This document shows positions 1-64,000 of a stretch of DNA of 64,000 nt, piece by piece. The notes under the pieces were generated by a model, which saw only the letters and a list, made by a program, of their open reading frames with translations, did not search any database and had not been told where the DNA came from. A program made the translations under genes and the position numbers. How positions within the stretch are numbered: position 1 is the stretch's first letter; each line of letters begins with the position of its first letter. The DNA comes from Planococcus sp. MSAK28401 (GTDB lineage: Bacteria > Bacillota > Bacilli > Bacillales_A > Planococcaceae), in contig NZ_JAAMTH010000001.1 of NCBI RefSeq assembly GCF_018283455.1, forward strand, positions 681,501-745,500, written 5' to 3'.

Positions 1-771
1 GCCGTCGGGCCCGATGTATTCGCCGCCTGTGATGCCAGATGACGTCGCGGCATAGACGGTCGGAAGTGCGCCCATAGAGGGTGGCTGCAAGTAGCGGTTC
101 ATGAGTCCTTTGAAAATGCGGGGCATTTCTCGCCCGCCGATTTTAAATAGATTGGTCGAAGAAATCCCGGGATGGCACCCAATGCTCAGCGTCGATAAAC
201 CATGTTGTTTGAGGCGCTTATCGAGTTCTGTTGCGAACATCAAATTCGCCAGTTTGCTTTGGCCATAAAATTTCATCGCTTTATAGCCTTTTGAGCCGTC
301 CAGGTTATCAAAGTCAATGGCGGCATTGCGGTGTGCCAGACTGCTGAGTGTCACTACCCGCGAATTCTCGGTGTGAATCAGCAACGGCAAGAGCAGGCCA
401 GTCAAGGCAAAATGTCCAAGATGGTTGCTGCCGAACTGCAGCTCAAAGCCGTCTTTCGTCTTCGCATAAGGTGGCGTCATCACGCCGGCGTTATTGACCA
501 GCAAATCGAGTGAATCGAAGCGGCTGATGAACGTCTCGGCAAAAGCACGCACGCTCTCCAAATCGGACAAGTCGAGTTTCATGACCTCAATAGGTGCCTT
601 GGGAGATTCTTCTCTAATTTCTTGTTCAGCTGCCTTTCCTTTTTCGAGATCACGGACAGCCAAGATGACCCGTGCGCCTAAGCGGACGAAGGTTTTAGCC
701 GTTTCCAGTCCGAGTCCGCTATTGGCCCCTGTGATAATAGCCGTTTTTCCTGTCATTGTATTAAATTCCAC
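1..771 (-). CDS. Short-chain dehydrogenase/reductase, 3' end beyond window
   Basis: NAD(P)-dependent oxidoreductase of the SDR superfamily, in style like the retinol dehydrogenase/protochlorophyllide reductase-like group; the substrate cannot be told. Read on the minus strand, 257 codons are visible and the C-terminus runs off the window. The dinucleotide motif TGANSGLG lies near residues 14-21, NNAG follows a LDLSDL stretch, and the catalytic set is a Ser in LSSLAHRN and YGQSK. I chose GTG at 769-771 because AGGAG lies 8 nt upstream; an in-frame ATG at 754-756 is the alternative. It is transcribed away from the antiporter gene at 1016-1972, which lies on the same strand upstream. Confidence 0.9.
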   Translation of the reverse strand, partial: MEFNTMTGKTAIITGANSGLGLETAKTFVRLGARVILAVRDLEKGKAAEQEIREESPKAPIEVMKLDLSDLESVRAFAETFISRFDSLDLLVNNAGVMTPPYAKTKDGFELQFGSNHLGHFALTGLLLPLLIHTENSRVVTLSSLAHRNAAIDFDNLDGSKGYKAMKFYGQSKLANLMFATELDKRLKQHGLSTLSIGCHPGISSTNLFKIGGREMPRIFKGLMNRYLQPPSMGALPTVYAATSSGITGGEYIGPDG

Positions 772-847
772 AAGCTCAGCTCCTACTAGTGTGATAGATT
801 CTACTAACATGTACCCTAATGTAGCTTTTGATAATCGGGTGAGAAAA

Positions 848-870
848 TGTCCCTGTGCACGAAACAATTC
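848..870 (+). repeat. R repeat, single degenerate copy
   Basis: One copy of the dispersed R repeat (TGTCCCTGTGC, four variable bases, CACAATT). Here the second half reads AACAATT, so it is diverged, and no partner lies 65 bp away. It sits between the 5' end of the SDR gene and the terminator of the antiporter gene. Confidence 0.75.
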
Positions 871-960
871 TAAACGATTCTGACAATACGCTACAATTTA
901 TGCTGTATGCATTATGGATTCAGGGCGGAGTTTTTTCATATTCTTGATTGGTGAAGTCAT

Positions 961-999
961 AGAAGAAAGAGCAGCACCTATAAAACTAGGCGCTGCTCA
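961..999 (-). terminator. Intrinsic terminator of the Ca/Na antiporter gene
   Basis: On the minus strand a GC-rich hairpin (arms GAGCAGCGCCTAG and TAGGTGCTGCTC) is followed by a T-rich tail, starting 17 nt after the stop of the antiporter gene. Confidence 0.75.
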
Positions 1000-1015
1000 C
1001 ATTTGTTTGGTCTGG

Positions 1016-1972
1016 TTAATTGCGCACAATGATAAATACTAAATAAGCGACATAGATGGCGGCCAAGAGTCCACCTTCGATCCTCGAAACCGTGTACTTG
1101 GTTCTGGAGAGAACCATCAACAAAATGGTCACAGCGATCATCAGAAAGATGTCCGTAAAGATTTTCGAGTCGACGGTTAACGGGTGAATCACGGCTGAAC
1201 TGCCCAACACAAAAAAGATGTTGAAGATATTGCTGCCGATGATATTCCCTAAGGCGATGTCGACTTGTTTTTTCAAAGCGGCGGTTATCGAAGTGACCAG
1301 CTCGGGGAGAGACGTGCCCACCGCGACGATCGTCAAGCCGACCAAAGTTTCGCTCATTCCGAGTGAAAGGGCGATTTGGACACTGTTATCGACGACGAGG
1401 CTGCCGCCGAAGATGATGCCGGCAAGTCCGCCTATGGTTAACAGTGAATTTTTCAGCCTGGATTTGTTCGCGGTGTTAGCGTGCGTGTCTTCATTACTCC
1501 GGCGGTCTTTCCGTGCCACTTCGAAGATATAATAGAGAAAGATGGCGAAGAACAATAGCAGCACAATGCCTTCCGTTCTGGTGATGAGATTGCTGTCCAA
1601 AGATTGGAGCTGCTGGTCGCTGATCAGGACGAGCAATGCCACTGCACTGAGCAAGGCGAACGGGATTTCTTTACGGATCGTGTCGCTCTGGACCATCAAC
1701 GGGAAAACGAGCGCAGTGGCCCCTAAGATGAGCGTGATGTTGAAGATATTGCTGCCGACAACGTTCCCGATCGCGACTTCACTGCTTCCTTCCAAAGCGG
1801 CGATGAAGCTGACGGACGCTTCTGGGGCGCTGGTGCCGAAAGCGACAACCGTCAAGCCGATCAATAACGGCGATACTCTCAAACTTTGCGCTATTTTTGA
1901 CGCTCCTTCTACAAAAAAGTCGGCGCCTTTGATTAACAGCGCGAAGCCGACTAACAATAAAACGTAAGTCAT
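1016..1972 (-). CDS. Calcium/sodium antiporter, CaCA family (YrbG-like)
   Basis: Membrane cation/Ca2+ exchanger of 318 aa, the usual length for the bacterial YrbG-like branch. It shows the internal duplication typical of the family: each half carries a GTS(A/L)PE motif (GTSAPEASVS and GTSLPELVTS) followed by GN(V/I)(V/I)GSNIFN, the alpha-repeats that form the ion path. About ten hydrophobic helices are visible, with a charged cytoplasmic loop near residues 155-170 (ARKDRRSNEDTH). The ATG has GGAAG upstream at a slightly long spacing. Single gene with its own terminator. Which ion drives export cannot be told from sequence. Confidence 0.93.
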   Translation of the reverse strand: MTYVLLLVGFALLIKGADFFVEGASKIAQSLRVSPLLIGLTVVAFGTSAPEASVSFIAALEGSSEVAIGNVVGSNIFNITLILGATALVFPLMVQSDTIRKEIPFALLSAVALLVLISDQQLQSLDSNLITRTEGIVLLLFFAIFLYYIFEVARKDRRSNEDTHANTANKSRLKNSLLTIGGLAGIIFGGSLVVDNSVQIALSLGMSETLVGLTIVAVGTSLPELVTSITAALKKQVDIALGNIIGSNIFNIFFVLGSSAVIHPLTVDSKIFTDIFLMIAVTILLMVLSRTKYTVSRIEGGLLAAIYVAYLVFIIVRN

Positions 1973-2273
1973 CAGGCAATCACTTCCTTCCTGTTTTTCT
2001 GTTTATAGGACTTGCTCCTTTCTATGACCATACGCTTTAAACGAGTTCAAAACCAATAAAAACCGACACTGTTTAGCGGGGTGAAGGATCGAATCCACTG
2101 TCTTTTATTCGCGTAAATAGGTTGCAGGATTGAGCCGCTCCGGAGAAATAAAATTTAAACAAGGAGCAAGCAGAACAGCGTGATAGAATAACAGAGAGTG
2201 AAACAGAAAATAAACGGAGTTGCCTTGTCTAATCGGAAGTGCAGCAACCATAAATGATAGATGAGTTGAAAGG
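1973..2273. other. Intergenic stretch, nothing recognised
   Basis: About 300 bases between the antiporter 5' end and the small hypothetical gene at 2274. I see no convincing ORF, hairpin or repeat. The last 35 bases resemble the sequence before the paralogue at 5239, so the duplication reaches a little upstream of the coding region. Confidence 0.5.
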
Positions 2274-2612
2274 ATGGATAGCCAAATGAACAAAATGGTA
2301 GAACAAAAAATGAACGAGATGACAGACGTCTTTAACAGCCTGCCGAATTGCCGGGTTGAGACAAGTGAGGACGGCAAGGTTTTGATCTTAAGCGACACCC
2401 CGGTTCCTTGGAGTGACACGCTAGAGAAAAAGGATGCGCATTCGGAATATAAAATCGGATCCATCACGCCTCATAAAGCGGCGCTCGGCCTCTATATCGA
2501 TTTCCCACATAATTTGTTGGATATTGACCGGGTGGAAGACATCGTTGATCCTAATATTACCTTGACATATGTTGAGGCAGGCAGTAAGGCTTCAAACGTG
2601 AAAAGCTGGTGA
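2274..2612 (+). pseudogene. Truncated copy of the hypothetical gene at 5239-5727
   Basis: Encodes 112 aa that match the first ~115 residues of the 162-aa protein at 5239-5727 almost throughout (shared MVEQKMNEMTDVFNSLPN and IGSITPHKAALGLYIDFPH). The copy ends at KSW followed by TGA, exactly where the paralogue reads KSWWRF; beyond this the DNA is AT-rich and unrelated. The natural start is probably ATG at 2286 (MNKMVEQ), because GAAAGGA lies upstream and the ATG at 2274 touches that site. I do not recognise the family. It may still be translated as a shortened protein. Confidence 0.65.
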
Positions 2613-2926
2613 AATCTATGAAAAAAATGGAGCATGGTTTGTTATATTCGAAGAACTTAATTTTGGGCATAATGTTTTTATTATTAATATTAGAAGCGAT
2701 AGAACTCCTGTCTAAAGGCCATTCTCTTGTCATAGGCTGGTCCTTAGTGTTATTTGCATTAATAATTATAATCGCTACATATTGCAAATTTAATATGATG
2801 GATAAAAAATTAGAGTCCAAAAAAATAATGTCAAGAAAATCAAAGATAGAAAAACTAATCATGTTAATTTCTATTAATAATATCCCATTACTCTTCATAT
2901 TTTGTCGTTTCGCTATGAGAGCGTAA
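2609..2926 (+). CDS. Small hypothetical membrane protein
   Basis: About 102-105 aa with three hydrophobic segments (near residues 15-35, 40-62 and 84-100) separated by a lysine-rich stretch KKLESKKIMSRKSK. The reading frame opens with GTG overlapping the stop of the preceding gene; ATG at 2618 with a weak GGTG upstream is the better start. AT-rich, unlike the flanking chromosome. It ends 8 nt before the left end of an IS256-type element, so its 3' end may have been altered by that insertion. No family recognised. Confidence 0.45.
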   Translation: MKSMKKMEHGLLYSKNLILGIMFLLLILEAIELLSKGHSLVIGWSLVLFALIIIIATYCKFNMMDKKLESKKIMSRKSKIEKLIMLISINNIPLLFIFCRFAMRA

Positions 2927-2933
2927 AATATCT

Positions 2934-4240
2934 TGTGTAAATGAATAAATAGAAAAAGGAAGACCTTTTCTTGTAGAATTAAGTCACCACAACCAATTCA
3001 CAGAAAAGAGGCCTTCCCTATGACTCAGTTTACAACAGATATTATGCAAGCTCTAGTAAAAAAAGAAGACATCTCCGAAGTTTTTCGCAAACATTTGGAG
3101 ACGGCGGTGAATACACTTCTTCAAACGGAACTAACAGCGTTCCTGGATTACGAAAAATACGACCGCATCGGGTTTAATTCCGGCAACTCACGCAATGGTG
3201 TCTACACGCGGACACTCCATACGGAGTATGGGGATTTAGAGCTTTCGATGCCACGGGACCGGAACGGCGAATTCAACCAACAGACGGTCGCTCCGTACAA
3301 GCGCTCAAACGATACGCTGGAAGCCTTCGTTATTCATATGTTTCAAAAAGGCGTGACCATGTCCGAGATTTCGGACCTGATCGAGAAAATGTACGGCCAT
3401 CATTACACGCCACAAACCATTTCCAATATGACGAAAGTCATGAGCGAACAGGTCGAGGCGTTTAAATCTCGTCCGTTAGAACAGCGTTACGCGTGTGTCT
3501 ATCTGGATGCAACTTACATTGCCCTCAAGCGCGACACGGTCTCGAAGGAAGCCGTCTATATTACGATTGGCATCCGAGAGGACGGCTCAAAAGAAGTCTT
3601 GGCCTATACAGTGGCACCTACGGAATCCGCATTTGTTTGGGAAGAAGTCCTGTTGGACTTGAAAGAGCGCGGTGTCGAAGAGGTGCTTTTGTTTATCTCC
3701 GACGGCTTAAAAGGCATCACCGATCGCATCTTCGCGGTCTTTCCCGATGCTCAATATCAGGCGTGCTGCGTCCACTTGTCGCGTGGGATCCGCCACAAAG
3801 TTCGCGTTACCGATCGCAAGGAGATTCTGGATGATTTCAAATCGGTCTACCGGGCAGAGAACCAAGAACTGGGTGAAAAAGCGTTGAAAGCCTTTGTCGA
3901 CAAATGGAAAACGGCCTATCCCAAAGTGGCGAAATCGTTGGAAGCGAATCCCTATATTTTCACTTTCTACAGCTTCCCAAAATCCATTTGGCGAAGCATC
4001 TATTCAACGAACCTGATCGAATCGTTCAACAAGAACGTAAAGAAATACAGCAAGCGCAAGGAGCAATTTCCGAACGAAGATTCCTTGGATCGCTTCCTGG
4101 TTTCCCAGTTCGAAATCTATAACCAGAACTTCTCCACCCGTTGCCATATCGGATTCGATCAAGCTCGTGCAGAGCTGACTGAGATGTTCAAGCAAGCCTA
4201 ATCGATATACATACAAGAAAAGGATTTACTTATTTACACA
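2934..4240 (+). mobile_element. IS256-family insertion sequence
   Basis: 1307-bp element holding one transposase gene. The ends are imperfect inverted repeats: TGTGTAAATGAATAAAT at the left and TGTGTAAATAAGTAAAT read inward from the right (15 of 17 match), with a second shared block CCTTTTCTTGTA a little further in. The 8-9 bp beside each end do not match, so no target duplication is visible, which suggests a rearrangement after insertion. Confidence 0.85.
3020..4201 (+). CDS. IS256-family transposase
   Basis: Full-length 393-aa mutator-type (DDE) transposase. The N-terminal DNA-binding part is followed by the catalytic core: the first Asp in YLDATYI, the second in LLFISDGLKGI, and the Glu in STNLIESFNK near the C-terminus. 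The CVHLSRG and FPKSIWRSIYSTN stretches are typical of the family. The start ATG follows a GAGG site at a good distance. It appears intact, so the element may be active. Its GC content is higher than that of the AT-rich genes on both sides. Confidence 0.95.
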   Translation: MTQFTTDIMQALVKKEDISEVFRKHLETAVNTLLQTELTAFLDYEKYDRIGFNSGNSRNGVYTRTLHTEYGDLELSMPRDRNGEFNQQTVAPYKRSNDTLEAFVIHMFQKGVTMSEISDLIEKMYGHHYTPQTISNMTKVMSEQVEAFKSRPLEQRYACVYLDATYIALKRDTVSKEAVYITIGIREDGSKEVLAYTVAPTESAFVWEEVLLDLKERGVEEVLLFISDGLKGITDRIFAVFPDAQYQACCVHLSRGIRHKVRVTDRKEILDDFKSVYRAENQELGEKALKAFVDKWKTAYPKVAKSLEANPYIFTFYSFPKSIWRSIYSTNLIESFNKNVKKYSKRKEQFPNEDSLDRFLVSQFEIYNQNFSTRCHIGFDQARAELTEMFKQA

Positions 4241-4284
4241 TAATTATTGACGGTCTCTTCGCTATAATTTTAGTTGGAACTTCT

Positions 4285-5226
4285 ATGTATCTTGAACTTA
4301 CGATTATAAAAATTAATCTTTCACTATGGATTATCGGGTATTTTATATTTTTTTTCTTTACCTATTTCTTGCACTTCTTTATATATCGACTGACCTTAAA
4401 AAAACTAGAAGTTAAATCTATTCATCTCGAAAAAAGTATTTTTAAGTATTTATTAAAAAATAAAAAATTAATAATCTTAGGCATTATATCACCTGATTAC
4501 ATGTTTGCTTACTTGTACAAAGAAGTTTTAGATGATAATTATGATAAAGATTTTTGTGAAATAAGAAAGAAGAAGTATTATCACGACTATAAAGCACAGA
4601 AAATCAAATGCGAATTGATTGGTGAACGGTATGAATGTGAAATTCACGAAAAAAAGAAGAAAAGAAAGTTGTTTATAATTTATAGTAATTGGGCCAATTT
4701 AATTGTCACTTCCTACTTTACTCTATTCGCTATTTTCAACTTATACGAAGACTTTATACCGAAATATTTTATAGATCTTGTAATAGTTATTATTATCACG
4801 CGTACATTGTCTCGAGTTATAGAAATTATTTATGCTTTTTACAATGACGTTGTTTCACCTAGCATGAGCTCTAATCTGGAATTCGGTGAAAGAACATCGA
4901 ATCTTAAAAGATGGAACAGAATATCTTTAGCTATACATAGTTATGTAGAAGTCACTTTGTTATTTGCATTAATTTATCATTTGCTCAAAACTACATTTGA
5001 AGGTTCAAACGAAGAATATATTAATACCATTCTTTACAGTTTTTCAGTTTCAGCATTTAATGTATCATTTCCAGAAAGTTTATATACCTTTGAGAACTTT
5101 TTTCATGTTGTACAAATTGGGACTAGCATGACACTAGTTATTTTAGCGCTTGCAAGTTATTTAGGGATACAAGATGAGATGAACAAGTATGAAAAAATCG
5201 ATTGGAATAATAACAAGTATATTTAA
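4285..5226 (+). CDS. AT-rich hypothetical multi-pass membrane protein
   Basis: 313 aa, family not recognised. Hydrophobic segments lie near residues 8-38, 132-150, 155-175, 212-232 and 270-292, with a charged soluble stretch (residues 75-128, including HEKKKKRK) between the first and second. The last two helices flank a short hydrophobic loop (ILYSFSVSAFNVSF), which loosely recalls a helix-pore-helix layout, but there is no selectivity-filter motif. The ribosome binding site is weak (TTGGAAC). The strong AT bias and its place between an IS end and a duplicated gene point to acquired DNA. Confidence 0.6.
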   Translation: MYLELTIIKINLSLWIIGYFIFFFFTYFLHFFIYRLTLKKLEVKSIHLEKSIFKYLLKNKKLIILGIISPDYMFAYLYKEVLDDNYDKDFCEIRKKKYYHDYKAQKIKCELIGERYECEIHEKKKKRKLFIIYSNWANLIVTSYFTLFAIFNLYEDFIPKYFIDLVIVIIITRTLSRVIEIIYAFYNDVVSPSMSSNLEFGERTSNLKRWNRISLAIHSYVEVTLLFALIYHLLKTTFEGSNEEYINTILYSFSVSAFNVSFPESLYTFENFFHVVQIGTSMTLVILALASYLGIQDEMNKYEKIDWNNNKYI

Positions 5227-5238
5227 GAAATAGTAAGG

Positions 5239-5727
5239 ATGATAAATGAATTGAAAGGAATGGATAGCGAAATGAACAGAATGGTCGAACAAAAAATGAA
5301 CGAGATGACAGACGTCTTTAACAGCCTGCCGAATTGCCGGGTTGAGACAAGTGAGGACGGCAAGGTATTGATCTTAAGCGACACCCCCGTTCCTTGGAGT
5401 GACGTGATTGAGAAGCGTGACGCGCATTCGGAATATAAAATCGGGTCCATCACGCCTCATAAAGCGGCGCTCGGTCTCTATATTGATTTCCCGCATGATT
5501 TGTTGGATATCGACCGGGTGGAGGACATCGTTGACCCTGAAATCACCTTGACTTACTTCGAGCCAGGAACCAAGACCTCGACCGCGAAAAGTTGGTGGCG
5601 GTTCCGGTCGGACGAAAAATTCGACAGCCTCCATATGGTTTTGAGAAAGACCGAGCTGGAGTTGTATGATTTCACGAGAGACGACTGGGTCGGATTGATG
5701 GAAGAGATCACGGCTGTTCATAAGTGA
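5239..5727 (+). CDS. Conserved hypothetical protein, full-length copy
   Basis: 162 aa (about 150 if translation starts at MNRMVEQ, ATG 5272, as comparison with the copy at 2274 suggests). It is soluble and acidic with no signal peptide or membrane segment. The middle holds PVPWSD and GLYIDFPHDLLDIDR, and the C-terminal ~50 residues (WWRFRSDEKFDSLHMVLRK onward) are missing from the truncated copy. I do not recognise the family. The layout suggests a duplication whose intervening DNA was filled by AT-rich genes and an IS. Confidence 0.7.
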   Translation: MINELKGMDSEMNRMVEQKMNEMTDVFNSLPNCRVETSEDGKVLILSDTPVPWSDVIEKRDAHSEYKIGSITPHKAALGLYIDFPHDLLDIDRVEDIVDPEITLTYFEPGTKTSTAKSWWRFRSDEKFDSLHMVLRKTELELYDFTRDDWVGLMEEITAVHK

Positions 5728-5788
5728 AGGGTAAGCTAGTCGTATGGCCGAGCTACAATAGCTTTTCTTCAAACACATAATAGATTTG

Positions 5789-5826
5789 CACACTTGCCGA
5801 TTCAACCTGGCAGGTGTGTTTTTTTA
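5789..5826 (+). terminator. Intrinsic terminator
   Basis: CACACTTGCC, a 10-base loop, GGCAGGTGTG and a run of T. It lies 62 nt after the stop at 5727. Confidence 0.85.
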
Positions 5827-6092
5827 TTGTCCCGCACCCAGCAAGTGGCTTGAAGGAGTGAGGGGGAGCATATTGTATCCTTTCTATCTAATGGTCTAGT
5901 TAACTATGCAGGGCAAAAAATGATGTATAAGGAATAAAGTATATTTGCACCTAATTGCTTCAATATTTTTGGCATTAATTGGCATCGTTCGTTTTATTAA
6001 AAAGAATGAACAGACGTATGCGTATATAGTAGCACCTCCTGTGGTATAGAATAGGAAGAAACTAATCTGCTGAAAGCATCGGGGGATGAAAA
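5827..6092. other. Intergenic stretch before the glycosyltransferase pair
   Basis: No solid gene. A short open stretch near 5940-6048 would encode a hydrophobic segment followed by FIKKNEQTY, but it has no start codon or ribosome binding site that I trust; it may be a remnant of a small membrane peptide gene. Confidence 0.4.
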
Positions 6093-8132
6093 ATGAACGA
6101 ATTTATTGAGTTCAGAAATCGTGTTTATGATAAGGAAAGTAACTATAGTTATCCTCTCCAATTTTTAGATGAGTACATAAATAACAGCAAGGCGATAAAC
6201 TCCGATGAACAAAGAGTGGTCGAGCAAATTCGAACGATCAAGCAACTAGAGCTGGACAAGCAGCTAGGTGAACATGAAGTAGACGAATTGCTGTCGTTTT
6301 TGGGAGAGCATCCAACGACAGACCGCTTTATCGTAGATGCAGTTTTACATTTATTCCATGATGACAACAAGCAACTAATAGAGAGAAAAATAAAAGACTT
6401 ATTCGTGAACCAACAGTACGATAGCCAAAAGCTCTATCATGTTTTAGACCTTTGTATTGAATGTGATATGGATATTTTAAGTGATAACGATATCTTATCT
6501 ATGCTCCAGAAATACGAGCTGGATGTAGAAATCGTTTCCATCTTGCTGGACTATATCGTTCGCTTTAACAGACAGGAATTTAAAGACGCGATTTACAAAT
6601 TATTAGCCATGGATTACCCGGATGGCATCAAGATCCAGGGAATCAATGCATTAATGAATTTGTATCCAACGGAAACTATCGATCAGTCCTTTATGGAGGA
6701 GCATGTAAGAAACAAGAAAAACCAGGTGTTTATTGATAGCTATATGGACTTTCTCAAGACAGATTTTACATTTGAAAAGCCAGGCGTTTCCATTTTGCAG
6801 TCGATGTTCTATGGGGATTTTGAAGATAGCGGAAAAGGGAATAATGGCGGCTTAGCCGTATTATTAAAAGGCTTGGGTGAAGAGATCTCGAAAGACAGCC
6901 GCATAGCTCATGTGTTTACGATTACGATCACTCAAGAATTGAATAAGCCCTTTATCAGCTCTCATGGCGATAAACACGTATTCATCAGGTTGCCGATTTA
7001 TTTGGACCAGTCTCGATCAGACAAGTTCATCAAAAGAGAGTTGTTTATCAAACGGCAGATAGCCAATTACTTAAAACGCTCAAACATACAGCCCGATGTC
7101 TTTCATATCCGGTTTTTAGACAACGCGTCTAAAGCGGTGGCTCATTTAAGTGAGGAATTAAATAGCAAATTGGTCTTTACGCTAACGCCGGATCCGCACC
7201 GGAACATGTTTGAAGGTTCGGGTCAGTTAAAAGAACTCGGTTTCAACGAGCTTATCGAAAAACTGAACAAGATCAAAATAGGTGACGAATTAATCCACAC
7301 AAGCAATGGAATCGTTGGGATTGGGAATGGAGATGTGAAAACGGAACTTGCGGTTTATTTCCCTCAATTTAAAGATGACCGTGTAAATGGAAAAATCAAA
7401 ATGATCGGTGAAGGGATACAAACAGGCCAAACCATTGATGAAGAAGCGATCGCTGCCTATTCCAACCGCCACATCGAATGGAATGAAACCAATAAAGGCT
7501 TTTTTGAGAAGCCTGTCATCTTAAACGTCGGGAGATTGGCTGTGTTAAAAGGGCAGATGGAACTGTTAAAAGCGTGGGCAAACTCCAAGCTTTCGGAAAC
7601 CCATAATCTGCTCATCATCGGCGGTGACCTGGAGCGGCCGAGCAAAGAAGAAGAAATGGTGATGGAGTTTTTCGAGGATTTCCTACAACAGCATCCCGAG
7701 TTCAAAGGCAGGTTCATCCATAAAGGGGCCATGTCGAATGTGGATATCAGATTGCTGGAAAGGGATATTATCAAAAGAGACTTTGACTATCCCCATATCT
7801 ACCTGTGCTCCAGTGTGAAAGAAGAGTTTGGCATCGCTATTTTGGAAGCAATGTCGATCGGCTTCCTGACTCTCGGCCCAATCAAAGGCGGAGTGAAAAG
7901 TTATATGAAGAACGGGGAAAATGGGTTTTTGATCGACACAAGTAATGGCGAAACGATTGCCAAAGAAACGGAAAGCCATCTGTATGATCCTAAAATCGAT
8001 AAAGACGCAGTGCAAAAAATTCAAGCTGCAGGACAGAAAACAGTAGATGAAAACTTTTCCATTCAAAAGATTTCACACGAGTTCGTGTCATTTTATTTGT
8101 CTTTAGAAGGAGCAAACGAAAATGAAGTATAA
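6093..8132 (+). CDS. GT4-type glycosyltransferase with long helical N-terminal region
   Basis: 679 aa. Residues 1 to about 230 are predominantly helical with repeat-like patches resembling HEAT-type units; this part has no enzyme motif. The C-terminal half is a GT-B glycosyltransferase: ILNVGRLAVLKGQMELLKA opens the nucleotide-binding domain and EEFGIAILEAMSIGF carries the E-x7-E motif of family 4. No signal peptide, so a cytoplasmic enzyme using a nucleotide sugar; acceptor unknown. The start has GGGGGAT upstream at a good distance. The 3' end overlaps the next gene by 11 nt, so the two are very likely co-translated. Confidence 0.85.
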   Translation: MNEFIEFRNRVYDKESNYSYPLQFLDEYINNSKAINSDEQRVVEQIRTIKQLELDKQLGEHEVDELLSFLGEHPTTDRFIVDAVLHLFHDDNKQLIERKIKDLFVNQQYDSQKLYHVLDLCIECDMDILSDNDILSMLQKYELDVEIVSILLDYIVRFNRQEFKDAIYKLLAMDYPDGIKIQGINALMNLYPTETIDQSFMEEHVRNKKNQVFIDSYMDFLKTDFTFEKPGVSILQSMFYGDFEDSGKGNNGGLAVLLKGLGEEISKDSRIAHVFTITITQELNKPFISSHGDKHVFIRLPIYLDQSRSDKFIKRELFIKRQIANYLKRSNIQPDVFHIRFLDNASKAVAHLSEELNSKLVFTLTPDPHRNMFEGSGQLKELGFNELIEKLNKIKIGDELIHTSNGIVGIGNGDVKTELAVYFPQFKDDRVNGKIKMIGEGIQTGQTIDEEAIAAYSNRHIEWNETNKGFFEKPVILNVGRLAVLKGQMELLKAWANSKLSETHNLLIIGGDLERPSKEEEMVMEFFEDFLQQHPEFKGRFIHKGAMSNVDIRLLERDIIKRDFDYPHIYLCSSVKEEFGIAILEAMSIGFLTLGPIKGGVKSYMKNGENGFLIDTSNGETIAKETESHLYDPKIDKDAVQKIQAAGQKTVDENFSIQKISHEFVSFYLSLEGANENEV

Positions 8133-9423
8133 AAAAATCTTTGTCGTCAGTCCGCCATTTTATTCGCATTTTAACCCTTTGCTCGTGTTAGCCAAAAGTT
8201 TTCAGGAACAGGGTGCACAAGTGACAGTTGGCTGCAGCATCGAATTCAAGGAACAAATCCTGAAAGAGAATTTTGCTTTTTATGAAATCGACATCAGTTC
8301 CAATAAAAATACAGGGACCAGTGAAGACACCGTGCAGCCGGATACGGAGAGAATGAGATTAGAAGAATTCTTTGAGTCGACTAAAAAGGGGGCGGTGGAA
8401 ACACTGATCACCCAGTCCCGCCACCGAAAGGCCGATATGCTGTACAATCCGCAAGAGCTCATCGACAAGATCAAGGCCATAGATGATTCCATGGATGTTG
8501 ATCTCTATGTGGTGGACATCTTATCGTATTCGGTTACGCTGAGCTTGTATTTCTTGGGGGTGCCTTTTGTGACGTTTTGCCCGCCTCATCCCAACACCAT
8601 TCCAAGAGATGGACGGTATTTCAATGTGCCGAAAAGCTGGCCTGAGGCGATAACGGTCGACGAAGAAGATCTGAAGAAGTTAAAGCAAGTTTCCACCCAA
8701 ACGCAACAGGAGTTTACTGAAGTCTTTAACAATATTATCAGTGAAAATAAGTCGATTAAAAAAATCAGCAATGCGTTCAGTTTAGTGTCTGAAATCGCGG
8801 TGATCTACAACTATTTTGATTTCAACAATATCGAAAAAAGTGAAGAAAACCCGAAAGAGCTGTTTATAGGAAATTCATTTCAAGCGGTTGCCTTGGATGA
8901 AGAATGGATGGAAAAGATAGCTACAAAAGAAAAGAAAATCATGATCAGTTTGGGAACTTTTTTATCGAATAGAAAAGACGTACTGGAAAAACTGATCCTG
9001 TCGGCCAGGGAAAGTCATCCTGATGCGCTCCTGATCGTTTCGGCAGGCAGCCATTCGGAGGAATTACAAAAATACAGCTCGCCCAATACGATCATCGAAG
9101 GTTTTATCCCTCAAGTAGCGCTTATGCAATATGTAGATACCGTTCTCTTTCACGGTGGATGCAACACCTTGACAGAAGCGATGTACCACGGGAAAGAGAT
9201 GGTCATCCTGCCATTTTCCAGCGATCAGTTTAATATCGCCTATGACATTGAAAAGCACAATTTAGGAAGAGTATTGGATCCGAATAATTTCAGCCAATTA
9301 GAATTAGCGAAAGCATTGGCTGAGCTAGAAGAAACTTCTAAAGACAATTTACGCTATTGGCGAAACGTCTCAAGAGACAGAGGCGCAGATTATGCGGTGA
9401 AGAAAATATTGGAGATTGAATAA
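8122..9423 (+). CDS. GT1-type (UGT/MGT-like) glycosyltransferase
   Basis: 433 aa, a GT-B fold enzyme of the UDP-glucuronosyl/macrolide-transferase type. The N-terminus KIFVVSPPFYSHFNPLLVLA is the usual acceptor-domain opening. The C-terminal donor domain has MISLGTFLSNRK and the sugar-nucleotide signature FHGGCNTLTEAMYHGK followed by PFSSDQFNIA. Acceptors of this family are small molecules, lipids or carotenoids. The GGAGC site lies inside the end of the upstream GT4 gene, so the pair may add successive sugars to one product; that last step is inference. Confidence 0.88.
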   Translation: MKYKKIFVVSPPFYSHFNPLLVLAKSFQEQGAQVTVGCSIEFKEQILKENFAFYEIDISSNKNTGTSEDTVQPDTERMRLEEFFESTKKGAVETLITQSRHRKADMLYNPQELIDKIKAIDDSMDVDLYVVDILSYSVTLSLYFLGVPFVTFCPPHPNTIPRDGRYFNVPKSWPEAITVDEEDLKKLKQVSTQTQQEFTEVFNNIISENKSIKKISNAFSLVSEIAVIYNYFDFNNIEKSEENPKELFIGNSFQAVALDEEWMEKIATKEKKIMISLGTFLSNRKDVLEKLILSARESHPDALLIVSAGSHSEELQKYSSPNTIIEGFIPQVALMQYVDTVLFHGGCNTLTEAMYHGKEMVILPFSSDQFNIAYDIEKHNLGRVLDPNNFSQLELAKALAELEETSKDNLRYWRNVSRDRGADYAVKKILEIE

Positions 9424-10041
9424 CATACAAATATATAGGCTGACTAGTAAGTCGATATTCCGCAAAACAGCTGCGCTTTCCGCGGGCTCGCGCCCAAGCC
9501 TCCTCGGTCTCTGCGCTCCCTGCGGGGTCTCGGTCGTCTCGCTTTACCGCAGGAAATGAATGAACGAAGCAGTGCTGAGTGCATTCATTTGCGACGCATC
9601 TGCCATGCAGATGTGGGAGCACAAGGGTTTTGATAGTGACGAGGAGGCTCAGCGCGTGAGCCGTGGCCAGACCGGTTGTCAGCAGGTGGCCCAAATCAGA
9701 GAGAGTCACGAACTACTACACTTTTCGAAAGCAATATCTCAAGGACTCGGAGCGCAATGTGGCGACTCCTGCGGAAGAACGGAGTGATGAGACCCCGCAG
9801 GCAATGAATGAACGAAGCAGTGCTGAGTGCATTCATTTGCGACGCATCTGCCATGCAGATGTGGGAGCAACGGTTTTTTTGCGATGCTCGAACGCAGTGA
9901 GAGTTGAGCACAAGGGTTTTGATAGTGACGAGGAGGCTCAGCGCTTCGTCCGCGGAAAGCGTCCGCATGGAGCGCAGAGTCCTATTTACCGAAGATGATA
10001 AGGTGGATTAATAGCTGAATAAAATTGAAAAGAGGTGTTGT
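9424..10041. repeat. GC-rich composite repeat element with inverted ends
   Basis: No genuine gene. An element spans about 9474-9961: its left end (9474-9507, CGCTTTCCGCGGGCTCGCGC onward) reappears inverted at 9929-9961 (CGAGGAGGC to CGCGGAAAGCG). Inside are two direct copies, 9549-9655 and 9797-9944, sharing AATGAATGAACGAAGCAGTG and GACGCATCTGCCATGCAGAT. The second copy carries an extra ~40 bases. Related sequence occurs at 48116-48210 and 56757-57024. It looks like a non-coding mobile or REP-type repeat. Confidence 0.75.
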
Positions 10042-11382
10042 ATGAAGGAAGTAGTTGGAGCTGACACAAAGGCTAGGAATACAAACAAATACGATGTGGA
10101 TGGCGTCCCCGCGTTAAAAGAAGCAATACCTTTGGGGTTGCAGCATATTTTCGCAATGTTTTTAGGGAACGTGGCGGTCCCGATCATCATCGCGGGTGCG
10201 GTCGGCATCACAGGAGCGGATTTGACGATCTTGATTCAAAGTGCCATGGTCATGGCCGGAATTGCAACGATCATCCAATGTTACCCAATATGGCTGGTCG
10301 GGGCGCGGCTCCCGGTCGTCATGGGGACGAGCTTTGGATTTCTGCCGACCAATCTCGTCATCGCCAGCTCCTACGGCATAGGCGGATTATTGGGTGCCAG
10401 CCTGATCGGCGGTTTGTTCGGCGGAGCTTTAGGGTTTTTCATAAGGAAAGTAAGGAGATTCTTTCCGAAAATTGTCACCGGTACAGTCGTTTTGACGATC
10501 GGTTTGTCACTATTGCCTACGGGAATTGTCTCGATGGCTGGAGGCAGCGGATCTGAAAATTTCGGGTCAGCTAAAAACTGGTTGGTAGCTTTATTGGTAC
10601 TGGCCATTGTGCTGTTTCTCAATAGATATGCAAAGGGAATGGCGAAAACATCCTCTATTTTAATCGGTATTATTATTGGATATTTAGTGGCTCTGCCACT
10701 GGGGATGGTCGAATTTACAGCCATGAGAGAAGCCAGTTGGTTCTCAGTTCCACAACCCTTCTATTTCCCGATGGAATTTTACTGGGGAGCGATTCTCCCT
10801 ATGATGATCATGTTTATCGTGACATCTGTTGAGACCGTGGGAGATGTGACAGCCATGACGAATGGGGGAGCAGGCAGAGAGCCTACAGAAAAAGAGCTTT
10901 CCGGCTCAGTCATAGCGAATGGTTTTACGTCTTCTCTAGGAGCGATTTTTAATTCCCTGCCAAACACCTCGTTTAGCCAAAATGTAGGGATGATTGCATT
11001 TACCAAAGTAATGAGTCGATATGTCGTAGCTGTGGGCGCCGGATTCTTAATATTGGCCGGCCTGATCCCTAAGATGGGCGCGCTTATCTCCACCATGCCG
11101 CCAGCCGTCATTGGAGGAGCCACCGTTATCATTTTTTCTCAGATTACCTTAACGGGCATCGCCATATTGACCTCGGAGCCTTTAAATGAAAGAGCCAAGA
11201 TCATCATCGGATTGTCTTTGGTATTTGGACTCGGCTTAAGCCAAGTACCCGATGCGATGAATGGGTTTCCGGAAGTGATTAAGTTATTGTTTGGCGGCTC
11301 TGGTATCACAATCGCCTGCTTTATGGCGATTGCATTGAACCTGATCATTCCAGAGGAGCCTGCGGAAACAGAAAACGCATAG
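10042..11382 (+). CDS. Nucleobase:cation symporter, NCS2 family (purine/xanthine permease)
   Basis: 446-aa membrane permease with about 14 hydrophobic helices. VPALKEAIPLGLQHIFAMF opens the transporter, and the NCS2 signature QNVGMIAFTKVMSR lies in the expected place (residues ~315-328). Other family marks are ETVGDVTAMTN and GTSFGFLPTN. The sequence fits the xanthine/urate branch better than uracil permeases, but the exact purine cannot be set. AGAGGTG lies before the ATG. Single gene with its own terminator; the promoter must lie inside or just after the upstream repeat element. Confidence 0.9.
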   Translation: MKEVVGADTKARNTNKYDVDGVPALKEAIPLGLQHIFAMFLGNVAVPIIIAGAVGITGADLTILIQSAMVMAGIATIIQCYPIWLVGARLPVVMGTSFGFLPTNLVIASSYGIGGLLGASLIGGLFGGALGFFIRKVRRFFPKIVTGTVVLTIGLSLLPTGIVSMAGGSGSENFGSAKNWLVALLVLAIVLFLNRYAKGMAKTSSILIGIIIGYLVALPLGMVEFTAMREASWFSVPQPFYFPMEFYWGAILPMMIMFIVTSVETVGDVTAMTNGGAGREPTEKELSGSVIANGFTSSLGAIFNSLPNTSFSQNVGMIAFTKVMSRYVVAVGAGFLILAGLIPKMGALISTMPPAVIGGATVIIFSQITLTGIAILTSEPLNERAKIIIGLSLVFGLGLSQVPDAMNGFPEVIKLLFGGSGITIACFMAIALNLIIPEEPAETENA

Positions 11383-11419
11383 GGGAAATCACGCTCGACA
11401 ACAATAACACGAAGAAAAG

Positions 11420-11461
11420 GCCGTATCCGGCAAGCTCAATGCTTAGCGGATACGGCTTTTG
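11420..11461 (+). terminator. Intrinsic terminator of the permease gene
   Basis: Perfect 10-bp stem (GCCGTATCCG and CGGATACGGC) with a 17-base loop, followed by TTTTG. Confidence 0.9.
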
Positions 11462-11483
11462 TCTGTTTCATTTGGTATTGGTG

Positions 11484-11518
11484 CTCAAAAAAAGAGCCCC
11501 CTTTAAAAAAGGAGGGCT
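11484..11518 (-). terminator. Intrinsic terminator of the LapA-like gene
   Basis: On the minus strand AGCCCTCCTTTTTTAAAGGGGGCT-type hairpin (arms about 8 bp, purine and pyrimidine tracts) followed by seven T. Confidence 0.75.
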
Positions 11519-11608
11519 GTGCCTAATTTGATCGCCTGTTCCAAACAATTATCTACTTTGTCTCGGTTCAAAGTTTTTTAACGGACCCTCTTGGCCAGCG
11601 ATAAAAAA

Positions 11609-11878
11609 TTAAGAAGCAGAGACATTTTTCTTCGGTTTAACGGGCTTGCCTTTTTGTGCAGCTTTTTTATCCTTCTGCAAAGAGTAGATTTTGGCAAGCG
11701 CCACAGATCCGCTTAACAGGAATCCCATCAACGCAGAGGCCAGAATGACAAGAATAAGCGGCCAATCCGCAGTGCCAAAAACGAAGTTGACAGGCACGGT
11801 ATCCACATTGACAACTGCGAAAATGGTAATCAATACGGCAAACAAAAATGCGAGCAACACGAGCCACTGGAGTTTCAT
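11609..11878 (-). CDS. LapA/DUF1049-domain membrane protein
   Basis: 89 aa with two membrane helices (residues 4-24 and 40-64) joined by a short loop that carries VNFVFGTADWPLIL, the pattern of the lipopolysaccharide assembly protein A domain (DUF1049), followed by a lysine-rich tail KKAAQKGKPVKPKK. In Gram-positive bacteria the role is unknown. A strong AAGGAGGG precedes the ATG. Monocistronic, with a terminator about 90 nt downstream of the stop. Confidence 0.88.
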   Translation of the reverse strand: MKLQWLVLLAFLFAVLITIFAVVNVDTVPVNFVFGTADWPLILVILASALMGFLLSGSVALAKIYSLQKDKKAAQKGKPVKPKKNVSAS

Positions 11879-12402
11879 ATGCGTACCCTCCTTTTGAAGT
11901 TAGTATGGTGAAAAGGAACAGGATTTCGTAAGTTATGTAATTTTCCGTACTTTGTGGGTAACGGAAAAGATGGTCAGTGCATATGAAACTGGTTAGCTCG
12001 CTGTTATCGAAAATAGTTGTGATAGAGTTGTTCTACTAAAATATAGCTACATTGTACACCTTAATTTCTATTAAATCATCAAAAAGGTACTATTTTTTGA
12101 TTATAAAAAAGGTGTTGCTTACTTGATGATTCCATTTGAAGTATGACCTTGTTGTATCGGGTATAATTCGACTTATATACTGTCATGCATGGAAAAACAG
12201 TCGGACATTACGGGGGATGCGTTTGTATTGTTGGCTATTCGTCATTTCGTCTGACACAGCGACGATATGGAGATCGATGAAAATAAAAGTAGTGCCAAGC
12301 TACGGCACATCTTCCTTCAAAAAATATGGTTTTCAATTAGAAAATCGCTTCTTATTCAGTCGCAACTCTTCACAAGTTATAATCAAACGAGGAGGGGAAC
12401 TC
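11879..12402. other. Intergenic stretch upstream of the SWIM gene
   Basis: About 520 AT-rich bases between divergent genes. An open frame from 12136 continues into the SWIM gene, but its translation looks random and the family starts at 12403, so I treat it as leader. No clear hairpin or repeat. Confidence 0.5.
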
Positions 12403-14061
12403 ATGAATCTAAGTAATTTTAAAAAAACCGTTCCCGCAAAGCTTTACAAGCGAGGATTGGATTATTTTGAGCAGGGTTTCGTGGAACAATTGACGGAAGA
12501 TACGCCGAACCGCTGGCATGCTTTGGTTTCGGGCACACAAGATTACGAAGTGTCGGTCAATTTAAGGAAAGACGGAACGATTGTCGGTTCTTATTGCACG
12601 TGCCCGTTTGAATCGGATTCGCTGTGCAAGCATGAAATCGCAGTGTGCTTGGCGATTAGTGAATATAAAGCAGTAAATGGTACGACTGCAGTGGATGTAA
12701 TGGCGCAATTAAAGGCGCTGAAAAAAGCGGAACTGCTGGAAATCTTGGAAGAGCTGGTGGAGAAGCAGCCTGCCGTCCATCAGTATTTGACAGAGAAATT
12801 CTTGGATACGGGAGAGATGGATGAAGAAAAAGCACGCCAGCTGATACGGATATCAGCTTACCGAGCTGTCCGCAATGGCTTTATCGAGTGGGACTGGACA
12901 GGCCAAGCACTTGAAGGCGTTGAGGAAGTGCTTGAGTTTTTGGATGGCTTGGATTCACGGCAGGATGCCGAACAGATCATCCGACTCAGTTTGGTCGTCA
13001 TCAGGGAATGTACGGGCATGCTGCAAATTGCGGACGATTCATCCGGAGAGATCAGTTCAGCGATTTACGAAAGCTTGGAGAAGGTCGACGAAGCTCTGAG
13101 AGAGTGGCCAGGAGAAGTGGATGAAGCGATCGTCGATAGGATGCTTGAACTGTTGTATCCGCATATCTTGTTTGGATTGGAGCAGGACATGACCGATGCA
13201 CCGAATGATTTGGTGGAATCTGTCTTGCGATGGAACGAAAAAGGAGAGTTCGGAGATAAGCTCTATAATTTCATTGAAAAACTGATTGCCAGTAAGGAAA
13301 TGCAAAGCAAGACGTATCATTATTTAGAAGAGCGGTTCCGGGTGTACCAGCTATGGGTGCTGCAAAGACACAGCGGGCAGGATGCTGTCGAAGCATTTTA
13401 TTCAAAGCATCATCGCTATCCGGCTATCCGTAAAGCCCAAGTTCTGCAGGCGCTGAGAGCCAGTGAATTCGAGAAAGCCCTTAAGCTATGCGAAGAGTCG
13501 GAAAAGTTAGATGCGGATTTTGCTGGGCTTTTACATGAATGGAAAAAGCTTCGTTTTAAAGCTTACGAAGGGATGGGCAATACAGCGGAGATGATCGACC
13601 TCAGTGCCAAGTTTACACTTGATGGTGAGGAAGAATATTACTTTAAGCTGAAGAATTTAGTGAATCCCGAGCAATGGCCGAATAAGTTGGAGGCGCTTCT
13701 GGCCGATATGAAAAACCGTCCGCGGAGCCGGCCTTTGTATCTCGGGATTCTAATTGAAGAAAAGAGGATGGAAGACCTGCTGGATTATTGCAGGAGGGAT
13801 ATCTCTGCAATCGAGCAGCTGTATCCGCACCTGTTGGCGGATTATCCGCATGAAGTGAATGAAATCTATACCGCCTATATTTACCGACAAATCGATCGGG
13901 CTTCCAACCGTAAAGCCTATTGGACTGCCTGCCAAAAGATCAAGTCGTTCAAAAACGCGCTCGGTACTCAAGCGGCGTATCGGTTGGTCGAAGAAATCAA
14001 ATTCATGTATCCGAAACGGCCAGCGCTGTTGGATGAGTTGGGGAAGGTGAAGTTGAAATAA
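12403..14061 (+). CDS. SWIM zinc-finger protein
   Basis: 552 aa. The SWIM motif CTCPFESDSLCKH near residues 66-78 (CxC...CxH) should bind zinc and contact DNA or protein. The start matches the family opening FKKTVPAKLYKRGLDYFEQG, and ATG 12403 has GAGGAGGGG 6 nt upstream, so the longer frame from 12136 is not used. The rest, from residue 110 on, is helical and rich in Leu, Glu and Lys, with TPR-like units toward the C-terminus (RKAQVLQALRASEFEKALKL). Related Firmicute proteins often sit beside SNF2 helicases, but no helicase lies here. Cellular role unknown. Confidence 0.88.
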   Translation: MNLSNFKKTVPAKLYKRGLDYFEQGFVEQLTEDTPNRWHALVSGTQDYEVSVNLRKDGTIVGSYCTCPFESDSLCKHEIAVCLAISEYKAVNGTTAVDVMAQLKALKKAELLEILEELVEKQPAVHQYLTEKFLDTGEMDEEKARQLIRISAYRAVRNGFIEWDWTGQALEGVEEVLEFLDGLDSRQDAEQIIRLSLVVIRECTGMLQIADDSSGEISSAIYESLEKVDEALREWPGEVDEAIVDRMLELLYPHILFGLEQDMTDAPNDLVESVLRWNEKGEFGDKLYNFIEKLIASKEMQSKTYHYLEERFRVYQLWVLQRHSGQDAVEAFYSKHHRYPAIRKAQVLQALRASEFEKALKLCEESEKLDADFAGLLHEWKKLRFKAYEGMGNTAEMIDLSAKFTLDGEEEYYFKLKNLVNPEQWPNKLEALLADMKNRPRSRPLYLGILIEEKRMEDLLDYCRRDISAIEQLYPHLLADYPHEVNEIYTAYIYRQIDRASNRKAYWTACQKIKSFKNALGTQAAYRLVEEIKFMYPKRPALLDELGKVKLK

Positions 14062-14089
14062 CCATTTTGCTTCCTGATAAGCGCAGTAA

Positions 14090-14139
14090 AAAAAGCCGGA
14101 TTCATTAACCTCACTTAAGGGTTAATGGATCCGGCTTTA
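14090..14139. terminator. Bidirectional intrinsic terminator
   Basis: Long hairpin with arms AAAGCCGGATTCATTAACC and its near-perfect complement, A-rich before and T-rich after. It can serve the SWIM gene and the convergent MFS gene. Confidence 0.85.
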
Positions 14140-14226
14140 GTATGTTCAGTTAGAGTAAATGCTGTGCCAATAAATGATGGATGTCCAATCGTTTGACTGG
14201 TGAATGTGGAAACCGCTATATGGATT

Positions 14227-14781
14227 TTAAGTTTGCAACTCCGGCAAGGGTTTATCTTTTTTCATTATCGAAAACCCGCTCCAGGCGAATAGTGCAGAGG
14301 CGATATAGAAAATGCTTGATATTGTGAAGAAATCCACTAAATAGCCGGTGGCAATGACCGCTGCCGCTGCAGCAATTGACGTCCAAATATGGTAATTGCC
14401 AATTTCTTTTCCGGCGCTTTCTTTTAATACATGTCTGGCCAATACGGTTTTTTCAGAATTTTTTTGGACTGCACCAAGAACTCCCATAAGGATTTGCAAA
14501 ATATAGACATGCCATATTTCGTTTGCCAGGGGGAAGACAAGCAATATTAGCGCCATCCCCCAGGAATAGATGCTAAGCAGTACATGGTCGCCCGCTTTGT
14601 CAGCGATTTTACCGATGAGCGGGTAGCAAATCGCAGCGGTCAACGCAAACAGTCCATATGCCCAGCCAAACTGGGAATAGGAATTTCCAACGTTTCTGAG
14701 CATCAGGATGTAAAAAGGGAAGATCATGCTTGAGGCCATGACGATGGTTCCTTGATAGACGATGAATCGTTTATAGTTCAT
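14227..14781 (-). CDS. Half-size MFS-type membrane protein
   Basis: 184 aa with six hydrophobic helices, about half a major facilitator. The loop GKIADKAGDHVL between helices 2 and 3 is the family's motif A. The protein ends KKDKPLPELQT with a normal stop, and no second half follows, so it is either a natural six-helix form or a truncated transporter. Its ATG overlaps the TGA of the upstream oxidoreductase gene (ATGA), showing tight co-translation with it. A role in moving the oxidoreductase's substrate or product is inference only. Confidence 0.8.
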   Translation of the reverse strand: MNYKRFIVYQGTIVMASSMIFPFYILMLRNVGNSYSQFGWAYGLFALTAAICYPLIGKIADKAGDHVLLSIYSWGMALILLVFPLANEIWHVYILQILMGVLGAVQKNSEKTVLARHVLKESAGKEIGNYHIWTSIAAAAAVIATGYLVDFFTISSIFYIASALFAWSGFSIMKKDKPLPELQT

Positions 14782-16208
14782 TGCTTATACTCCTCATAGA
14801 AAATATTCACAAACCGCCCGCTCGGATCATATTCTTTTTTTAAGTCGAAAAACTCGCTTGTCCTTGGATAGGCTTCTGCCATTTGCTCTCTAGTAGGGTA
14901 GCCAAAATACGGCAGGTAATAGCTTCCTCCATGGTCGAGCGTCACATCCACCATGTTGCGGACGACCCTTCCAGTATCTTCAATGCTCTGTGCATCTGTT
15001 CCTTGATTGATCAGGAGGACGAGCGAGAACATATCTTCCTTCGCATAAGACAGCACCGCTTTTTCATTTTTTTCAACATAACGGATGGTGATATTCAATA
15101 AATTAAATTGATCTTCATCGATTAAAGTTTCTCTCAAGTCATCAATATACGCTTCAAAATTTTCTGCAGGAACAAAATATTCCTGAAGGACTTCGGTGTT
15201 TTCGGGATGGCTGTATTCCATGAATTCGGAATCCGACCGCATGACATTGTTTCGTGAAATCAATTTTCCATCAATTGAAGCTGAATAGGTTTTCTGGGTA
15301 TTCCAGAACACTTTTTTTCCTTGCTCATTCAGCCGGGCAAGTCCGAGGAAAAATTTCGGAACAGCGATCAAGGTCTCCTGCTTTAATTTTTGGGGCTCCA
15401 TGGGAAGGCCTTCCCGCTCCATTTCCTGATAATTGATGACATACATGTCTTTCAAAAACGAGTCAGGGGATAAGGAAATTCGCGCCAAATGCATCTTCAT
15501 GCTTTCGTCTGCTTTGACGTTGTCGTTAAAATAATCACTGTATTCGTCATACTGAAGCTGTTCAGAATGTATTTCATACATTTCATCGTCTGTCAGCTTC
15601 AATGTCACGTCCAGAATGACGCCGAATAAACCATAGCCTCCTATAACCGCTTGGAACAGCTCGGGGTTCTGAACCGAACTGAGCGTCAGGATCTCACCGT
15701 TTGCATCAAGCAGGCGAAGGGATTCGACAGTGTCGATCAAGCTGCCGTTTTGGATATCGAGGCCATGCGCATTGACGCTTAAAGAGCCGCCGACAGTAAA
15801 AATATTTTGGGACTGGCTGACTTTTAATGCTAGCCCATATGGATTGATATAGTCCTGAATGTCACTCCAAGTCGCTCCGCTTTGGATCGTAATGGTTTTT
15901 TCTTGTGCATCGAATCTCAGAATTTTATTATATGGTTTCATATCAAGAAGGATGCCGTCGGGATACACCGTATGTCCACCTTGGCTGTGCTGCATGCCGG
16001 CAATGGCTATCGGCTCTCCTTCCGAATTGGCATCGAGGACCACTTGCTGAATTTCGGCCGTGCTGTCGGTCGCTTTTATCGCTTTCATTTTTACTGGCAG
16101 CAAGCGGCTCTGGTCTTCTGCTACCGGCTCAGCTGATTGTCCAGTAAAATAAAGGATCGACAGGAATAAGAAAGTGATGTAAACAAAGAGCATCAAATAG
16201 CGTTTCAT
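14778..16208 (-). CDS. Membrane-anchored FAD-binding oxidoreductase (PCMH type)
   Basis: About 476 aa. An N-terminal helix (residues 3-22) would anchor or export the protein. The FAD-binding domain follows: PIAIAGMQHSQGGHTVYPDG, then GATWSDIQDYI, VGGSLSVNAHGLD and GGYGLFGVILDVTLKL, as in vanillyl-alcohol/L-gulonolactone oxidase relatives. The C-terminus ends GRFVNIFYEEYKQ. ATG 16208 (MKRYLM) is the likely start although GAAGG lies about 15 nt away; a GTG at 16247 lacks a ribosome binding site. It forms a two-gene operon with the half-size MFS gene. Substrate unknown. Confidence 0.85.
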   Translation of the reverse strand: MKRYLMLFVYITFLFLSILYFTGQSAEPVAEDQSRLLPVKMKAIKATDSTAEIQQVVLDANSEGEPIAIAGMQHSQGGHTVYPDGILLDMKPYNKILRFDAQEKTITIQSGATWSDIQDYINPYGLALKVSQSQNIFTVGGSLSVNAHGLDIQNGSLIDTVESLRLLDANGEILTLSSVQNPELFQAVIGGYGLFGVILDVTLKLTDDEMYEIHSEQLQYDEYSDYFNDNVKADESMKMHLARISLSPDSFLKDMYVINYQEMEREGLPMEPQKLKQETLIAVPKFFLGLARLNEQGKKVFWNTQKTYSASIDGKLISRNNVMRSDSEFMEYSHPENTEVLQEYFVPAENFEAYIDDLRETLIDEDQFNLLNITIRYVEKNEKAVLSYAKEDMFSLVLLINQGTDAQSIEDTGRVVRNMVDVTLDHGGSYYLPYFGYPTREQMAEAYPRTSEFFDLKKEYDPSGRFVNIFYEEYKQ

Positions 16209-16519
16209 AATAGGTTTTATGCACTTCCTTCTGGTCCGGTATAACACTGCTTTTGATTTTACAATACCAAAGCTTTCTGGAAAATACTATGTTATTCGAT
16301 ATCTTATATGTTTGGTAAACACCGCCTAAGCGGCAGGTGAATAACTAATTGTTAAACTCGAGAAATGAAAGATGATTCATGAATTTTTTTATCTTGTCGT
16401 AAATCGTTAGCTTCCTCGCGCACAGGGGAGAGATTTAAAAGAGACTGGTAAGCTTCTTTTATCCTTTATGATCGGTTCTTTAGTAAAATATGAACTACCA
16501 AAGAAATGAGGCGTAGCTA
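16209..16519. other. Intergenic stretch between divergent genes
   Basis: AT-rich, about 310 bases. It must hold the promoters of the oxidoreductase operon and of the gene later split by the IS21-type element. No repeat or hairpin stands out. Confidence 0.45.
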
Positions 16520-16634
16520 ATGGAATATATTTATCTCTTGATTGCGGCAGTTTTAGTTATAGTAGTTGGCGCCTTTATTTATGTAAATGTCAACTTGACT
16601 ATGTACATTTTCGCTTGTTTAATGATGCACAACT

Positions 16635-17387
16635 TCACTCGTTTTCAGAAGCTAAATGATGCTTGATGCGATAAGATTCGCCGACAATGCTGACCACCGT
16701 AGCGTGATGCAAGATGCGGTCCAGGATGGCGTTGGCGATCTTCGTATCCTGAAAGACCTCGTCCCACGACTTGAAGTTTACATTGGTCGTGAAGATGGTG
16801 CTGCGCTTTTCGTACCGCATATCAATGAGTTGGAAAAAGCTTTTGGCATCTTCCGGATCAATCGGTAAATAGCCGATTTCATCAATGATGAGAAGTTTGT
16901 ATTTCGTGTAGTGTTTTAAACGGGCCTCTAAGCGATTCTCCAATCGCGCTTTCTTTAATTGCTGAAGAAGATCATGGCACTTGATAAAATAGGTGCTTGT
17001 TCTTTTCTTGGCGGCTGCGATTCCGATGGAAGTGGCCAAATGGGTTTTGCCCACACCGCTGGTGCCTAAGAATACGATGTTCTCCAGGTTCTCGATAAAG
17101 CGCAGGGACAGAAAATCATACATCTGCCCTTTGTTGACGGTTGGCTGGAAGTCGAAATCAAATTGATCCATCTCCTTTAAATGAGGAAAAGCCCCGACCT
17201 TCACCATGGATTGAAGCATATTCTTTTCGCGCACGTCGATTTCATAGTTGGTCAATTTCACCAACATCTCCACAAATGACAGTTGGTTCGAGATGCTGAA
17301 GTCGACGACTTCATTGACGTGTGCGGTCATTTGCTTCAACTTTAGGTACTCTAAATTTTGAACAAGTTGCTGATAGGTATTAGTCAT
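16635..17387 (-). CDS. istB: IS21 helper ATPase IstB
   Basis: About 250 aa AAA+ ATPase that assists the IS21 transposase in target selection. Walker A is GTSGVGKTH and Walker B is LLIIDEIGYLP. The N-terminus (MTNTYQQLVQNLEYLKLKQ) is the usual IstB opening, so I start at ATG 17387 rather than at 17402; AGGTG lies just upstream, inside the end of istA. The two genes overlap by 8 nt, as is common for the family. Confidence 0.95.
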   Translation of the reverse strand: MTNTYQQLVQNLEYLKLKQMTAHVNEVVDFSISNQLSFVEMLVKLTNYEIDVREKNMLQSMVKVGAFPHLKEMDQFDFDFQPTVNKGQMYDFLSLRFIENLENIVFLGTSGVGKTHLATSIGIAAAKKRTSTYFIKCHDLLQQLKKARLENRLEARLKHYTKYKLLIIDEIGYLPIDPEDAKSFFQLIDMRYEKRSTIFTTNVNFKSWDEVFQDTKIANAILDRILHHATVVSIVGESYRIKHHLASENE

Positions 17388-18669
17388 GCTTGTACACCTC
17401 ACCGATCGCTGCCAGATTTCCTTTAGCTAATTCCTCGATGTTCGGATAATCGGGAAGGGCTTGGCCTAAACTTTCCTGATAATGGACCGGTTTGTAGTTC
17501 AGAGGCGACTGACTAATGGGATGCTGGACAAGCAGCTCTGTGTTATCATACACATATAGTTGGTCATCATATGTTTGTAGACCTACGGTCTTTCCTTGAT
17601 ACTTGGCTGGTACCGAGTAGTGTTTTCCTTTATAAGGAACCATATTTGAAGGGTTGACCTTTACAAGCGTGTGATTGATCTGATAAGAATCTCTTATTTG
17701 TTTCCGTGGTAGGGGCAATAAGAGGTTCTTTTCTTGTTTTAGTGCAAATACGGGTATTTTATGCGTCCCTTGATGAAACGATTGATTGATCCGTTCGCAT
17801 AGCTTTTGCACAAATTGATGCAGCTCTTCCAAGTTGAACTTGCCTTGATAGGCATGGATTTCATCCAAGTATTTCATCGGTGCTTCCACTTTGCCTTTCG
17901 TATTCGGTTTTCCGGCAATGCAGGGATGTACTTTGAATCCATAGTCTTGCGCAAATTGGGCGAACTTCGCATTGACCTTTCCCTTGGAATAACGGGTACG
18001 GGAATCGTCCATGACGGTTTTCATGTTGTCGGTGACAATCACTTTCGGCACACCGCCAAAGGTTTCAAACGCATCGTTCATAAAGGAAAAGAGAACGGCT
18101 TGCGATTTGGAGATGCTTAGATGGAAAGCGCGGAATCGCGAATAAGAAAGCAAGAGGACAGCGACGTTGATGTAGACGACTTCTCCGTCCTTGGTTTCAT
18201 AGGGCAGGTTTTCTTTCCAGTCCAGTTGGGCTTGTTCCCCGGGAGGGGTCTCAAAACGTGCACTCGATTCGAGGGGCACCGTTCGTTTCCCTTCCTTGAA
18301 ATAGGCATTAAATTCAGGTGTTCGTTGAATATATGCACGGAAAGTCGATTGTCCGCATTTCAATCCGTGATTGTCTTTCAAGTATTGCCAGAGAATCCGT
18401 TTGTAATAGAAAACCTGTTTGGATTCGACGGATAGAAGAAGCGAAATGACTTCGTAAAATTCGTCGATTTGGGAGCCTTTCTTCTTGGTTTTGGATGGCG
18501 TGAAGCCGTTTAGGTATTTATCGATTGTTCGGCGGTCCACATCAAGCTTTCTCGCCAGTTCACTTTTGTTTATTTTCATTTTTAGATTCTCCATTAGGGT
18601 TTTAAATTTCGGTAAGTCACTCAATTTCTTCACTTCAAATTCCGTTTCAATCGCTAGCTGTATGTACAT
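17380..18669 (-). CDS. istA: IS21 transposase IstA
   Basis: 429-aa DDE transposase. A helix-turn-helix near residues 33-55 (KSELARKLDVDRRTIDKYL) is followed by the integrase core: first Asp in QAQLDWKENLP, second in VIVTDNMKTV, and Glu in NTKGKVEAPMKYLDE. The C-terminal beta domain contains PYKGKHYSVPAKYQGK. GAGGTG precedes the ATG. Length and motifs suggest an active element. Confidence 0.95.
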   Translation of the reverse strand: MYIQLAIETEFEVKKLSDLPKFKTLMENLKMKINKSELARKLDVDRRTIDKYLNGFTPSKTKKKGSQIDEFYEVISLLLSVESKQVFYYKRILWQYLKDNHGLKCGQSTFRAYIQRTPEFNAYFKEGKRTVPLESSARFETPPGEQAQLDWKENLPYETKDGEVVYINVAVLLLSYSRFRAFHLSISKSQAVLFSFMNDAFETFGGVPKVIVTDNMKTVMDDSRTRYSKGKVNAKFAQFAQDYGFKVHPCIAGKPNTKGKVEAPMKYLDEIHAYQGKFNLEELHQFVQKLCERINQSFHQGTHKIPVFALKQEKNLLLPLPRKQIRDSYQINHTLVKVNPSNMVPYKGKHYSVPAKYQGKTVGLQTYDDQLYVYDNTELLVQHPISQSPLNYKPVHYQESLGQALPDYPNIEELAKGNLAAIGEVYKHD

Positions 18670-19945
18670 ACTTAATCACCTCTAGATTAGTATGCCGATG
18701 CACATCAAAACTGTACATGCTTAGACAATCATTTTAGTACATAGTTAAGCTATCATTTCTAATTTATTTCAGAAAGAATAAAGACGCATCTATTCAAATA
18801 GAAGAAACGCCTAGCGAAAGTGTGGCGGAAGAGATAGAAGTGGAGGAGCCGGAACCCGAAGACGACGACAGCCAGTTGAATCCGGTCGTGACGGAAGTCG
18901 AAGACGCGGAACTCGTCAAGCACGGCTATAAGCGGATCGAGATCCCGGCGAATATGATGCCTGTTATCGCTGAGACGCTGAAAGACGGAGCAGTTATTTT
19001 CCATCAAAGCCGGACGTTCCGCGTGCAGTTCAGCCCGGAAGTTGTGAAAGGCTTGAAGGATAAGAGTATGACGCTCATTGAGCGGGTCAACGGCAAGGGC
19101 TATATGCCGGCGGTGAAAAAAGACGGCGTGAAAGGGATTTACGAGCAGGCGGTCTTGGTGAAACGGGTGAACCCTGGGCTCGTTGCCCATGCGAGCATGA
19201 GCCTGTTGACGACGGTGGTTGGCCAGCAGCAACTCATGGAAATTCAAAGTTCCTTAAAGAGCATGGAGAAAAAACTCGAGACGCTCATTCAACACCGTGA
19301 ACACGATTTCGCCGGGAAAATCGACGCGCGTTTTGGCTATTTCAAAGAAGTCATCGAACGCTTCCGGAGAAACGGCATCACACTCGGCGGCGTGGAAGAC
19401 GCGGAAATCGAAGGCTTTTACACGGCGACGCTGCAGGATTTGAAAGTGCTGACGAAAGACTTGAAAGCCATTGTGGCGAGTGTCGAAAGTTTGAAAGAGC
19501 ACGAAACGCTGCGGAAATGGGGAGAGGCCCCGGTGAAAAAAGAGTACGAGCAACTCATCGGGCGCTTCAACACCAAGCAGGAACTATTGCTATTGAATGT
19601 GCAGTTTATCCAAGAATGCTACGAGCCATATTTGCGGACCATCCGCAATTACGAAGAAGCCGACGTAAAATCGCAGACTTTGGCAGAGATCGTTGCGGAG
19701 AATCACGCGTTGATCCAAAGCATTGAAGAGAAAGTGAAAAGCATTGAAGAAAACTATAAAGTGAAGATCAACTTCGGTCTGAAAGCCTTGAAGTATCGAA
19801 ACTTGGAGAGTTTGAAAGAGTTGGCGCCTGTGAAGATTAATGAACAACAAGCTGCCGAGCAAGAGATTCCTTCTGAAGTGTTGGTTGAAGTGACGGAAGA
19901 TGAGAAAGCTTATGCGTATGTGCCGCGGAGAAATGAATAGTACCG

Positions 19946-20003
19946 AAAACACCCTGTACCTGAGTAACGGCAAATGCCGCTCGCTTGGTAGAGGGTGTTT
20001 ATT
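19946..20003 (+). terminator. Terminator after the split gene
   Basis: AAAACACCCT and AGGGTGTTTA pair around a 35-base loop, which has its own short stem (GCGGC/GCCGC-like). It begins 6 nt after the stop at 19940. Confidence 0.6.
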
Positions 20004-20092
20004 CTAGTTGATCAAATTCAGTGGTATTTAAAGTTCGGTGGGATCCATTTCCGCTTCTCTTATTTATAGAAGCAGTTGAATTAAAGACAGCA

Positions 20093-20581
20093 TTAAAGCG
20101 TTTTTAAAAGCTCATAATCATTATCGATATGAAAACCATATTTTGTATAGAAATTCTTTTGTCTAATTTTTTGTTCGTCATTTTCGAAAGACATTTCACC
20201 GGTTATTGTAGTTATGTTTCTTTTCTTAGCTTCTTTAATAAGGTAAGTCATAAAAATAGATCCATACCCTTTACTATACTTCTTTATATGAGGTTTATTG
20301 CAGTTCTCTAACACTTGAATATCACTGATTTGTAAAGAATGTTCATTTAAAAAAAGAATCATTGATGATCGATCAATCTTTGTCCAGTGAACTGAGTACA
20401 ACCAAAAATTCAATACTGGACCTTCTTTATCTTCATGGAGAGCCAGCAAAACTGGCTCTCCATATTTTGTTTCTAAAAGGGTAGCCACAATTCCGCCTTC
20501 GCCTGGCTTATTGAATTCTTTCAACCTTTTTTTAAGTAAAAAAAATTTGAATTTGTTTATTGATTTTACCATTACTTCCAT
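20093..20581 (-). CDS. GNAT-family N-acetyltransferase-like protein
   Basis: 162 aa. The C-terminal half shows the acetyl-CoA pocket pattern KGYGSIFMTYLIKEAKKR followed by ITTITGEMS and NFYTKYGF, the usual motif A and motif B of GNAT enzymes. The N-terminal half is less typical and basic. The acceptor cannot be predicted. The minus-strand start at 20581 has AGGGG upstream at a suitable distance. AT-rich compared with most genes here. Confidence 0.75.
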   Translation of the reverse strand: MEVMVKSINKFKFFLLKKRLKEFNKPGEGGIVATLLETKYGEPVLLALHEDKEGPVLNFWLYSVHWTKIDRSSMILFLNEHSLQISDIQVLENCNKPHIKKYSKGYGSIFMTYLIKEAKKRNITTITGEMSFENDEQKIRQKNFYTKYGFHIDNDYELLKTL

Positions 20582-20827
20582 ACATTCACCCCTTTAGTTT
20601 TAATACGTGGAATGTATTAAATAGTTCCGATATATTTTTTATCAGATGAACATAGAAACGTAGAATTGACGGAACTTAATTCTTTTCGATTTATGTATCC
20701 ATATGTAATAACACCTTTTCTTGTTAATTATAAGATGTTGATGATTAACAATAAAATATTCACTGAATCGGGCTGTAATTTCATGTGCTATTCTGGAATT
20801 GTCTTACAAGGGAAAGGGGAATCTAGC

Positions 20828-21142
20828 ATGAGTACAGTTAATAGAGCGCTACAGTCTATAGGGAAATCTAATTTCGTTCACTACTTCGAGGATTATAAGG
20901 AACTGGCATTTAGCAAGGAAAAACTAAGCGGGAAAGATAAAATGCCTTTGGCTAAAAAGCTTTTAGAGGATAATCCAAATGCTTCTAAAATTTCTGGACA
21001 ATTAATCAGGATTTCTTCAGCTATTACCATATTTAAAAATGGGTGGGAAGAGGAAGCTTTAAAAGAAGTCATTGCTTCAAAGCATCACTCGATCAGTAAA
21101 GAGATAAAAGCAAAAGCCGCGACCTTAATTAGTATGAGATAA
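20828..21142 (+). CDS. Small hypothetical helical protein
   Basis: 104 aa, soluble, helical and basic (MSTVNRALQSIGKSNFVHYF at the start). The frame is open from 20666, but ATG 20828 has AAAGGGG 9 nt upstream and the preceding translation looks unstructured, so I use 20828. No family recognised with certainty; the composition would suit a small regulator-like protein. The gene stands alone between the GNAT gene and the toxin-like locus. Confidence 0.7.
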   Translation: MSTVNRALQSIGKSNFVHYFEDYKELAFSKEKLSGKDKMPLAKKLLEDNPNASKISGQLIRISSAITIFKNGWEEEALKEVIASKHHSISKEIKAKAATLISMR

Positions 21143-21214
21143 AAACCGAAAGAGTCTATTAATAAACTATTAAATAATAGAACCCAAAAACTTAATATGC
21201 TATAATTTAGACAT

Positions 21215-21250
21215 AAAAAAAGACCGAGTGCGCTAACACCCGGTCGATGC
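21215..21250 (-). terminator. Terminator of the toxin-like gene
   Basis: On the minus strand GACCGGGTG, a short loop, CACTCGGTC and seven T. A second hairpin, GTAACCGCC with GGTGGTTAC, lies nearer the stop codon (about 21303-21340). Confidence 0.75.
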
Positions 21251-21337
21251 AGTACATGCCGTATAAGTGCGGCTGGCCAAATTGAAGATGTTTTAAGCAA
21301 AGAGTAACCACCTACAATCCTGGCAGGGAGAAGGCGG

Positions 21338-21448
21338 TTACTTCTTTTTGTTGATGGCAATTGCGATGATCGCGACTCCAGCGGTCAAAGCTGAAGTGAG
21401 GAATATACCAAATTGAAATAGCATATTCATAGCATCGTAAGTTACCAT
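21338..21448 (-). CDS. Putative holin-like type I toxin, 36 aa
   Basis: 36-aa peptide: MVTYDAMNMLFQFGIFLTSA, then a hydrophobic stretch, ending AIAINKKK. A short polar start, one membrane helix and a lysine tail match the putative holin-like toxins of Bacillales (TxpA/BsrE-like type I toxins), whose translation is normally blocked by an antisense RNA. AAGGGGGTG lies 8 nt before the ATG. The 3' region is rich in hairpins, the usual place of antitoxin overlap. The antisense RNA itself cannot be shown from sequence alone. Confidence 0.75.
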   Translation of the reverse strand: MVTYDAMNMLFQFGIFLTSALTAGVAIIAIAINKKK

Positions 21449-21673
21449 ATCTAAACACCCCCTTTCTCAAGGGAGTGCCAACCGCCCGTCCACTTTATGT
21501 AGCTGCATTTTTTATTTTATCACGCAGATAGAGAGTTTACTATTGCGGATAAAATGTATGGAACTTGTGCCACATTCATTAAATAAAAAAAGATCGAGGC
21601 GGCATACATCAAAGCCAACCTTGATCCTTTATGAATAATAAGATTTCCCAATAAAATTCATTAAGAAATTTCT

Positions 21674-21778
21674 TTAGGGCAGCGGGTGGGATGACCACAC
21701 GCCCAGTATCAGGAGAAGTGCTTTAACACCCAAATTGTTAAGCAAGTTTCTTACTCTCAATGTAGTTTGTTTTAGCAT
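21674..21778 (-). CDS. Small hydrophobic peptide gene, toxin-like
   Basis: 34-aa peptide (MLKQTTLRVRNLLNNLGVKA, then LLLILGVW and a short polar tail). AAAGGGGG lies 7 nt before the ATG, much as in the toxin-like gene 330 bp away, and the downstream DNA again ends in a hairpin with a T run (about 21590-21625: GATCAAGG...GATC then seven T). The basic start and single hydrophobic helix would suit a type I toxin or leader peptide, but I do not recognise the family. Confidence 0.4.
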   Translation of the reverse strand: MLKQTTLRVRNLLNNLGVKALLLILGVWSSHPLP

Positions 21779-21942
21779 ATACATTCCCCCTTTAAGGAAT
21801 CGAACCTCGGAATTACTTCGAATTAACGTATCGATGAACTCAATCACCGATATAACAAGCAGCAATTCTCCCGCACCCCTAAAGGAACTTCTTTAAAGAT
21901 AGTATAAACTTTATATTTTGAGAATTCAAATGGCACATTTAT

Positions 21943-22006
21943 AAAAACACCCAACACTAAATGGTTGATACCGAATACCAACTCTTTAGTGTTGGGTGTT
22001 TTTTTA
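21943..22006. terminator. Bidirectional intrinsic terminator
   Basis: Perfect arms ACACCCAACACTAAA and TTTAGTGTTGGGTGT around a loop that can itself pair (TGGT...ACCA), T-rich on both outer sides. It closes the amidase gene on the minus strand. Confidence 0.9.
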
Positions 22007-22018
22007 CATTTTTAAAAT

Positions 22019-23476
22019 TCAGTGCGATTCCAAATCTGGTTTAATCCGTTTCTGCGTCGCCTGTTCATATGAATAAGCCAGTTCAATCAACCGCGCTTCG
22101 CTGAAGGCCTGTGCACTGAACGTAACACCGACCGGATGCCCGCTGCTCGCGTAACCGGCTGGCACGGTAATAGACGGATAGCCCGCTTTTGCCGGCATCC
22201 CCGCGCCGCGGTTGTTTTGGAATAACAATGCGTCGAGTTGGTGTTCTTTCATGACGAGGTCGATGCCTTCAGTCGTTGAAGAACGCCAATCGATTTCACG
22301 GTGCTTCAAGTATGTCGCGTCGTTCGGATCGTCGCTCAAGTTTTGTGCTTTCTCCAGTTCCGCCTGGCCGAATTTCATGCGGCGCTCGGGGTCTTGTTTG
22401 TTGAAGGCAATGACGTCAGCGAGTGATTTGACCGGCACGTCATCTGGTGTAGTGGCGAGATAGTCATTGACGCCGCGCTTGAATTCATACCATAACACGT
22501 CTGATTCAAACTCCTGCTGGGAAATCGTCAATTCGACGACGGTGGCGCCGAGTGCTTTGATTTGCTCGATTGCTGCGTCCATAATGGCGCGTTCTTCCGG
22601 TGCTTCGTGGTTCAAGTACGAAAGATCGACGCCGATATGGGCGCCTTTCAAGCCGTCTGATTTGAGATGCGGCGTGTAATCGGTGAGTGCGCATGCTGTG
22701 CTCCCCAGTGTCGCCGGATCTTGTTCGTCGACGCCGGTCATGGCGCCGAGCAAGATTGCCGCATCTGCCACGGTACGTGCCATCGGTCCTGCGGTATCCT
22801 GGCTTTCAGCAATCGGGATGATGCGCGAGCGGCTGATGAGCCCGACGGTCGGCTTGATGCCGACGATGGAGTTGGCGCTTGATGGGCTGAGAATCGAGCC
22901 GGACGTTTCTGTGCCGACACCGACCACCGCGAAATTCGATGCGATCGCAGCACCCGTCCCGGAGCTCGAACCACCGACATCTTCCGGTTCAAAGACATCG
23001 ATGCCGTACGGATTTTTCACTTGGCCGGCGAGTGAGCTATAGCCGCTCGGGCCGTCTTGCGACATGAAATACGCCCATTCGCTCAAATTCACCTTGCCAA
23101 GAATGATGGCGCCGGCGTCGCGCAGTTGCTTCGCGACGAACGCATCTTCTTTCGCAAAATTGTGTTCAAGTGCGATGGCACCGGCAGTAGTCGGCATCTT
23201 GTCTTTTGTTTCTATATTATCTTTCAGCAACACTGGAATGCCGTAGAGCGGGCCTTGACCGTCCTGTCCGCGTTTTTCGTCCAGCTCGGCTGCGATTGCC
23301 AATGCGTCTGGATTGATGGCGCGGACGGAATTGATTTTCGGTCCGTTTTGATCGAGTGCTTCGATCCGGTCGAGATAGGCTTGGACCAATTCGACGGAGG
23401 TCAGTTTTTGGTCATGGAAGGCTTGTTGAATATCTTCAATGGTCGCTTCGATCAGTTTAAATGTGCTTGTTTCCAT
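22019..23476 (-). CDS. Amidase signature (AS) family enzyme
   Basis: 485-aa amidase related to GatA. The Ser-cisSer-Lys triad is visible: Lys in VLLKDNIETKD (near residue 88), and the serines in the signature GGSSSGTGAAIA and GTETSGSILSPSSAN. The GIKPT segment that usually follows is present. It hydrolyses an amide bond in the cytoplasm; since no GatB/GatC genes are near, it is probably a stand-alone amidase and not tRNA transamidation. GCGAGGAGC lies before the ATG. Monocistronic. Confidence 0.92.
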   Translation of the reverse strand: METSTFKLIEATIEDIQQAFHDQKLTSVELVQAYLDRIEALDQNGPKINSVRAINPDALAIAAELDEKRGQDGQGPLYGIPVLLKDNIETKDKMPTTAGAIALEHNFAKEDAFVAKQLRDAGAIILGKVNLSEWAYFMSQDGPSGYSSLAGQVKNPYGIDVFEPEDVGGSSSGTGAAIASNFAVVGVGTETSGSILSPSSANSIVGIKPTVGLISRSRIIPIAESQDTAGPMARTVADAAILLGAMTGVDEQDPATLGSTACALTDYTPHLKSDGLKGAHIGVDLSYLNHEAPEERAIMDAAIEQIKALGATVVELTISQQEFESDVLWYEFKRGVNDYLATTPDDVPVKSLADVIAFNKQDPERRMKFGQAELEKAQNLSDDPNDATYLKHREIDWRSSTTEGIDLVMKEHQLDALLFQNNRGAGMPAKAGYPSITVPAGYASSGHPVGVTFSAQAFSEARLIELAYSYEQATQKRIKPDLESH

Positions 23477-23553
23477 ATGTATGCTCCTCGCTATAATGAT
23501 GTACTACCTTTAATTGTACATGAATTCGTAATTTTGTATAAAGTTTTGGTCGA

Positions 23554-23705
23554 TGTCCCTGTGCACGACACAATTCTCCGGGTGAAAACCTTGGTGTGGA
23601 AGGGCTTGAATGTTGCGACGTCCCTGTGCACGACACAATTCTTCAGGTGAAAACCCTGTTGTGGAAGGATTTGTATGTTGCGACATCCATGTGCACCACA
23701 CAATT
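23554..23705 (+). repeat. R repeat array, three copies at 65-bp period
   Basis: Copies at 23554, 23619 and 23684, each 65 bp apart. The two 43-base spacers resemble each other (GGTGAAAACC, GTGGAAGG, TGTTGCGA shared). The third copy is diverged (ATCCATG). It sits between the divergent amidase and M14 peptidase genes. Confidence 0.95.
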
Positions 23706-23837
23706 AATAGATGTTTCAATAACTGGAATAAAGTCCTATTTTTAATAATTAATCCTTTTGCCTACTTCGGAATACGAAATATTCTGTTATATTAAGAGCT
23801 GGTAATAAAAATTTCAAGGTGAAGGGATGTTATGTGG

Positions 23838-26594
23838 ATGAAAAAAGTTTTTGCAGGATAGCTCTCGGTAATGCTGGTGTTGTCAGCGTTTGTGCCGACA
23901 ATGGCCGCAAATGAAACGGGGGCTAGTGCGACAGAACAAGCGACTGCGCTTGAAGTGAGCCGTTCGGTCTTTTCGTTGACCGAAGCGCGCACTGTCGAAG
24001 TGTCGGCTGATTTAGGCGAAGGGGTCGATTTGGAAGATGTCGAATTCCAGTTCGGAGGAAAGCCGTTGTCTGAATGGCAGCAATGGACAGAAGGCCAACA
24101 ATACAATGGCGACCCATTCATCACAGTGGTTGAAGAGCCTTCTTTTGTGGAAGGCACGAACAAAATCACCGCCGTGCTGGAATTTGGTTTATTGTACGGG
24201 ACGGATGATTTGTCCAACCGCACGATCCGCACGCAATACCAGCAATTTATCGGCGATTATGAACTGGCGCTGATTGATTCGGCAAGCGGCGACAAAGCGG
24301 CAGCGACTGTCGAATTGAATGTCTACGATGAGTTCAAGTTTTACGATGAATTAAAACCGGCGATCGATGATATTTTCGCAGCCGCTGAAGAAGATGCGGA
24401 CAACGATCGCTACCTCGAGTATCAGACCGTCGGCAAAACGGTGGAAGGGCGCGATATTCATTTCGTCATTTTGGCGCGAGATGAGGCAGCGGTCGATCAG
24501 TATTTGAATGAAACTTTGCCGACTGCGCTTGAAGATCCGGAAAGTTTAATTGAAAAACTTGAGAACGATACGATGGGCGATTACCAAGTGCCGATCTGGT
24601 TCAATAATATCCACCCGGACGAAGTGGAAGGCGTGGACGTGCAAGTTGAGTTGTTGGAGAAATTCGCTTTGGAAGACGAAGTGAAATTCATGAATACAGA
24701 CGGCGACACGGAATTTGAAGAGAACTTGAACGTTGACGAGGTGCTCGACGATGCGATTTTCCTCTATATGTTCACGAGCAACCCGGACGGCAGAGCGGCC
24801 AACACGCGCGCGAACGCCGAGGGCTTTGACTTGAACCGCGACAATGCGTACCAAACGCAAGTGGAAACGCAGCAAGTGAATGAAGTGCTGTCGAAATGGA
24901 CGCCGCTATCATTTGTGGATTTCCACGGCTATGTGGACGGGTTCTTGATCGAACCGGCAACACCGCCGCATAACCCGAACTTTGAATACGATTTATTGAT
25001 CGACAATATGATGGAACAAGCCAATGCGATGGGCCAGGCGGGCATCGCGAATTCCGAGCTGACCTCGTATTTCATTGCCAAAGACGGCTACGGTTCCGGT
25101 TGGGATGATATGACGCCAGCGTACACCGCAATTTACGCGATGCTTCACGGTGCGCTCGGCCATACGATCGAAGTGCCGACATTGAGCCAGGACGGCTATA
25201 ATGCACTTGTCGGCAGCGGACTCGGCGCGGCGAATTACGTGCATGACAATAAAGACCAATTGTATAAAGAGCAATTGGAGATCTTCAAACGCGGCGTGGA
25301 CGGGGAAGATAACCGTGCCGTCGATGAATATTACGTCAATGCGGCAGGTGAAGTGATCGGCCGTGACCGCGGAGACAATGAAAACTTCTTCCCGGATTAC
25401 TACGTGATTCCGACAGATGACAAGAACCAGAAGAATGCGTTGGAAGCTTATAATATGGCGGATTATTTGATTCGCAACGGCGTGGAAGTCGAAAAGACCG
25501 TGAAACCTGTCGAGGTGGACGGGGTAACTTATCCGAAAGGCACATTCATCGTGCCGATGGACCAGGCGAAACGCGGCTTGGCGAATGCCATGCTCTATGA
25601 AGGTGATAATGTTTCCGATTGGGATGCGATGTATGACCCGATCGTCGTCAACTTCTCCGATTTGAGAGGCTTTGATTTGGAAGAAGTTCGTGTTGAAAAT
25701 GCATTCGATGGAAAGACTCAAGAACTTGAAGAAGCGGTTGTTCCGACAAGCACGGTAAAAGGAAACCCGCCGAAACAAATTCTCGAGAACTCCACGAACG
25801 ATGCAATCCGCGTCGTCAACGCGTTGCTTGCTGACGGCAAAACAGTGGAAGTGCTGACGGAAAGCAAAGGAAAAGCGGAGGCTGGCGATTTCGTCGTAGC
25901 AACGAACGATCTTCGCGCGTATGCCGATGATTATTATTTTGAGACGCAAGTATTCGGCAACGGCAAAAATGCCGAAACCGAAGTGCTGGAGCAGCCAAGT
26001 GTTGCGGCCACCGGTTCTGCGCAATTGAACTTCTCGTTGCGCCAGCTTGGCTTTGAACTGACGGACGCTGCAGCAGCGGATGTCATCGTCAGCGATGGCG
26101 GTTCATTTAACGCAGCACAAATCACCGGCAAAACTTTTGTCGGGATCGGTGCACCTGCACTTAACGCTGTCAGTAAGAGCGGCTTGCTTCCAGGCTTTGC
26201 GTACACGAGCACCGGAAGCAGACACGAAGGGCTCGTCAAAGCCGATGTCGCGGAGCATCCGCTGACTGCCGGATACGAGCAGCAAGAAAATCTCTACGTC
26301 ACGACCGGTTCGTGGATTTCAAGCGTACCGGAAGGCGCAGAAGTGCTCGCGAGCTTCCAGGACAGCGACGATTTCTACCTCGCCGGCTGGTGGCCTGGCT
26401 ATGAACAAGCGCAAGGCCAAACGATGGCGATTACGGCTGATGAGGGAGAGACGACGTTTAACTTGTTTGCCAACTCTCTGGCATTCCGTGCCCATACTGA
26501 GCACAGCTACCGCTTCATTGCGAACTCGATTTACGATGCAGTGAGCGTTGAAGCTGAAGTGGTGGTGAAGGGGAAAGGGAAGAAGAAGCAGTAG
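23838..26594 (+). CDS. Secreted M14 metallocarboxypeptidase with amber codon in the signal peptide
   Basis: About 918 codons. The natural start is ATG 23838 (or 23832) behind GAAGGG and encodes MKKVFAG, then TAG at 23859-23861, then LSVMLVLSAFVPTMAANE in the same frame: a signal peptide cut by a stop. Downstream, the M14 zinc peptidase domain has NNIHPDEVEG (HxxE zinc ligands), NPDGRAANTR, FDLNRDNAY and FVDFHGYVDG (third zinc ligand). The C-terminal part from about residue 600 has beta-rich domains and ends in VKGKGKKKQ. Re-initiation at 23871 would give a protein without the basic n-region, so export may be impaired unless TAG is read through or is a sequence error. Confidence 0.88.
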
Positions 26595-26598
26595 GTGA

Positions 26599-26685
26599 TG
26601 TCCCTGTGCACCACACAATTCTCCGGGTAAGAACCTTGATATAGCGGCGTTTGCGTCACGCAACGCCCCTGTGCACAACACAATT
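26599..26685 (+). repeat. R repeat pair, 65-bp spacing, 3' UTR of M14 gene
   Basis: Copies at 26599 and 26664. The first begins 4 nt after the stop at 26594. The spacer has the shared core GAACCTTGAT. A terminator follows directly. Confidence 0.95.
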
Positions 26686-26686
26686 T

Positions 26687-26727
26687 GAGATCCGCTCCAT
26701 TCGACAATGGAGCGGATCTCTTTTTAT
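26687..26727 (+). terminator. Terminator of the M14 gene
   Basis: GAGATCCGCTCCAT and ATGGAGCGGATCTC form a perfect stem, followed by five T; it starts right after the second R copy. Confidence 0.9.
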
Positions 26728-26815
26728 TCGCCAGAGAAATTTCGGAAGCCGAATGATTTGAATTCATAGAGCTGTAAGAGTAATCTGAAAATAGATTTGA
26801 GAGGAGTGGAAGTAG

Positions 26816-27658
26816 ATGGTAAAAGCAATTCCAGAAGTGACATTAAATGACGGCACAACTTTGCCGGTGACAGGGCTCGGTACATACGGACTGTGGGGAA
26901 ATGCCGGAGCGAACGCCGTCAGCAGCGGCATCAATGCGGGATACCGTTTGATCGACACGGCGTATAACTACGAAAACGAAGGCGCGGTCGGCGAAGGCAT
27001 CCGGCGCAGCGGCATTTCCCGTGACGAGCTATGGGTGACTTCCAAGCTGCCGGGACGCTATCACACATACGAAAAAGCCTTGGTGGCGATCCAGGAATCG
27101 CTATTCCGGGCACAATTGGATTATTTCGACCTGTATTTAATTCACTGGCCATTGCCGAATCAAGATACGTACGTGGAGGCATGGCAAGCCTTGATCGATG
27201 CACAGAAATGGGGGCTCGTCCGCTCGATCGGTGTCAGTAATTTCCTGCCTGAGCACTTGGATCGCATCATCAAAGAAACAGGGGTGACGCCGAGTGTGAA
27301 CCAAGTGGAATTGCACCCGTTCTTCAACCAGGCACATCAGCGAAAAGTGCACACGGACCTCAATATCCAAACGCAATCGTGGAGCCCAATCGCCAGAGCG
27401 AAGGATATCCTGTCGAATGACACCATCAGCCAAATTGCCGAATCCCATCATAAAACCATCGCGCAAGTCGTCTTGCGCTGGCAATACCAAATCGGCTCGG
27501 TGTCGATTCCGCGTTCCACCTCGCCTGAGCGCCAGCGTGAAAACCTGGCTATTTTCGATTTTGAATTAAGCGACAGTGAAATGACGGCGATTTCGGATTT
27601 GTCCCGCCCGGACGGCAGGTTGTTTGATATGGACCCGGCGACGCATGAGGAGTTTTGA
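26816..27658 (+). CDS. Aldo/keto reductase
   Basis: 280-aa NADPH-dependent reductase of the AKR5-like bacterial group. The catalytic tetrad is visible: Asp47 and Tyr52 in RLIDTAYNYENE, Lys77 in VTSKLPG and His110 in YLIHWPLP. IPRSTSPERQREN near residue 225 is the NADPH-binding segment. GAGGAGTGG precedes the ATG. A decayed copy, including its upstream 40 bases, lies at 49826-50661. An R repeat pair starts immediately at the stop codon. Confidence 0.95.
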   Translation: MVKAIPEVTLNDGTTLPVTGLGTYGLWGNAGANAVSSGINAGYRLIDTAYNYENEGAVGEGIRRSGISRDELWVTSKLPGRYHTYEKALVAIQESLFRAQLDYFDLYLIHWPLPNQDTYVEAWQALIDAQKWGLVRSIGVSNFLPEHLDRIIKETGVTPSVNQVELHPFFNQAHQRKVHTDLNIQTQSWSPIARAKDILSNDTISQIAESHHKTIAQVVLRWQYQIGSVSIPRSTSPERQRENLAIFDFELSDSEMTAISDLSRPDGRLFDMDPATHEEF

Positions 27659-27745
27659 TGTCCCTGTGCTAGACACAATTCGAGTATCCGGATTCCTGTG
27701 TTAGAAGGAATCTGGTGAAAAAATATCCCTGTGTGAGACACAATT
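27659..27745 (+). repeat. R repeat pair, 65-bp spacing, at the stop of the reductase gene
   Basis: Copies at 27659 and 27724, both somewhat diverged (CTAGA and TGAGA in the variable part). The first base follows the stop codon directly. The spacer is the least conserved of the set. A terminator comes next. Confidence 0.9.
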
Positions 27746-27790
27746 AAAGACACATCCGCTGCGAAGGCTAGCGGATGTGTCTTTGTTGTT
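27746..27790 (+). terminator. Terminator of the reductase gene
   Basis: AAAGACACATCCGCT and AGCGGATGTGTCTTT pair perfectly around a short loop, followed by a T-rich stretch. Confidence 0.9.
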
Positions 27791-27816
27791 TTATTCATCA
27801 GAACGAATTGTGTGGG

Positions 27817-27838
27817 AATTGTGTGGTGCACAGGGACA
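27817..27838 (-). repeat. R repeat copy in reverse, 3' of the MFS gene
   Basis: A full copy on the minus strand that begins 4 nt after the stop of the MFS gene (27843), so it is in the sense of that gene. A partial copy (AATTGTGTGGG) precedes it at 27806. With the forward pair at 27659 it brackets the terminator. Confidence 0.9.
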
Positions 27839-27842
27839 GGGC

Positions 27843-28991
27843 TTACGGCTGTGCAGCGGTTTGTTGAGTAGAAACCGGCTGAGCATTCGTTTTAATAAAG
27901 ATAAACAGCAAGCCAATCACTGCGAATGACAGAAAAGCGATCGGGTAGGACATGCCGTCGATCAAGACGCCCGCCGCGATCGATCCGATCGATTGCCCGA
28001 TGCCGAGCGAGAAGAACGACAAGCTCACGCCGACAGACGGCGTATCTGGGAAATGGCGTGTGCCCCAGACGATGAATAAGCCAGTCATGAAAATGAATGA
28101 GATGCCGAATAAAATCGCCGACAGGTAGATGGCGGCAGAATGCTGAATGGTCAGGGTGACGAGAGACGCCGTCGCCACCAACACGCCGAGACGGTAAGAC
28201 CAGCCGAGCCCCAGACGTTGAATAATCGTTCCGGCGATGCCGCCGATGATGCCGGCTGCGCCCATGACGATCCAGAAAATCATGCTTTCCGGCACCGAGA
28301 AATCGTGCGCTTCGGTCAGGTAGCTTCTTGAAAAGGTCCAGTAAATGGAGGAGCTGAAGCCGATGCCGATTGCCGCGAGAATCATAAAGCGCGCTTGGCC
28401 GAGCAGGCTCAGTTTAAACTGGCTGCCAGTGGATTGTTCCGGTTCTTCTTCCGGACGGTCGATCGCGCGTGCATTCCACCACAGCGTCAAGAACGCCAGG
28501 ATTGCGAACAGCACGTAGCCCCAGCGCCACTGTTCGGCAAAGACCAGTGCGACAGGGCCGCTCGCGACGACTCCGACACTCGTGCCGGTATTGATCCACG
28601 TATTGCCTCTATCGCGCTCGCGGCTCTCAAGCGATTGCGCGACGACTTGGCTGAAGGCGGGCGATACCCAACCGCTCCCGAGTCCCGCGACAAATGCGCT
28701 GATGGCGAGTGTATAGAAACCTGGCGACATAGCCATTCCGAGCATGCCGATAAAGGCAGAAGCGCCGGAATACAACACGACGTGGCGGGCGCTCATTTTA
28801 TGGATGAAGATAGCCGCTGTCACCAAGGCCAGTGTATAGGCGGCATACGCCACCGAACCGATCAATCCCGACTGGCTTTCGGATAAATTTAAGGCGCTGC
28901 TGATTTCCGGCAAGAACAAACCGAAACTGTATCTGGCGAACGCATAGGTGACACCGATCATGGCGATGCCGGGCAAAACGATTTTCCACAT
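27843..28991 (-). CDS. MFS transporter (YbfB/YjiJ-like)
   Basis: 382-aa major facilitator with about 12 helices. GVTYAFARYSFGLFLPEI in helix 1 and LNLSESQSGLIGS after it fit the YbfB/YjiJ-like branch; motif A-like residues are weak, as usual there. Likely an exporter, given control by the TetR-type gene just upstream on the same strand. Two copies of the same operator lie between the regulator's stop and this ATG, which follows GGAGTGA. Substrate unknown. Confidence 0.9.
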   Translation of the reverse strand: MWKIVLPGIAMIGVTYAFARYSFGLFLPEISSALNLSESQSGLIGSVAYAAYTLALVTAAIFIHKMSARHVVLYSGASAFIGMLGMAMSPGFYTLAISAFVAGLGSGWVSPAFSQVVAQSLESRERDRGNTWINTGTSVGVVASGPVALVFAEQWRWGYVLFAILAFLTLWWNARAIDRPEEEPEQSTGSQFKLSLLGQARFMILAAIGIGFSSSIYWTFSRSYLTEAHDFSVPESMIFWIVMGAAGIIGGIAGTIIQRLGLGWSYRLGVLVATASLVTLTIQHSAAIYLSAILFGISFIFMTGLFIVWGTRHFPDTPSVGVSLSFFSLGIGQSIGSIAAGVLIDGMSYPIAFLSFAVIGLLFIFIKTNAQPVSTQQTAAQP

Positions 28992-29010
28992 GATAATTCA
29001 CTCCTTTTAT

Positions 29011-29030
29011 TAGATAGAACGGTCATTATA
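29011..29030 (-). promoter_or_regulatory. TetR-type operator copy 1, MFS promoter
   Basis: TAGATAGAACGGTCATTATA, 20 nt before the MFS start. The same 20-base sequence with small changes recurs at 29085 and 29678, so it is very probably the binding site of the TetR-type regulator. Confidence 0.75.
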
Positions 29031-29084
29031 TTTTTAAGATAAAAAAATAGAACTGTTCTGAGTGCCGTTCTTAATTTCTTATTA

Positions 29085-29104
29085 TAGATAGAACGGTCAC
29101 TATA
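29085..29104 (-). promoter_or_regulatory. TetR-type operator copy 2
   Basis: TAGATAGAACGGTCACTATA; one base different from copy 1 and 74 bp away from it, again between regulator and MFS gene. Confidence 0.75.
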
Positions 29105-29138
29105 CTTTTGAGGTAAAAAAAGTAAGCAATCCGCTTAC

Positions 29139-29657
29139 TTATAAATGTTGCACCAAAGCCATCAAGGCATCTTCGACATCATCCAATGGAGAAAATTCCG
29201 CCAAGGATACGGCTCCTTCAAACAGCAAGGACAAGCGCGTCGCTTCGGTGGGCGTAAGCCCGTTCGACAGGAACAACTGCTTGGTGTCTTCTTTATGGTT
29301 CGTCACGAGCTGGACAATCGCGTGGTCGGGTTCGCTGACGAATTCTTCTTTCGCCCGCAAAAACATGCAGCCATTGGAAGCGGTATGCTTTAGCCAATTC
29401 AAATGGCCGATCGCTAGCCGTTGTGCAACCGAGCCCGTCGCTTGTTGTTTCGCCTGTTCGAGATAGTCCATATAAACTTGCGATCTGCGGGTCAAGATTT
29501 CCAAGATCAGTTCATCTTTGGAATTAAAATGATTGTACAGCGTCATCAGCGCCACGTCCGCTTCTTGGACAATCGCCTTCAAGCCAATGGCATGAAAGCC
29601 GTGTTGGTAAAACAGCTGTTCAGCAGCTACCAGTAAATCTTCTTTCTTGGTGCTCAT
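29139..29657 (-). CDS. TetR/AcrR-family transcriptional regulator
   Basis: 172 aa. The N-terminal helix-turn-helix is typical: LLVAAEQLFYQHGFHAIGLK, then IVQEADVALMTLYNHFNSKDEL. The C-terminal ligand domain is helical with a Cys in SNGCMFLRA. I start at ATG 29657 (MSTKKEDLL), which has GGAGGAG 7 nt upstream; the open frame extends further but without support. It likely represses itself and the MFS gene through the three shared 20-bp sites, and releases them on binding a small molecule. Confidence 0.92.
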   Translation of the reverse strand: MSTKKEDLLVAAEQLFYQHGFHAIGLKAIVQEADVALMTLYNHFNSKDELILEILTRRSQVYMDYLEQAKQQATGSVAQRLAIGHLNWLKHTASNGCMFLRAKEEFVSEPDHAIVQLVTNHKEDTKQLFLSNGLTPTEATRLSLLFEGAVSLAEFSPLDDVEDALMALVQHL

Positions 29658-29677
29658 GAGCCACTCCTCCATTAATT

Positions 29678-29697
29678 TAGATATAACGGTCACTCTA
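29678..29697 (-). promoter_or_regulatory. TetR-type operator copy 3, autoregulatory
   Basis: TAGATATAACGGTCACTCTA just upstream of the regulator's ribosome binding site, matching copies 1 and 2 at 16-17 of 20 bases. It points to autoregulation. Confidence 0.7.
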
Positions 29698-29923
29698 AAA
29701 TTAACAGCTATGGATAGCGGATGCAAGTGAAACCTGTCCAAGTGCAAAAAAGGCGTGAGGGTTTTGCTGCTCACGTGAAGGGTAAATAATTGGATGAAGA
29801 TGGTAAACGTAAATGGAGATTGTTTTGGCAGGAGTTTGAGTGCAAACAGGGAAATACGCATATAACGGGAAGTCAGGTGAATTCAGAGTTATTGTGGAAA
29901 ACGGGAAGCAGGAGGTGCACACG

Positions 29924-30598
29924 ATGAAACGGATCTTAGCCATCAGCGATATTCACGGAGAGCTGGAATTATTCAATGAGTTGCTGGAGAAAGTGGCGTA
30001 TGACGCATCGAATGACCAGCTGATTTTACTCGGTGATTATGTGGACCGCGGCCCGGATTCCAAAGGCGTGCTGGAGCGGGTCGTCGAATTGAAGCAGCAA
30101 GGCGCGATTGTGCTGCGCGGCAATCACGACCAAATGATGCTGGAAGCAGCGAGGGGTGAAACCGGCGCGGCGGGGAACTGGGTGCGCAACGGGGCGCTTT
30201 CCACTTTGCAAAGTTACGATTCTTCCATAAAAGGCATGAAGCTTCCGGCGATGGAGCTGTTTTGGGAACATATCGAGTTTTTGAAAGAGACGAAGTTTTA
30301 TTACGAAGCAGATGGCTACTTATTCGTGCATGCAGGGGTTCAGCCAGGCGTTGCGATTGAAGAGACAGATCCGTATTTGTTGATGTGGATCCGCGATGAA
30401 TTTCATCGAGGCTACGCAGGCGAAAAAAAAGTCGTCTTCGGCCACACACCGACATTTAAGCTGAGAGGGTCGGATGATACGAGCGTTTATTTTGGCGATA
30501 ACCGCATCATCGGCATCGATGGGGGCGCGGTGTATGGCGGGCAGTTGAATTGTTTGGAGCTGCCGGGTGAGCAGGTGTATTTCGTGAAGAAAGAATGA
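29924..30598 (+). CDS. PPP-family serine/threonine phosphatase-like metallophosphoesterase
   Basis: 224 aa. The metal-binding motifs of the PPP family are all present: SDIHG near residue 8, GDYVDRGPDS near 42, RGNHDQM near 66, HAGVQPG near 142 and FGHTPTF near 175. Bacterial members dephosphorylate proteins or dinucleoside polyphosphates. ATG 29924 has CAGGAGGTG upstream; the longer frame from 29840 is not supported. It stands alone between the TetR gene, which is divergent, and a convergent protease gene. Confidence 0.92.
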   Translation: MKRILAISDIHGELELFNELLEKVAYDASNDQLILLGDYVDRGPDSKGVLERVVELKQQGAIVLRGNHDQMMLEAARGETGAAGNWVRNGALSTLQSYDSSIKGMKLPAMELFWEHIEFLKETKFYYEADGYLFVHAGVQPGVAIEETDPYLLMWIRDEFHRGYAGEKKVVFGHTPTFKLRGSDDTSVYFGDNRIIGIDGGAVYGGQLNCLELPGEQVYFVKKE

Positions 30599-30706
30599 GG
30601 CGGGCGTTTATTTCGAATGATACGTGCCCTGTGCTTTGGCTAGCGAGGGTATTTTTTATTCACCAAAAACCTGCTTCGCGCTTGTTTTCGGAGAATCGGG
30701 GGCTGC

Positions 30707-31522
30707 TTACCGAATGGCCGATCTGCGCTGTTCCAAGCCCCGTGACATCCAACCGACGATAAGCAGCAATAGCGCCGTGCTCACAATCAGCGCGATGAGA
30801 TTCGGTGCAGCTTTTGTGTACAGGTCGTTGACGCTCGTCACCGACAGCCATTCCATAAACGAAGTGTCGGCAAAGGCCTGGTAGACGGCGAGTGTGTTGT
30901 TGGCGGCATGAAGCAAAATCGGCGCGAGCAAATTGCCGGTTTTGACATACAGGAGAGAGGCGATGACGGCGAACAGGAAGGCACCGAAAAAATTGAGGTG
31001 AAAGACGGCGAAGATCAAGCTCGTGATGCCAATGCCTTTCCACAAGCCGAATACGTCCATCAGCTGATTCAACAGGACGCCGCGGAAGACGAATTCTTCG
31101 GCGATCGGCGCGACGACGGCAACGATGAAACCGGTGGCGGCCAAATACCAAACGGCATCGGGGAGCGGCTGCGGTGTAAGAAAGAGATCGACCAAAGCGG
31201 GCGCTGTCGCCATGAGGCCGCGCAGCAATAGCCAATAGATGCTTATGGAAAACACCATGATTAAGAACGTAAGCCCGGCGATCGGCAATAGCCAGCGGGC
31301 GATGCCGCGGAAAAAGACGACTTCGCGCACTTTCACGCCGCGCTTTTGGAAGTAGTAGCTGCAAATCCATCCCGGCAAAACGATGTAGAAAATGAGCAAC
31401 ATGACGATGCTGTTCAGGAAGGGGTTGCCGGCAACTTGCAACAAGAAAGAAATCGAGACGATCGATGCGACTGTCATCAAACCGAGAACAAACCGTGGCT
31501 TCTTTTCCCTGACCATCCTCAT
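30707..31522 (-). CDS. CPBP-family intramembrane metalloprotease (CAAX/Abi)
   Basis: 271 aa with about eight helices. The three motifs of the CPBP family are clear: EEFVFRG (near residue 175), FAVFHLN (near 212) and HAANN (near 246), which hold the catalytic Glu and zinc-binding His residues. In Gram-positive bacteria such proteases act in bacteriocin maturation or immunity, or in protein processing; no bacteriocin gene is visible here. The start ATG follows GGAAAGG. Convergent with the phosphatase gene. Confidence 0.9.
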   Translation of the reverse strand: MRMVREKKPRFVLGLMTVASIVSISFLLQVAGNPFLNSIVMLLIFYIVLPGWICSYYFQKRGVKVREVVFFRGIARWLLPIAGLTFLIMVFSISIYWLLLRGLMATAPALVDLFLTPQPLPDAVWYLAATGFIVAVVAPIAEEFVFRGVLLNQLMDVFGLWKGIGITSLIFAVFHLNFFGAFLFAVIASLLYVKTGNLLAPILLHAANNTLAVYQAFADTSFMEWLSVTSVNDLYTKAAPNLIALIVSTALLLLIVGWMSRGLEQRRSAIR

Positions 31523-31701
31523 CGCCGCCTTTCCGTAAAGTGCAGAACGAATTGTATTTTAATCTCATAATATCACGATTTTGCGCACGTTCAGAAAGAA
31601 ATGAATAAAGGATGATCAACTGCTGCGCTGAATACAAAAAATGACAAAAAGAGCCCGGTTTACAAGAGAATTTATTGCCAGCATTAAGAGGAGGGATAAA
31701 C

Positions 31702-33180
31702 ATGCATAGCGGACGCCCAGAGAAAAGCATTCGAAAAGCTAAAATTATCGTGATCGGGACCGGATTTTCCGGCATTGCAGCCGCCGCCCGCCTGTTGCAA
31801 GAAGGCGAACGGGATTTGCTTGTGCTAGAGCGGGGCAGCGATGTCGGCGGGGTCTGGCGGGACAATCATTATCCGGGGTGTGCATGCGATGTGGAATCGC
31901 ATTTGTACTCGTTGTCTTTCGCGCCGAATCCGGGATGGAGCCGGAAATTCTCCCCTCAAGCCGAAATTCACGCGTATTTGCAAAAATGTGCTAACGAGTT
32001 CGGCGTTATGCGCCATATTTGTTTTCATCACGAAGTTCAGCGCATGGAGTGGGATGAGCGGCATAAGGAATGGCGGATCGAGACCAATATGGGGGATTTT
32101 GCGGCGCGAATCGTAGTGGGGGCAGTGGGCGCGCTCAGCGAGCCTTCCATTCCCACGATCGATGGAATCGAGCGGTTTCAAGGCGATGTGTTTCATTCGG
32201 CGCAATGGCCCGCGGATTTTGATTCAACAGGTAAGCGCATTGCCGTGGTCGGGACAGGGGCTTCTGCCATTCAATTCATTCCGCATATCCAGCCGCAAGC
32301 TGCGTCTCTTCATGTGTTTCAACGGACGCCGGCATGGGTGGTTCCGCAGCAGAACGAATTTATCAAAAGCAAGCGGCAGCGAGTCTATCGCCGTTTTCCA
32401 GCCCTCCAAAAAATGGCGCGGTTGAACATTTACACGAAGCGGGAAACGATGGTTTTCGGTTTCCGCCATCCGAACTGGCTGAAACTGCTGGAGAAAATAG
32501 CGGTCAATCATATGAATAAAGCGATCAAGGATCCGGCTTTGCGGGACAAACTGACGCCCGATTACCGAATTGGCTGCAAGCGCATCTTGCTGTCGAACGC
32601 TTATTATCCAGCCTTGGCACAGGAGAATGTAGAAGTACATACAGCAGGCATAACGGAAGTGACAGAAGACGCCGTGATCGATGGGGCAGGTAAGCGAATG
32701 CCTGTGGATAGCATCATTTTCGGCACAGGCTTTCAAGTCACGGATTTTCCGATCGCCCGGCACATTTACGGCCGTGAAGGACATTCCTTGGAGGATCAAT
32801 GGAACGGCAGCCCGAAAGCGTATCTCGGCACGACCATTTCCGGCTTCCCGAATTTATTTCTGATTCAAGGGCCAAACACAGGACTCGGGCATACATCGGT
32901 CATTCTGATGATCGAAGCTCAAGTGGATCATGTGCTGAAAGTTTTAAAGCATATGAACCGCAACCAGCTCGAAACAATTGAGCCAAACCCACAAGCACAG
33001 CAACGCTTTGTTGAGGAAACGGACCATTTGACGAACGGAACAGTGTGGGTTTCCGGAGGATGCCGCAGCTGGTATCTCGATGAAACCGGGCGCAACTCGA
33101 CACTTTGGCCGGGGACGACGCTATCGTTTATGAACAAAGCGGGCCGATTTAACAGTAAGGATTATATTTTCACTAATTAA
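31702..33180 (+). CDS. Flavin-dependent monooxygenase (Baeyer-Villiger type)
   Basis: 492 aa. Two Rossmann motifs, VIGTGFSGIAAAARLL (FAD) and VVGTGASAIQFIP (NADPH), flank the fingerprint FQGDVFHSAQWP, which matches the BVMO F-x-G-x-x-x-H-x-x-x-W pattern. GVWRDNHYPGCACDVESHLY is also typical. It should insert oxygen into a ketone or hydroxylate a substrate using NADPH and O2. ATG 31702 follows AAGAGGAGGG; the frame from 31675 is longer but unsupported. Single gene. Confidence 0.93.
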   Translation: MHSGRPEKSIRKAKIIVIGTGFSGIAAAARLLQEGERDLLVLERGSDVGGVWRDNHYPGCACDVESHLYSLSFAPNPGWSRKFSPQAEIHAYLQKCANEFGVMRHICFHHEVQRMEWDERHKEWRIETNMGDFAARIVVGAVGALSEPSIPTIDGIERFQGDVFHSAQWPADFDSTGKRIAVVGTGASAIQFIPHIQPQAASLHVFQRTPAWVVPQQNEFIKSKRQRVYRRFPALQKMARLNIYTKRETMVFGFRHPNWLKLLEKIAVNHMNKAIKDPALRDKLTPDYRIGCKRILLSNAYYPALAQENVEVHTAGITEVTEDAVIDGAGKRMPVDSIIFGTGFQVTDFPIARHIYGREGHSLEDQWNGSPKAYLGTTISGFPNLFLIQGPNTGLGHTSVILMIEAQVDHVLKVLKHMNRNQLETIEPNPQAQQRFVEETDHLTNGTVWVSGGCRSWYLDETGRNSTLWPGTTLSFMNKAGRFNSKDYIFTN

Positions 33181-33328
33181 AGGGGATGCCGCGTTCACTG
33201 TTTTGCCTGTAAGCCGGGATTTCGGTTTTGGGACAAAACATGGTTATTTTTCTGGTTTAAAAATGGTATGTTGGTAGGACTGTTGGAAATATGTCATTCA
33301 ACAAATACAGAAAAAAGGGGTTAAACAA

Positions 33329-33844
33329 ATGGATGTGAAATTTCCGATTGGACAAATGCAAGTTCCAGAACAAGTAACGAATGAAGACGTCAACAACTGG
33401 CTCAGAGAAATCAATAGCTACACCACGCGTCTTCGCGAGGTGGTGGATTCCTTGTACGATGAGGACTTGAACAAAACCTATCGAGAAGGCAGCTGGACAG
33501 TCCGGCAGCTTGTGCACCATATTGCGGATTCGCAATTGTCTCTCTACCACCGCCTGAAAAGGGGATTGACGGAATACCAACCGAACGTGTCTGAGTTTGA
33601 CCAGGACAAATGGGCGTATCTCCCGGACAACCGACTGCCGGTGGAAAGTTCCATTCGCGTGTTGGAGGGGTTGAACGAACGGATCGTTGCGCTTGGAAAT
33701 TATGTGACGGGCACGCAATTGGAGCGCGTTTTCATTCACGAAACGGACGGCGAGGTTCGCATCGCTGAAACCCTAGCAAAACTGTCGTGGCACGAAGAGC
33801 ATCATCTGGCGCATATTCGAATCGCATTGGGCTTGGAACTTTAG
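33329..33844 (+). CDS. DinB/YfiT-type thiol transferase, putative bacillithiol transferase
   Basis: 171 aa four-helix protein. The metal-binding histidines are in QLVHHIADSQ (near residue 66) and SWHEEHHLAHI (near 155-165). SWTVRQLVHHIADS is the hallmark of YfiT-like proteins, which use bacillithiol to detoxify electrophiles. AAAAGGGG precedes the ATG. It is followed within 1 nt of the stop by an R pair and a terminator, so it is a complete transcription unit. Confidence 0.9.
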   Translation: MDVKFPIGQMQVPEQVTNEDVNNWLREINSYTTRLREVVDSLYDEDLNKTYREGSWTVRQLVHHIADSQLSLYHRLKRGLTEYQPNVSEFDQDKWAYLPDNRLPVESSIRVLEGLNERIVALGNYVTGTQLERVFIHETDGEVRIAETLAKLSWHEEHHLAHIRIALGLEL

Positions 33845-33845
33845 T

Positions 33846-33932
33846 TGTCCCTGTGCATCACACAATTTCAGCGATGAGATTGTTGTAGTGGCGGCATTCA
33901 GGGATTGAAATGTCCCTGTGCGTCACACAATT
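33846..33932 (+). repeat. R repeat pair, 65-bp spacing, 3' UTR of the YfiT-like gene
   Basis: Copies at 33846 and 33911; the first begins 1 nt after the stop codon. The second copy is followed directly by the terminator. Confidence 0.95.
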
Positions 33933-33933
33933 C

Positions 33934-33976
33934 AAGGCCGTACCGGAAACTGAACCGTTTCCGGTACGGCCTTTTT
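33934..33976 (+). terminator. Terminator of the YfiT-like gene
   Basis: AAGGCCGTACCGGAAAC and GTTTCCGGTACGGCCTT are perfectly complementary, followed by TTT. Confidence 0.92.
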
Positions 33977-34126
33977 GATGATTGTAAACAAGTGTGTAAA
34001 ATTGTGAGACTACTCGACATCATCTGACAATAATAGGATACTGGGAGATGAAGCGGTCAGTTTAAATATAGCTCGTGCGCACAAATCGGGAAGACTTGAA
34101 GTGCAGTGAGCGAAGGGAGAATACAT

Positions 34127-35353
34127 ATGGAGAATTCATTGATTCGGGCAGATGATTTGCTGACGTTATGGGGCATCATCGTTATCGTCGCGGCGATGAG
34201 CATTGTGCTCGAGCAGAAGTACAGCTGGGCCGGGAAGATTTCTGGCGCCATCATTGCGCTCGTGTCTGCCATTATTTTATCGAATACCGGCATTATCCCA
34301 ACGGCGTCGCCTGCGTATGACGCAGTATGGGCATTTATCGTGCCGCTCGCCATTCCGCTGTTGTTGTTCCATGTGAATTTCAAGAAAATCTGGAAAGAAA
34401 GCGGGCGCATGCTGCTGATTTTCTTGATCAGTTCAATTGGGACAGTGGCCGGGACAATCCTCAGCTTCTTCTTGTTAAAAGACACGATTCCGTTTCTCGA
34501 CCGTATCGGAGGCATGATGGGCGCCTCTTATGTCGGGGGCGGTGTCAACTTCGCGGCGATGACGGCGAAGTTTGAAGCGCCGGAAGATTTGGTGTCCGCT
34601 GCGGTCGTGGCGGACAATTTGATGATGGCGCTCGTGTTCATCACTTTAATGGCGATTCCGACATTTGGTTTCTTCCGGAAAACTTATCCGCATCCGCACG
34701 TTGCGCAAGTAGAACGGGAAGCAGGGACGAACGGCGGCAAGACCAACGCCGAAAACTTCTGGAAGCGTCAGGATATTTCATTGAAAGATATCGCCATGTC
34801 ACTCGGGACGGCGTTTTTCCTCGTCGTGGTTGCGACGAAGATCGCTGAGTTTTTTGCCGGCGTCGTTCCGTCCGGTGAAGAAGTCGGATTCGGCTGGAAC
34901 TTGCTCAGCGGCTTGATCGGCGACCAGTATTTGGTGCTGACGACTTTGACATTCCTTGCGCTCGCGTTGTTCCCACGTTATTTTGACGGCATCAACGGCA
35001 GTCAGGAAATCGGGACGTTCTTGATTTATTTATTCTTCGTGGTCATCGGCATCCCGGCATCGATTCCACTGATCGTCCAGAACGCGCCATTGTTGCTGGT
35101 CTTTGTCGCCGTCATCGTTATCGTCAACTTGACGGTATCGCTGACGGCCGGGAAATTGTTGAAATACGATCTTGAAGAGATTTTATTGGTGGTTAACGCC
35201 AACGTTGGTGGCCCGACAACGGCTGCAGCGATGGCGATTGCCAAAGGCTGGCGCGAACTGATCGGACCGATCTTGGTGGTCGGGACGATTGGCTATGTGA
35301 TCGGCAACTATATCGGGACGACGCTCGGTTTGTGGTTTGCGACGATGATGTAG
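34127..35353 (+). CDS. DUF819-family membrane protein (YjcL-like)
   Basis: 408 aa with about 11-12 membrane helices. The opening SLIRADDLLTLWGIIVIVAA, the glycine-rich GGMMGASYVGGGVNFAAMTA and the late VNANVGGPTTAAAMAIAKGW are typical of the DUF819 family, often annotated as keratin-associated-like or YjcL. Its transport substrate is unknown. I start at ATG 34127, with GAAGGGAG upstream. Two R copies follow the stop, but no terminator, so transcription may continue into the MORN gene. Confidence 0.9.
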   Translation: MENSLIRADDLLTLWGIIVIVAAMSIVLEQKYSWAGKISGAIIALVSAIILSNTGIIPTASPAYDAVWAFIVPLAIPLLLFHVNFKKIWKESGRMLLIFLISSIGTVAGTILSFFLLKDTIPFLDRIGGMMGASYVGGGVNFAAMTAKFEAPEDLVSAAVVADNLMMALVFITLMAIPTFGFFRKTYPHPHVAQVEREAGTNGGKTNAENFWKRQDISLKDIAMSLGTAFFLVVVATKIAEFFAGVVPSGEEVGFGWNLLSGLIGDQYLVLTTLTFLALALFPRYFDGINGSQEIGTFLIYLFFVVIGIPASIPLIVQNAPLLLVFVAVIVIVNLTVSLTAGKLLKYDLEEILLVVNANVGGPTTAAAMAIAKGWRELIGPILVVGTIGYVIGNYIGTTLGLWFATMM

Positions 35354-35365
35354 GGAGGACGGTTG

Positions 35366-35452
35366 TGTCCCTGTGCGCCACACAATTTCAAGAGTGAAAT
35401 GACTGTAGTAACGGAGTTTCGTGGCTGGAATGTCCCTGTGCGTGACACAATT
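35366..35452 (+). repeat. R repeat pair, 65-bp spacing, between DUF819 and MORN genes
   Basis: Copies at 35366 and 35431. The first begins 12 nt after a stop codon. No terminator follows; the next gene starts 29 nt on. Confidence 0.95.
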
Positions 35453-35480
35453 AAATCATTCGGGAGGAGTTGAAGCAATC

Positions 35481-35759
35481 ATGGATGAGGAAAAATGTGA
35501 TGTAGTGAAACCAAACGGCGTGAAGGAAAAGAAGCTCGAAGTGATTGATGGCTATACGATCAAATACCATGCCAACGGAAAAACGATGTGGTCCAAAGGC
35601 AAAATCGTTGATGGGAAACCCGAGGGTTACTGGGAATGGTACTGGGCTGACGGGACATTGAAACGCTCAGGTCATTTTCAACAGGGCGAACCTGTCGGTG
35701 AGTGGATCACTTATGACAACAAGGGCGAAACGTATAAGGTGACCAATCGGGATAGATAG
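35481..35759 (+). CDS. Small MORN-repeat protein
   Basis: 92 aa with three MORN_2-type repeats: YHANGKTMWSKGKIVDGKPE, GYWEWYWADGTLKRSGHF and GEWITYDNKGE. Such repeats form a short beta-meander used for protein contacts; YwqK-type antitoxins have the same unit, but no toxin gene lies next to it. No signal peptide. ATG 35481 has GGGAGGAG 11 nt upstream. The gene is framed by R pairs on both sides. Confidence 0.85.
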   Translation: MDEEKCDVVKPNGVKEKKLEVIDGYTIKYHANGKTMWSKGKIVDGKPEGYWEWYWADGTLKRSGHFQQGEPVGEWITYDNKGETYKVTNRDR

Positions 35760-35765
35760 CGGCTC

Positions 35766-35852
35766 TGTCCCTGTGCGCCACACAATTTTAGCAGTAAGAT
35801 CCTTATCGCAGCGGGATTTCCATCTCGGAATGTCCCTGTGCAAGACACAATT
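35766..35852 (+). repeat. R repeat pair, 65-bp spacing, 3' UTR of MORN gene
   Basis: Copies at 35766 and 35831; the first begins 6 nt after the stop. A terminator follows. Confidence 0.95.
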
Positions 35853-35859
35853 CAACAGA

Positions 35860-35898
35860 AAAAGGCCATGGCGGAATTCCGCCACGGCCTTTTTTTAT
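35860..35898. terminator. Bidirectional terminator
   Basis: AAGGCC(A)TGGCGGAATTCCGCCA(C)GGCCTT-type hairpin with A run before and T run after; serves the MORN gene and the convergent FUSC-like gene. Confidence 0.9.
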
Positions 35899-35901
35899 TT
35901 C

Positions 35902-36954
35902 TTACGATTGTTGTGCTTCCTGCACGGCTTTTACGCTATTCGGATCGAAAAACTTATCGACTAAATCGTAGATGGTGATGAGTTCGTATAGAATCGTGAA
36001 TTCTGGCGGGAACAGCGTTGGGTGAAGTGCGTCATCTGCTGGCACGCGTTTACTGTTTTCCCAAAACAGATCGGTAATGCTTTTCAGTTGCTCTTGGTGT
36101 TTTTCGTGATCGAAATTGATGGAATGCCGCAAGTCGTCTGCAAGTGCCATAACGGCATCCATAATGATTTCCCGCTCGGCTTTTGTCCATTGGATTTGTT
36201 GGAACGGGGCGCGAAGCAAAGCATTCAAATGGTATTCGAAGTTATCTAGAAACAGCAATTGCCGTTCCGCCATCTGCAGCTCGGCTTCCCGGTTGCGAAC
36301 CCAAGGGTACAGGCTCGCTTCGTCGCGCTGATAATGAACCAATTTCTCGGTCTTGCGGATTTCAGTCGTCAGTTGCTTGACGATTTTTTTATCTTCCTGG
36401 AGGTTTGCATCTCCGTCGAAGAGGATGGTCCGGAAAGTATGTTCAAGCATGCTTCCGGCACGCCCGCTAATACTATGGATGCTTTTTAAGATAGCGGTGC
36501 TGTAATTTGGCGGGAACACAAGCATATTGACGGCGGTCGAGACGACCAGGCCGATCGTTGTCGTCCCTAAACGGATGAAGAACGAGAACAGGAAATTGTC
36601 ATGGATGACTTCTACCATCGCAACAGAAGTTAACGTCGCAACCAGCAAGCCGGCATGCAGATTGAGCCGGAAACACACCAGGATTGTGGCGACCGCGGCA
36701 AGCGTATAGGTAATCGGGGAATTCCCGAACAAGGTGATAAAGAACACGGCAAAAGCTGAACCGATAGCCGAAGCAGGGAAGCGGACCAGCCCTTTTTTTA
36801 TTGAATCACTGACGGTCGGTTCGATTGTCACAATCGCTGTGATGACCGCAAAGACAGGTGGCCAGTTAAACCATAGACAAATCGTGGCAGTCAAAAAGAT
36901 GGCCAACCCGGTTTTTATTATTCGACTGCCAGCGAATTGAAAGGATCGCATCAT
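35902..36954 (-). CDS. FUSC/aromatic acid exporter-like membrane protein (DUF939)
   Basis: 350 aa. The N-terminal ~165 residues form about six helices, with FNWPPVFAVITAIVTIEPTV as the family mark (ArAE/FUSC-like). The C-terminal half is soluble and helical (KIVKQLTTEIRKTEKLVH). In characterised relatives this family exports aromatic carboxylic acids; in Firmicutes the role is unproven. AAAGGAG lies before the ATG pair. Its upstream region holds two R copies shared with the divergent ABC operon. Confidence 0.88.
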   Translation of the reverse strand: MMRSFQFAGSRIIKTGLAIFLTATICLWFNWPPVFAVITAIVTIEPTVSDSIKKGLVRFPASAIGSAFAVFFITLFGNSPITYTLAAVATILVCFRLNLHAGLLVATLTSVAMVEVIHDNFLFSFFIRLGTTTIGLVVSTAVNMLVFPPNYSTAILKSIHSISGRAGSMLEHTFRTILFDGDANLQEDKKIVKQLTTEIRKTEKLVHYQRDEASLYPWVRNREAELQMAERQLLFLDNFEYHLNALLRAPFQQIQWTKAEREIIMDAVMALADDLRHSINFDHEKHQEQLKSITDLFWENSKRVPADDALHPTLFPPEFTILYELITIYDLVDKFFDPNSVKAVQEAQQS

Positions 36955-37015
36955 ATCCAGCCACTATCTCCTTTGCGTAGAATTTCTGTATTTTTAGTAT
37001 ATCATCTGTGTCGAG

Positions 37016-37102
37016 TGTCCCTGTGCACGGCACAATTTAGCAGGCGAAAAGCTTATACTGCTAGGCTTTCTTCATATAAGTGCCCCTGTGCACCACACAA
37101 TT
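37016..37102 (+). repeat. R repeat pair, 65-bp spacing, between divergent genes
   Basis: Copies at 37016 and 37081. The first has the perfectly palindromic core GTGC-ACG-GCAC. Lies between the FUSC-like and ABC genes, so here it is 5' of both. Confidence 0.92.
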
Positions 37103-37192
37103 CAAGTCGATTTCCATTAAATCGGTAAAAACTCCCAAATCACTTCAGTTGAATGTTAGAATTAACACATAATTAGCGTGAGGGGTTTTTAG

Positions 37193-37993
37193 ATGACTAG
37201 AGAAAACGATAAGGTGCTATCGATTCAGAATCTGACAATGAATTATGGCGGCAAGAAAGTGTTGAACGGCATCAATCTTGAAGTGGCAAGTGGCGAAATC
37301 ATCGGTTACATCGGGCCGAATGGAGCGGGCAAGAGTACGACGGTAAAAATCATGCTTGGGCTGATTGATGATTACCAAGGAAAAGTGGTGATCTTCGGGC
37401 AAGATATTGCGTCAGGCGACCCGTCTTACAAAAAGAAAATCGGCTATGTACCGGAAAATGCGGAAGCCTATGACAATTTAACGGCGATGGAGTATTTGGT
37501 ATTTACGGGAGAACTGTATGGCATGGGCCGTGACGCGGCGCATGCAAAAGCGGAGCGGCTGCTGGGGCAATTTGACTTGCAAGATGTCGGCCATTCCCGG
37601 TTGTCTTCATTTTCAAAAGGCATGAAGCAAAAAGTGCTGATCATCGCGAGCCTGCTTCATGATCCGGATCTATTGTTTTGGGACGAGCCGCTCAGTGGGC
37701 TCGATGCCAATAGCATGATGGTCATCCAGGAAATCCTGGCGCAATTGGCGGCGCAAGGAAAAACGATTTTTTATTCGTCACATATTATGGATCTCGTGGA
37801 AAAAATCAGCAATCGCATCGTGCTGCTGGTGAAAGGTGAAGTGGTGGCGGATGCGACGTTTGAAGAACTGCAGGAAATGAGTGAGGAAGGGTCGCTTTCC
37901 GGGATTTTCAATCAATTGACCGGGTTTACGGAGCATCGCAATAAAGCTAAGGACTTCGTGTCGATCGTACAGGGAGACGAGGAGTATGCGTGA
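37193..37993 (+). CDS. ABC transporter ATP-binding protein
   Basis: 266 aa. Walker A GPNGAGKST at residues 41-49, the signature SSFSKGMKQKV near 140, Walker B LLFWDEPLSGLD near 163 and the switch His in YSSHIMD. It is in the group of ATPases that energise drug, lipid or peptide exporters (CcmA/BcrA-like). The start has GAGGGG upstream. It overlaps the permease gene by 8 nt, so the two make a complete half-exporter pair. Confidence 0.93.
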   Translation: MTRENDKVLSIQNLTMNYGGKKVLNGINLEVASGEIIGYIGPNGAGKSTTVKIMLGLIDDYQGKVVIFGQDIASGDPSYKKKIGYVPENAEAYDNLTAMEYLVFTGELYGMGRDAAHAKAERLLGQFDLQDVGHSRLSSFSKGMKQKVLIIASLLHDPDLLFWDEPLSGLDANSMMVIQEILAQLAAQGKTIFYSSHIMDLVEKISNRIVLLVKGEVVADATFEELQEMSEEGSLSGIFNQLTGFTEHRNKAKDFVSIVQGDEEYA

Positions 37994-39626
37994 ATTCAAG
38001 TCACTGAAGTTCCTTGGAGCATTTAAAGGCATTTTTACTAGGTTTGGCGTCGATTATGCGGTGATGGAAAAGATACTGGAGATCAAATTGACGATGGACG
38101 AACGCCGCGTGCCGACGATTTTTGGCGAAAACGGCAAAAAGAAGAAGGAAGGCAACCAATTTCTAAAATCGTTGTGGATTTACGGGCTTTACAGTTTGAT
38201 TTTGATTCCGTTTTTGCTGCTCGGGGAAAATTATATGTATCAATTGAGCCTCGTTTTTGGCATGATTCTGTTCATTTTGATGACCTCAATGATTTCCGAC
38301 TTTTCCGTGGTGCTGCTGGATATTCGGGATAAGAACATTATCCAGACCAAGCCGGTCAATAAACAGACCATCGCGGCGGCGAAAATCGTCCACATCATGA
38401 TTTACATGACGTTTGTGGCGGGGGCTTTCACGACGATTCCATTCCTCGTCGGCCTGTTTCAGCACGGCATTGTCTTTTCATTGATTTTCCTCATTGAACT
38501 CGTGTTGACGATCTTATTGGTCGTTGTCCTGACGTCCTTGCTGTATTTATTCATCCTGCGCTTTTTCGACGGCGAAAAGCTGAAAGACATCATCAATTAC
38601 GTCCAGATTTTGCTGTCGGTCGGAGTTGTGGTGGGCTATCAAGTATTGATCCGGTCGTTTGAATTTGTTGATTTGAACATGACGTACGCGTTCAGCTGGT
38701 GGCATTTCCTCATTCCACCGCTGTGGTATGGGGCGCCATTTGAAGTGTTGTTGAACGGCAATACGTCGAGCCATTTCATCGCATTTACAATGCTCGCGTT
38801 GCTGGTGCCGGTCATCGCCATTTTTGGCTATGCCAAACTGATGCCGTCGTTTGAACGCAATCTTGAAAAGTTATTGAGCGACACGAAAACCCGCAAGAAA
38901 CCCAGGAATGGGCTGGATGAAATGGGCGCTAAATTATTATGCCGTTCGAATGAAGAACGCGTCTTTTACCGCTTCGCTGCATCGATGATGAAAAAAGAAC
39001 GCGAATTCAAACTGAAGGTGTTCCCGGTGCTCGGGATGTCGTTGTTCTTCCCGTTTCTCTTTATTTTTACGTATTCAGTAGACGGCGGCTTGGAAGAGAT
39101 ATCAAGCGGCAATATGTTCATGTTCATCTATTTCTGCAATGTCATCATTCCGAGCGTCGTGTTTATGCTGAAATTTTCGGAAGGCTATAAAGGCAGCTGG
39201 CTGTTTCGGGCGGCGCCGATTGAACAGGCATCAAGTGCCTACAGCGGCACCTTGAAAGCCTTCTTTGTGAAAATGTATCTGCCGGTTTTCCTGTTCTTGT
39301 CCATCGTCTTCATTTGGATTTTTTCGGCGAGAATTCTGCCGGATTTGGCAGCGGTATTGCTCGGCGGGCTTCTGCAAATATTAATCACCTATAGAATAGT
39401 GAATGAAGGCGAATTTCCGTTTTCAACTTCCTTCGAATTTGCCCAAGAATCAGGCGGCGCGAAGATGTTATTACTGACACTGATCACCGGCGCTTTTGTG
39501 GGCATGCATTTCCTCGCGAATGCGTTCGATTACGGCATTTATGTGTATGTCGTCGTGTTGTTGGCGGCTATAGGGATCGGCTGGCGCATGGTGTTTCCGA
39601 AAACGAAGGCAGTGGCTGCATTTTAA
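37986..39626 (+). CDS. ABC transporter permease
   Basis: 546 aa with about 12 hydrophobic helices in two blocks and a long cytoplasmic loop near residues 290-345 (ERNLEKLLSDTKTRKKPRN). No solute-binding domain, so it is likely an exporter that works with the ATPase gene upstream. The translation start at 37986 lies inside that gene behind GACGAGGAG. Substrate unknown. The stop codon is followed after 2 nt by an R pair. Confidence 0.88.
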   Translation: MREFKSLKFLGAFKGIFTRFGVDYAVMEKILEIKLTMDERRVPTIFGENGKKKKEGNQFLKSLWIYGLYSLILIPFLLLGENYMYQLSLVFGMILFILMTSMISDFSVVLLDIRDKNIIQTKPVNKQTIAAAKIVHIMIYMTFVAGAFTTIPFLVGLFQHGIVFSLIFLIELVLTILLVVVLTSLLYLFILRFFDGEKLKDIINYVQILLSVGVVVGYQVLIRSFEFVDLNMTYAFSWWHFLIPPLWYGAPFEVLLNGNTSSHFIAFTMLALLVPVIAIFGYAKLMPSFERNLEKLLSDTKTRKKPRNGLDEMGAKLLCRSNEERVFYRFAASMMKKEREFKLKVFPVLGMSLFFPFLFIFTYSVDGGLEEISSGNMFMFIYFCNVIIPSVVFMLKFSEGYKGSWLFRAAPIEQASSAYSGTLKAFFVKMYLPVFLFLSIVFIWIFSARILPDLAAVLLGGLLQILITYRIVNEGEFPFSTSFEFAQESGGAKMLLLTLITGAFVGMHFLANAFDYGIYVYVVVLLAAIGIGWRMVFPKTKAVAAF

Positions 39627-39628
39627 TG

Positions 39629-39715
39629 TGTCCCTGTGCATGACACAATTCGGAGGATAAAATCCTTAATGCAGCAGTATTTTGGTGAAAGAATGTCCCT
39701 GTGCACCACACAATT
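39629..39715 (+). repeat. R repeat pair, 65-bp spacing, 3' UTR of ABC operon
   Basis: Copies at 39629 and 39694. The spacer has the shared core ATCCTTAATGCAGCAGTATT. The terminator follows at once. Confidence 0.95.
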
Positions 39716-39716
39716 T

Positions 39717-39748
39717 GACGCATCCGCGCTGGCGGATGCGTCTTTTTT
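39717..39748 (+). terminator. Terminator of the ABC operon
   Basis: GACGCATCCGC and GCGGATGCGTC with a short loop and six T. Confidence 0.92.
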
Positions 39749-39772
39749 CTATGCCCTGATGAATTGTGTGGG

Positions 39773-39794
39773 AATTGTGCGGTGCACAGGGACA
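39773..39794 (-). repeat. R repeat copy in reverse, after the terminator
   Basis: Complete reverse copy, preceded by a partial one (AATTGTGTGGG at 39762). With the forward pair it brackets the terminator, the same layout as at 27659-27838. Confidence 0.9.
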
Positions 39795-39882
39795 AGTCGG
39801 TTGTGTGAACCACCCCGAAACAGGGAACACTTTTATGTAGTAGTGTAATCCACTGATCGGATTGGAAAAGGAGAATGTTAAC

Positions 39883-42153
39883 ATGCCAGAAAAACGAGAT
39901 GAAATCATATTGCGAGGGCTTCGCGAAAATAATTTGAAAAATATCGATTTGAATATCCCGAAAGAGAAAATTAACGTATTTACCGGCTTGTCGGGTTCGG
40001 GGAAAAGTTCGGTCGTGTTCGATACCTTGGCGACTGAAAGCAGAAGGCAGATGACCTTGAACTATCCGCTGTATATCCGCCACCAGATGCCGAGGTACGA
40101 GCGGCCGCATGCCGACTTGATGCAGCATTTGAGCCCGGTAGTGGTTGTGGAACAAAAGCCGGTCAGGGGCAATTCGCGCTCGACGGTCGGTACGTATATG
40201 GACATCGACCCGCTGATCCGGCTGTTGTTCTCGAGAATCGGCAGTCCGCCGATCGGCTCGGCGACAGAGTTTTCGAGTGAAAGTTCGTTTGGCAACTGTC
40301 CGGAATGCAATGGCTTCGGGGAAGTCGTTACGCCGGATATCCACAAGCTGATCGATCACACGAAATCGATCCGGGAGTCCGCGGTGCGCTTCAAGCCGCT
40401 TGCGCCTCCTGGTTGGCAAGGCAGGTGGATGAGGGACGGCGGATTGTTCGATCCCGATCTTCCCATCAAAGATTTCACGGAAGAAAAATACAATCTGCTC
40501 GTATACGGGCCGCCGGAAGGACAACGTGCATTTAGCACTTATTATTACAAAGAAGGCGATCGCGACATCGAATGGGACGGCCTGCTTCCGAGGTTTATTC
40601 GCCTGTACATCAACCGGGACCTGACGAAACTGAAAATCGTCTCCCAGGAAGACGTCTTGGCGCTGACGACGCGTACCCCGTGCCCAGTTTGTGAAGGTTC
40701 GGGACTCAATCCGAGAGTGTTGGAGTGCAAAATCAACGGCTTGAACATCGCCCATTACGCCCGTTTGGAATTAACGGAACTGCTCGGTGAACTAGAGAAA
40801 ATCGGCGACCCGATCGGCAAGTCGATTGCCCAACAGGCGCATCCGAGCGTGAAACAGCTGGTCGGTTTGGGGCTCGGTTATTTGAGCCTGTCACGTAAAA
40901 TGGGCACCTTGTCCGGCGGGGAAGCGCAGCGCGTGAAAATCGCGCGCCACCTAGGCAGTAGCTTGAACAATATCACCTATATTTTCGATGAGCCGAGTGC
41001 CGGTTTGCATCCCGAAGAAATCAATATGTTGACGCATATGCTGGAAAGTTTGCGGGACAATTACAATACCGTCGTCGTCATCGAACACAATCTGGCGGTC
41101 ATCAAGACGGCGGATGAAATCATCGAAATGGGCCCGGGCGCAGGCAGAAGCGGCGGTGAAGTGGTGTATCAAGGCGGGCAGGAAGGCCTGAGAAAAGCTT
41201 CCGCTCTCACTGACTTGGACCACACCGTAACGGTGAATGAACAGCCGAGAACATCCGAAAATACGTTTTCGATCAAACATGCTTCGGATAATAATTTGAA
41301 AAATGTCAGCGTGGAAATTCCACAAAATGCCCTCGTCTCGGTGTGCGGTGTTTCCGGTTCCGGAAAAAGCTCATTGATGTTCGGCGCATTTACCGGCAAT
41401 TATCCCGAAACGATTGCGGTCGGGCAAGGCAGCATCGGCACGTCCAGCCGTTCAACGCTCGCGACCTATATGGGCATCATGAGCGACATCCGGTCGATCC
41501 TGGCAAAACAAACCGGACAGCCGGCGGGCTTGTTCAGTTTTAATTCATTGGGCGCTTGCCCCGTATGTGAAGGCAAAGGCATCACCACGCCGAATGTCGC
41601 GTTTGCGGATCCCGTGACGGTAACCTGTGAAGCGTGCGGTGGCACGCGGTATTCAGATGAAGCTTTGTCGTATCGTTATAAAGGAAAAAACATTGTGGAA
41701 ATTCTGGAGCTGACGATCGACGAAACGAACGAGTATTTGGAAATGCCGAAAATCGTCAAAAAAGTGGATACTTTAAAAGATGTTGGTTTAGGCTATCTGA
41801 CACTTGGACAAACGACAGGTTCCTTAAGCGGAGGCGAAGTGCAGCGTTTGAAGTTGGCGAGCCATCTGAAAAAAGAAGGGCAGATCTATTTATTGGACGA
41901 ACCATCACTCGGTTTGCATGCGCGAGACAATGCTCATTTGTTAGACGTCTTCCAAAGACTGGTCGACAAAGGCAATTCGGTCATCCTCATCGAGCACAAC
42001 CTGAACTTGATCGCAGCGAGCGATTGGGTCATCGAAATGGGCCCGAGCGGCGGCAAAAAAGGCGGCGAAGTGCTGTTTGAAGGCACGCCGAAAGAGATGC
42101 TTCAAGCGGACACTTTGACCGCGAAATGGTTGAGAAATGGGGTTGAGGGATAG
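39883..42153 (+). CDS. UvrA-like ABC ATPase (UvrA2 type)
   Basis: 756 aa, clearly shorter than UvrA (about 950 aa), the length of UvrA2/DrrC-type proteins that lack the UvrB-binding region. Both ATPase halves are complete: GLSGSGKSS at residues 35-43 with LSGGEAQRVKIARHL, and GVSGSGKSS near 490 with LSGGEVQRLKLASHL. Zinc-type cysteine pairs occur in CPECNGFG, CPVCEGSG and CPVCEGKG. These proteins give tolerance to DNA-binding drugs. ATG 39883 has AAAAGGAG upstream. Not in an operon with uvrB. Confidence 0.92.
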   Translation: MPEKRDEIILRGLRENNLKNIDLNIPKEKINVFTGLSGSGKSSVVFDTLATESRRQMTLNYPLYIRHQMPRYERPHADLMQHLSPVVVVEQKPVRGNSRSTVGTYMDIDPLIRLLFSRIGSPPIGSATEFSSESSFGNCPECNGFGEVVTPDIHKLIDHTKSIRESAVRFKPLAPPGWQGRWMRDGGLFDPDLPIKDFTEEKYNLLVYGPPEGQRAFSTYYYKEGDRDIEWDGLLPRFIRLYINRDLTKLKIVSQEDVLALTTRTPCPVCEGSGLNPRVLECKINGLNIAHYARLELTELLGELEKIGDPIGKSIAQQAHPSVKQLVGLGLGYLSLSRKMGTLSGGEAQRVKIARHLGSSLNNITYIFDEPSAGLHPEEINMLTHMLESLRDNYNTVVVIEHNLAVIKTADEIIEMGPGAGRSGGEVVYQGGQEGLRKASALTDLDHTVTVNEQPRTSENTFSIKHASDNNLKNVSVEIPQNALVSVCGVSGSGKSSLMFGAFTGNYPETIAVGQGSIGTSSRSTLATYMGIMSDIRSILAKQTGQPAGLFSFNSLGACPVCEGKGITTPNVAFADPVTVTCEACGGTRYSDEALSYRYKGKNIVEILELTIDETNEYLEMPKIVKKVDTLKDVGLGYLTLGQTTGSLSGGEVQRLKLASHLKKEGQIYLLDEPSLGLHARDNAHLLDVFQRLVDKGNSVILIEHNLNLIAASDWVIEMGPSGGKKGGEVLFEGTPKEMLQADTLTAKWLRNGVEG

Positions 42154-42166
42154 AGTGGCAGCGTTC

Positions 42167-42374
42167 TGTCCCTGTGCACGACACAATTCGGGAAGCAGAA
42201 ACCTTGATGCAGCGGTATTTCGATGTGGAAACGACCCTGTGCGCCACACAATTCTCGGGTTCAGAGAGCTTGTATTGATTCTCGCGTTGTCCCTGTGCAA
42301 GACACAATTTCAGCATGAGAAACCTTGATGCAGCAGCATTCTCCAGTCGAAACGCCCCTGTGCATGACACAATT
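42167..42374 (+). repeat. R repeat cluster, four copies
   Basis: Copies at 42167, 42232, 42288 and 42353: two 65-bp pairs joined at 56 bp. The spacers of both pairs share AAACCTTGATGCAGC, the best view of the conserved spacer core. The first copy starts 13 nt after the stop of the UvrA2 gene. Confidence 0.95.
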
Positions 42375-42484
42375 CACCCGATTCATTCCGGAAAACCGTT
42401 TTGCTGACTGGCAAAAACGGGAAGATAGAAAGCAAGAGGCACATATTGCCAGTGACTATTATCTTTCAGGAGGATGAAATCATT

Positions 42485-43297
42485 ATGGATGAACGCACAT
42501 TGAAGAAAACCCAACTGTTTACCGTCTTGAACTTGGTCGCTTATTTTGTGACGCTTGGCGTCAATTACTTGGGGTCGTCGGGGTTCTTTAACGGCAACAC
42601 GCAAAAAGATATTTCGGACAAATACATGACGCTCATTTCGCCGGCGCCGTTTACGTTTTCGATTTGGGGCGTCATTTACACGCTCGTACTGGTGACGCTC
42701 GTTTATTTATTCATCAAGCGAAAAGACGATAGGGTCAGCCGGTTGGTGCTGTTGATCTCGCCTTTGTTCATCGCGAGTTCGCTGCTGAATATGGGCTGGA
42801 TTGTCGTATTTTCTTATGAATGGCTGGGAGTTTCGACACTATTGATTATAGGCTTGTTGTTTTCCTTGCTCTTTATTGTGAAAAGAATCTACAAACACCG
42901 TTCTGAGTTTCCGTCGTTACTGGCAGGGCTTGCGTTCACGTTGTACGGCGCTTGGGTATTTATTGCAACGATTGTCAACATTTCACTGTCCTTAGTGCAA
43001 TGGGGGTGGGACGGCTTCGGCATTTCCGATTCCGTCTGGACGCTCATCGTCTTAGGCGTTGCCGTCGTATTTGTGTTGTTTTACTTGTCTCGCTTTAAAA
43101 ACGCAGCGTTTCCGATTCCGATTGCCTGGGCATTCTTCGGCATCTATAGCGCCTATATGAACGGGACGCTCGACCCGGAGATGGCGGCGATTATTCAAGG
43201 AGCCTTATTGGCGGGCATTGTTATTTTCTTGATTGCTGTGGTGTGGACATTCTTTAAAAACGGTAAATCCCTTTTCCCGAAACATAAGATGGTTTAG
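42485..43297 (+). CDS. TspO/MBR-like tryptophan-rich membrane protein
   Basis: 270 aa with eight or nine helices. PAPFTFSIWGVIYTLVLVTL and LYGAWVFIATIVNIS are the motifs of the tryptophan-rich sensory (TspO/MBR) group in its longer bacterial form. The classic members bind porphyrins or sterols; for this long form no role is established. ATG 42485 has CAGGAGGATG upstream. It stands alone. Confidence 0.82.
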   Translation: MDERTLKKTQLFTVLNLVAYFVTLGVNYLGSSGFFNGNTQKDISDKYMTLISPAPFTFSIWGVIYTLVLVTLVYLFIKRKDDRVSRLVLLISPLFIASSLLNMGWIVVFSYEWLGVSTLLIIGLLFSLLFIVKRIYKHRSEFPSLLAGLAFTLYGAWVFIATIVNISLSLVQWGWDGFGISDSVWTLIVLGVAVVFVLFYLSRFKNAAFPIPIAWAFFGIYSAYMNGTLDPEMAAIIQGALLAGIVIFLIAVVWTFFKNGKSLFPKHKMV

Positions 43298-43405
43298 GAA
43301 GGAAAGCTTGTGTAATAAAAAATTGAGGGAATTGTAAGTTTGTTTAAATCCGAAAACATTCGGGAACAACTAGTGTCAGAATGATTTTCAGAGGAGGAAC
43401 TATTA

Positions 43406-44074
43406 ATGGCTAAAGTATTAGCAGTGCTATCAAGCGGACATAAGGACGCAGAAAATAATTACGAAACTGGCTGGTGGGCAGAAGAATTGTTCGCGCCGAT
43501 GGAAATTTTAAAAGATGCAGGACATGACGTGGAGCTCGCTTCACCAAAAGGCGGCAAACCGACGCTTGACGAAGTCAGCATCAGCGAAGATTATGATCCG
43601 GAAGGCAAGTACAAGAAAATGTACGAATCCGGCCTTGCGGACAACACGAAAAAATTATCGGATGTGGAGCCGAAAGAATACGATGCCATATTTATCGTCG
43701 GCGGACACGGGGCGATGTATGACCTCGCGGAAGACAAAACGCTTCACGGGATCATCAACGCTGTATACGACAACGGCAATATCGTGTCGGCAGTGTGCCA
43801 CGGACCGGCGCCGTTGATCTGGACGAAACGCCCAGACGGCCAAAGCATCATCGCTGGATTGGACGTCACTGGCTATCCAGAAGCTGTCGAACCAGAAGGG
43901 CTCCCAGAAATCCTGCCGTTCAGCTTGGAAGGCAAGATGAGCGAAGTGGCCAATTATACTGCTGACGAAAAAGTGGTATGGGGCAATGAGCAAGTGCTGA
44001 CGGGCCGCGACCCGTTTGCTTCTGAAGCATTGGCTGAGGAATTGGTCAAAGCATTGGATAAGAAAAACAACTAA
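43406..44074 (+). CDS. DJ-1/PfpI family protein, Hsp31-like
   Basis: 222 aa. The nucleophile elbow AVCHGPAPLI holds the reactive Cys; VGGHGAMYDL precedes it and the conserved acidic residue lies in ETGWWAEE near the N-terminus. This is the Hsp31/glyoxalase III-like branch, whose members act on methylglyoxal or as stress chaperones. AGAGGAGG lies before the ATG. Single gene with its own terminator. Confidence in the branch is moderate, in the superfamily high. Confidence 0.9.
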   Translation: MAKVLAVLSSGHKDAENNYETGWWAEELFAPMEILKDAGHDVELASPKGGKPTLDEVSISEDYDPEGKYKKMYESGLADNTKKLSDVEPKEYDAIFIVGGHGAMYDLAEDKTLHGIINAVYDNGNIVSAVCHGPAPLIWTKRPDGQSIIAGLDVTGYPEAVEPEGLPEILPFSLEGKMSEVANYTADEKVVWGNEQVLTGRDPFASEALAEELVKALDKKNN

Positions 44075-44105
44075 GTGATGAGCGGCAAGATCGCCATCTC
44101 CATAA

Positions 44106-44147
44106 GCAAGGCTTTGCAGCGTTCTCGTGCAAAGCCTTGCTTTTTTT
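44106..44147 (+). terminator. Intrinsic terminator
   Basis: GCAAGGCTTTGC and GCAAAGCCTTGC pair perfectly, followed by seven T. Confidence 0.92.
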
Positions 44148-44293
44148 ATTCGAATGAAGAAACTCATGCACCGGCTTTTCAAGGAAACTTTTCTCAGCAC
44201 CAGATGCGCGGGAGCGAAGTTATTTGAAGCAAGCAGAGGAAACTATTTTAAAGACCGAGCAGGAATATTTAAACAAAAATTCAGAAAAATATA

Positions 44294-44320
44294 TTGACAG
44301 CGCTTTCTTTTAAGTATAAC
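44294..44320 (+). promoter_or_regulatory. glpFK promoter with overlapping cre site
   Basis: TTGACA at 44294 and TATAAC at 44315 (15-bp spacer) make a plausible promoter. TTGACAGCGCTTTCT (44294-44308) fits the CcpA cre consensus WTGNAANCGNWNNCW with one mismatch, so CcpA would block the -35 region when glucose is present. Confidence 0.65.
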
Positions 44321-44362
44321 TTATAGATAACAAGTTAAGAGTTGTGTTGGAGACCCGGAGAT

Positions 44363-44424
44363 TCGCACATTAATGAGTACTTCTATCGAGGAGAACTTTC
44401 ATTAATTGCGGATTTTTTTAATGG
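44363..44424 (+). promoter_or_regulatory. glpFK leader hairpin/terminator (possible GlpP target)
   Basis: In the leader, CGCACATTAATGAG and CTTTCATTAATTGCG pair with one bulge and are followed by a run of T, i.e. a terminator placed before glpF. In Bacillus the glp leaders are controlled by the antiterminator GlpP; its action here is inference. Confidence 0.6.
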
Positions 44425-44469
44425 GCATTAACACAGCTGTTGCTTTAAAAGGAAGGGAAGTGTTAAGCG

Positions 44470-45309
44470 ATGTCAGAGTTTTTAGCAGAATTGATCGGGA
44501 CCATGATCTTGATTATTTTCGGCGGCGGTGTAGTGGCGGGTGTGGTCTTGAAAGATTCCAAGGCTGAAGGCAGCGGGTGGGTCGTCATCACGATTGCGTG
44601 GGGGCTGGCCGTAACCATGGCAGTATATGCAGTGGGCAGTTTTTCAGGAGCCCATGTCAATCCGGCGGTAACTTTTGGGTTGGCTTCAGTAGGAGAATTT
44701 CCATGGTCGAAAGTTCCAATGTATATTCTCGCTCAAATGATCGGCGCGATTATCGGCGCAGTAATCGTCTTTTTGAATTATTTGCCGCATTGGAAGATTA
44801 CGGAAGATCAAGGAGCGAAATTAGCTGTATTCTCCACGGGTCCCGCTGTTCGAAGCCCGTTTTCGAATTTAGTCAGTGAGATCATCGGAACTGCCGTTTT
44901 GGTGATGGGCTTGTTGTTCATCGGCGCCAATGATTTTACAGATGGCTTGAATCCTTTGATTGTTGGAGCTTTGATTATTGCGATCGGCATGTCACTCGGC
45001 GGCGCTACAGGCTATGCCATCAATCCGGCACGAGATCTTGGCCCCCGCATTGCGCATGCTTTTCTTCCTATTCCTGGAAAAGGTAGTTCAGATTGGAGTT
45101 ATGCCTGGGTTCCAGTTGTTGGGCCGATTTTCGGCGGTATTTATGGCGCGGTGTTCTATAAAGCTTTCTTCACGAGTGATTACGGCCTGCTGTTCTGGGG
45201 GTTAAGCGTAGTCATGGCCGGTATTTTGATCGGGGCGACAAGCGCCGAATTGAAAAAAGGGCATACGGTAGCGAATGAAATCGAAGACACTTTAGTAGAT
45301 GACAAATAA
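44470..45309 (+). CDS. glpF: Glycerol uptake facilitator
   Basis: 279-aa aquaglyceroporin in the cell membrane with six helices and two half-helices. The two pore motifs are HVNPAVTFG and AINPARDLG; the Asp after the second NPA is the mark of glycerol-conducting members. AAGGAAG lies upstream. First gene of the glpF-glpK operon, with glpK starting 33 nt after its stop. Controlled by the cre-overlapped promoter and leader hairpin upstream. Confidence 0.96.
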   Translation: MSEFLAELIGTMILIIFGGGVVAGVVLKDSKAEGSGWVVITIAWGLAVTMAVYAVGSFSGAHVNPAVTFGLASVGEFPWSKVPMYILAQMIGAIIGAVIVFLNYLPHWKITEDQGAKLAVFSTGPAVRSPFSNLVSEIIGTAVLVMGLLFIGANDFTDGLNPLIVGALIIAIGMSLGGATGYAINPARDLGPRIAHAFLPIPGKGSSDWSYAWVPVVGPIFGGIYGAVFYKAFFTSDYGLLFWGLSVVMAGILIGATSAELKKGHTVANEIEDTLVDDK

Positions 45310-45342
45310 GAATTGAAGATAAGACCATTTGAGGAGGAATAA

Positions 45343-46842
<1,500 letters not shown>

Positions 46843-46854
46843 TACTTCAACAGC

Positions 46855-46890
46855 AAAAAACACACGCGGCTGCCTGTCGCGTGTTTTTTT
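46855..46890 (+). terminator. Terminator of glpFK
   Basis: ACACGCG and CGCGTGT pair around GCTGCCTGT-type loop, with A run before and seven T after. Confidence 0.88.
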
Positions 46891-46897
46891 ATGTGCA

Positions 46898-47006
46898 AAT
46901 TGTGTGGTGCACAGGGACAACAAGCAGTTCGCGGAACACGAAAACCCTTGCCCTACCTATCTTTTTTAAGAATCCAGGGGTCAGAATTGTGTGGCGCACA
47001 GGGACA
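46898..47006 (-). repeat. Two reverse R copies, 87-bp spacing
   Basis: Reverse copies at 46898-46919 and 46985-47006 between glpK and the macro-domain gene. They are 87 bp apart, which is 65 plus one 22-bp repeat. Confidence 0.9.
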
Positions 47007-47055
47007 CAACGGGTGGTAGAATGAAAAGAGACAAGAAACAGAAAGGGATGAGCCC

Positions 47056-48042
47056 ATGCCACTGCAAATCGTGCGCAACGACATCACCAAAATGACAACC
47101 GACGCCATCGTCAATGCCGCAAACTCCAATCTGAAGATGGGCGGCGGTGTGTGCGGGGCGATTTTCCGGGCAGCGGGTCCGAAGCAGCTGCAGAAAGCGT
47201 GCGACCGGGTCGGCCATTGTGCGGTCGGGGAAGCGGTGCCTACTGACGGCTTTGAACTCAATGCGAAGTACATCATCCATACGGTCGGGCCGGTGTGGGA
47301 AGGCGGCGGGCGCAACGAGGAAGTGTTGCTGCGCAATTGCTACCGCAACTCGCTGGAACTTGCCATCGAGCTTGGCTGTGAGTCGATCGCTTTTCCGCTT
47401 ATCTCGACCGGCATCTTCGGCTATCCGAAAGAGTCGGCGCTGCGGGTCGCGACGGAAGAAATCAATGAATTTCTGAACGAGCACGATATGGACGTCTATC
47501 TGGTCGTGTTGGACAAGCAGTCGTTTGGCCTCAGCCAGAAGCTTTACGAATCGATCGAAACATTCATCAACGAACAGGAAGCGTCGGTTTTGGAAGAACA
47601 GGCTGTCCGTTACCAAGACCGGCGGGAAATGGAAATACCGATGTCTGCACCAATCGAAATAGTGGAGCAGCAATTGAGCCTAGAAGAGTTTTTGGAAGAG
47701 GTGGACGAATCCTTCTCGCAGCGGCTGTTCAGGTTTATCGATGACAGCGGCATGACCGATGCCGAGACCTATAAAAAGGCGAATCTCGACAAAAAGCTGT
47801 TTTCCAAAATCAGAAATTCCCCCGGCTACACGCCGAAGAAAAAGACCATCCTCGCATTTGCGATCGCGCTCGAACTGGATCTCGATGAGACGGAAGAACT
47901 GCTCGGGACAGCCGGCTATCGCTTGTCGAACAGCCATAAATTCGACTTGATCGTCCATTATTTCATCGAGCGTGAACAATACAATATTTTTGAAATCAAT
48001 GAAGCCTTGTTTGCATTTGACGAAGCGCTTCTTGGTTCGTAA
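47056..48042 (+). CDS. Macro-domain protein with C-terminal HTH-like domain
   Basis: 328 aa. Residues 1-165 form a macro domain (binds or hydrolyses ADP-ribose): ITKMTTDAIVNAANSNLKMG, GGGVCGAIFRAAG and PLISTGIFGYPKE are its loops. A linker with acidic stretches follows, then from about residue 225 a helical region (YKKANLDKKLFSKIRNSPGY, KKKTILAFAIALELDLDETE) that resembles an XRE-type helix-turn-helix. AAAGGGATG precedes the ATG. It lies just before a vWA gene, a pairing I associate with Firmicutes. Substrate and partners unknown. Confidence 0.9.
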   Translation: MPLQIVRNDITKMTTDAIVNAANSNLKMGGGVCGAIFRAAGPKQLQKACDRVGHCAVGEAVPTDGFELNAKYIIHTVGPVWEGGGRNEEVLLRNCYRNSLELAIELGCESIAFPLISTGIFGYPKESALRVATEEINEFLNEHDMDVYLVVLDKQSFGLSQKLYESIETFINEQEASVLEEQAVRYQDRREMEIPMSAPIEIVEQQLSLEEFLEEVDESFSQRLFRFIDDSGMTDAETYKKANLDKKLFSKIRNSPGYTPKKKTILAFAIALELDLDETEELLGTAGYRLSNSHKFDLIVHYFIEREQYNIFEINEALFAFDEALLGS

Positions 48043-48340
48043 AAGGTCGCTTTCGAAGCGACCTTTTTTAGTCTGTCGAAAAACTTCAGAAAGTCGTATT
48101 TTCCGAAGCTTATCGCTCGCTTTCCGTGGGCTCGCGCCCAAGCCTCCTCAGCCGCCTTGCGTCTTGCGGGGGCTCGGTCGTCTCGCTGATCCACTGGAGT
48201 CGAGCGAACACTTCTCCAAATACTTAGATAGCTCATTAATTTTTGAATGCCAAAAAGATGATCCCATTATAATTTATAACCTTTTAATAGGCTTCTTCAA
48301 CACTGTGATAAAAGGTCGCTTTCGAAGCGACCTTTTTTCT
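48041..48340. repeat. GC-rich repeat flanked by duplicated terminators
   Basis: Two identical terminators (AAAAGGTCGCTTTCGAAGCG, then ACC and T run) at 48041-48069 and 48310-48338 flank about 240 bases. That stretch has at 48116-48210 the same GC-rich sequence as the element at 9474 (TTTCCGTGGGCTCGCGCC, AAGCCTCCTC). The rest is AT-rich and holds no gene. It looks like an insertion beside a duplicated terminator. Confidence 0.75.
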
Positions 48341-48389
48341 ATGGGGAAATCGTATCCTTGGAGTAGCAAGTAACCCGAAGGAGGAAACG

Positions 48390-49049
48390 ATGATGAAAAA
48401 TGAAACGACGGAATTGGTGTTTATTCTTGATAAAAGCGGCTCGATGGCGGGGCTCGAGAAAGATACGATCGGCGGCTTTAATGCCTTGATCGACAAGCAG
48501 CGAAAACTTCCCGGTGAGGTCCGCGTGACGACGGTGCTGTTCAACCACGAATACGAGCTGCTGCACGACCGGATTTCGCTCGAAGGCATTTCGCCGATGA
48601 CGGATAGTGATTACGAAGTAGGTGGCATGACGGCTTTGCTCGATGCGGTCGGCTCGACGATTCAGAAAATCAGCAACGCGCAAAAAGGGACATTGAAAAA
48701 GCACCAGGCCGATCAAGTGATGTTTGTCATTACAACAGATGGCCTGGAAAACTCCAGCTGTGAATACACGTATAAGAAAATCCATGAAATGATCTCCTCG
48801 AAAAAGACGGCAGGCTGGGAATTCATATTCCTCGGTGCAAATATCGACGCGGCCGCGACGGCAAAGAAATTCGGTGTCGACGAGGATTTTGCGGTGGATT
48901 ACCACGCGGATACGGAAGGGACGGAATTGAATTATCAAGTGTTGAGTGAAGCGGTGAGTTCGTTCCGGACCGGGAAGAAGATTGACCGGGAATGGAAAAA
49001 GGAAATTGAGCGGGATTATAAGGCTCGAGGAAAGCAGGAAAAGCAATAA
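48390..49049 (+). CDS. vWA-domain protein
   Basis: 219 aa, almost all a von Willebrand factor A domain. The metal-ion site is FILDKSGSM (DxSxS) at residues 11-19, with the conserved Thr in GGMTALLDA and Asp in ITTDGLEN. No signal peptide, so cytoplasmic. The C-terminus is basic and helical. Start behind GGAGG; the second ATG is equally possible. Lies after the macro-domain gene, separated only by the repeat and terminators, so both may once have been one operon. Confidence 0.9.
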   Translation: MMKNETTELVFILDKSGSMAGLEKDTIGGFNALIDKQRKLPGEVRVTTVLFNHEYELLHDRISLEGISPMTDSDYEVGGMTALLDAVGSTIQKISNAQKGTLKKHQADQVMFVITTDGLENSSCEYTYKKIHEMISSKKTAGWEFIFLGANIDAAATAKKFGVDEDFAVDYHADTEGTELNYQVLSEAVSSFRTGKKIDREWKKEIERDYKARGKQEKQ

Positions 49050-49086
49050 TGAGTGAAATTCATTCGAAATTAAAGGGGGATGCATC

Positions 49087-49578
49087 ATGAAAAAAGTATT
49101 TAAGATTGGCTGTCTCGGCATCATTGGCCTATTTGTATTAATGGCCATACTAGTTGCTTTGGTCGGTGGCGGAGAAGATTCCACGGAAACTGAGGGCACG
49201 ACAGAAACAGCACCGGCAACAGAAGAAGCTGCAACAGAAGAGCCGGTCGAAGAAGAGCCAGCTGAGCCGGAAGTATCGACTGAGTTTGAATCTGCATTGA
49301 ATCAAGCACAAAACTATTCAGATACCATGCATATGTCGAAAGCCGGCTTGTTCGAGCAATTGACTTCTGAATACGGCGGGCAGTTCCCGGAAGACGCTGC
49401 ACAATACGCGATTGACAATGTAGATGCTGATTGGAAAGCGAACGCTTTGGAATCGGCCAAAACGTATCAGGAAAGCATGAGCATGTCCAAAGAAGCTATT
49501 CGCGATCAATTGACTTCGGATTATGGCGGCCAGTTTACACAAGAAGAAGCTGACTACGCCGTACAAAACCTGGAATAA
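49087..49578 (+). CDS. Ltp-like surface protein, two-repeat
   Basis: 163 aa. A membrane helix at residues 5-28 is followed by an acidic, Glu/Thr/Pro-rich spacer (residues 30-66) and two ~47-residue repeats with MSK(A/E)...LTS(E/D)YGGQF. The repeats match the Ltp domain (host cell surface-exposed lipoprotein), which in Streptococcus thermophilus phage TP-J34 blocks entry of other phages. There is no lipobox here, so it is anchored by the helix. AGGGGG precedes the ATG. A superinfection-exclusion role is possible but not shown. Confidence 0.82.
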   Translation: MKKVFKIGCLGIIGLFVLMAILVALVGGGEDSTETEGTTETAPATEEAATEEPVEEEPAEPEVSTEFESALNQAQNYSDTMHMSKAGLFEQLTSEYGGQFPEDAAQYAIDNVDADWKANALESAKTYQESMSMSKEAIRDQLTSDYGGQFTQEEADYAVQNLE

Positions 49579-49584
49579 ATGAAA

Positions 49585-49626
49585 AAGATGAGCCCCGGCA
49601 AAACTGCCAGAGCTCGTCTTTTTTCA
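49585..49626 (+). terminator. Terminator of the Ltp-like gene
   Basis: AAGATGAGC(CCCGGCA) hairpin with GCTCGTCTT and T run. The same hairpin, slightly changed, occurs at 53787-53826 after the 932-aa gene. Confidence 0.85.
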
Positions 49627-49631
49627 TTTAA

Positions 49632-49722
49632 ACCGTTTCAACTTCCGAATCCACTTGCTTCGCAGCGCGGTACTTCATGATCTGCGCCACATGCCACTGG
49701 GCAACAGCCAAGGTGATGGCCG
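49632..49722 (-). pseudogene. 3' fragment of a second cstA gene
   Basis: On the minus strand this encodes 30 in-frame residues ending VAQIMKYRAAKQVDSEVETV and a stop. The intact CstA at 53830 ends IAQIIKYRAAKQVDSEVETV. The rest of this copy is missing; it stops abruptly at 49722, where a truncated R repeat begins. The terminator beside it is duplicated too. Confidence 0.88.
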
Positions 49723-49723
49723 T

Positions 49724-49741
49724 GTGTGGTGCACAGGGACA
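49724..49741 (-). repeat. Truncated R repeat at the island junction
   Basis: Eighteen bases of a reverse R copy (GTGTGGTGCACAGGGACA) lying exactly where homology to cstA stops; the AATT end is lost. Confidence 0.8.
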
Positions 49742-49825
49742 GAACCATCCAAGCTAATCCATATAGTTTGAGTTCCTGATAATGTAAGAGTAATCTGAAA
49801 ATAAAATCGAGAGGAGTGAAAGTGG

Positions 49826-50661
49826 ATGAATATAGTAATTCCAGAAGTGACATTTAACTACGGAACGACCTTGTCGGTTACCGGGCTCGGTACATATGGG
49901 GGGCAATGCCGGCGCGAACTCGGTAATCAGCGGGATTAACGCAAGTTACCGCCTGATCGACACGGCGTATAATTACGAAAATGAAGGCGCAGTCGGGGAA
50001 GGCATCAAATGCAGCGGCATTTCGTGAGAGGATTTGTAGATCACCTCCAAGCTGTCGAGGCGTTATGATGAATACAAAAAAAGCCATGGTAGTGATCCAG
50101 GAATCGCTCTAGCGTTCGAAGCTGGATTATTTCGATCCCTACGTGATCCACTGGCTGCTTCCGACTCAAGACTTATACATGGAAGCATGGCAAGCGCTGA
50201 CGATGCGCAAAAATAGGGGGATCCGGTCGATCGACGCGAGCAACTTCCTGCCTGAGCATCTCGAGCGCACTATAAAGGAAACCGAGGTGACACCGAGCTT
50301 GAACCAAGTAGAGTTGCATCCACTCTTCAACCAGGAAGACCAGCGGAGAGCGCACACGGAACCCGGCATTCAAACGCACTCATGGAGCCCGATAGCGAGA
50401 GCGACCGGTATCCAATCGAATGACACAGTCAGCAAAATCGCGGAAACCCATCACAAAACAATCCCTCAAGTGTTGCTGCGCTGGCAATACCAAATCGGTT
50501 CTGTATCCATTCCGCGCTCGACTTCGCCCAAGCGTCAGCGCGAAAATCTGGATATTTTTGATTTTGAATTAAGCGAAACCGAAATGACGGCGATCGCCGG
50601 ATTGTTCCGCCCAGATGGCAGGCTGTTCGATATAGACCCGGCGACTCACGAGGAGTTTTAA
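49826..50661 (+). pseudogene. Decayed aldo/keto reductase copy
   Basis: A degenerate paralogue of the reductase at 26816-27658, from ATG 49826 (MNIVIPEVTFNYGTTL) to the same ending RPDGRLFDIDPATHEEF. It carries frameshifts near 49900 and several in-frame stops (near 50025, 50035 and 50110). The last part, from 50143, is still open for 172 codons. About 40 bases upstream, including GAGAGGAGTG, also match the intact gene, so the copy arose as a DNA duplication. Confidence 0.92.
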
Positions 50662-50941
50662 AAAGCATAGGACAGTAGAAGCTTTTGAATGAACGATAAT
50701 CAACATTAACAATAATGATGGCCACTGAAATTTTCTGTGTTTCTTCTATTTTCTCACCTGCAGATGAAATAATGTAGGTGTTTTCTTTGGTAGAAATTTT
50801 ATAGGTGTTTTTCTAGAAATCGATTTAATGGCAAACATCGTGATAAAATAGTAGATGTTATCAACTGAAAGGTACGAATACATAGAACTTAAGATAATGT
50901 GCAATTATGTCACAAAATAGGTTGATTCGGAGGAGGAAAAT

Positions 50942-53740
50942 ATGAGAAAGCAAAAAAATAAATTGAAAGTCTTCATAAGTTCGAAGACTGGAGAAACCCT
51001 TGCTGATCAAAAATATGTGTTAGCAAGAATTGCTGCAAAAGAAACCTTAGAATCTACCGGGTTATTCGAAGTATATTCATTTGAATCTGAAGGCCCATCA
51101 ACGTCTTCAGCTTTAAATCACTATACGTGGGGCTTAAAGGAAAGTGATATTTGTGTGTTTTTAATTGACAATAAAGATGGTGTTCCACTTGGCGTTCAAG
51201 TAGAGATTGACACTGTTAAAAAATATAAAATACCTTCCCTCTATTACTTTTGTCAAAGCGATGAAAAGAAAAAAACACAAACTCAAATCGATTTGCAGCA
51301 GTCAACTCAACCTAAATTCAGTATAATAAATTCGTTTAGTGAGTTCATTGAAAATTGTGCGACACATTTACTAAGCGATGTATTACTTACATATAAGCAA
51401 ATGAATAAACAAATCAATGAAACAAGCAATATAATGGATGAAACTTTTGCTAGCACAAGAGAAGCTTTAAATTCGGAGTCGAAATCAGCAGCACAGTCGG
51501 AAAAAATAAACACAAACCCCTCTTTACTTTTAGATAAAGAACGGCTATCTAATGCAGTGTGTCGGAATTATTTCTCGTATTTACTTTTCGGTACAAAGCA
51601 GAAGAACTTTGAAGAAAAAGATTTTGATTATTATTGTTCTAAATTTTTGTCAATAATTTTTGAGAACGAGAGTATTGAAAGTTTTAATATGACCCTTTTT
51701 CTCGATAACCTAAAATTACAATTACCAGATGCATACTACAAAGTAGTGGAAAAGAGATGGTTATCACATCAAAAATATTTATTAAAACAATATGATGAAT
51801 CTCTCAAATTACTTAAAGAAGCTTTTGATATGGCTAAATCACTTAATGGCGAAATTGCTGAATGGCTTATTCAAGATATATTAATTGATTTGAGAAATAG
51901 AGAAAATAGTATTGCTGAAACCAAAAATGAATATATCTTTGAATCGGCTAGTCAAAAGGAATTGGAAAATCGGCTAGAAGAATTATATTATCCCTTAATT
52001 GATAGAAAAGAAAAAAATCTTATGGAATGGATAGAAAAGGAAAGACAAAAAAACGAAATGAGATCCTATTCTAGTTGGTCTTCTTATGGTAACCTCTTTT
52101 TCCTAAGTAATTTAATTGCTGATATTTACTATCAAGCTATGTTATTTGGTTCCTTTACTCATGTAACTAGAATATACTCATTGATTCAAAAACTATCATA
52201 TCAATTAAGTAAATTTACAGATTACTGGCCTTCTGTAATGTTGCTTTTGAAAACCACTATTGTTACTCTGGATTATAAAAAAGTAACTCAAATCACAAGA
52301 AATTTTGCGGAAATGATGGAAAAAATGAATGAAGAAGATGCGAAAGATGTATACGAATTTTCCAATAATGCTAAATTAACTCAGAACCAGTTTAAAGCAA
52401 ACCTGATTTCTATGTCTGAAATTGGCTATTATTTAAGTGATGCTGATTTTATTCAATATTGGAATTCTCTTAAATCGAAAATAAGGTCTTGGGTTATTGA
52501 AGAAAATAGTATGGTTTCATTGCAATCATATATATTCCGTTGCATAAAAAGAATTAATGGTCGAATTGAAGATGATTACATAGTCGATTTTGGATTGAGT
52601 ATTTTAGATTCATCAAAAAAACGTTATTACGATGATGTGCTAAAATTACTATCCGAAAACTATGTCGATTACAGATTGGTAAACGTGGATAATTCAAATA
52701 AGTTAATACAAGTTCTTATTAACCATTTAACTAATAACACTGATTTTAATGAAATAAGGAGAGTACAATCAATCTTTGTATTATTGAAGAATGAAAGTTA
52801 TGAGATGCGACAAGAGATGGAAGCTTTCATTCAAAAAGAATGGCCAGAATTTTATTTGACAGAATACACGTTCGAAAAATATGAAGATAAAGAATCTAGC
52901 CAATCACTTATTGAGTCTAGAATTGAAGAAATAAAAAATAGAAATATCCACCAAGGTAAAAACGGTATTTATCACGGTTACACTAATGATCCATACGTTC
53001 AAACAGAAATTATTTTAAAAGAGTCGGATGGAATGATTAAAACTGAAGTAATTGATGAACTGTTCATAGCAACAGCAAACAGTATTATTACTAATAATCA
53101 ATTAGTTGAGGATAAACTAAAAGCTTATTGTCTGGCGATATTTTTGACTAGATTTGATACAAATATTATTGAGAGAAATAAAGTGATAGTTGATCGAATA
53201 ATAAATTACGAGGATTATGAATCTGCGCAAGAGTCAATGATAAGTTACACCGACAGTACAACTTTAGTTTTCGCGCATTTTGTATTGTTAGAATGTTTAG
53301 GTAAGAAAAAATTTAACGGAATTCTAGAGGTTATATCAACTTTCAATGAAGCGGGAAGGCAAATAGAAGGTTGTAAAATAATTAATCGGTTCCTTTATAA
53401 TTATAAAAAATTGCCTGTAAAACAAAACTTAGAAAGCTTGTTTATGCAATGTTCACTACTGTGGGTTAACTCTGATGATATTGATGTCAGATGGTATAAT
53501 ATACAAATACTAATTAAATTGATGGAAAGAAAAAAGTATAGGAAAATAATTAGTCAAAATCTAGTGGGCGTTATGAATAGAGACAATGCTATAGTAAAAA
53601 GTCAAATTGCACATAAAATTGATTTTATTGCTGACTTGGATGCTGAAGTAGGAAGAACCATTTATGAAATTGCAAAGAATGATAATAATTTTGCGATACG
53701 AAAAATTGCTGCAAATAAAGGTCATCATTTTATGAAATAA
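50942..53740 (+). CDS. Large AT-rich protein, DUF4062/TIR-like N-terminus with helical repeats
   Basis: 932 aa. The first ~150 residues resemble the DUF4062 family (TIR-related): KVFISSKTGETLADQKYVLA opens the fold, then SSALNHYTWGLKESDICVFL and GVPLGVQVEIDTVKKYKIPS. The remaining ~750 residues are helical, with HEAT/TPR-like units; the last (AIVKSQIAHKIDFIADLDAE) looks like a HEAT pair. No nucleotide-binding domain is visible. GGAGGAGG precedes the ATG. The gene is much richer in AT than its neighbours and lies in an inserted segment between duplicated cstA ends. Family-level confidence is moderate. A role in phage defence is inference from architecture and location. Confidence 0.7.
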   Translation: MRKQKNKLKVFISSKTGETLADQKYVLARIAAKETLESTGLFEVYSFESEGPSTSSALNHYTWGLKESDICVFLIDNKDGVPLGVQVEIDTVKKYKIPSLYYFCQSDEKKKTQTQIDLQQSTQPKFSIINSFSEFIENCATHLLSDVLLTYKQMNKQINETSNIMDETFASTREALNSESKSAAQSEKINTNPSLLLDKERLSNAVCRNYFSYLLFGTKQKNFEEKDFDYYCSKFLSIIFENESIESFNMTLFLDNLKLQLPDAYYKVVEKRWLSHQKYLLKQYDESLKLLKEAFDMAKSLNGEIAEWLIQDILIDLRNRENSIAETKNEYIFESASQKELENRLEELYYPLIDRKEKNLMEWIEKERQKNEMRSYSSWSSYGNLFFLSNLIADIYYQAMLFGSFTHVTRIYSLIQKLSYQLSKFTDYWPSVMLLLKTTIVTLDYKKVTQITRNFAEMMEKMNEEDAKDVYEFSNNAKLTQNQFKANLISMSEIGYYLSDADFIQYWNSLKSKIRSWVIEENSMVSLQSYIFRCIKRINGRIEDDYIVDFGLSILDSSKKRYYDDVLKLLSENYVDYRLVNVDNSNKLIQVLINHLTNNTDFNEIRRVQSIFVLLKNESYEMRQEMEAFIQKEWPEFYLTEYTFEKYEDKESSQSLIESRIEEIKNRNIHQGKNGIYHGYTNDPYVQTEIILKESDGMIKTEVIDELFIATANSIITNNQLVEDKLKAYCLAIFLTRFDTNIIERNKVIVDRIINYEDYESAQESMISYTDSTTLVFAHFVLLECLGKKKFNGILEVISTFNEAGRQIEGCKIINRFLYNYKKLPVKQNLESLFMQCSLLWVNSDDIDVRWYNIQILIKLMERKKYRKIISQNLVGVMNRDNAIVKSQIAHKIDFIADLDAEVGRTIYEIAKNDNNFAIRKIAANKGHHFMK

Positions 53741-53786
53741 TTTTCATATGAATTATATGGAAGTTTGCAAGAAATACGGAATATAA

Positions 53787-53826
53787 AAAGATGAGCCCCG
53801 GCAATTTTGCCAGGGCTCATCTTTTT
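53787..53826. terminator. Terminator, second copy
   Basis: AAAGATGAGCCC and GGGCTCATCTTT around GGCAATTTTGCC, with flanking A and T runs. It serves the 932-aa gene and the convergent cstA. Confidence 0.9.
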
Positions 53827-53829
53827 CAT

Positions 53830-55266
53830 TTAAACCGTTTCAACTTCCGAATCCACTTGCTTCGCAGCGCGGTACTTAATTATCTGCGCGATATACCAGA
53901 GAGCAACAGCCAAAGTGATGACCGAGCCGATCATGGCGGCGATGTGGTATTCCATGTTCAAGCCTTCCGGTGCGTAGAAGATGTACATGGAGACGACGCC
54001 TGTCATGAACATGGCCGGCACGCCGCTGATCCAGTGCATTTTGTAGTTCTTGAGCAAATACATCGTCGCTGTCCACAGCATGAAGGTCGCGACGACTTGG
54101 TTGGTCCAGCCGACGTATCTCCACAAGAATGTATAGTCGATCGTTGCCATGTAGAACGTCGGGATGGCGAGTGGGACGGTGATTAACAGGATACGCAAGG
54201 TGCCGTCAGTTTTGGTGAACTTCGACAATAAATCAGCCAAGATCATGCGCGATGAGCGAAGTGCGGTATCGCCTGTCGTGATCGGCAAGATGATGACGCC
54301 GAAGATCGCGAGGATGCCGCCGAGTGTGCCAAGGAGCGAGATCGAGATTTCATTGACCACGCCGGATGGTCCTCCAGCTGCAAGCGCTGCGCCAAGTCCT
54401 TCAGTTCCGTTGAAGAAGGTCATGCCAGCCGCCGCCCAGATCAATGCGATGATGCCTTCGATGACCATGGCGCCGTAGAAGATTTTACGGCCGTCAGTTT
54501 CTTTTTTCATCGTGCGGGCAATGATCGGGCTTTGCGTGCTATGGAAGCCGGAGATCGCACCGCAAGAAACGGTAACCATCAATAGCGGCCAGATCGGCAA
54601 TTCGCCTGGATGCAAATTGCTGAAGGTCAAGTTCGGCATCGGTTTGCCTGAGAACACGAGTGCCACAGCTACTGCGATGGCCATGAACAACAGGATGCCG
54701 CCGAGTAGCGGGTAGATACGGCCGATGATGCGGTTGATCGGCAAGATGGTTGCGAGAACGAAATAAGCAAAAATAAGGGCAAGCGCCGCGATAAAGGAGA
54801 TCGGCGTAATTTGTGCGATCAATTGAGCGGGACCTGCAGTGAAAGCGGCCGCTACGAGCAGCATCAATACGAGCGAGAGACCGTTGATGAAGACTTTGGC
54901 GTTCTTTCCTAAATAACGCCCGACGAGAGTGGGGAATTGCGCTCCGCCGTGGCGCATCGACATCATGCCGGAAAAATAATCGTGTACGCCGCCTGCAAAA
55001 ATGCAGCCTACGACGATCCAGATGAAAGCGACCGGTCCGTACAATGCGCCCGCTACCGCTCCGTAGATCGGGCCGAGCCCTGCGATGTTCAGCAGTTGGA
55101 TCAAATTGCCTTTCCACCAGCTCATCGGCACATAGTCAATATTATCGGCCTGTGCGTAGGCGGGCGTTGGAGTTTTGTCGTCAACGACGAATACCTTTTC
55201 GATAAATTTCGAATAAAATATGTATCCCAATATCAAAAGTGCAAGTGCTGCGAAAAATGTTATCAT
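53830..55266 (-). CDS. cstA: Carbon starvation protein CstA-family transporter
   Basis: 478 aa with about 14 helices, the short CstA/YjiY-like form that takes up peptides or pyruvate during carbon shortage. PMSWWKGNLIQLLNIAGLGP, GGVHDYFSGMMSMRHGG and GFHSTQSPIIARTM are conserved marks. The start is ATG 55266 (MITFFAALALLILGY) with GGAGGACG upstream; the longer frame to 55308 is not supported. The 3' end and terminator are duplicated at 49585-49722. Confidence 0.93.
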   Translation of the reverse strand: MITFFAALALLILGYIFYSKFIEKVFVVDDKTPTPAYAQADNIDYVPMSWWKGNLIQLLNIAGLGPIYGAVAGALYGPVAFIWIVVGCIFAGGVHDYFSGMMSMRHGGAQFPTLVGRYLGKNAKVFINGLSLVLMLLVAAAFTAGPAQLIAQITPISFIAALALIFAYFVLATILPINRIIGRIYPLLGGILLFMAIAVAVALVFSGKPMPNLTFSNLHPGELPIWPLLMVTVSCGAISGFHSTQSPIIARTMKKETDGRKIFYGAMVIEGIIALIWAAAGMTFFNGTEGLGAALAAGGPSGVVNEISISLLGTLGGILAIFGVIILPITTGDTALRSSRMILADLLSKFTKTDGTLRILLITVPLAIPTFYMATIDYTFLWRYVGWTNQVVATFMLWTATMYLLKNYKMHWISGVPAMFMTGVVSMYIFYAPEGLNMEYHIAAMIGSVITLAVALWYIAQIIKYRAAKQVDSEVETV

Positions 55267-55614
55267 ATGCGTCGTCCTCCTGATGTCAGTGATATATCGT
55301 ATACACATGATAGCATCTTTCGGGGAGAATCGACTATAATATTTCGAAAAAACTAATATTTCTATTTATTTATAGCAAACCGATAGATAGTTGATAAGGC
55401 GAGTGAAAGTGAAAGCGGACCCAATGGGTTTTGAGGACTAAACACTTTTTATTGCTTCATGTACACGTCCAGAAAATCTTTAAATTCATTATCTTAAGAT
55501 AAAAGTAAAATGAAATGTTCAGTCGAAACATTGGCGGGATTTGATGTCATGTGACACATGGGCGTGATTGCATTATGCTTGAAGCAAGTACTTAAAGAGA
55601 AGAGGGAACCAACC
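55267..55614. other. Intergenic stretch between divergent genes
   Basis: About 350 AT-rich bases. The palindrome ATGTGACACAT at 55548-55558 might be an operator for the Gfo/Idh gene; nothing else stands out. Confidence 0.45.
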
Positions 55615-56553
55615 ATGAATTTTGGAATCATTGGAACGAATTGGATCACCGATCGATTTATCAAAGCAGCGAAGCAACACCCGGATTTCCGCATCGGCGC
55701 AGTGTATTCGAGAACGGAAGAGACCGGCCGCGCGTTTGCAGAGAAATACGGAGTGGAAGCGGTTTATACGGACATGAAAAAAATGTTCGAAGAAAGCGGA
55801 ATTGATGCGGTCTATATCGCTTCGCCGAATGCGTTTCACGCTGAACAAAGCCTGCTCGCGATGCAACACGGCGTGCACGTGCTATGTGAAAAGCCAGCTG
55901 TTGTCAGCCTGGACGAGATGGACCGAGTCATTGCGACTTCAAAAGAAACCGGCATGACTTATATGGAAGCGATGAAGTCGACCGTGACGCCGACTTTCCT
56001 GCGGCTGAAAGAAGAGCTGCATAAAATCGGTCCGGTTCGCCGCTACGTATTCCATTACAACCAGTACTCGTCCCGCTACGATAAATACAAAGAAGGGATC
56101 ATCGAAAATGCGTTCAAGCCGGAACTCGGCAACGGCGCGAAAACGGATCTCGGTGTTTACGGGTTGGCGCCGCTCGTCCATTTGGCAGGCGAACCGGATG
56201 ACGTATTGCGTAACCGCTACCTGTTGTCGACCGGTGCGGAAGGGCAAGGTAGCATGATTCTCGATTACGGCGAATGCGAAGCGATCATTATGTACTCGAA
56301 GATTTCGGATTCGTATTTGCCAAGTGAAATTCAAGGGGAAAACGGCGTCGTTGAAATCGATAGAATCAGCGACCCGAAACACGTGCTGATCAAATACCGC
56401 GACGGCACAACCGAAGACATTTCCGTCCCGCACGAGTTCGATACCATGTATTACGAACTCGATGAATTTACCCGTTGCGTACACAAAGGCCAAATAGAGT
56501 CCCCAATCAACACGCACGAGATCTCTCGGCAAGTGACCAAGCTGTTGCTTTAA
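55615..56553 (+). CDS. Gfo/Idh/MocA-family oxidoreductase
   Basis: 312 aa. An N-terminal Rossmann domain (GIIGTNWITDRFIKAAKQHP) with YIASPNAFHAEQSLLAMQHG and VLCEKPAV (the conserved EKP lysine) is followed by the beta-sheet substrate domain. These enzymes use NAD(P) on sugars, inositols or biliverdin-like substrates. ATG 55615 fits the family start and has AGAGGGA upstream; the frame from 55558 is not used. Single gene with its own terminator. Confidence 0.92.
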   Translation: MNFGIIGTNWITDRFIKAAKQHPDFRIGAVYSRTEETGRAFAEKYGVEAVYTDMKKMFEESGIDAVYIASPNAFHAEQSLLAMQHGVHVLCEKPAVVSLDEMDRVIATSKETGMTYMEAMKSTVTPTFLRLKEELHKIGPVRRYVFHYNQYSSRYDKYKEGIIENAFKPELGNGAKTDLGVYGLAPLVHLAGEPDDVLRNRYLLSTGAEGQGSMILDYGECEAIIMYSKISDSYLPSEIQGENGVVEIDRISDPKHVLIKYRDGTTEDISVPHEFDTMYYELDEFTRCVHKGQIESPINTHEISRQVTKLLL

Positions 56554-56570
56554 TGAAAATAGTCAACAAA

Positions 56571-56620
56571 AAAACCGCTTTTCCCGTCCAGTATATGTGG
56601 AGGGAAGAGCGGTTTTTTTA
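56571..56620 (+). terminator. Terminator of the Gfo/Idh gene
   Basis: AAACCGCTTTTCCC and GGGAAGAGCGGTTT (one G-T pair) followed by a T run. Confidence 0.9.
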
Positions 56621-57037
56621 TTTAAAATGAACTTATGAAATTCATTTAGTGCCATTACTCAAAATCACTCTGGAACTGTTTCTTGACTGAGCCTTAGGCA
56701 GTGCAATTTCCGGATACTCCTACTATTTTGTTTCATATCTATTGAACAGTCCAGATGAAAAAGTGGAAGGCGGCGAAGGGCAAAGATGTGCTCCCACATC
56801 GCTGCGCTACTGCGTCGCAAACGAATCGTGTCAGGCACGATTCGCTTCCTAAGGGAGCAGTGACGGAGCAGCGCGACGGAGCGACATGAGCTGAAGACCC
56901 TGGACTGAGCGTAAGCGAGGGAAGCGGCTGAAGCCATGCCCTGGCAGCTGGCATCGCGACGTCCTGTCGCGCCAGCTGCATGACCCACATCCTGTGGGCC
57001 CGAAAGCGTCCGCCTGGAACGATTCATCACTATCTTT
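56621..57037. repeat. GC-rich repeat region, no gene
   Basis: The part at 56757-57024 is GC-rich and belongs with the element at 9474: GTGCTCCCACATC and GCGTCGCAAAC are the reverse of its GACGCATC...GATGTGGGAGCAC, and it ends CGAAAGCGTCCGCCTGGAAC as the other does (AAAGCGTCCGCATGGAGC). Short palindromes are frequent (CGAATCGTGTCAGGCACGATTCG at 56822-56844). The first 130 bases are plain AT-rich DNA. Confidence 0.7.
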
Positions 57038-57829
57038 TTAATCTATTACTAAATAAACTTCCACACCGAAATGGTCCGACACCAGCGGCTTGTGCTCGCC
57101 GTTGAATATGACTTTCGACGATTTGACGGTTACGGGTTCGGTGGAGAGGATCAAGTCGATGCGCAGGTCTTGCTTGTTGTCGCTCCAGCCGGCGATTTTG
57201 CCTTTGACGGTGATGCCGGCGTCTTTTTCCTCAGCCAATGTGTACGTGTCGTGCAGCCCATTTTCCAATAAGTAAGCATAGCCTTGCTGGTCAAGTGAGG
57301 CGTCGTTATTGAAGTCGCCCATCAGAAAGGCTGGGGTGTCTGTGGTCATTTGCCCAAGCAGCTGGTCGGCCTGGAATTTGAACGGTTCTACGCTGTCGTG
57401 CCACCAGCCGGTGTGGCAGGAATAGAACGTGAAGGGCTGGTCTTCGTAATGGATGGTTGCGCCGACAATCTTCCGCGTTTTCGGGGAATTTTTGTCGGTG
57501 TTTTGGCTGACGAAGAAGCTGTGCTCCTCGGCGACTGGGTGGCGCGTCAAGATCACCAGCCCTTCTTCGTAGCGCCCGTAGACGAGGTGGGAAAAGTCCC
57601 ATACCATCGAATAGCCCGTAACGCCGAGTTGCTCCATTTCCTGAAGCAGGACCCATGCGTAATTATCGTGCTTGATGACATGTTCTGGTTGCTCGTCGAT
57701 CGACTGGTTGACTTCCTGTAAGGCGATGACGTCATATTCTTTTTCTGCGATGGCTTGTGCCAAATGGCGAATCTTGTCCAGTTGATTTTCTTCGTGCCAC
57801 GCATGGCAATTCAAGGTCAGTAGTTTCAT
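57038..57829 (-). CDS. Endonuclease/exonuclease/phosphatase (EEP) family protein
   Basis: 263 aa. The metal and catalytic motifs of the EEP fold are present: LNCHAW (Asn), ALQEVNQ (Glu), SCHTGWWHD (His), MGDFNND (Asp, Asn) and SDHFGVEV (Asp-His). There is no signal peptide. It cleaves a phosphodiester or phosphomonoester, either in nucleic acid, a phospholipid or an inositol phosphate; the HTGWW form suggests a non-nucleic acid substrate, but that is open. GGAGGAATG precedes the ATG. Same strand as ptsG but separated by its terminator. Confidence 0.9.
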   Translation of the reverse strand: MKLLTLNCHAWHEENQLDKIRHLAQAIAEKEYDVIALQEVNQSIDEQPEHVIKHDNYAWVLLQEMEQLGVTGYSMVWDFSHLVYGRYEEGLVILTRHPVAEEHSFFVSQNTDKNSPKTRKIVGATIHYEDQPFTFYSCHTGWWHDSVEPFKFQADQLLGQMTTDTPAFLMGDFNNDASLDQQGYAYLLENGLHDTYTLAEEKDAGITVKGKIAGWSDNKQDLRIDLILSTEPVTVKSSKVIFNGEHKPLVSDHFGVEVYLVID

Positions 57830-57876
57830 TGATTCATTCCTCCAAAACGGTTTAATGAGTGAGCTTCATTAGTTTA

Positions 57877-57921
57877 AAAAACCCGGCCCGATGCGAAGAG
57901 ATTCGCACGGGTCCGGGTTTG
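57877..57921. terminator. Terminator of ptsG
   Basis: AAACCCGGcccg and (cggg)tCCGGGTTT pair around GCGAAGAGATTCGC, which itself is a hairpin. On the minus strand a run of T follows. Confidence 0.88.
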
Positions 57922-57942
57922 AAGCTGGTAAGGAAGGTTCTG

Positions 57943-60003
57943 TTAGACTTCTTCAGTTCCAGCTGTGATCTCAATCAAGTCTTTCGTATTCGCGGCTACT
58001 CGGCCGGATGTTTTGATGTTCACTTGCTGTCCTTCTTGGAGACTCGTGAATACCACTGGCGTGATGATGGAAGGAGCGTGTTCGCCGATATAGGCGAGGT
58101 CCATTTCCATCAATAATTGTCCTTGTTCGACAAGGTCGCCTTGTTCAACATGGGCAGTGAAACCTTCGCCTTTCAGATGGACAGTATCGATGCCGATATG
58201 GATGAGCATTTCAGTGCCATCATCTGCTTTGAGGCCAATGGCGTGTTTCGTCGGGAACAAAGTAACGACTTCTCCGTTCACTGGCGAGAACACTTTGCCT
58301 TCGGACGGTTTAATTGCAAAGCCGTCGCCGACCATTCTGCCGGAAAAGACTTGGTCCGGTACATCGGTAATCGGTAGGATATCGCCTGTGATCGGGATGC
58401 CGAAATCAACTGTGCCGAGGCGTACCGGTGCGTCTCCAGCATCTTTTGCCTGGTCGATGATCTGGGATACATCTTGTTTTGTGCGCGGCGTTTTGCCGTT
58501 AATGATGTCTTGCATTTGCCCGCGCAGATTGTCGGAAACCGGCCCGAAAATCGCTTGGATGTTATTGCCGACTTCCATGACGCCGGAAGCACCGAGTTTT
58601 TTCAATCGGTTTTTGTCGACTGCGCTCTTGTCTTCTACACTGACGCGCAGGCGGGTAATGCAGGCATCGAGATGGGTGATGTTTTGTTGGCCACCCATTG
58701 CTTGCAGGATTTCGTATGGCAATTCACCGGCAACGGCTGAATCGTCGTCTTCGTCTGCTTCGTCGTCTTCACGCCCTGGCGTCATCAAATTGAATTTTGT
58801 GATGGCGAAGCGGAAGCCGAAATAGTAAATGACGGCGAAGAACAGACCAACAATGATAACCCAGAACCATTCCGTTCTACCCGGCATGACGCCGAACAGC
58901 AGGAAGTCGATGAGGCCGCCGGAGAAAGTCATGCCGATTTTAACATCAAGAATGTGCATGATCATAAAGGACAGTCCAGCGAATACTGCGTGGATCCCGA
59001 ACAATACTGGTGCTACGAAAAGGAATGCGAATTCAAGCGGTTCAGTGATCCCTGTCAAAAATGAAGTGAGGGCAGCTGAACCCATAATGCCGCCAACAAC
59101 TTTCTTGCGTTCAGGGCGTGCGCAGTGGTAGATCGCAAGCGCTGCTGCTGGAAGGCCGAACATCATAAACGGATATTTTCCTGTCATGAACGTGCCGGCT
59201 GTGAAATCGACTCCATCACGCAATTGCTCAATAAAGATGCGCTGGTCGCCGCGGATGATTTCGCCAGCTTCATTTGTATACGTGCCGAACTCAAACCAGA
59301 ACGGTGAGTAGAAAATGTGGTGAAGCCCGAAAGGAATCAACGAGCGTTCGACAAGGCCGAAGACGAACGCCGCAAGTGTGCGGTTTGTGTCTAGGATGAA
59401 ATAAGAGAGCGTGTTTAGGCCGTTCTGTGCAAAAGGCCACACAAGGTACATCGCGACACCGAGAAACAATGCCGAGAATGCAGTAATAATTGGAACAAAG
59501 CGCTTTCCGGCGAAGAAGCCGAGAAATTGCGGCAAGTTGATATTGTAGAATTTATTGTACATCGCTGCGGCCAATATCCCGACGATGATCCCGCCGAAGA
59601 CGCCGGTCTGCAAGGTTGGAATGCCGAGGACCATGGCGTACGCAGGATCTGAAGTGGCCAACTCTTCTGTGATGCCGCCGACTGCTTTCATTGTGACGTT
59701 CATGATCAAATAGCCGATGATCGCGGCAAGACCTGCGACGCCGTCACCGCCGGCTAAGCCAATCGCTACACCGACCGCAAAGAGCAGTGGCAAGTTGTCA
59801 AAGATGACACCGCCGGCTTCCGCCATGATAAAGAGCAATGACTGGACCCATGGGGTGCCGAAGAATGGTACCGCTTCCACAAATGTGTCTTGTGAAAAGC
59901 TTGTGCCGAATGCCAGCAAAATTCCTGCTGCAGGCAAGAGTGCGACAGGCAGCATCAATGCCTTCCCGACTTTTTGCAATGTACCGAATACATTAGTAGA
60001 CAT
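57943..60003 (-). CDS. ptsG: PTS glucose transporter, IICBA
   Basis: 686 aa, the length of the Bacillus enzyme. The EIIC domain (about residues 1-420) has ten helices and [16 protein letters not shown]; an acidic linker ([11 protein letters not shown]) leads to EIIB with Cys in [10 protein letters not shown] (near residue 462), and a second linker to EIIA, whose phospho-His is in [14 protein letters not shown] near residue 610. It takes up and phosphorylates glucose. AAAGGAGG precedes the ATG. Controlled by the RAT/terminator leader and GlcT, encoded next to it. Confidence 0.95.
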
Positions 60004-60079
60004 AAAATTTCCTCCTTTATTGGTAAAACTTACTGCGGATCAAACGGGATTGAGCGTGTTTGGCGGAAGCTAAAGCATA

Positions 60080-60134
60080 CAAAAAAGGCATGAGCGGAAA
60101 AGGCATCGGTAAAAAAAGGGGAGAGATCCCCTAG
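60080..60134 (-). promoter_or_regulatory. ptsG leader terminators
   Basis: On the minus strand, AGGGG(ATCTCT)CCCCT followed by eight T lies at 60112-60134. A second candidate is CTCATGCC plus six T at 60081-60094, whose partner GGCATGAG lies inside the RAT. Either would stop transcription before ptsG unless GlcT binds. Confidence 0.7.
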
Positions 60135-60154
60135 ATTAACCGTTGTACCTTTTC

Positions 60155-60184
60155 ATACTCATGCCTGATCGAATCAGTAACACG
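60155..60184 (-). promoter_or_regulatory. RAT sequence, GlcT target
   Basis: On the minus strand: GTTACTGATTCGATCAGG, then CATGAGTATGA. It matches the ribonucleic antiterminator of Bacillus ptsG leaders in sequence and place, and its GGCATGAG part overlaps a terminator arm, so binding of GlcT would prevent termination. Confidence 0.8.
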
Positions 60185-60190
60185 TATGAA

Positions 60191-61033
60191 TCAGTTTGTA
60201 TGGGTCAAGCGCTGCAGATGAATCGTCAGATAAAGTACTTCCGCTTCGTCGACAGGCTTTTTTAATTGGTTTTGCATCACTTTAATGAGCTTCCAAGCCA
60301 GATTATAGCACACGGGGTATTCGGCTTTCAATAGCTCTTGGAGTTTATTTTCATCACCGAGCGATTCCCCGTGATGGATGCGGTCGATCGCCCGGTGCAA
60401 ATGCTGAATCAAGCGATGGTAATTCACATTGTCTTTGCTGATGTCGACTTTCAACCCATCTTCGATCAATTCTGTCAGGCGTGAGATGAGTGCGTGGTCG
60501 CGGTTCATGTCGCGCAAGGATTTGTCAGTCACGGCACTATGGATGTGGAGTGCGATAAAACCGATCTCGCCTTCCGGAAACACGATGCCCAGCTGGCGTT
60601 CAAACTCTTTCACGACACCTTTTGCCACTTGGTATTCTTTCGGATACAAAGACTCGATTTCAAACAGGAAGGAGTTAGAGAACTGCATGTTTTGCTGGAT
60701 GCGCTTGATGGCAAAAGACAAATGATCCGTCAGCGCCACGTGAATGTGTTCATTCAACTCGGTGCCCATCTGTTCTTCGATATATAATAGTTGATCATTG
60801 ATAAACGCGATCAAGTCTTCATCGATATAAGGGATCAAGTTGACGTATTGTTCCTTCTCCGCCTCATCTTTTAACAGGAAGGTCTTATCGGCATGATCAA
60901 AGGAAATGACATCGCCTTTTTTCCGGTTGAAGCCAAGGCCGTTTCCGATCAAGACAACTTCCTTATAGACATCATGGCGGGCGATCACGACGTTGTTATT
61001 CAATACTTTCTCAATGGTCAATAGCTGTTCCAT
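60191..61033 (-). CDS. glcT: PtsG antiterminator GlcT
   Basis: About 280 aa, BglG/SacY family. The N-terminal RNA-binding CAT domain is about residues 1-55 (LTIEKVLNNNVVIARHD, GLGFNRKKGD). PRD1 and PRD2 follow, with HIHVALTDHLSFAIKR and FIALHIHSA, then YHRLIQHLHRAIDRI and VLYLTIHLQRL; their histidines are the usual PTS phosphorylation sites. ATG 61033 follows GGAGG; the ATG at 61045 lies on that site and is less likely. Located directly upstream of ptsG, the usual Bacillus order. Confidence 0.95.
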   Translation of the reverse strand: MEQLLTIEKVLNNNVVIARHDVYKEVVLIGNGLGFNRKKGDVISFDHADKTFLLKDEAEKEQYVNLIPYIDEDLIAFINDQLLYIEEQMGTELNEHIHVALTDHLSFAIKRIQQNMQFSNSFLFEIESLYPKEYQVAKGVVKEFERQLGIVFPEGEIGFIALHIHSAVTDKSLRDMNRDHALISRLTELIEDGLKVDISKDNVNYHRLIQHLHRAIDRIHHGESLGDENKLQELLKAEYPVCYNLAWKLIKVMQNQLKKPVDEAEVLYLTIHLQRLTHTN

Positions 61034-61126
61034 GATTTCCTCCATTCAAAAAAAACGCCTTGACGCGCTAAGCATAATTCAAGTTATACAGGAAAAGGGC
61101 ATGTGAAAACAAGTTTGGTGCGTGAG

Positions 61127-61362
61127 TGTCCCTGTGCACGGCACAATTCGGGCGACGAGGAGTGGGTGGAAATGGCGGCGGGAATGGATTTACGGGGGGC
61201 GGGTGGTTGGTTGCGTCCCTGTGCGTGACACAATTCACACGGGAAATGGGCCGGTTTTTGTTTGATTTCGTCGCTTGTCCCTGTGCATCACACAATTTAA
61301 GCAGCGGAAAATGCATAGGTAGTGGATTTGGGTGTGAAATAGCCCCTGTGCAAGGCACAATT
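61127..61362 (+). repeat. R repeat cluster, four copies
   Basis: Copies at 61127, 61214, 61276 and 61341, spaced 87, 62 and 65 bp. The first and last have the perfect core GTGC-N3-GCAC or near it. Lies between divergent glcT and the VanY-type gene. Confidence 0.93.
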
Positions 61363-61372
61363 TAGTTCGTTA

Positions 61373-61612
61373 AAGCGGAGCTGAAAACAGGCAGCTGATT
61401 CGAGAAGAAAGCACCTCAGAAGAAATAAGGCAAGAAGAGGGAGTAGCACAAGAATAAGCGGTAGCAAGTAAAGCAGCAGTTGCAGACACAGCGACACCAG
61501 CCACAGTCGAAGTGAATGGCTCGAATGACTATCCGTGGAAGGCAGTTGATCTGGATGGTATGATCATGGACGTAGCGAAAAGCTTGTATCCTGGTGCCCA
61601 AAGATATGCGAC
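61373..61612 (+). pseudogene. Remnant of an unknown gene (3' end)
   Basis: One frame reads STSEEIRQEEGVAQE, a stop (TAA), then AVASKAAVADTATPATVEVN and GSNDYPWKAVDLDGMIMDVA to a final TGA at 61612. It looks like the C-terminal end of a lost coding region with one nonsense codon. No start or ribosome binding site. Family not recognised. Confidence 0.4.
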
Positions 61613-61664
61613 CTGATTTTTATGTGTAATAAAGATACAGCAAAAGAAGATGGAGTTGGTTTTT

Positions 61665-62978
61665 ATGACGAAAAACAAAATGACAACAAAAGCGGTTATC
61701 TCAACAGCAGTACTCACATTGGCTATTTCCATCGTGCCAACGGGCAATGCTTTTAGCAATATCGAATTCGGCCTGATTCAAGCAGAGGCGTCGACAGCCA
61801 CGCATGTGGCGAAAGGGAATTTGAATCTTCGCAGTGGCGGTTCATTAAAGGACAAGATCATTTTGCAAATTCCTAAGGGTGGAAAAATTGAGTACATCTC
61901 GGGAAGCGGTATTTGGTACAAAGTGAAGTATGGCACGACCACGGGTTATGTTCATTCCGACTACATAACGAAAATCGAAACAGTCGCACCAGAAACACCA
62001 AAAGAAACCTCGGCGACCCATTTTGCGAAAAGTAACGTCAACCTCCGTACCGGGGCTTCGACCAAACACGAAATTATGTTGCAGATTCCTAAAAACGGAA
62101 AAGTTTCGTATATCTCAAAAAGCGGCATTTGGTACAAAGTGAAGTATGGTACGAACACGGGTTATGTTCACTCGGATTACCTAACAAAAATCGAGACAGT
62201 CGCACCAGAGACACCAAAAGAAATCCCGGCAACCCATTTTGCGAAAAGTAACCTCAACCTCCGTACCGGGGCTTCGACCAAACACGAAATTGTGTTGCAG
62301 ATTCCTAAAAACGGAAAAGTTTCGTATATTTCGAAGAGCGGTATTTGGTATAAAGTGAAGTACGGCACGAAAACGGGCTATGTTCATTCCGGCTACCTAG
62401 CAAAAATCGGAGCAGCAGAACCATCGAAATACCCGGCTCCTTCGACGGACACACCGGGCAAATATGTAGAAGACATTTTGATTGTGAATAAAAAGTATGC
62501 ATTGCCTTCAACTTACAATCCAGGAATAAATGCTACGGCGAAAAAAGCATTGGATGCTATGATTGCTGATGCAAAAAAACAGAGCGTTACATTAAAGAAC
62601 ACGAGTTCATACCGTTCTTATTGGTATCAAAACACCCTGTATAATAACTATGTGAAAAAGCATGGCAAAGCAAAAGCAGATCGCTTCAGCGCACGTCCTG
62701 GACATTCTGAACATCAGACTGGACTGGCCTTCGATTTAGGCGGAGTTAATCAAGCTCATTGGTTTGAAGAGTCGTTTGCAAACACTAAAGAAGGAAAATG
62801 GCTGGCTTCAAACGCTCATAAATATGGTTTCCACTTGCGCTACCAAAAAGGCAAGGAAGACATCACGGGTTACATGTTTGAGCCATGGCACTTCCGTTAC
62901 ATCGGGGAGGCCAACGCTACCAAAATCAAGGCTAGTGGAAAAACACTTGAAGAGTATTTCGATATTCCGGGGAAATAG
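61665..62978 (+). CDS. Secreted D-Ala-D-Ala carboxypeptidase (VanY/M15) with three SH3 domains
   Basis: 437 aa. A signal peptide (basic MTKNKMTTK, then a hydrophobic stretch) is followed by three SH3b repeats of about 68 residues, each with NLR(S/T)G and SGIWYKVKYGT, which bind the wall. The C-terminal M15 peptidase has SSYRSYWYQ, SARPGHSEHQTGLAFDLG (zinc His and Asp), and EPWHFRY (catalytic Glu, zinc His). It trims D-Ala from peptidoglycan stems. ATG 61665 has GGAG 9 nt upstream. The second and third SH3 repeats are nearly identical in DNA, so they duplicated recently. Confidence 0.92.
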   Translation: MTKNKMTTKAVISTAVLTLAISIVPTGNAFSNIEFGLIQAEASTATHVAKGNLNLRSGGSLKDKIILQIPKGGKIEYISGSGIWYKVKYGTTTGYVHSDYITKIETVAPETPKETSATHFAKSNVNLRTGASTKHEIMLQIPKNGKVSYISKSGIWYKVKYGTNTGYVHSDYLTKIETVAPETPKEIPATHFAKSNLNLRTGASTKHEIVLQIPKNGKVSYISKSGIWYKVKYGTKTGYVHSGYLAKIGAAEPSKYPAPSTDTPGKYVEDILIVNKKYALPSTYNPGINATAKKALDAMIADAKKQSVTLKNTSSYRSYWYQNTLYNNYVKKHGKAKADRFSARPGHSEHQTGLAFDLGGVNQAHWFEESFANTKEGKWLASNAHKYGFHLRYQKGKEDITGYMFEPWHFRYIGEANATKIKASGKTLEEYFDIPGK

Positions 62979-62985
62979 ACGGAGC

Positions 62986-63018
62986 GAAAAGAGTCTCATA
63001 GGAGGCTCTTTTTTTTTG
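62986..63018 (+). terminator. Terminator of the VanY-type gene
   Basis: AAGAGTCT, CATA-type loop, AGGCTCTT and a run of nine T. Confidence 0.85.
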
Positions 63019-63027
63019 CGCAAGTGG

Positions 63028-63135
63028 CGTCCCTGTGCACGGCACAATTCGAGCGATTCGAGCGAGGAAGAATGGCGGTAGGAGTAGGTTTTTATGGTGG
63101 GAGTGGTTGATTGCGTCCCTGTGCGTGACACAATT
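63028..63135 (+). repeat. R repeat pair, 86-bp spacing
   Basis: Copies at 63028 and 63114. The first has the perfect core GTGC-ACG-GCAC. They resemble the first two copies at 61127 in both spacing and spacer (GGAGTGG, GGTTG), so one is probably a duplicate of the other. Confidence 0.9.
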
Positions 63136-63211
63136 TTAGCAAGGATACACGGTTTTTCATCGTACTGATCACTGATATGAAAGCGAATACATTTCTTTGA
63201 TTAATACTTTA

Positions 63212-63232
63212 ATTGGTATAGACAACTATACA
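63212..63232 (+). promoter_or_regulatory. Putative NagR (YvoA) operator
   Basis: ATTGGTATAGACAACTATAC matches the ATTGGTATAGA-type dre site of the Bacillus GntR-type regulator NagR, 49 nt before the start of the GlcNAc-type permease gene. Confidence 0.7.
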
Positions 63233-63280
63233 AATTAACTCTATAGTAAAAAGCAAGAATACATAAAGGGGTGGAATAAA

Positions 63281-64000
63281 ATGTTTGGTTTTCTGCAGAA
63301 AATTGGTAAATCATTGATGTTTCCGATCGCGACACTTCCGGCTGCCGCATTGCTGTTGCGTTTTGGGCAGGACGATTTGCTCGGGATTCCGTTTCTATCG
63401 GCAGCGGGCGCTGGGATCATTGATAACTTGGCGATTATTTTTGCCATCGGTATTGCCATGGGGCTGGCCCATGATGGAAATGGCGGAGCGGCACTTGCCG
63501 GGGCCATCGCTTATTTAGTTTTAACTTCAGCCATTGTCACCATCAACGAATCCATAAATATGGGCGTTTTCGCCGGTATTCTCTCAGGAATCGTTGGCGG
63601 GCTGCTGTATAACAAGTTTTATGATGTGAAACTGCCGAGCTGGCTGGCTTTCTTTGGAGGCAGGCGCTTTGTGCCGATTATTACGGCGGCCACCATGACC
63701 ATAATTGCCGGCGCACTCGGTTATTTATGGCCACCGGTTCAAGAAGGAATTGACGCGGCCGGGGCGTGGATCTTAAATGCAGGGATGTTTGGGGTTGGTT
63801 CCTATGGGTTCTTAAACCGCCTGTTATTGCCGACCGGTTTGCATCATGTCATCAATACAGTTGTTTGGTTCGATTTTGGTACTTTCACGGATGCCAACGG
63901 CGAAGTGATACGCGGGGAAATCAACCGCTTCCTAAAAGGCGACCCGACAGCCGGGCCTTTCCTTTCCGGATTTTTCCCGGTCATGATGTTCGGGCTTCCG
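63281..64000 (+). CDS. nagE: PTS EIIC, N-acetylglucosamine type, 5' part
   Basis: The first 240 codons of a PTS permease; the rest lies beyond the window. MFGFLQKIGKSLMFPIATLP, the glycine-rich [32 protein letters not shown] and LPTGLHHVINTVVWF are close to GlcNAc-specific EIIC domains. FDFGTFTDANGEVIRGEINR is a loop of that group. It would take up N-acetylglucosamine and phosphorylate it. AAAGGGGTGG precedes ATG 63281. A NagR-type operator upstream supports the assignment. The B and A domains cannot be seen. Confidence 0.85.
   Translation, partial: MFGFLQKIGKSLMFPIATLPAAALLLRFGQDDLLGIPFLSAAGAGIIDNLAIIFAIGIAMGLAHDGNGGAALAGAIAYLVLTSAIVTINESINMGVFAGILSGIVGGLLYNKFYDVKLPSWLAFFGGRRFVPIITAATMTIIAGALGYLWPPVQEGIDAAGAWILNAGMFGVGSYGFLNRLLLPTGLHHVINTVVWFDFGTFTDANGEVIRGEINRFLKGDPTAGPFLSGFFPVMMFGLP

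Follow-up and report, generated by a model that had tools for sequence, protein, structure and literature searches.

Results

Repeat units in the window

The window, by which we mean the whole 64,000-nucleotide stretch of Planococcus sp. MSAK28401 DNA that was analyzed, contains 33 matches to a 22-bp repeat (R) at ≤3 mismatches versus 0.04 expected from 100 shuffles, the same number counted in a preliminary description of this DNA. Thirty-two of these copies lie inside 23554..63135, with one further copy at 848. All twelve 65-bp intervals previously reported were exact on recount (12/12), and the core said to recur in the 43-bp spacers is real. The earlier view of the unit as one conserved element held in outline, with the unit being R(22)-core-R with directly oriented R copies and variable spacers rather than 87 conserved bases. 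Additional pairs were found at spacings of 87 or 86 bp (46898/46985 on the minus strand, 61127/61214, and 63028/63114). Units are listed below with the spacer length in bp between the R copies.

848..869, +, lone R, inverted "type I" end, followed by CTAAACGATT, like R-poor Planococcus
23554..23705, +, R-43-R-43-R between divergent genes
26599..26685, +, R-43-R, 4 bp past peptidase M14 stop (23871-26594); terminator-like hairpin next
27659..27745, +, R-43-R, 0 bp past aldo/keto reductase stop (26816-27658)
27817..27838, -, single inverted R behind the pair, 4 bp past stop of convergent MFS gene
33846..33932, +, R-43-R, 1 bp past DinB stop; left edge of module absent in genome G009
35366..35452, +, R-43-R, 12 bp past DUF819 gene
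35766..35852, +, R-43-R, 6 bp past 109-aa ORF; right edge of module absent in G009
37016..37102, +, R-43-R between divergent genes; left edge of ABC-transporter module
39629..39715, +, R-43-R, 2 bp past stop of 546-aa gene; terminator-like hairpin next
39773..39794, -, single inverted R behind the pair, past terminator-like hairpin
42167..42253, +, R-43-R, 13 bp past 763-aa gene
42288..42374, +, second R-43-R, in tandem with the unit at 42167..42253
46898..47006, -, R-65-R (87-bp spacing), antisense with two plus-strand genes either side
49720..49741, -, degraded single R (3 mismatches)
61127..61235, +, R-65-R (87-bp spacing); left edge of VanY-gene module
61276..61362, +, R-43-R (65-bp interval)
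63028..63135, +, R-64-R (86-bp spacing) past VanY gene; right edge of VanY module

The core-to-R distance takes two sizes ~11 bp apart, and the R copies of a unit are accordingly spaced by 65, ~76, or ~87 bp. The 65-bp spacing recurs beyond the window, with 80 pairs counted across three genomes' zones (described below) and another 66 exact pairs in four further genomes, so the concern raised in the preliminary description that the period might be confined to this stretch could be set aside. All 80 of the former pairs are direct, and the same six zones contain 10 inverted neighbors at 71-135 bp. The first R of the unit begins with TGTC in 67/80 units, and the second begins with TGTC in 36/80 and CGTC in 30/80. 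R-poor Planococcus genomes instead carry ~150-bp elements ending in inverted R-like sequences (the "type I" inverted form), and the element type differs from one Planococcus subclade to another.

Folding and covariation of the units

The TGTG...CACA hairpin proposed earlier does exist as a 4-bp stem with a variable loop, but it is weak (-2.2 kcal/mol and z of -1.0 for one R folded) and is broken in the inverted form. No sequence in the window reached the gathering score of an Rfam family. We observed no covariation in the 80 units with 43-bp spacers, with slid registers behaving alike bar isolated pairs, and a conserved hairpin or RNA element was rejected as a candidate upon finding no excess compensatory pairing across these units. 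Among the 19 units with 87-bp spacing, one pair (positions 49/60) covaries (0/500 shuffles), and several of these units contain a terminator-like hairpin inside the spacer. Folding of whole units was shuffle-like for 8 of 11 (z above -1.1), with the other three at z of -2.1 to -3.8.

Two chromosome zones and position behind genes

In the whole genome, a 19-base pattern with ≤1 mismatch detected 81 R copies and its reversed control detected 0. All 81 copies fall in two zones, one of 93 kb and one of 36 kb, each on a different replichore. Other Planococcus genomes have comparable two-zone clustering, even with a different, inverted repeat form. The distances of the zones from dnaA are similar but unequal (682–776 versus 997–1032 kb in G000; 652–731 versus 841–898 kb in G009), so we make no claim of mirror-symmetric positions. 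Units lean toward the lagging-strand template in both zones, with 36/45, 30/41, and 28/35 plus in zone A and 36/40, 39/43, and 36/40 minus in zone B, a bias that is partly explained by gene direction.

Approximately half of the units begin ≤20 bp past a stop codon; for G000 loci with an upstream sense gene, 20/24 do so versus 5.8 expected. Many units sit between a stop codon and a terminator-like hairpin, and some lie between divergent genes or antisense. We found no shared theme indicative of a co-regulated set among the Pfam matches obtained for 18 of 20 window genes scanned. One 87-bp unit searched against 72,556 plasmid records gave no match. Separately, 38 stretches of viral contigs contain one exact R apiece, as a raw count.

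A RAYT-type gene accompanies R

A linked RAYT-type (Y1) gene, which the preliminary description proposed to look for, is present in the same genome. This only Y1 gene of the genome (single PF01797 match, 65.3 bits) lies in zone B, beyond the window, and is flanked by R units on either side. The 201-aa protein narrowly exceeds the cut-off of the NCBIfam REP_Tyr_transpos model NF047646 (83.5 versus 80 bits), scores 26.3 bits against an IS200 model with a cut-off of 55, and matches the TnpA-REP structure PDB 4er8 (E of 6e-4). Reading the translation by eye, we noted HYH in TNHYHILIK and a tyrosine in YIHRNPI, which correspond to the HUH motif and the catalytic tyrosine. By these comparisons, the predicted product falls in the REP-associated (RAYT) class.

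Among R-rich Planococcus genomes (at least 20 exact R copies), 12 of 14 have a Y1 match, and R flanks both sides of 10/10 RAYT loci (≤4 mismatches; G069 RAYTs excluded), with the R copies flanking the G021 RAYT shown by coordinates. In 7 R-poor genomes, the zone-B copies are within ~10 kb of a RAYT or RAYT remnant, and the inverted elements of R-poor species are found near RAYTs. In another genus (G159), the R units gather close to the RAYT, but in a part of the chromosome other than that seen in Planococcus, with the RAYT at 796 kb and 21 of 22 exact R copies at 673-796 kb. The Planococcus core is present in 7/7 of its R-47-R units, with a right core-to-R distance of 14-15 bp that departs from the 11-bp rule. 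Zone A yielded no RAYT in eight Planococcus genomes, and R-rich G004 and G024 have none; the R copies of these two genomes are no more decayed despite this absence, but the RAYT losses may be recent. In the sister genus genome G086, relatives of zone-A genes are located near a RAYT, a hint of exchange between zones A and B.

Orthologous sites and gene content

Orthologous loci were compared, as suggested earlier. Of 206 directed comparisons, in which each species pair was taken both ways, 107 were occupied, 3 were empty, and 96 lacked matched flanks, so that the unit was present in 107/110 comparisons with matched flanks; the three empty sites do not define the element ends. Some gene losses and gains have their breakpoints at units. 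Junctions at R were resolved to the base, two of them being precise losses of the RAYT, and the overlaps between flanks at junctions equal one R or one unit. The module at 33846..35852 is absent in G009, where one R is left. We did not find the ABC-transporter module in the G021 or G024 zones, and the VanY-gene module occurs in G000 only among the zones of six genomes. By our merging there are ~14 R-bounded modules, of which several are patchy among the six genomes and some are found in only one. Across the zones, 227 gene-scale differences were counted, and 120 of them do not involve R.

Comparison with known systems

R resembles REP/RAYT systems (PMC3733652) in that the repeat flanks a RAYT-type Y1 gene, lies between genes and often behind them, occurs in doublets, and, as in CGTC REPs, has a second copy that begins with CGTC in 30/80 units. 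In contrast to these systems, R has no GTAG, a stem of only 4 bp, and direct doublets whose core sits at fixed distances from the R copies; the word "Firmicutes" is absent from the main text of PMC3733652. R shares flanking repeats with GTAG REPs but not the 5' GTAG tag, and R copies are confined to two zones (81/81) rather than dispersed over the genome. The R family thus departs from standard REPs in several respects. In REPINs, two REPs are paired in inverted orientation and form hairpins, whereas R doublets are direct. A likeness to REPINs lies in their small, persistent populations of repeats, which are duplicated by a RAYT that is single-copy and inherited vertically (PMC8049555).

TIRYTs and TIRtrons likewise combine a RAYT-like gene with non-REP repeats (PMC3733652 and PMC6006769), and by eye the reversed R end CAGGGACA resembles, imperfectly, their GGGGWSAS. 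However, both direct and inverted R arrangements occur at the Planococcus RAYT, and TIRYT subclass 2.1 carries a C-terminal HTH (same sources) as compared to a Planococcus RAYT of 201 aa. A text search of open PMC articles for the letters TGTCCCTGTGC returned animal-biology titles among the matches listed.

Integron cassettes have a recombination site just past the stop codon, are co-oriented, and are gained and lost in an array-like manner; integrons use a tyrosine integrase and attC folds. R sites past stop codons are similarly co-oriented with array-like gene gain and loss, but the Planococcus enzyme is a putative HUH Y1 protein, and R repeats are direct rather than attC-like and lack covariation in the 65-bp units.

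Discussion

Given the observed anatomy of the units, their linkage to the RAYT, their confinement to two zones, their bias in orientation, their position behind stop codons, the conservation of R, and the gene differences bounded by R, we favor, with a probability of roughly 0.58, a REP/TIR-like family that was spread locally by the resident RAYT and whose copies now serve as recombination points. A REP/RAYT-type mobile repeat is also the best supported of the three options in the preliminary description, despite the missing features of standard REPs. R would be the cognate repeat of the resident RAYT, a predicted HUH one-tyrosine transposase that may cut at R, and R-core-R would be a small nonautonomous element bound by a protein at its spaced parts. 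Its spread would be local, mostly near the RAYT gene, and would favor one orientation on the lagging-strand template. R may then act as a strand-exchange point, with R-by-R joining deleting or importing the genes between units, so that the zones would behave like loose cassette arrays. Tentatively, the right-arm zone, where the Planococcus zones read have no RAYT, could be a former RAYT neighborhood or could exchange DNA with the RAYT zone. Points against a RAYT-based origin are that R has no GTAG tag and at best a weak hairpin, that doublets are direct, that spread is not genome-wide, that no RAYT was found in zone A of eight genomes or in R-rich G004 and G024, that the three empty sites left the element ends undefined, and that the orientation bias follows in part from gene direction.

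R-core-R might instead be a double-stranded site for a host protein (a regulator, nucleoid, or chromosome-domain factor), with selection keeping R and the RAYT being a bystander or ancient seeder. The quantized spacing, with core offsets ~11 bp apart between Planococcus unit types, points to binding of duplex DNA, for which a single-strand enzyme would have no obvious need. Occupancy in 107/110 flank-matched comparisons and persistence of R without a RAYT are consistent with such a site, as is the difference of ~1% in fixed R positions at orthologous units versus 40-54% in the spacer outside the core, although the low R divergence is partly due to ascertainment because R served to choose the units. 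The closeness of RAYTs, seen in R-poor species and across two genera, the change of element type between subclades, and the 14-15-bp distance in the other genus argue against a host-protein site, which we consider unlikely.

Somewhat less likely again would be an integron-like cassette system operating with the RAYT, in which modules of a gene plus R-core-R would be excised and reinserted at R within the two zones. The 20/24 G000 loci beginning ≤20 bp past a stop codon (5.8 expected), the ~14 R-bounded modules, several of them patchy and some confined to one genome, and the flanks that overlap by one R or one unit all fit this proposal. However, ordinary deletion between direct repeats explains the losses, no module was found in more than one location, R sites are direct and not attC-like, and 120/227 gene-scale differences occurred without R.

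The ~150-bp elements with inverted R-like ends in R-poor species could suggest that R belongs to an ordinary MITE family derived from a DDE insertion sequence and has no connection with the RAYT, but this is improbable given that R clusters with the RAYT and that the R-rich clade has the direct R-R form. Finally, a 3'-untranslated-region or terminator RNA element, to which the many units between a stop codon and a hairpin, the spacer hairpins of several 87-bp units, and covariation of positions 49/60 might point, is very improbable when the 65-bp units do not covary, Rfam has no match in the window, most units fold like shuffles, and units also lie antisense or between divergent genes.

How RAYTs move their repeats and why hosts retain them are standing questions. 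Here one cultivable genus brings together one enzyme, a repeat with a measurable three-part architecture, confinement to two zones, and relatives that naturally lack the RAYT and carry deletion scars inside R. Therefore, RAYT action at its repeat, local lagging-strand spread, and the conversion of repeats to cassette boundaries become testable in one genus. If the cassette proposal were true, these bacteria would have an integron-like solution achieved through single-strand transposition chemistry.

Repeat R and anatomy of the R-core-R unit

The preliminary description had counted 33 copies of the dispersed 22-bp repeat R (TGTCCCTGTGCNNNNCACAATT) in the window; we found 33, with 0.04 expected from shuffles. 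The twelve intervals that it listed as exactly 65 bp are all exact (12/12), and the period extends outside the window, with 80 pairs at 65 bp in zones A and B, the two chromosome neighbourhoods in which R copies cluster, of the source genome (G000) and two compared genomes, G009 and G019. Further pair spacings in these zones are 75–77 and 86–88 bp. The second copy, R2, starts with CGTC in 30 of the 80 units.

The core said to recur in the spacers was recovered, roughly as AAA..C.TG..G..GC.GG.TTT, between two direct R copies. A weight matrix was trained on the 80 units with 43-bp spacers; in 78/80 of these same training units, the gaps separating R1 from the core and the core from R2 were 9 and 10 bp, respectively. 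No covariation in core pairing was detected in 43-bp spacers. Outside the training set, the best core position is at distances of 9–10 and 20–21 bp in 9/9 units with 53–55-bp spacers and of 19–21 and 21–22 bp in 26/26 units with 64–66-bp spacers. Nine of these 35 best scores fall short of the 99% null value (7.9), and two of the nine are negative, so some units have only a faint core. The core distances change by about 11 bp at a time, a pattern suggestive of helical phasing on double-stranded DNA. R-47-R units of G159, from another genus (g37), have the core 8–9 bp after R1 (7/7); their right core-to-R distance of 14–15 bp counts against such phasing.

Conservation of units

Orthologous loci, whose comparison the preliminary description had suggested, were occupied in 107 of the 110 comparisons with matched flanks, and visible decay of units is thus rare; a further 96 comparisons had flanks that did not match. 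At orthologous 65-bp units, which were chosen by ≤2 mismatches in R and so are biased towards low R divergence, the share of fixed R positions that differ is 6/630, 7/540, and 6/570. Divergence is 24–30% for NNNN, 23–34% for the core, and 40–54% for the remaining spacer. Flanking sequence is also diverged (60–100 bp compared, 64–78% identity), so the rate in the spacer is unremarkable. In 30/58 ortholog pairs, the spacer of another unit matches at least as well as that of the ortholog, making replacement or conversion of units possible.

Position behind genes and orientation

Units starting ≤20 bp from a sense stop codon number 22/43 in G000, 21/45 in G009, and 20/39 in G019. For loci with an upstream sense gene, by simple gene calls made in this analysis, the numbers are 20/24, 21/24, and 19/22, with random placement in the same gap expecting 5.8, 3.7, and 7.1 loci, respectively. 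R copies are biased to the lagging-strand template in zones A and B alike, and gene direction accounts for part of this bias. Between divergent genes, where there is no gene end to follow, the bias is 8:1, 8:2, and 6:1, three ratios that are not independent because the loci are largely orthologous.

Chromosomal distribution of R

At ≤1 mismatch, a threshold giving 0 matches for a reversed control, the 3.54-Mb chromosome of G000 carries all of its 81 R copies within two intervals, C1:682–776 kb and 2504–2540 kb. The two zones likewise hold 82/82 copies in G009 and, for G019, every one of the 68 matches listed out of 76; from dnaA and dif-like sites, the zones are on opposite arms in these three genomes. 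Exact R pairs in G021, G011, G004, and G024 fall in two stretches per genome (66/66). A looser end pattern yielded 80 matches in ten other Planococcus genomes (control, 0 in each), 79 of them in an A-like or B-like zone as assigned by position; the exception is G034:2151740, in a genome without a located origin. G035 had no match to this pattern. Exact R occurs in 46/261 family genomes and 4/19 genera.

Elements of G014 and G027 are about 150 bp, with R-like ends in inverted orientation. Zone A of G000 has 12 alignable stretches in common with zone A of G014 and 16 with that of G027; zone B has one with G014 and none with G027. Zone B is therefore matched by RAYT and a few protein neighbours, not by general synteny.

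Linkage to a RAYT gene

A linked gene for RAYT, the Y1 transposase of the REP-associated class, had been proposed as something to look for, and G000 has one, flanked on both sides by R pairs. The sole match of G000 to the Pfam profile PF01797 (C1:2504566–2504901) lies within a 201-aa protein assigned to REP_Tyr_transpos by NCBIfam (83.5 bits; cut-off, 80). Zone A has no RAYT in the Planococcus zones examined. A Y1 match is present in 29/46 Planococcus genomes, some being IS200-like or fragments, and in 12 of 14 genomes that carry 20 or more exact R copies. G004 and G024, both with at least 20, yielded no RAYT by profile or protein search; none was detected in G029 and G061. In G159, 21 of the genome's 22 exact R copies fall between 673 and 796 kb. 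Its RAYT lies at 796 kb, about 0.3 kb past the R-47-R arrays; the parts of this genome that were read are 560–800 kb, 2700–2860 kb, and the opening 1 kb. This RAYT would be on the right arm, as the contig by eye begins with dnaA-like sequence.

Other RAYT neighbourhoods were also observed. Within about 45 kb, G027:C1:2830001-2910000 (L130-L133) has three RAYT copies, two of which have several similar ~150-bp inverted elements close by; nearby, L131:10398-11173 holds a different local repeat (motif GTGGTTCT, spacing about 22 bp). In a sister genus, L199 (G086:C1:2690001-2710000) carries relatives of G000 zone-A genes within ~6 kb of RAYT, hinting at exchange between zones. A 746-aa gene (L072:15509-17749) adjoins the R array behind RAYT, and its C-terminal part resembles, by eye, cell-wall-binding repeats. 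A weak RAYT-like remnant, 34% identical and interrupted by four internal stops, lies at G030:C1:2361936-2362220 (L136); an R-like end is found about 1 kb from it.

Recombination at R and gene modules

RAYT-lacking G024 and G004 each have a close RAYT-bearing relative, G009 (92.8% identity) and G019 (90.7%), respectively. The G024 junction runs from the upstream unit's second R, and that of G004 from the upstream first R, into sequence normally found after the downstream unit's second R; the two RAYT-loss junctions thus differ, each within one 22-bp R. Junctions of the same type at base level mark the absence of a two-gene module from G009, where one R is left, and of a 216-aa gene from G019. 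The VanY module edge in G009 is less clean at base level.

Fifteen pairwise comparisons of six genomes gave 227 gene-scale indels, 69 with R at both edges and the junction and 120 without any R. Two-sided cases number 30 in zone A (15.5 expected) and 39 in zone B (10.2 expected), the null being intergenic pairs at matching distance. Their flank overlaps cluster around -22, the length of one R, around -87 and -109, the length of one unit, and around -129. Shared events are counted more than once here, and alignments are prone to break at R, so the base-level junctions weigh more.

After rows <300 bp after trimming were dropped, 34 of 39 module rows were kept and merged by us to about 14, two overlapping. 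Judged within the fetched zones of the six genomes, several modules are patchy, some occurring in a single genome; the zone B module 35839–37155 is present in G000, G009, and G004 and absent from G019, G021, and G024. The VanY/SH3 gene 61650-62978 forms a module bounded by R that, among these zones, occurs only in those of G000; the gene contains a 216-bp tandem repeat (61904-62409, 2.3 copies).

Relation to known elements

Our searches of the open PMC library, judged from result listings, showed no prior description of the R-core-R element. GTAG REPs, CGTC REPs, and TIRYTs are described in PMC3733652, in whose main text the word Firmicutes is absent. PMC6006769 assigns the majority of the TIRYTs described to a subclass that carries a C-terminal HTH, in contrast to the 201-aa Planococcus RAYT protein. 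The direct R-core-R arrangement, confinement to zones, and lack of GTAG and of a good hairpin together argue that this is not a standard REP. Linkage says that R-core-R is a RAYT-associated element, and the R junctions say that strands join at R, via either RAYT or ordinary short-repeat deletion. A 22-bp repeat is short by the standards of RecA-dependent exchange, and this mildly favours a dedicated process at R.
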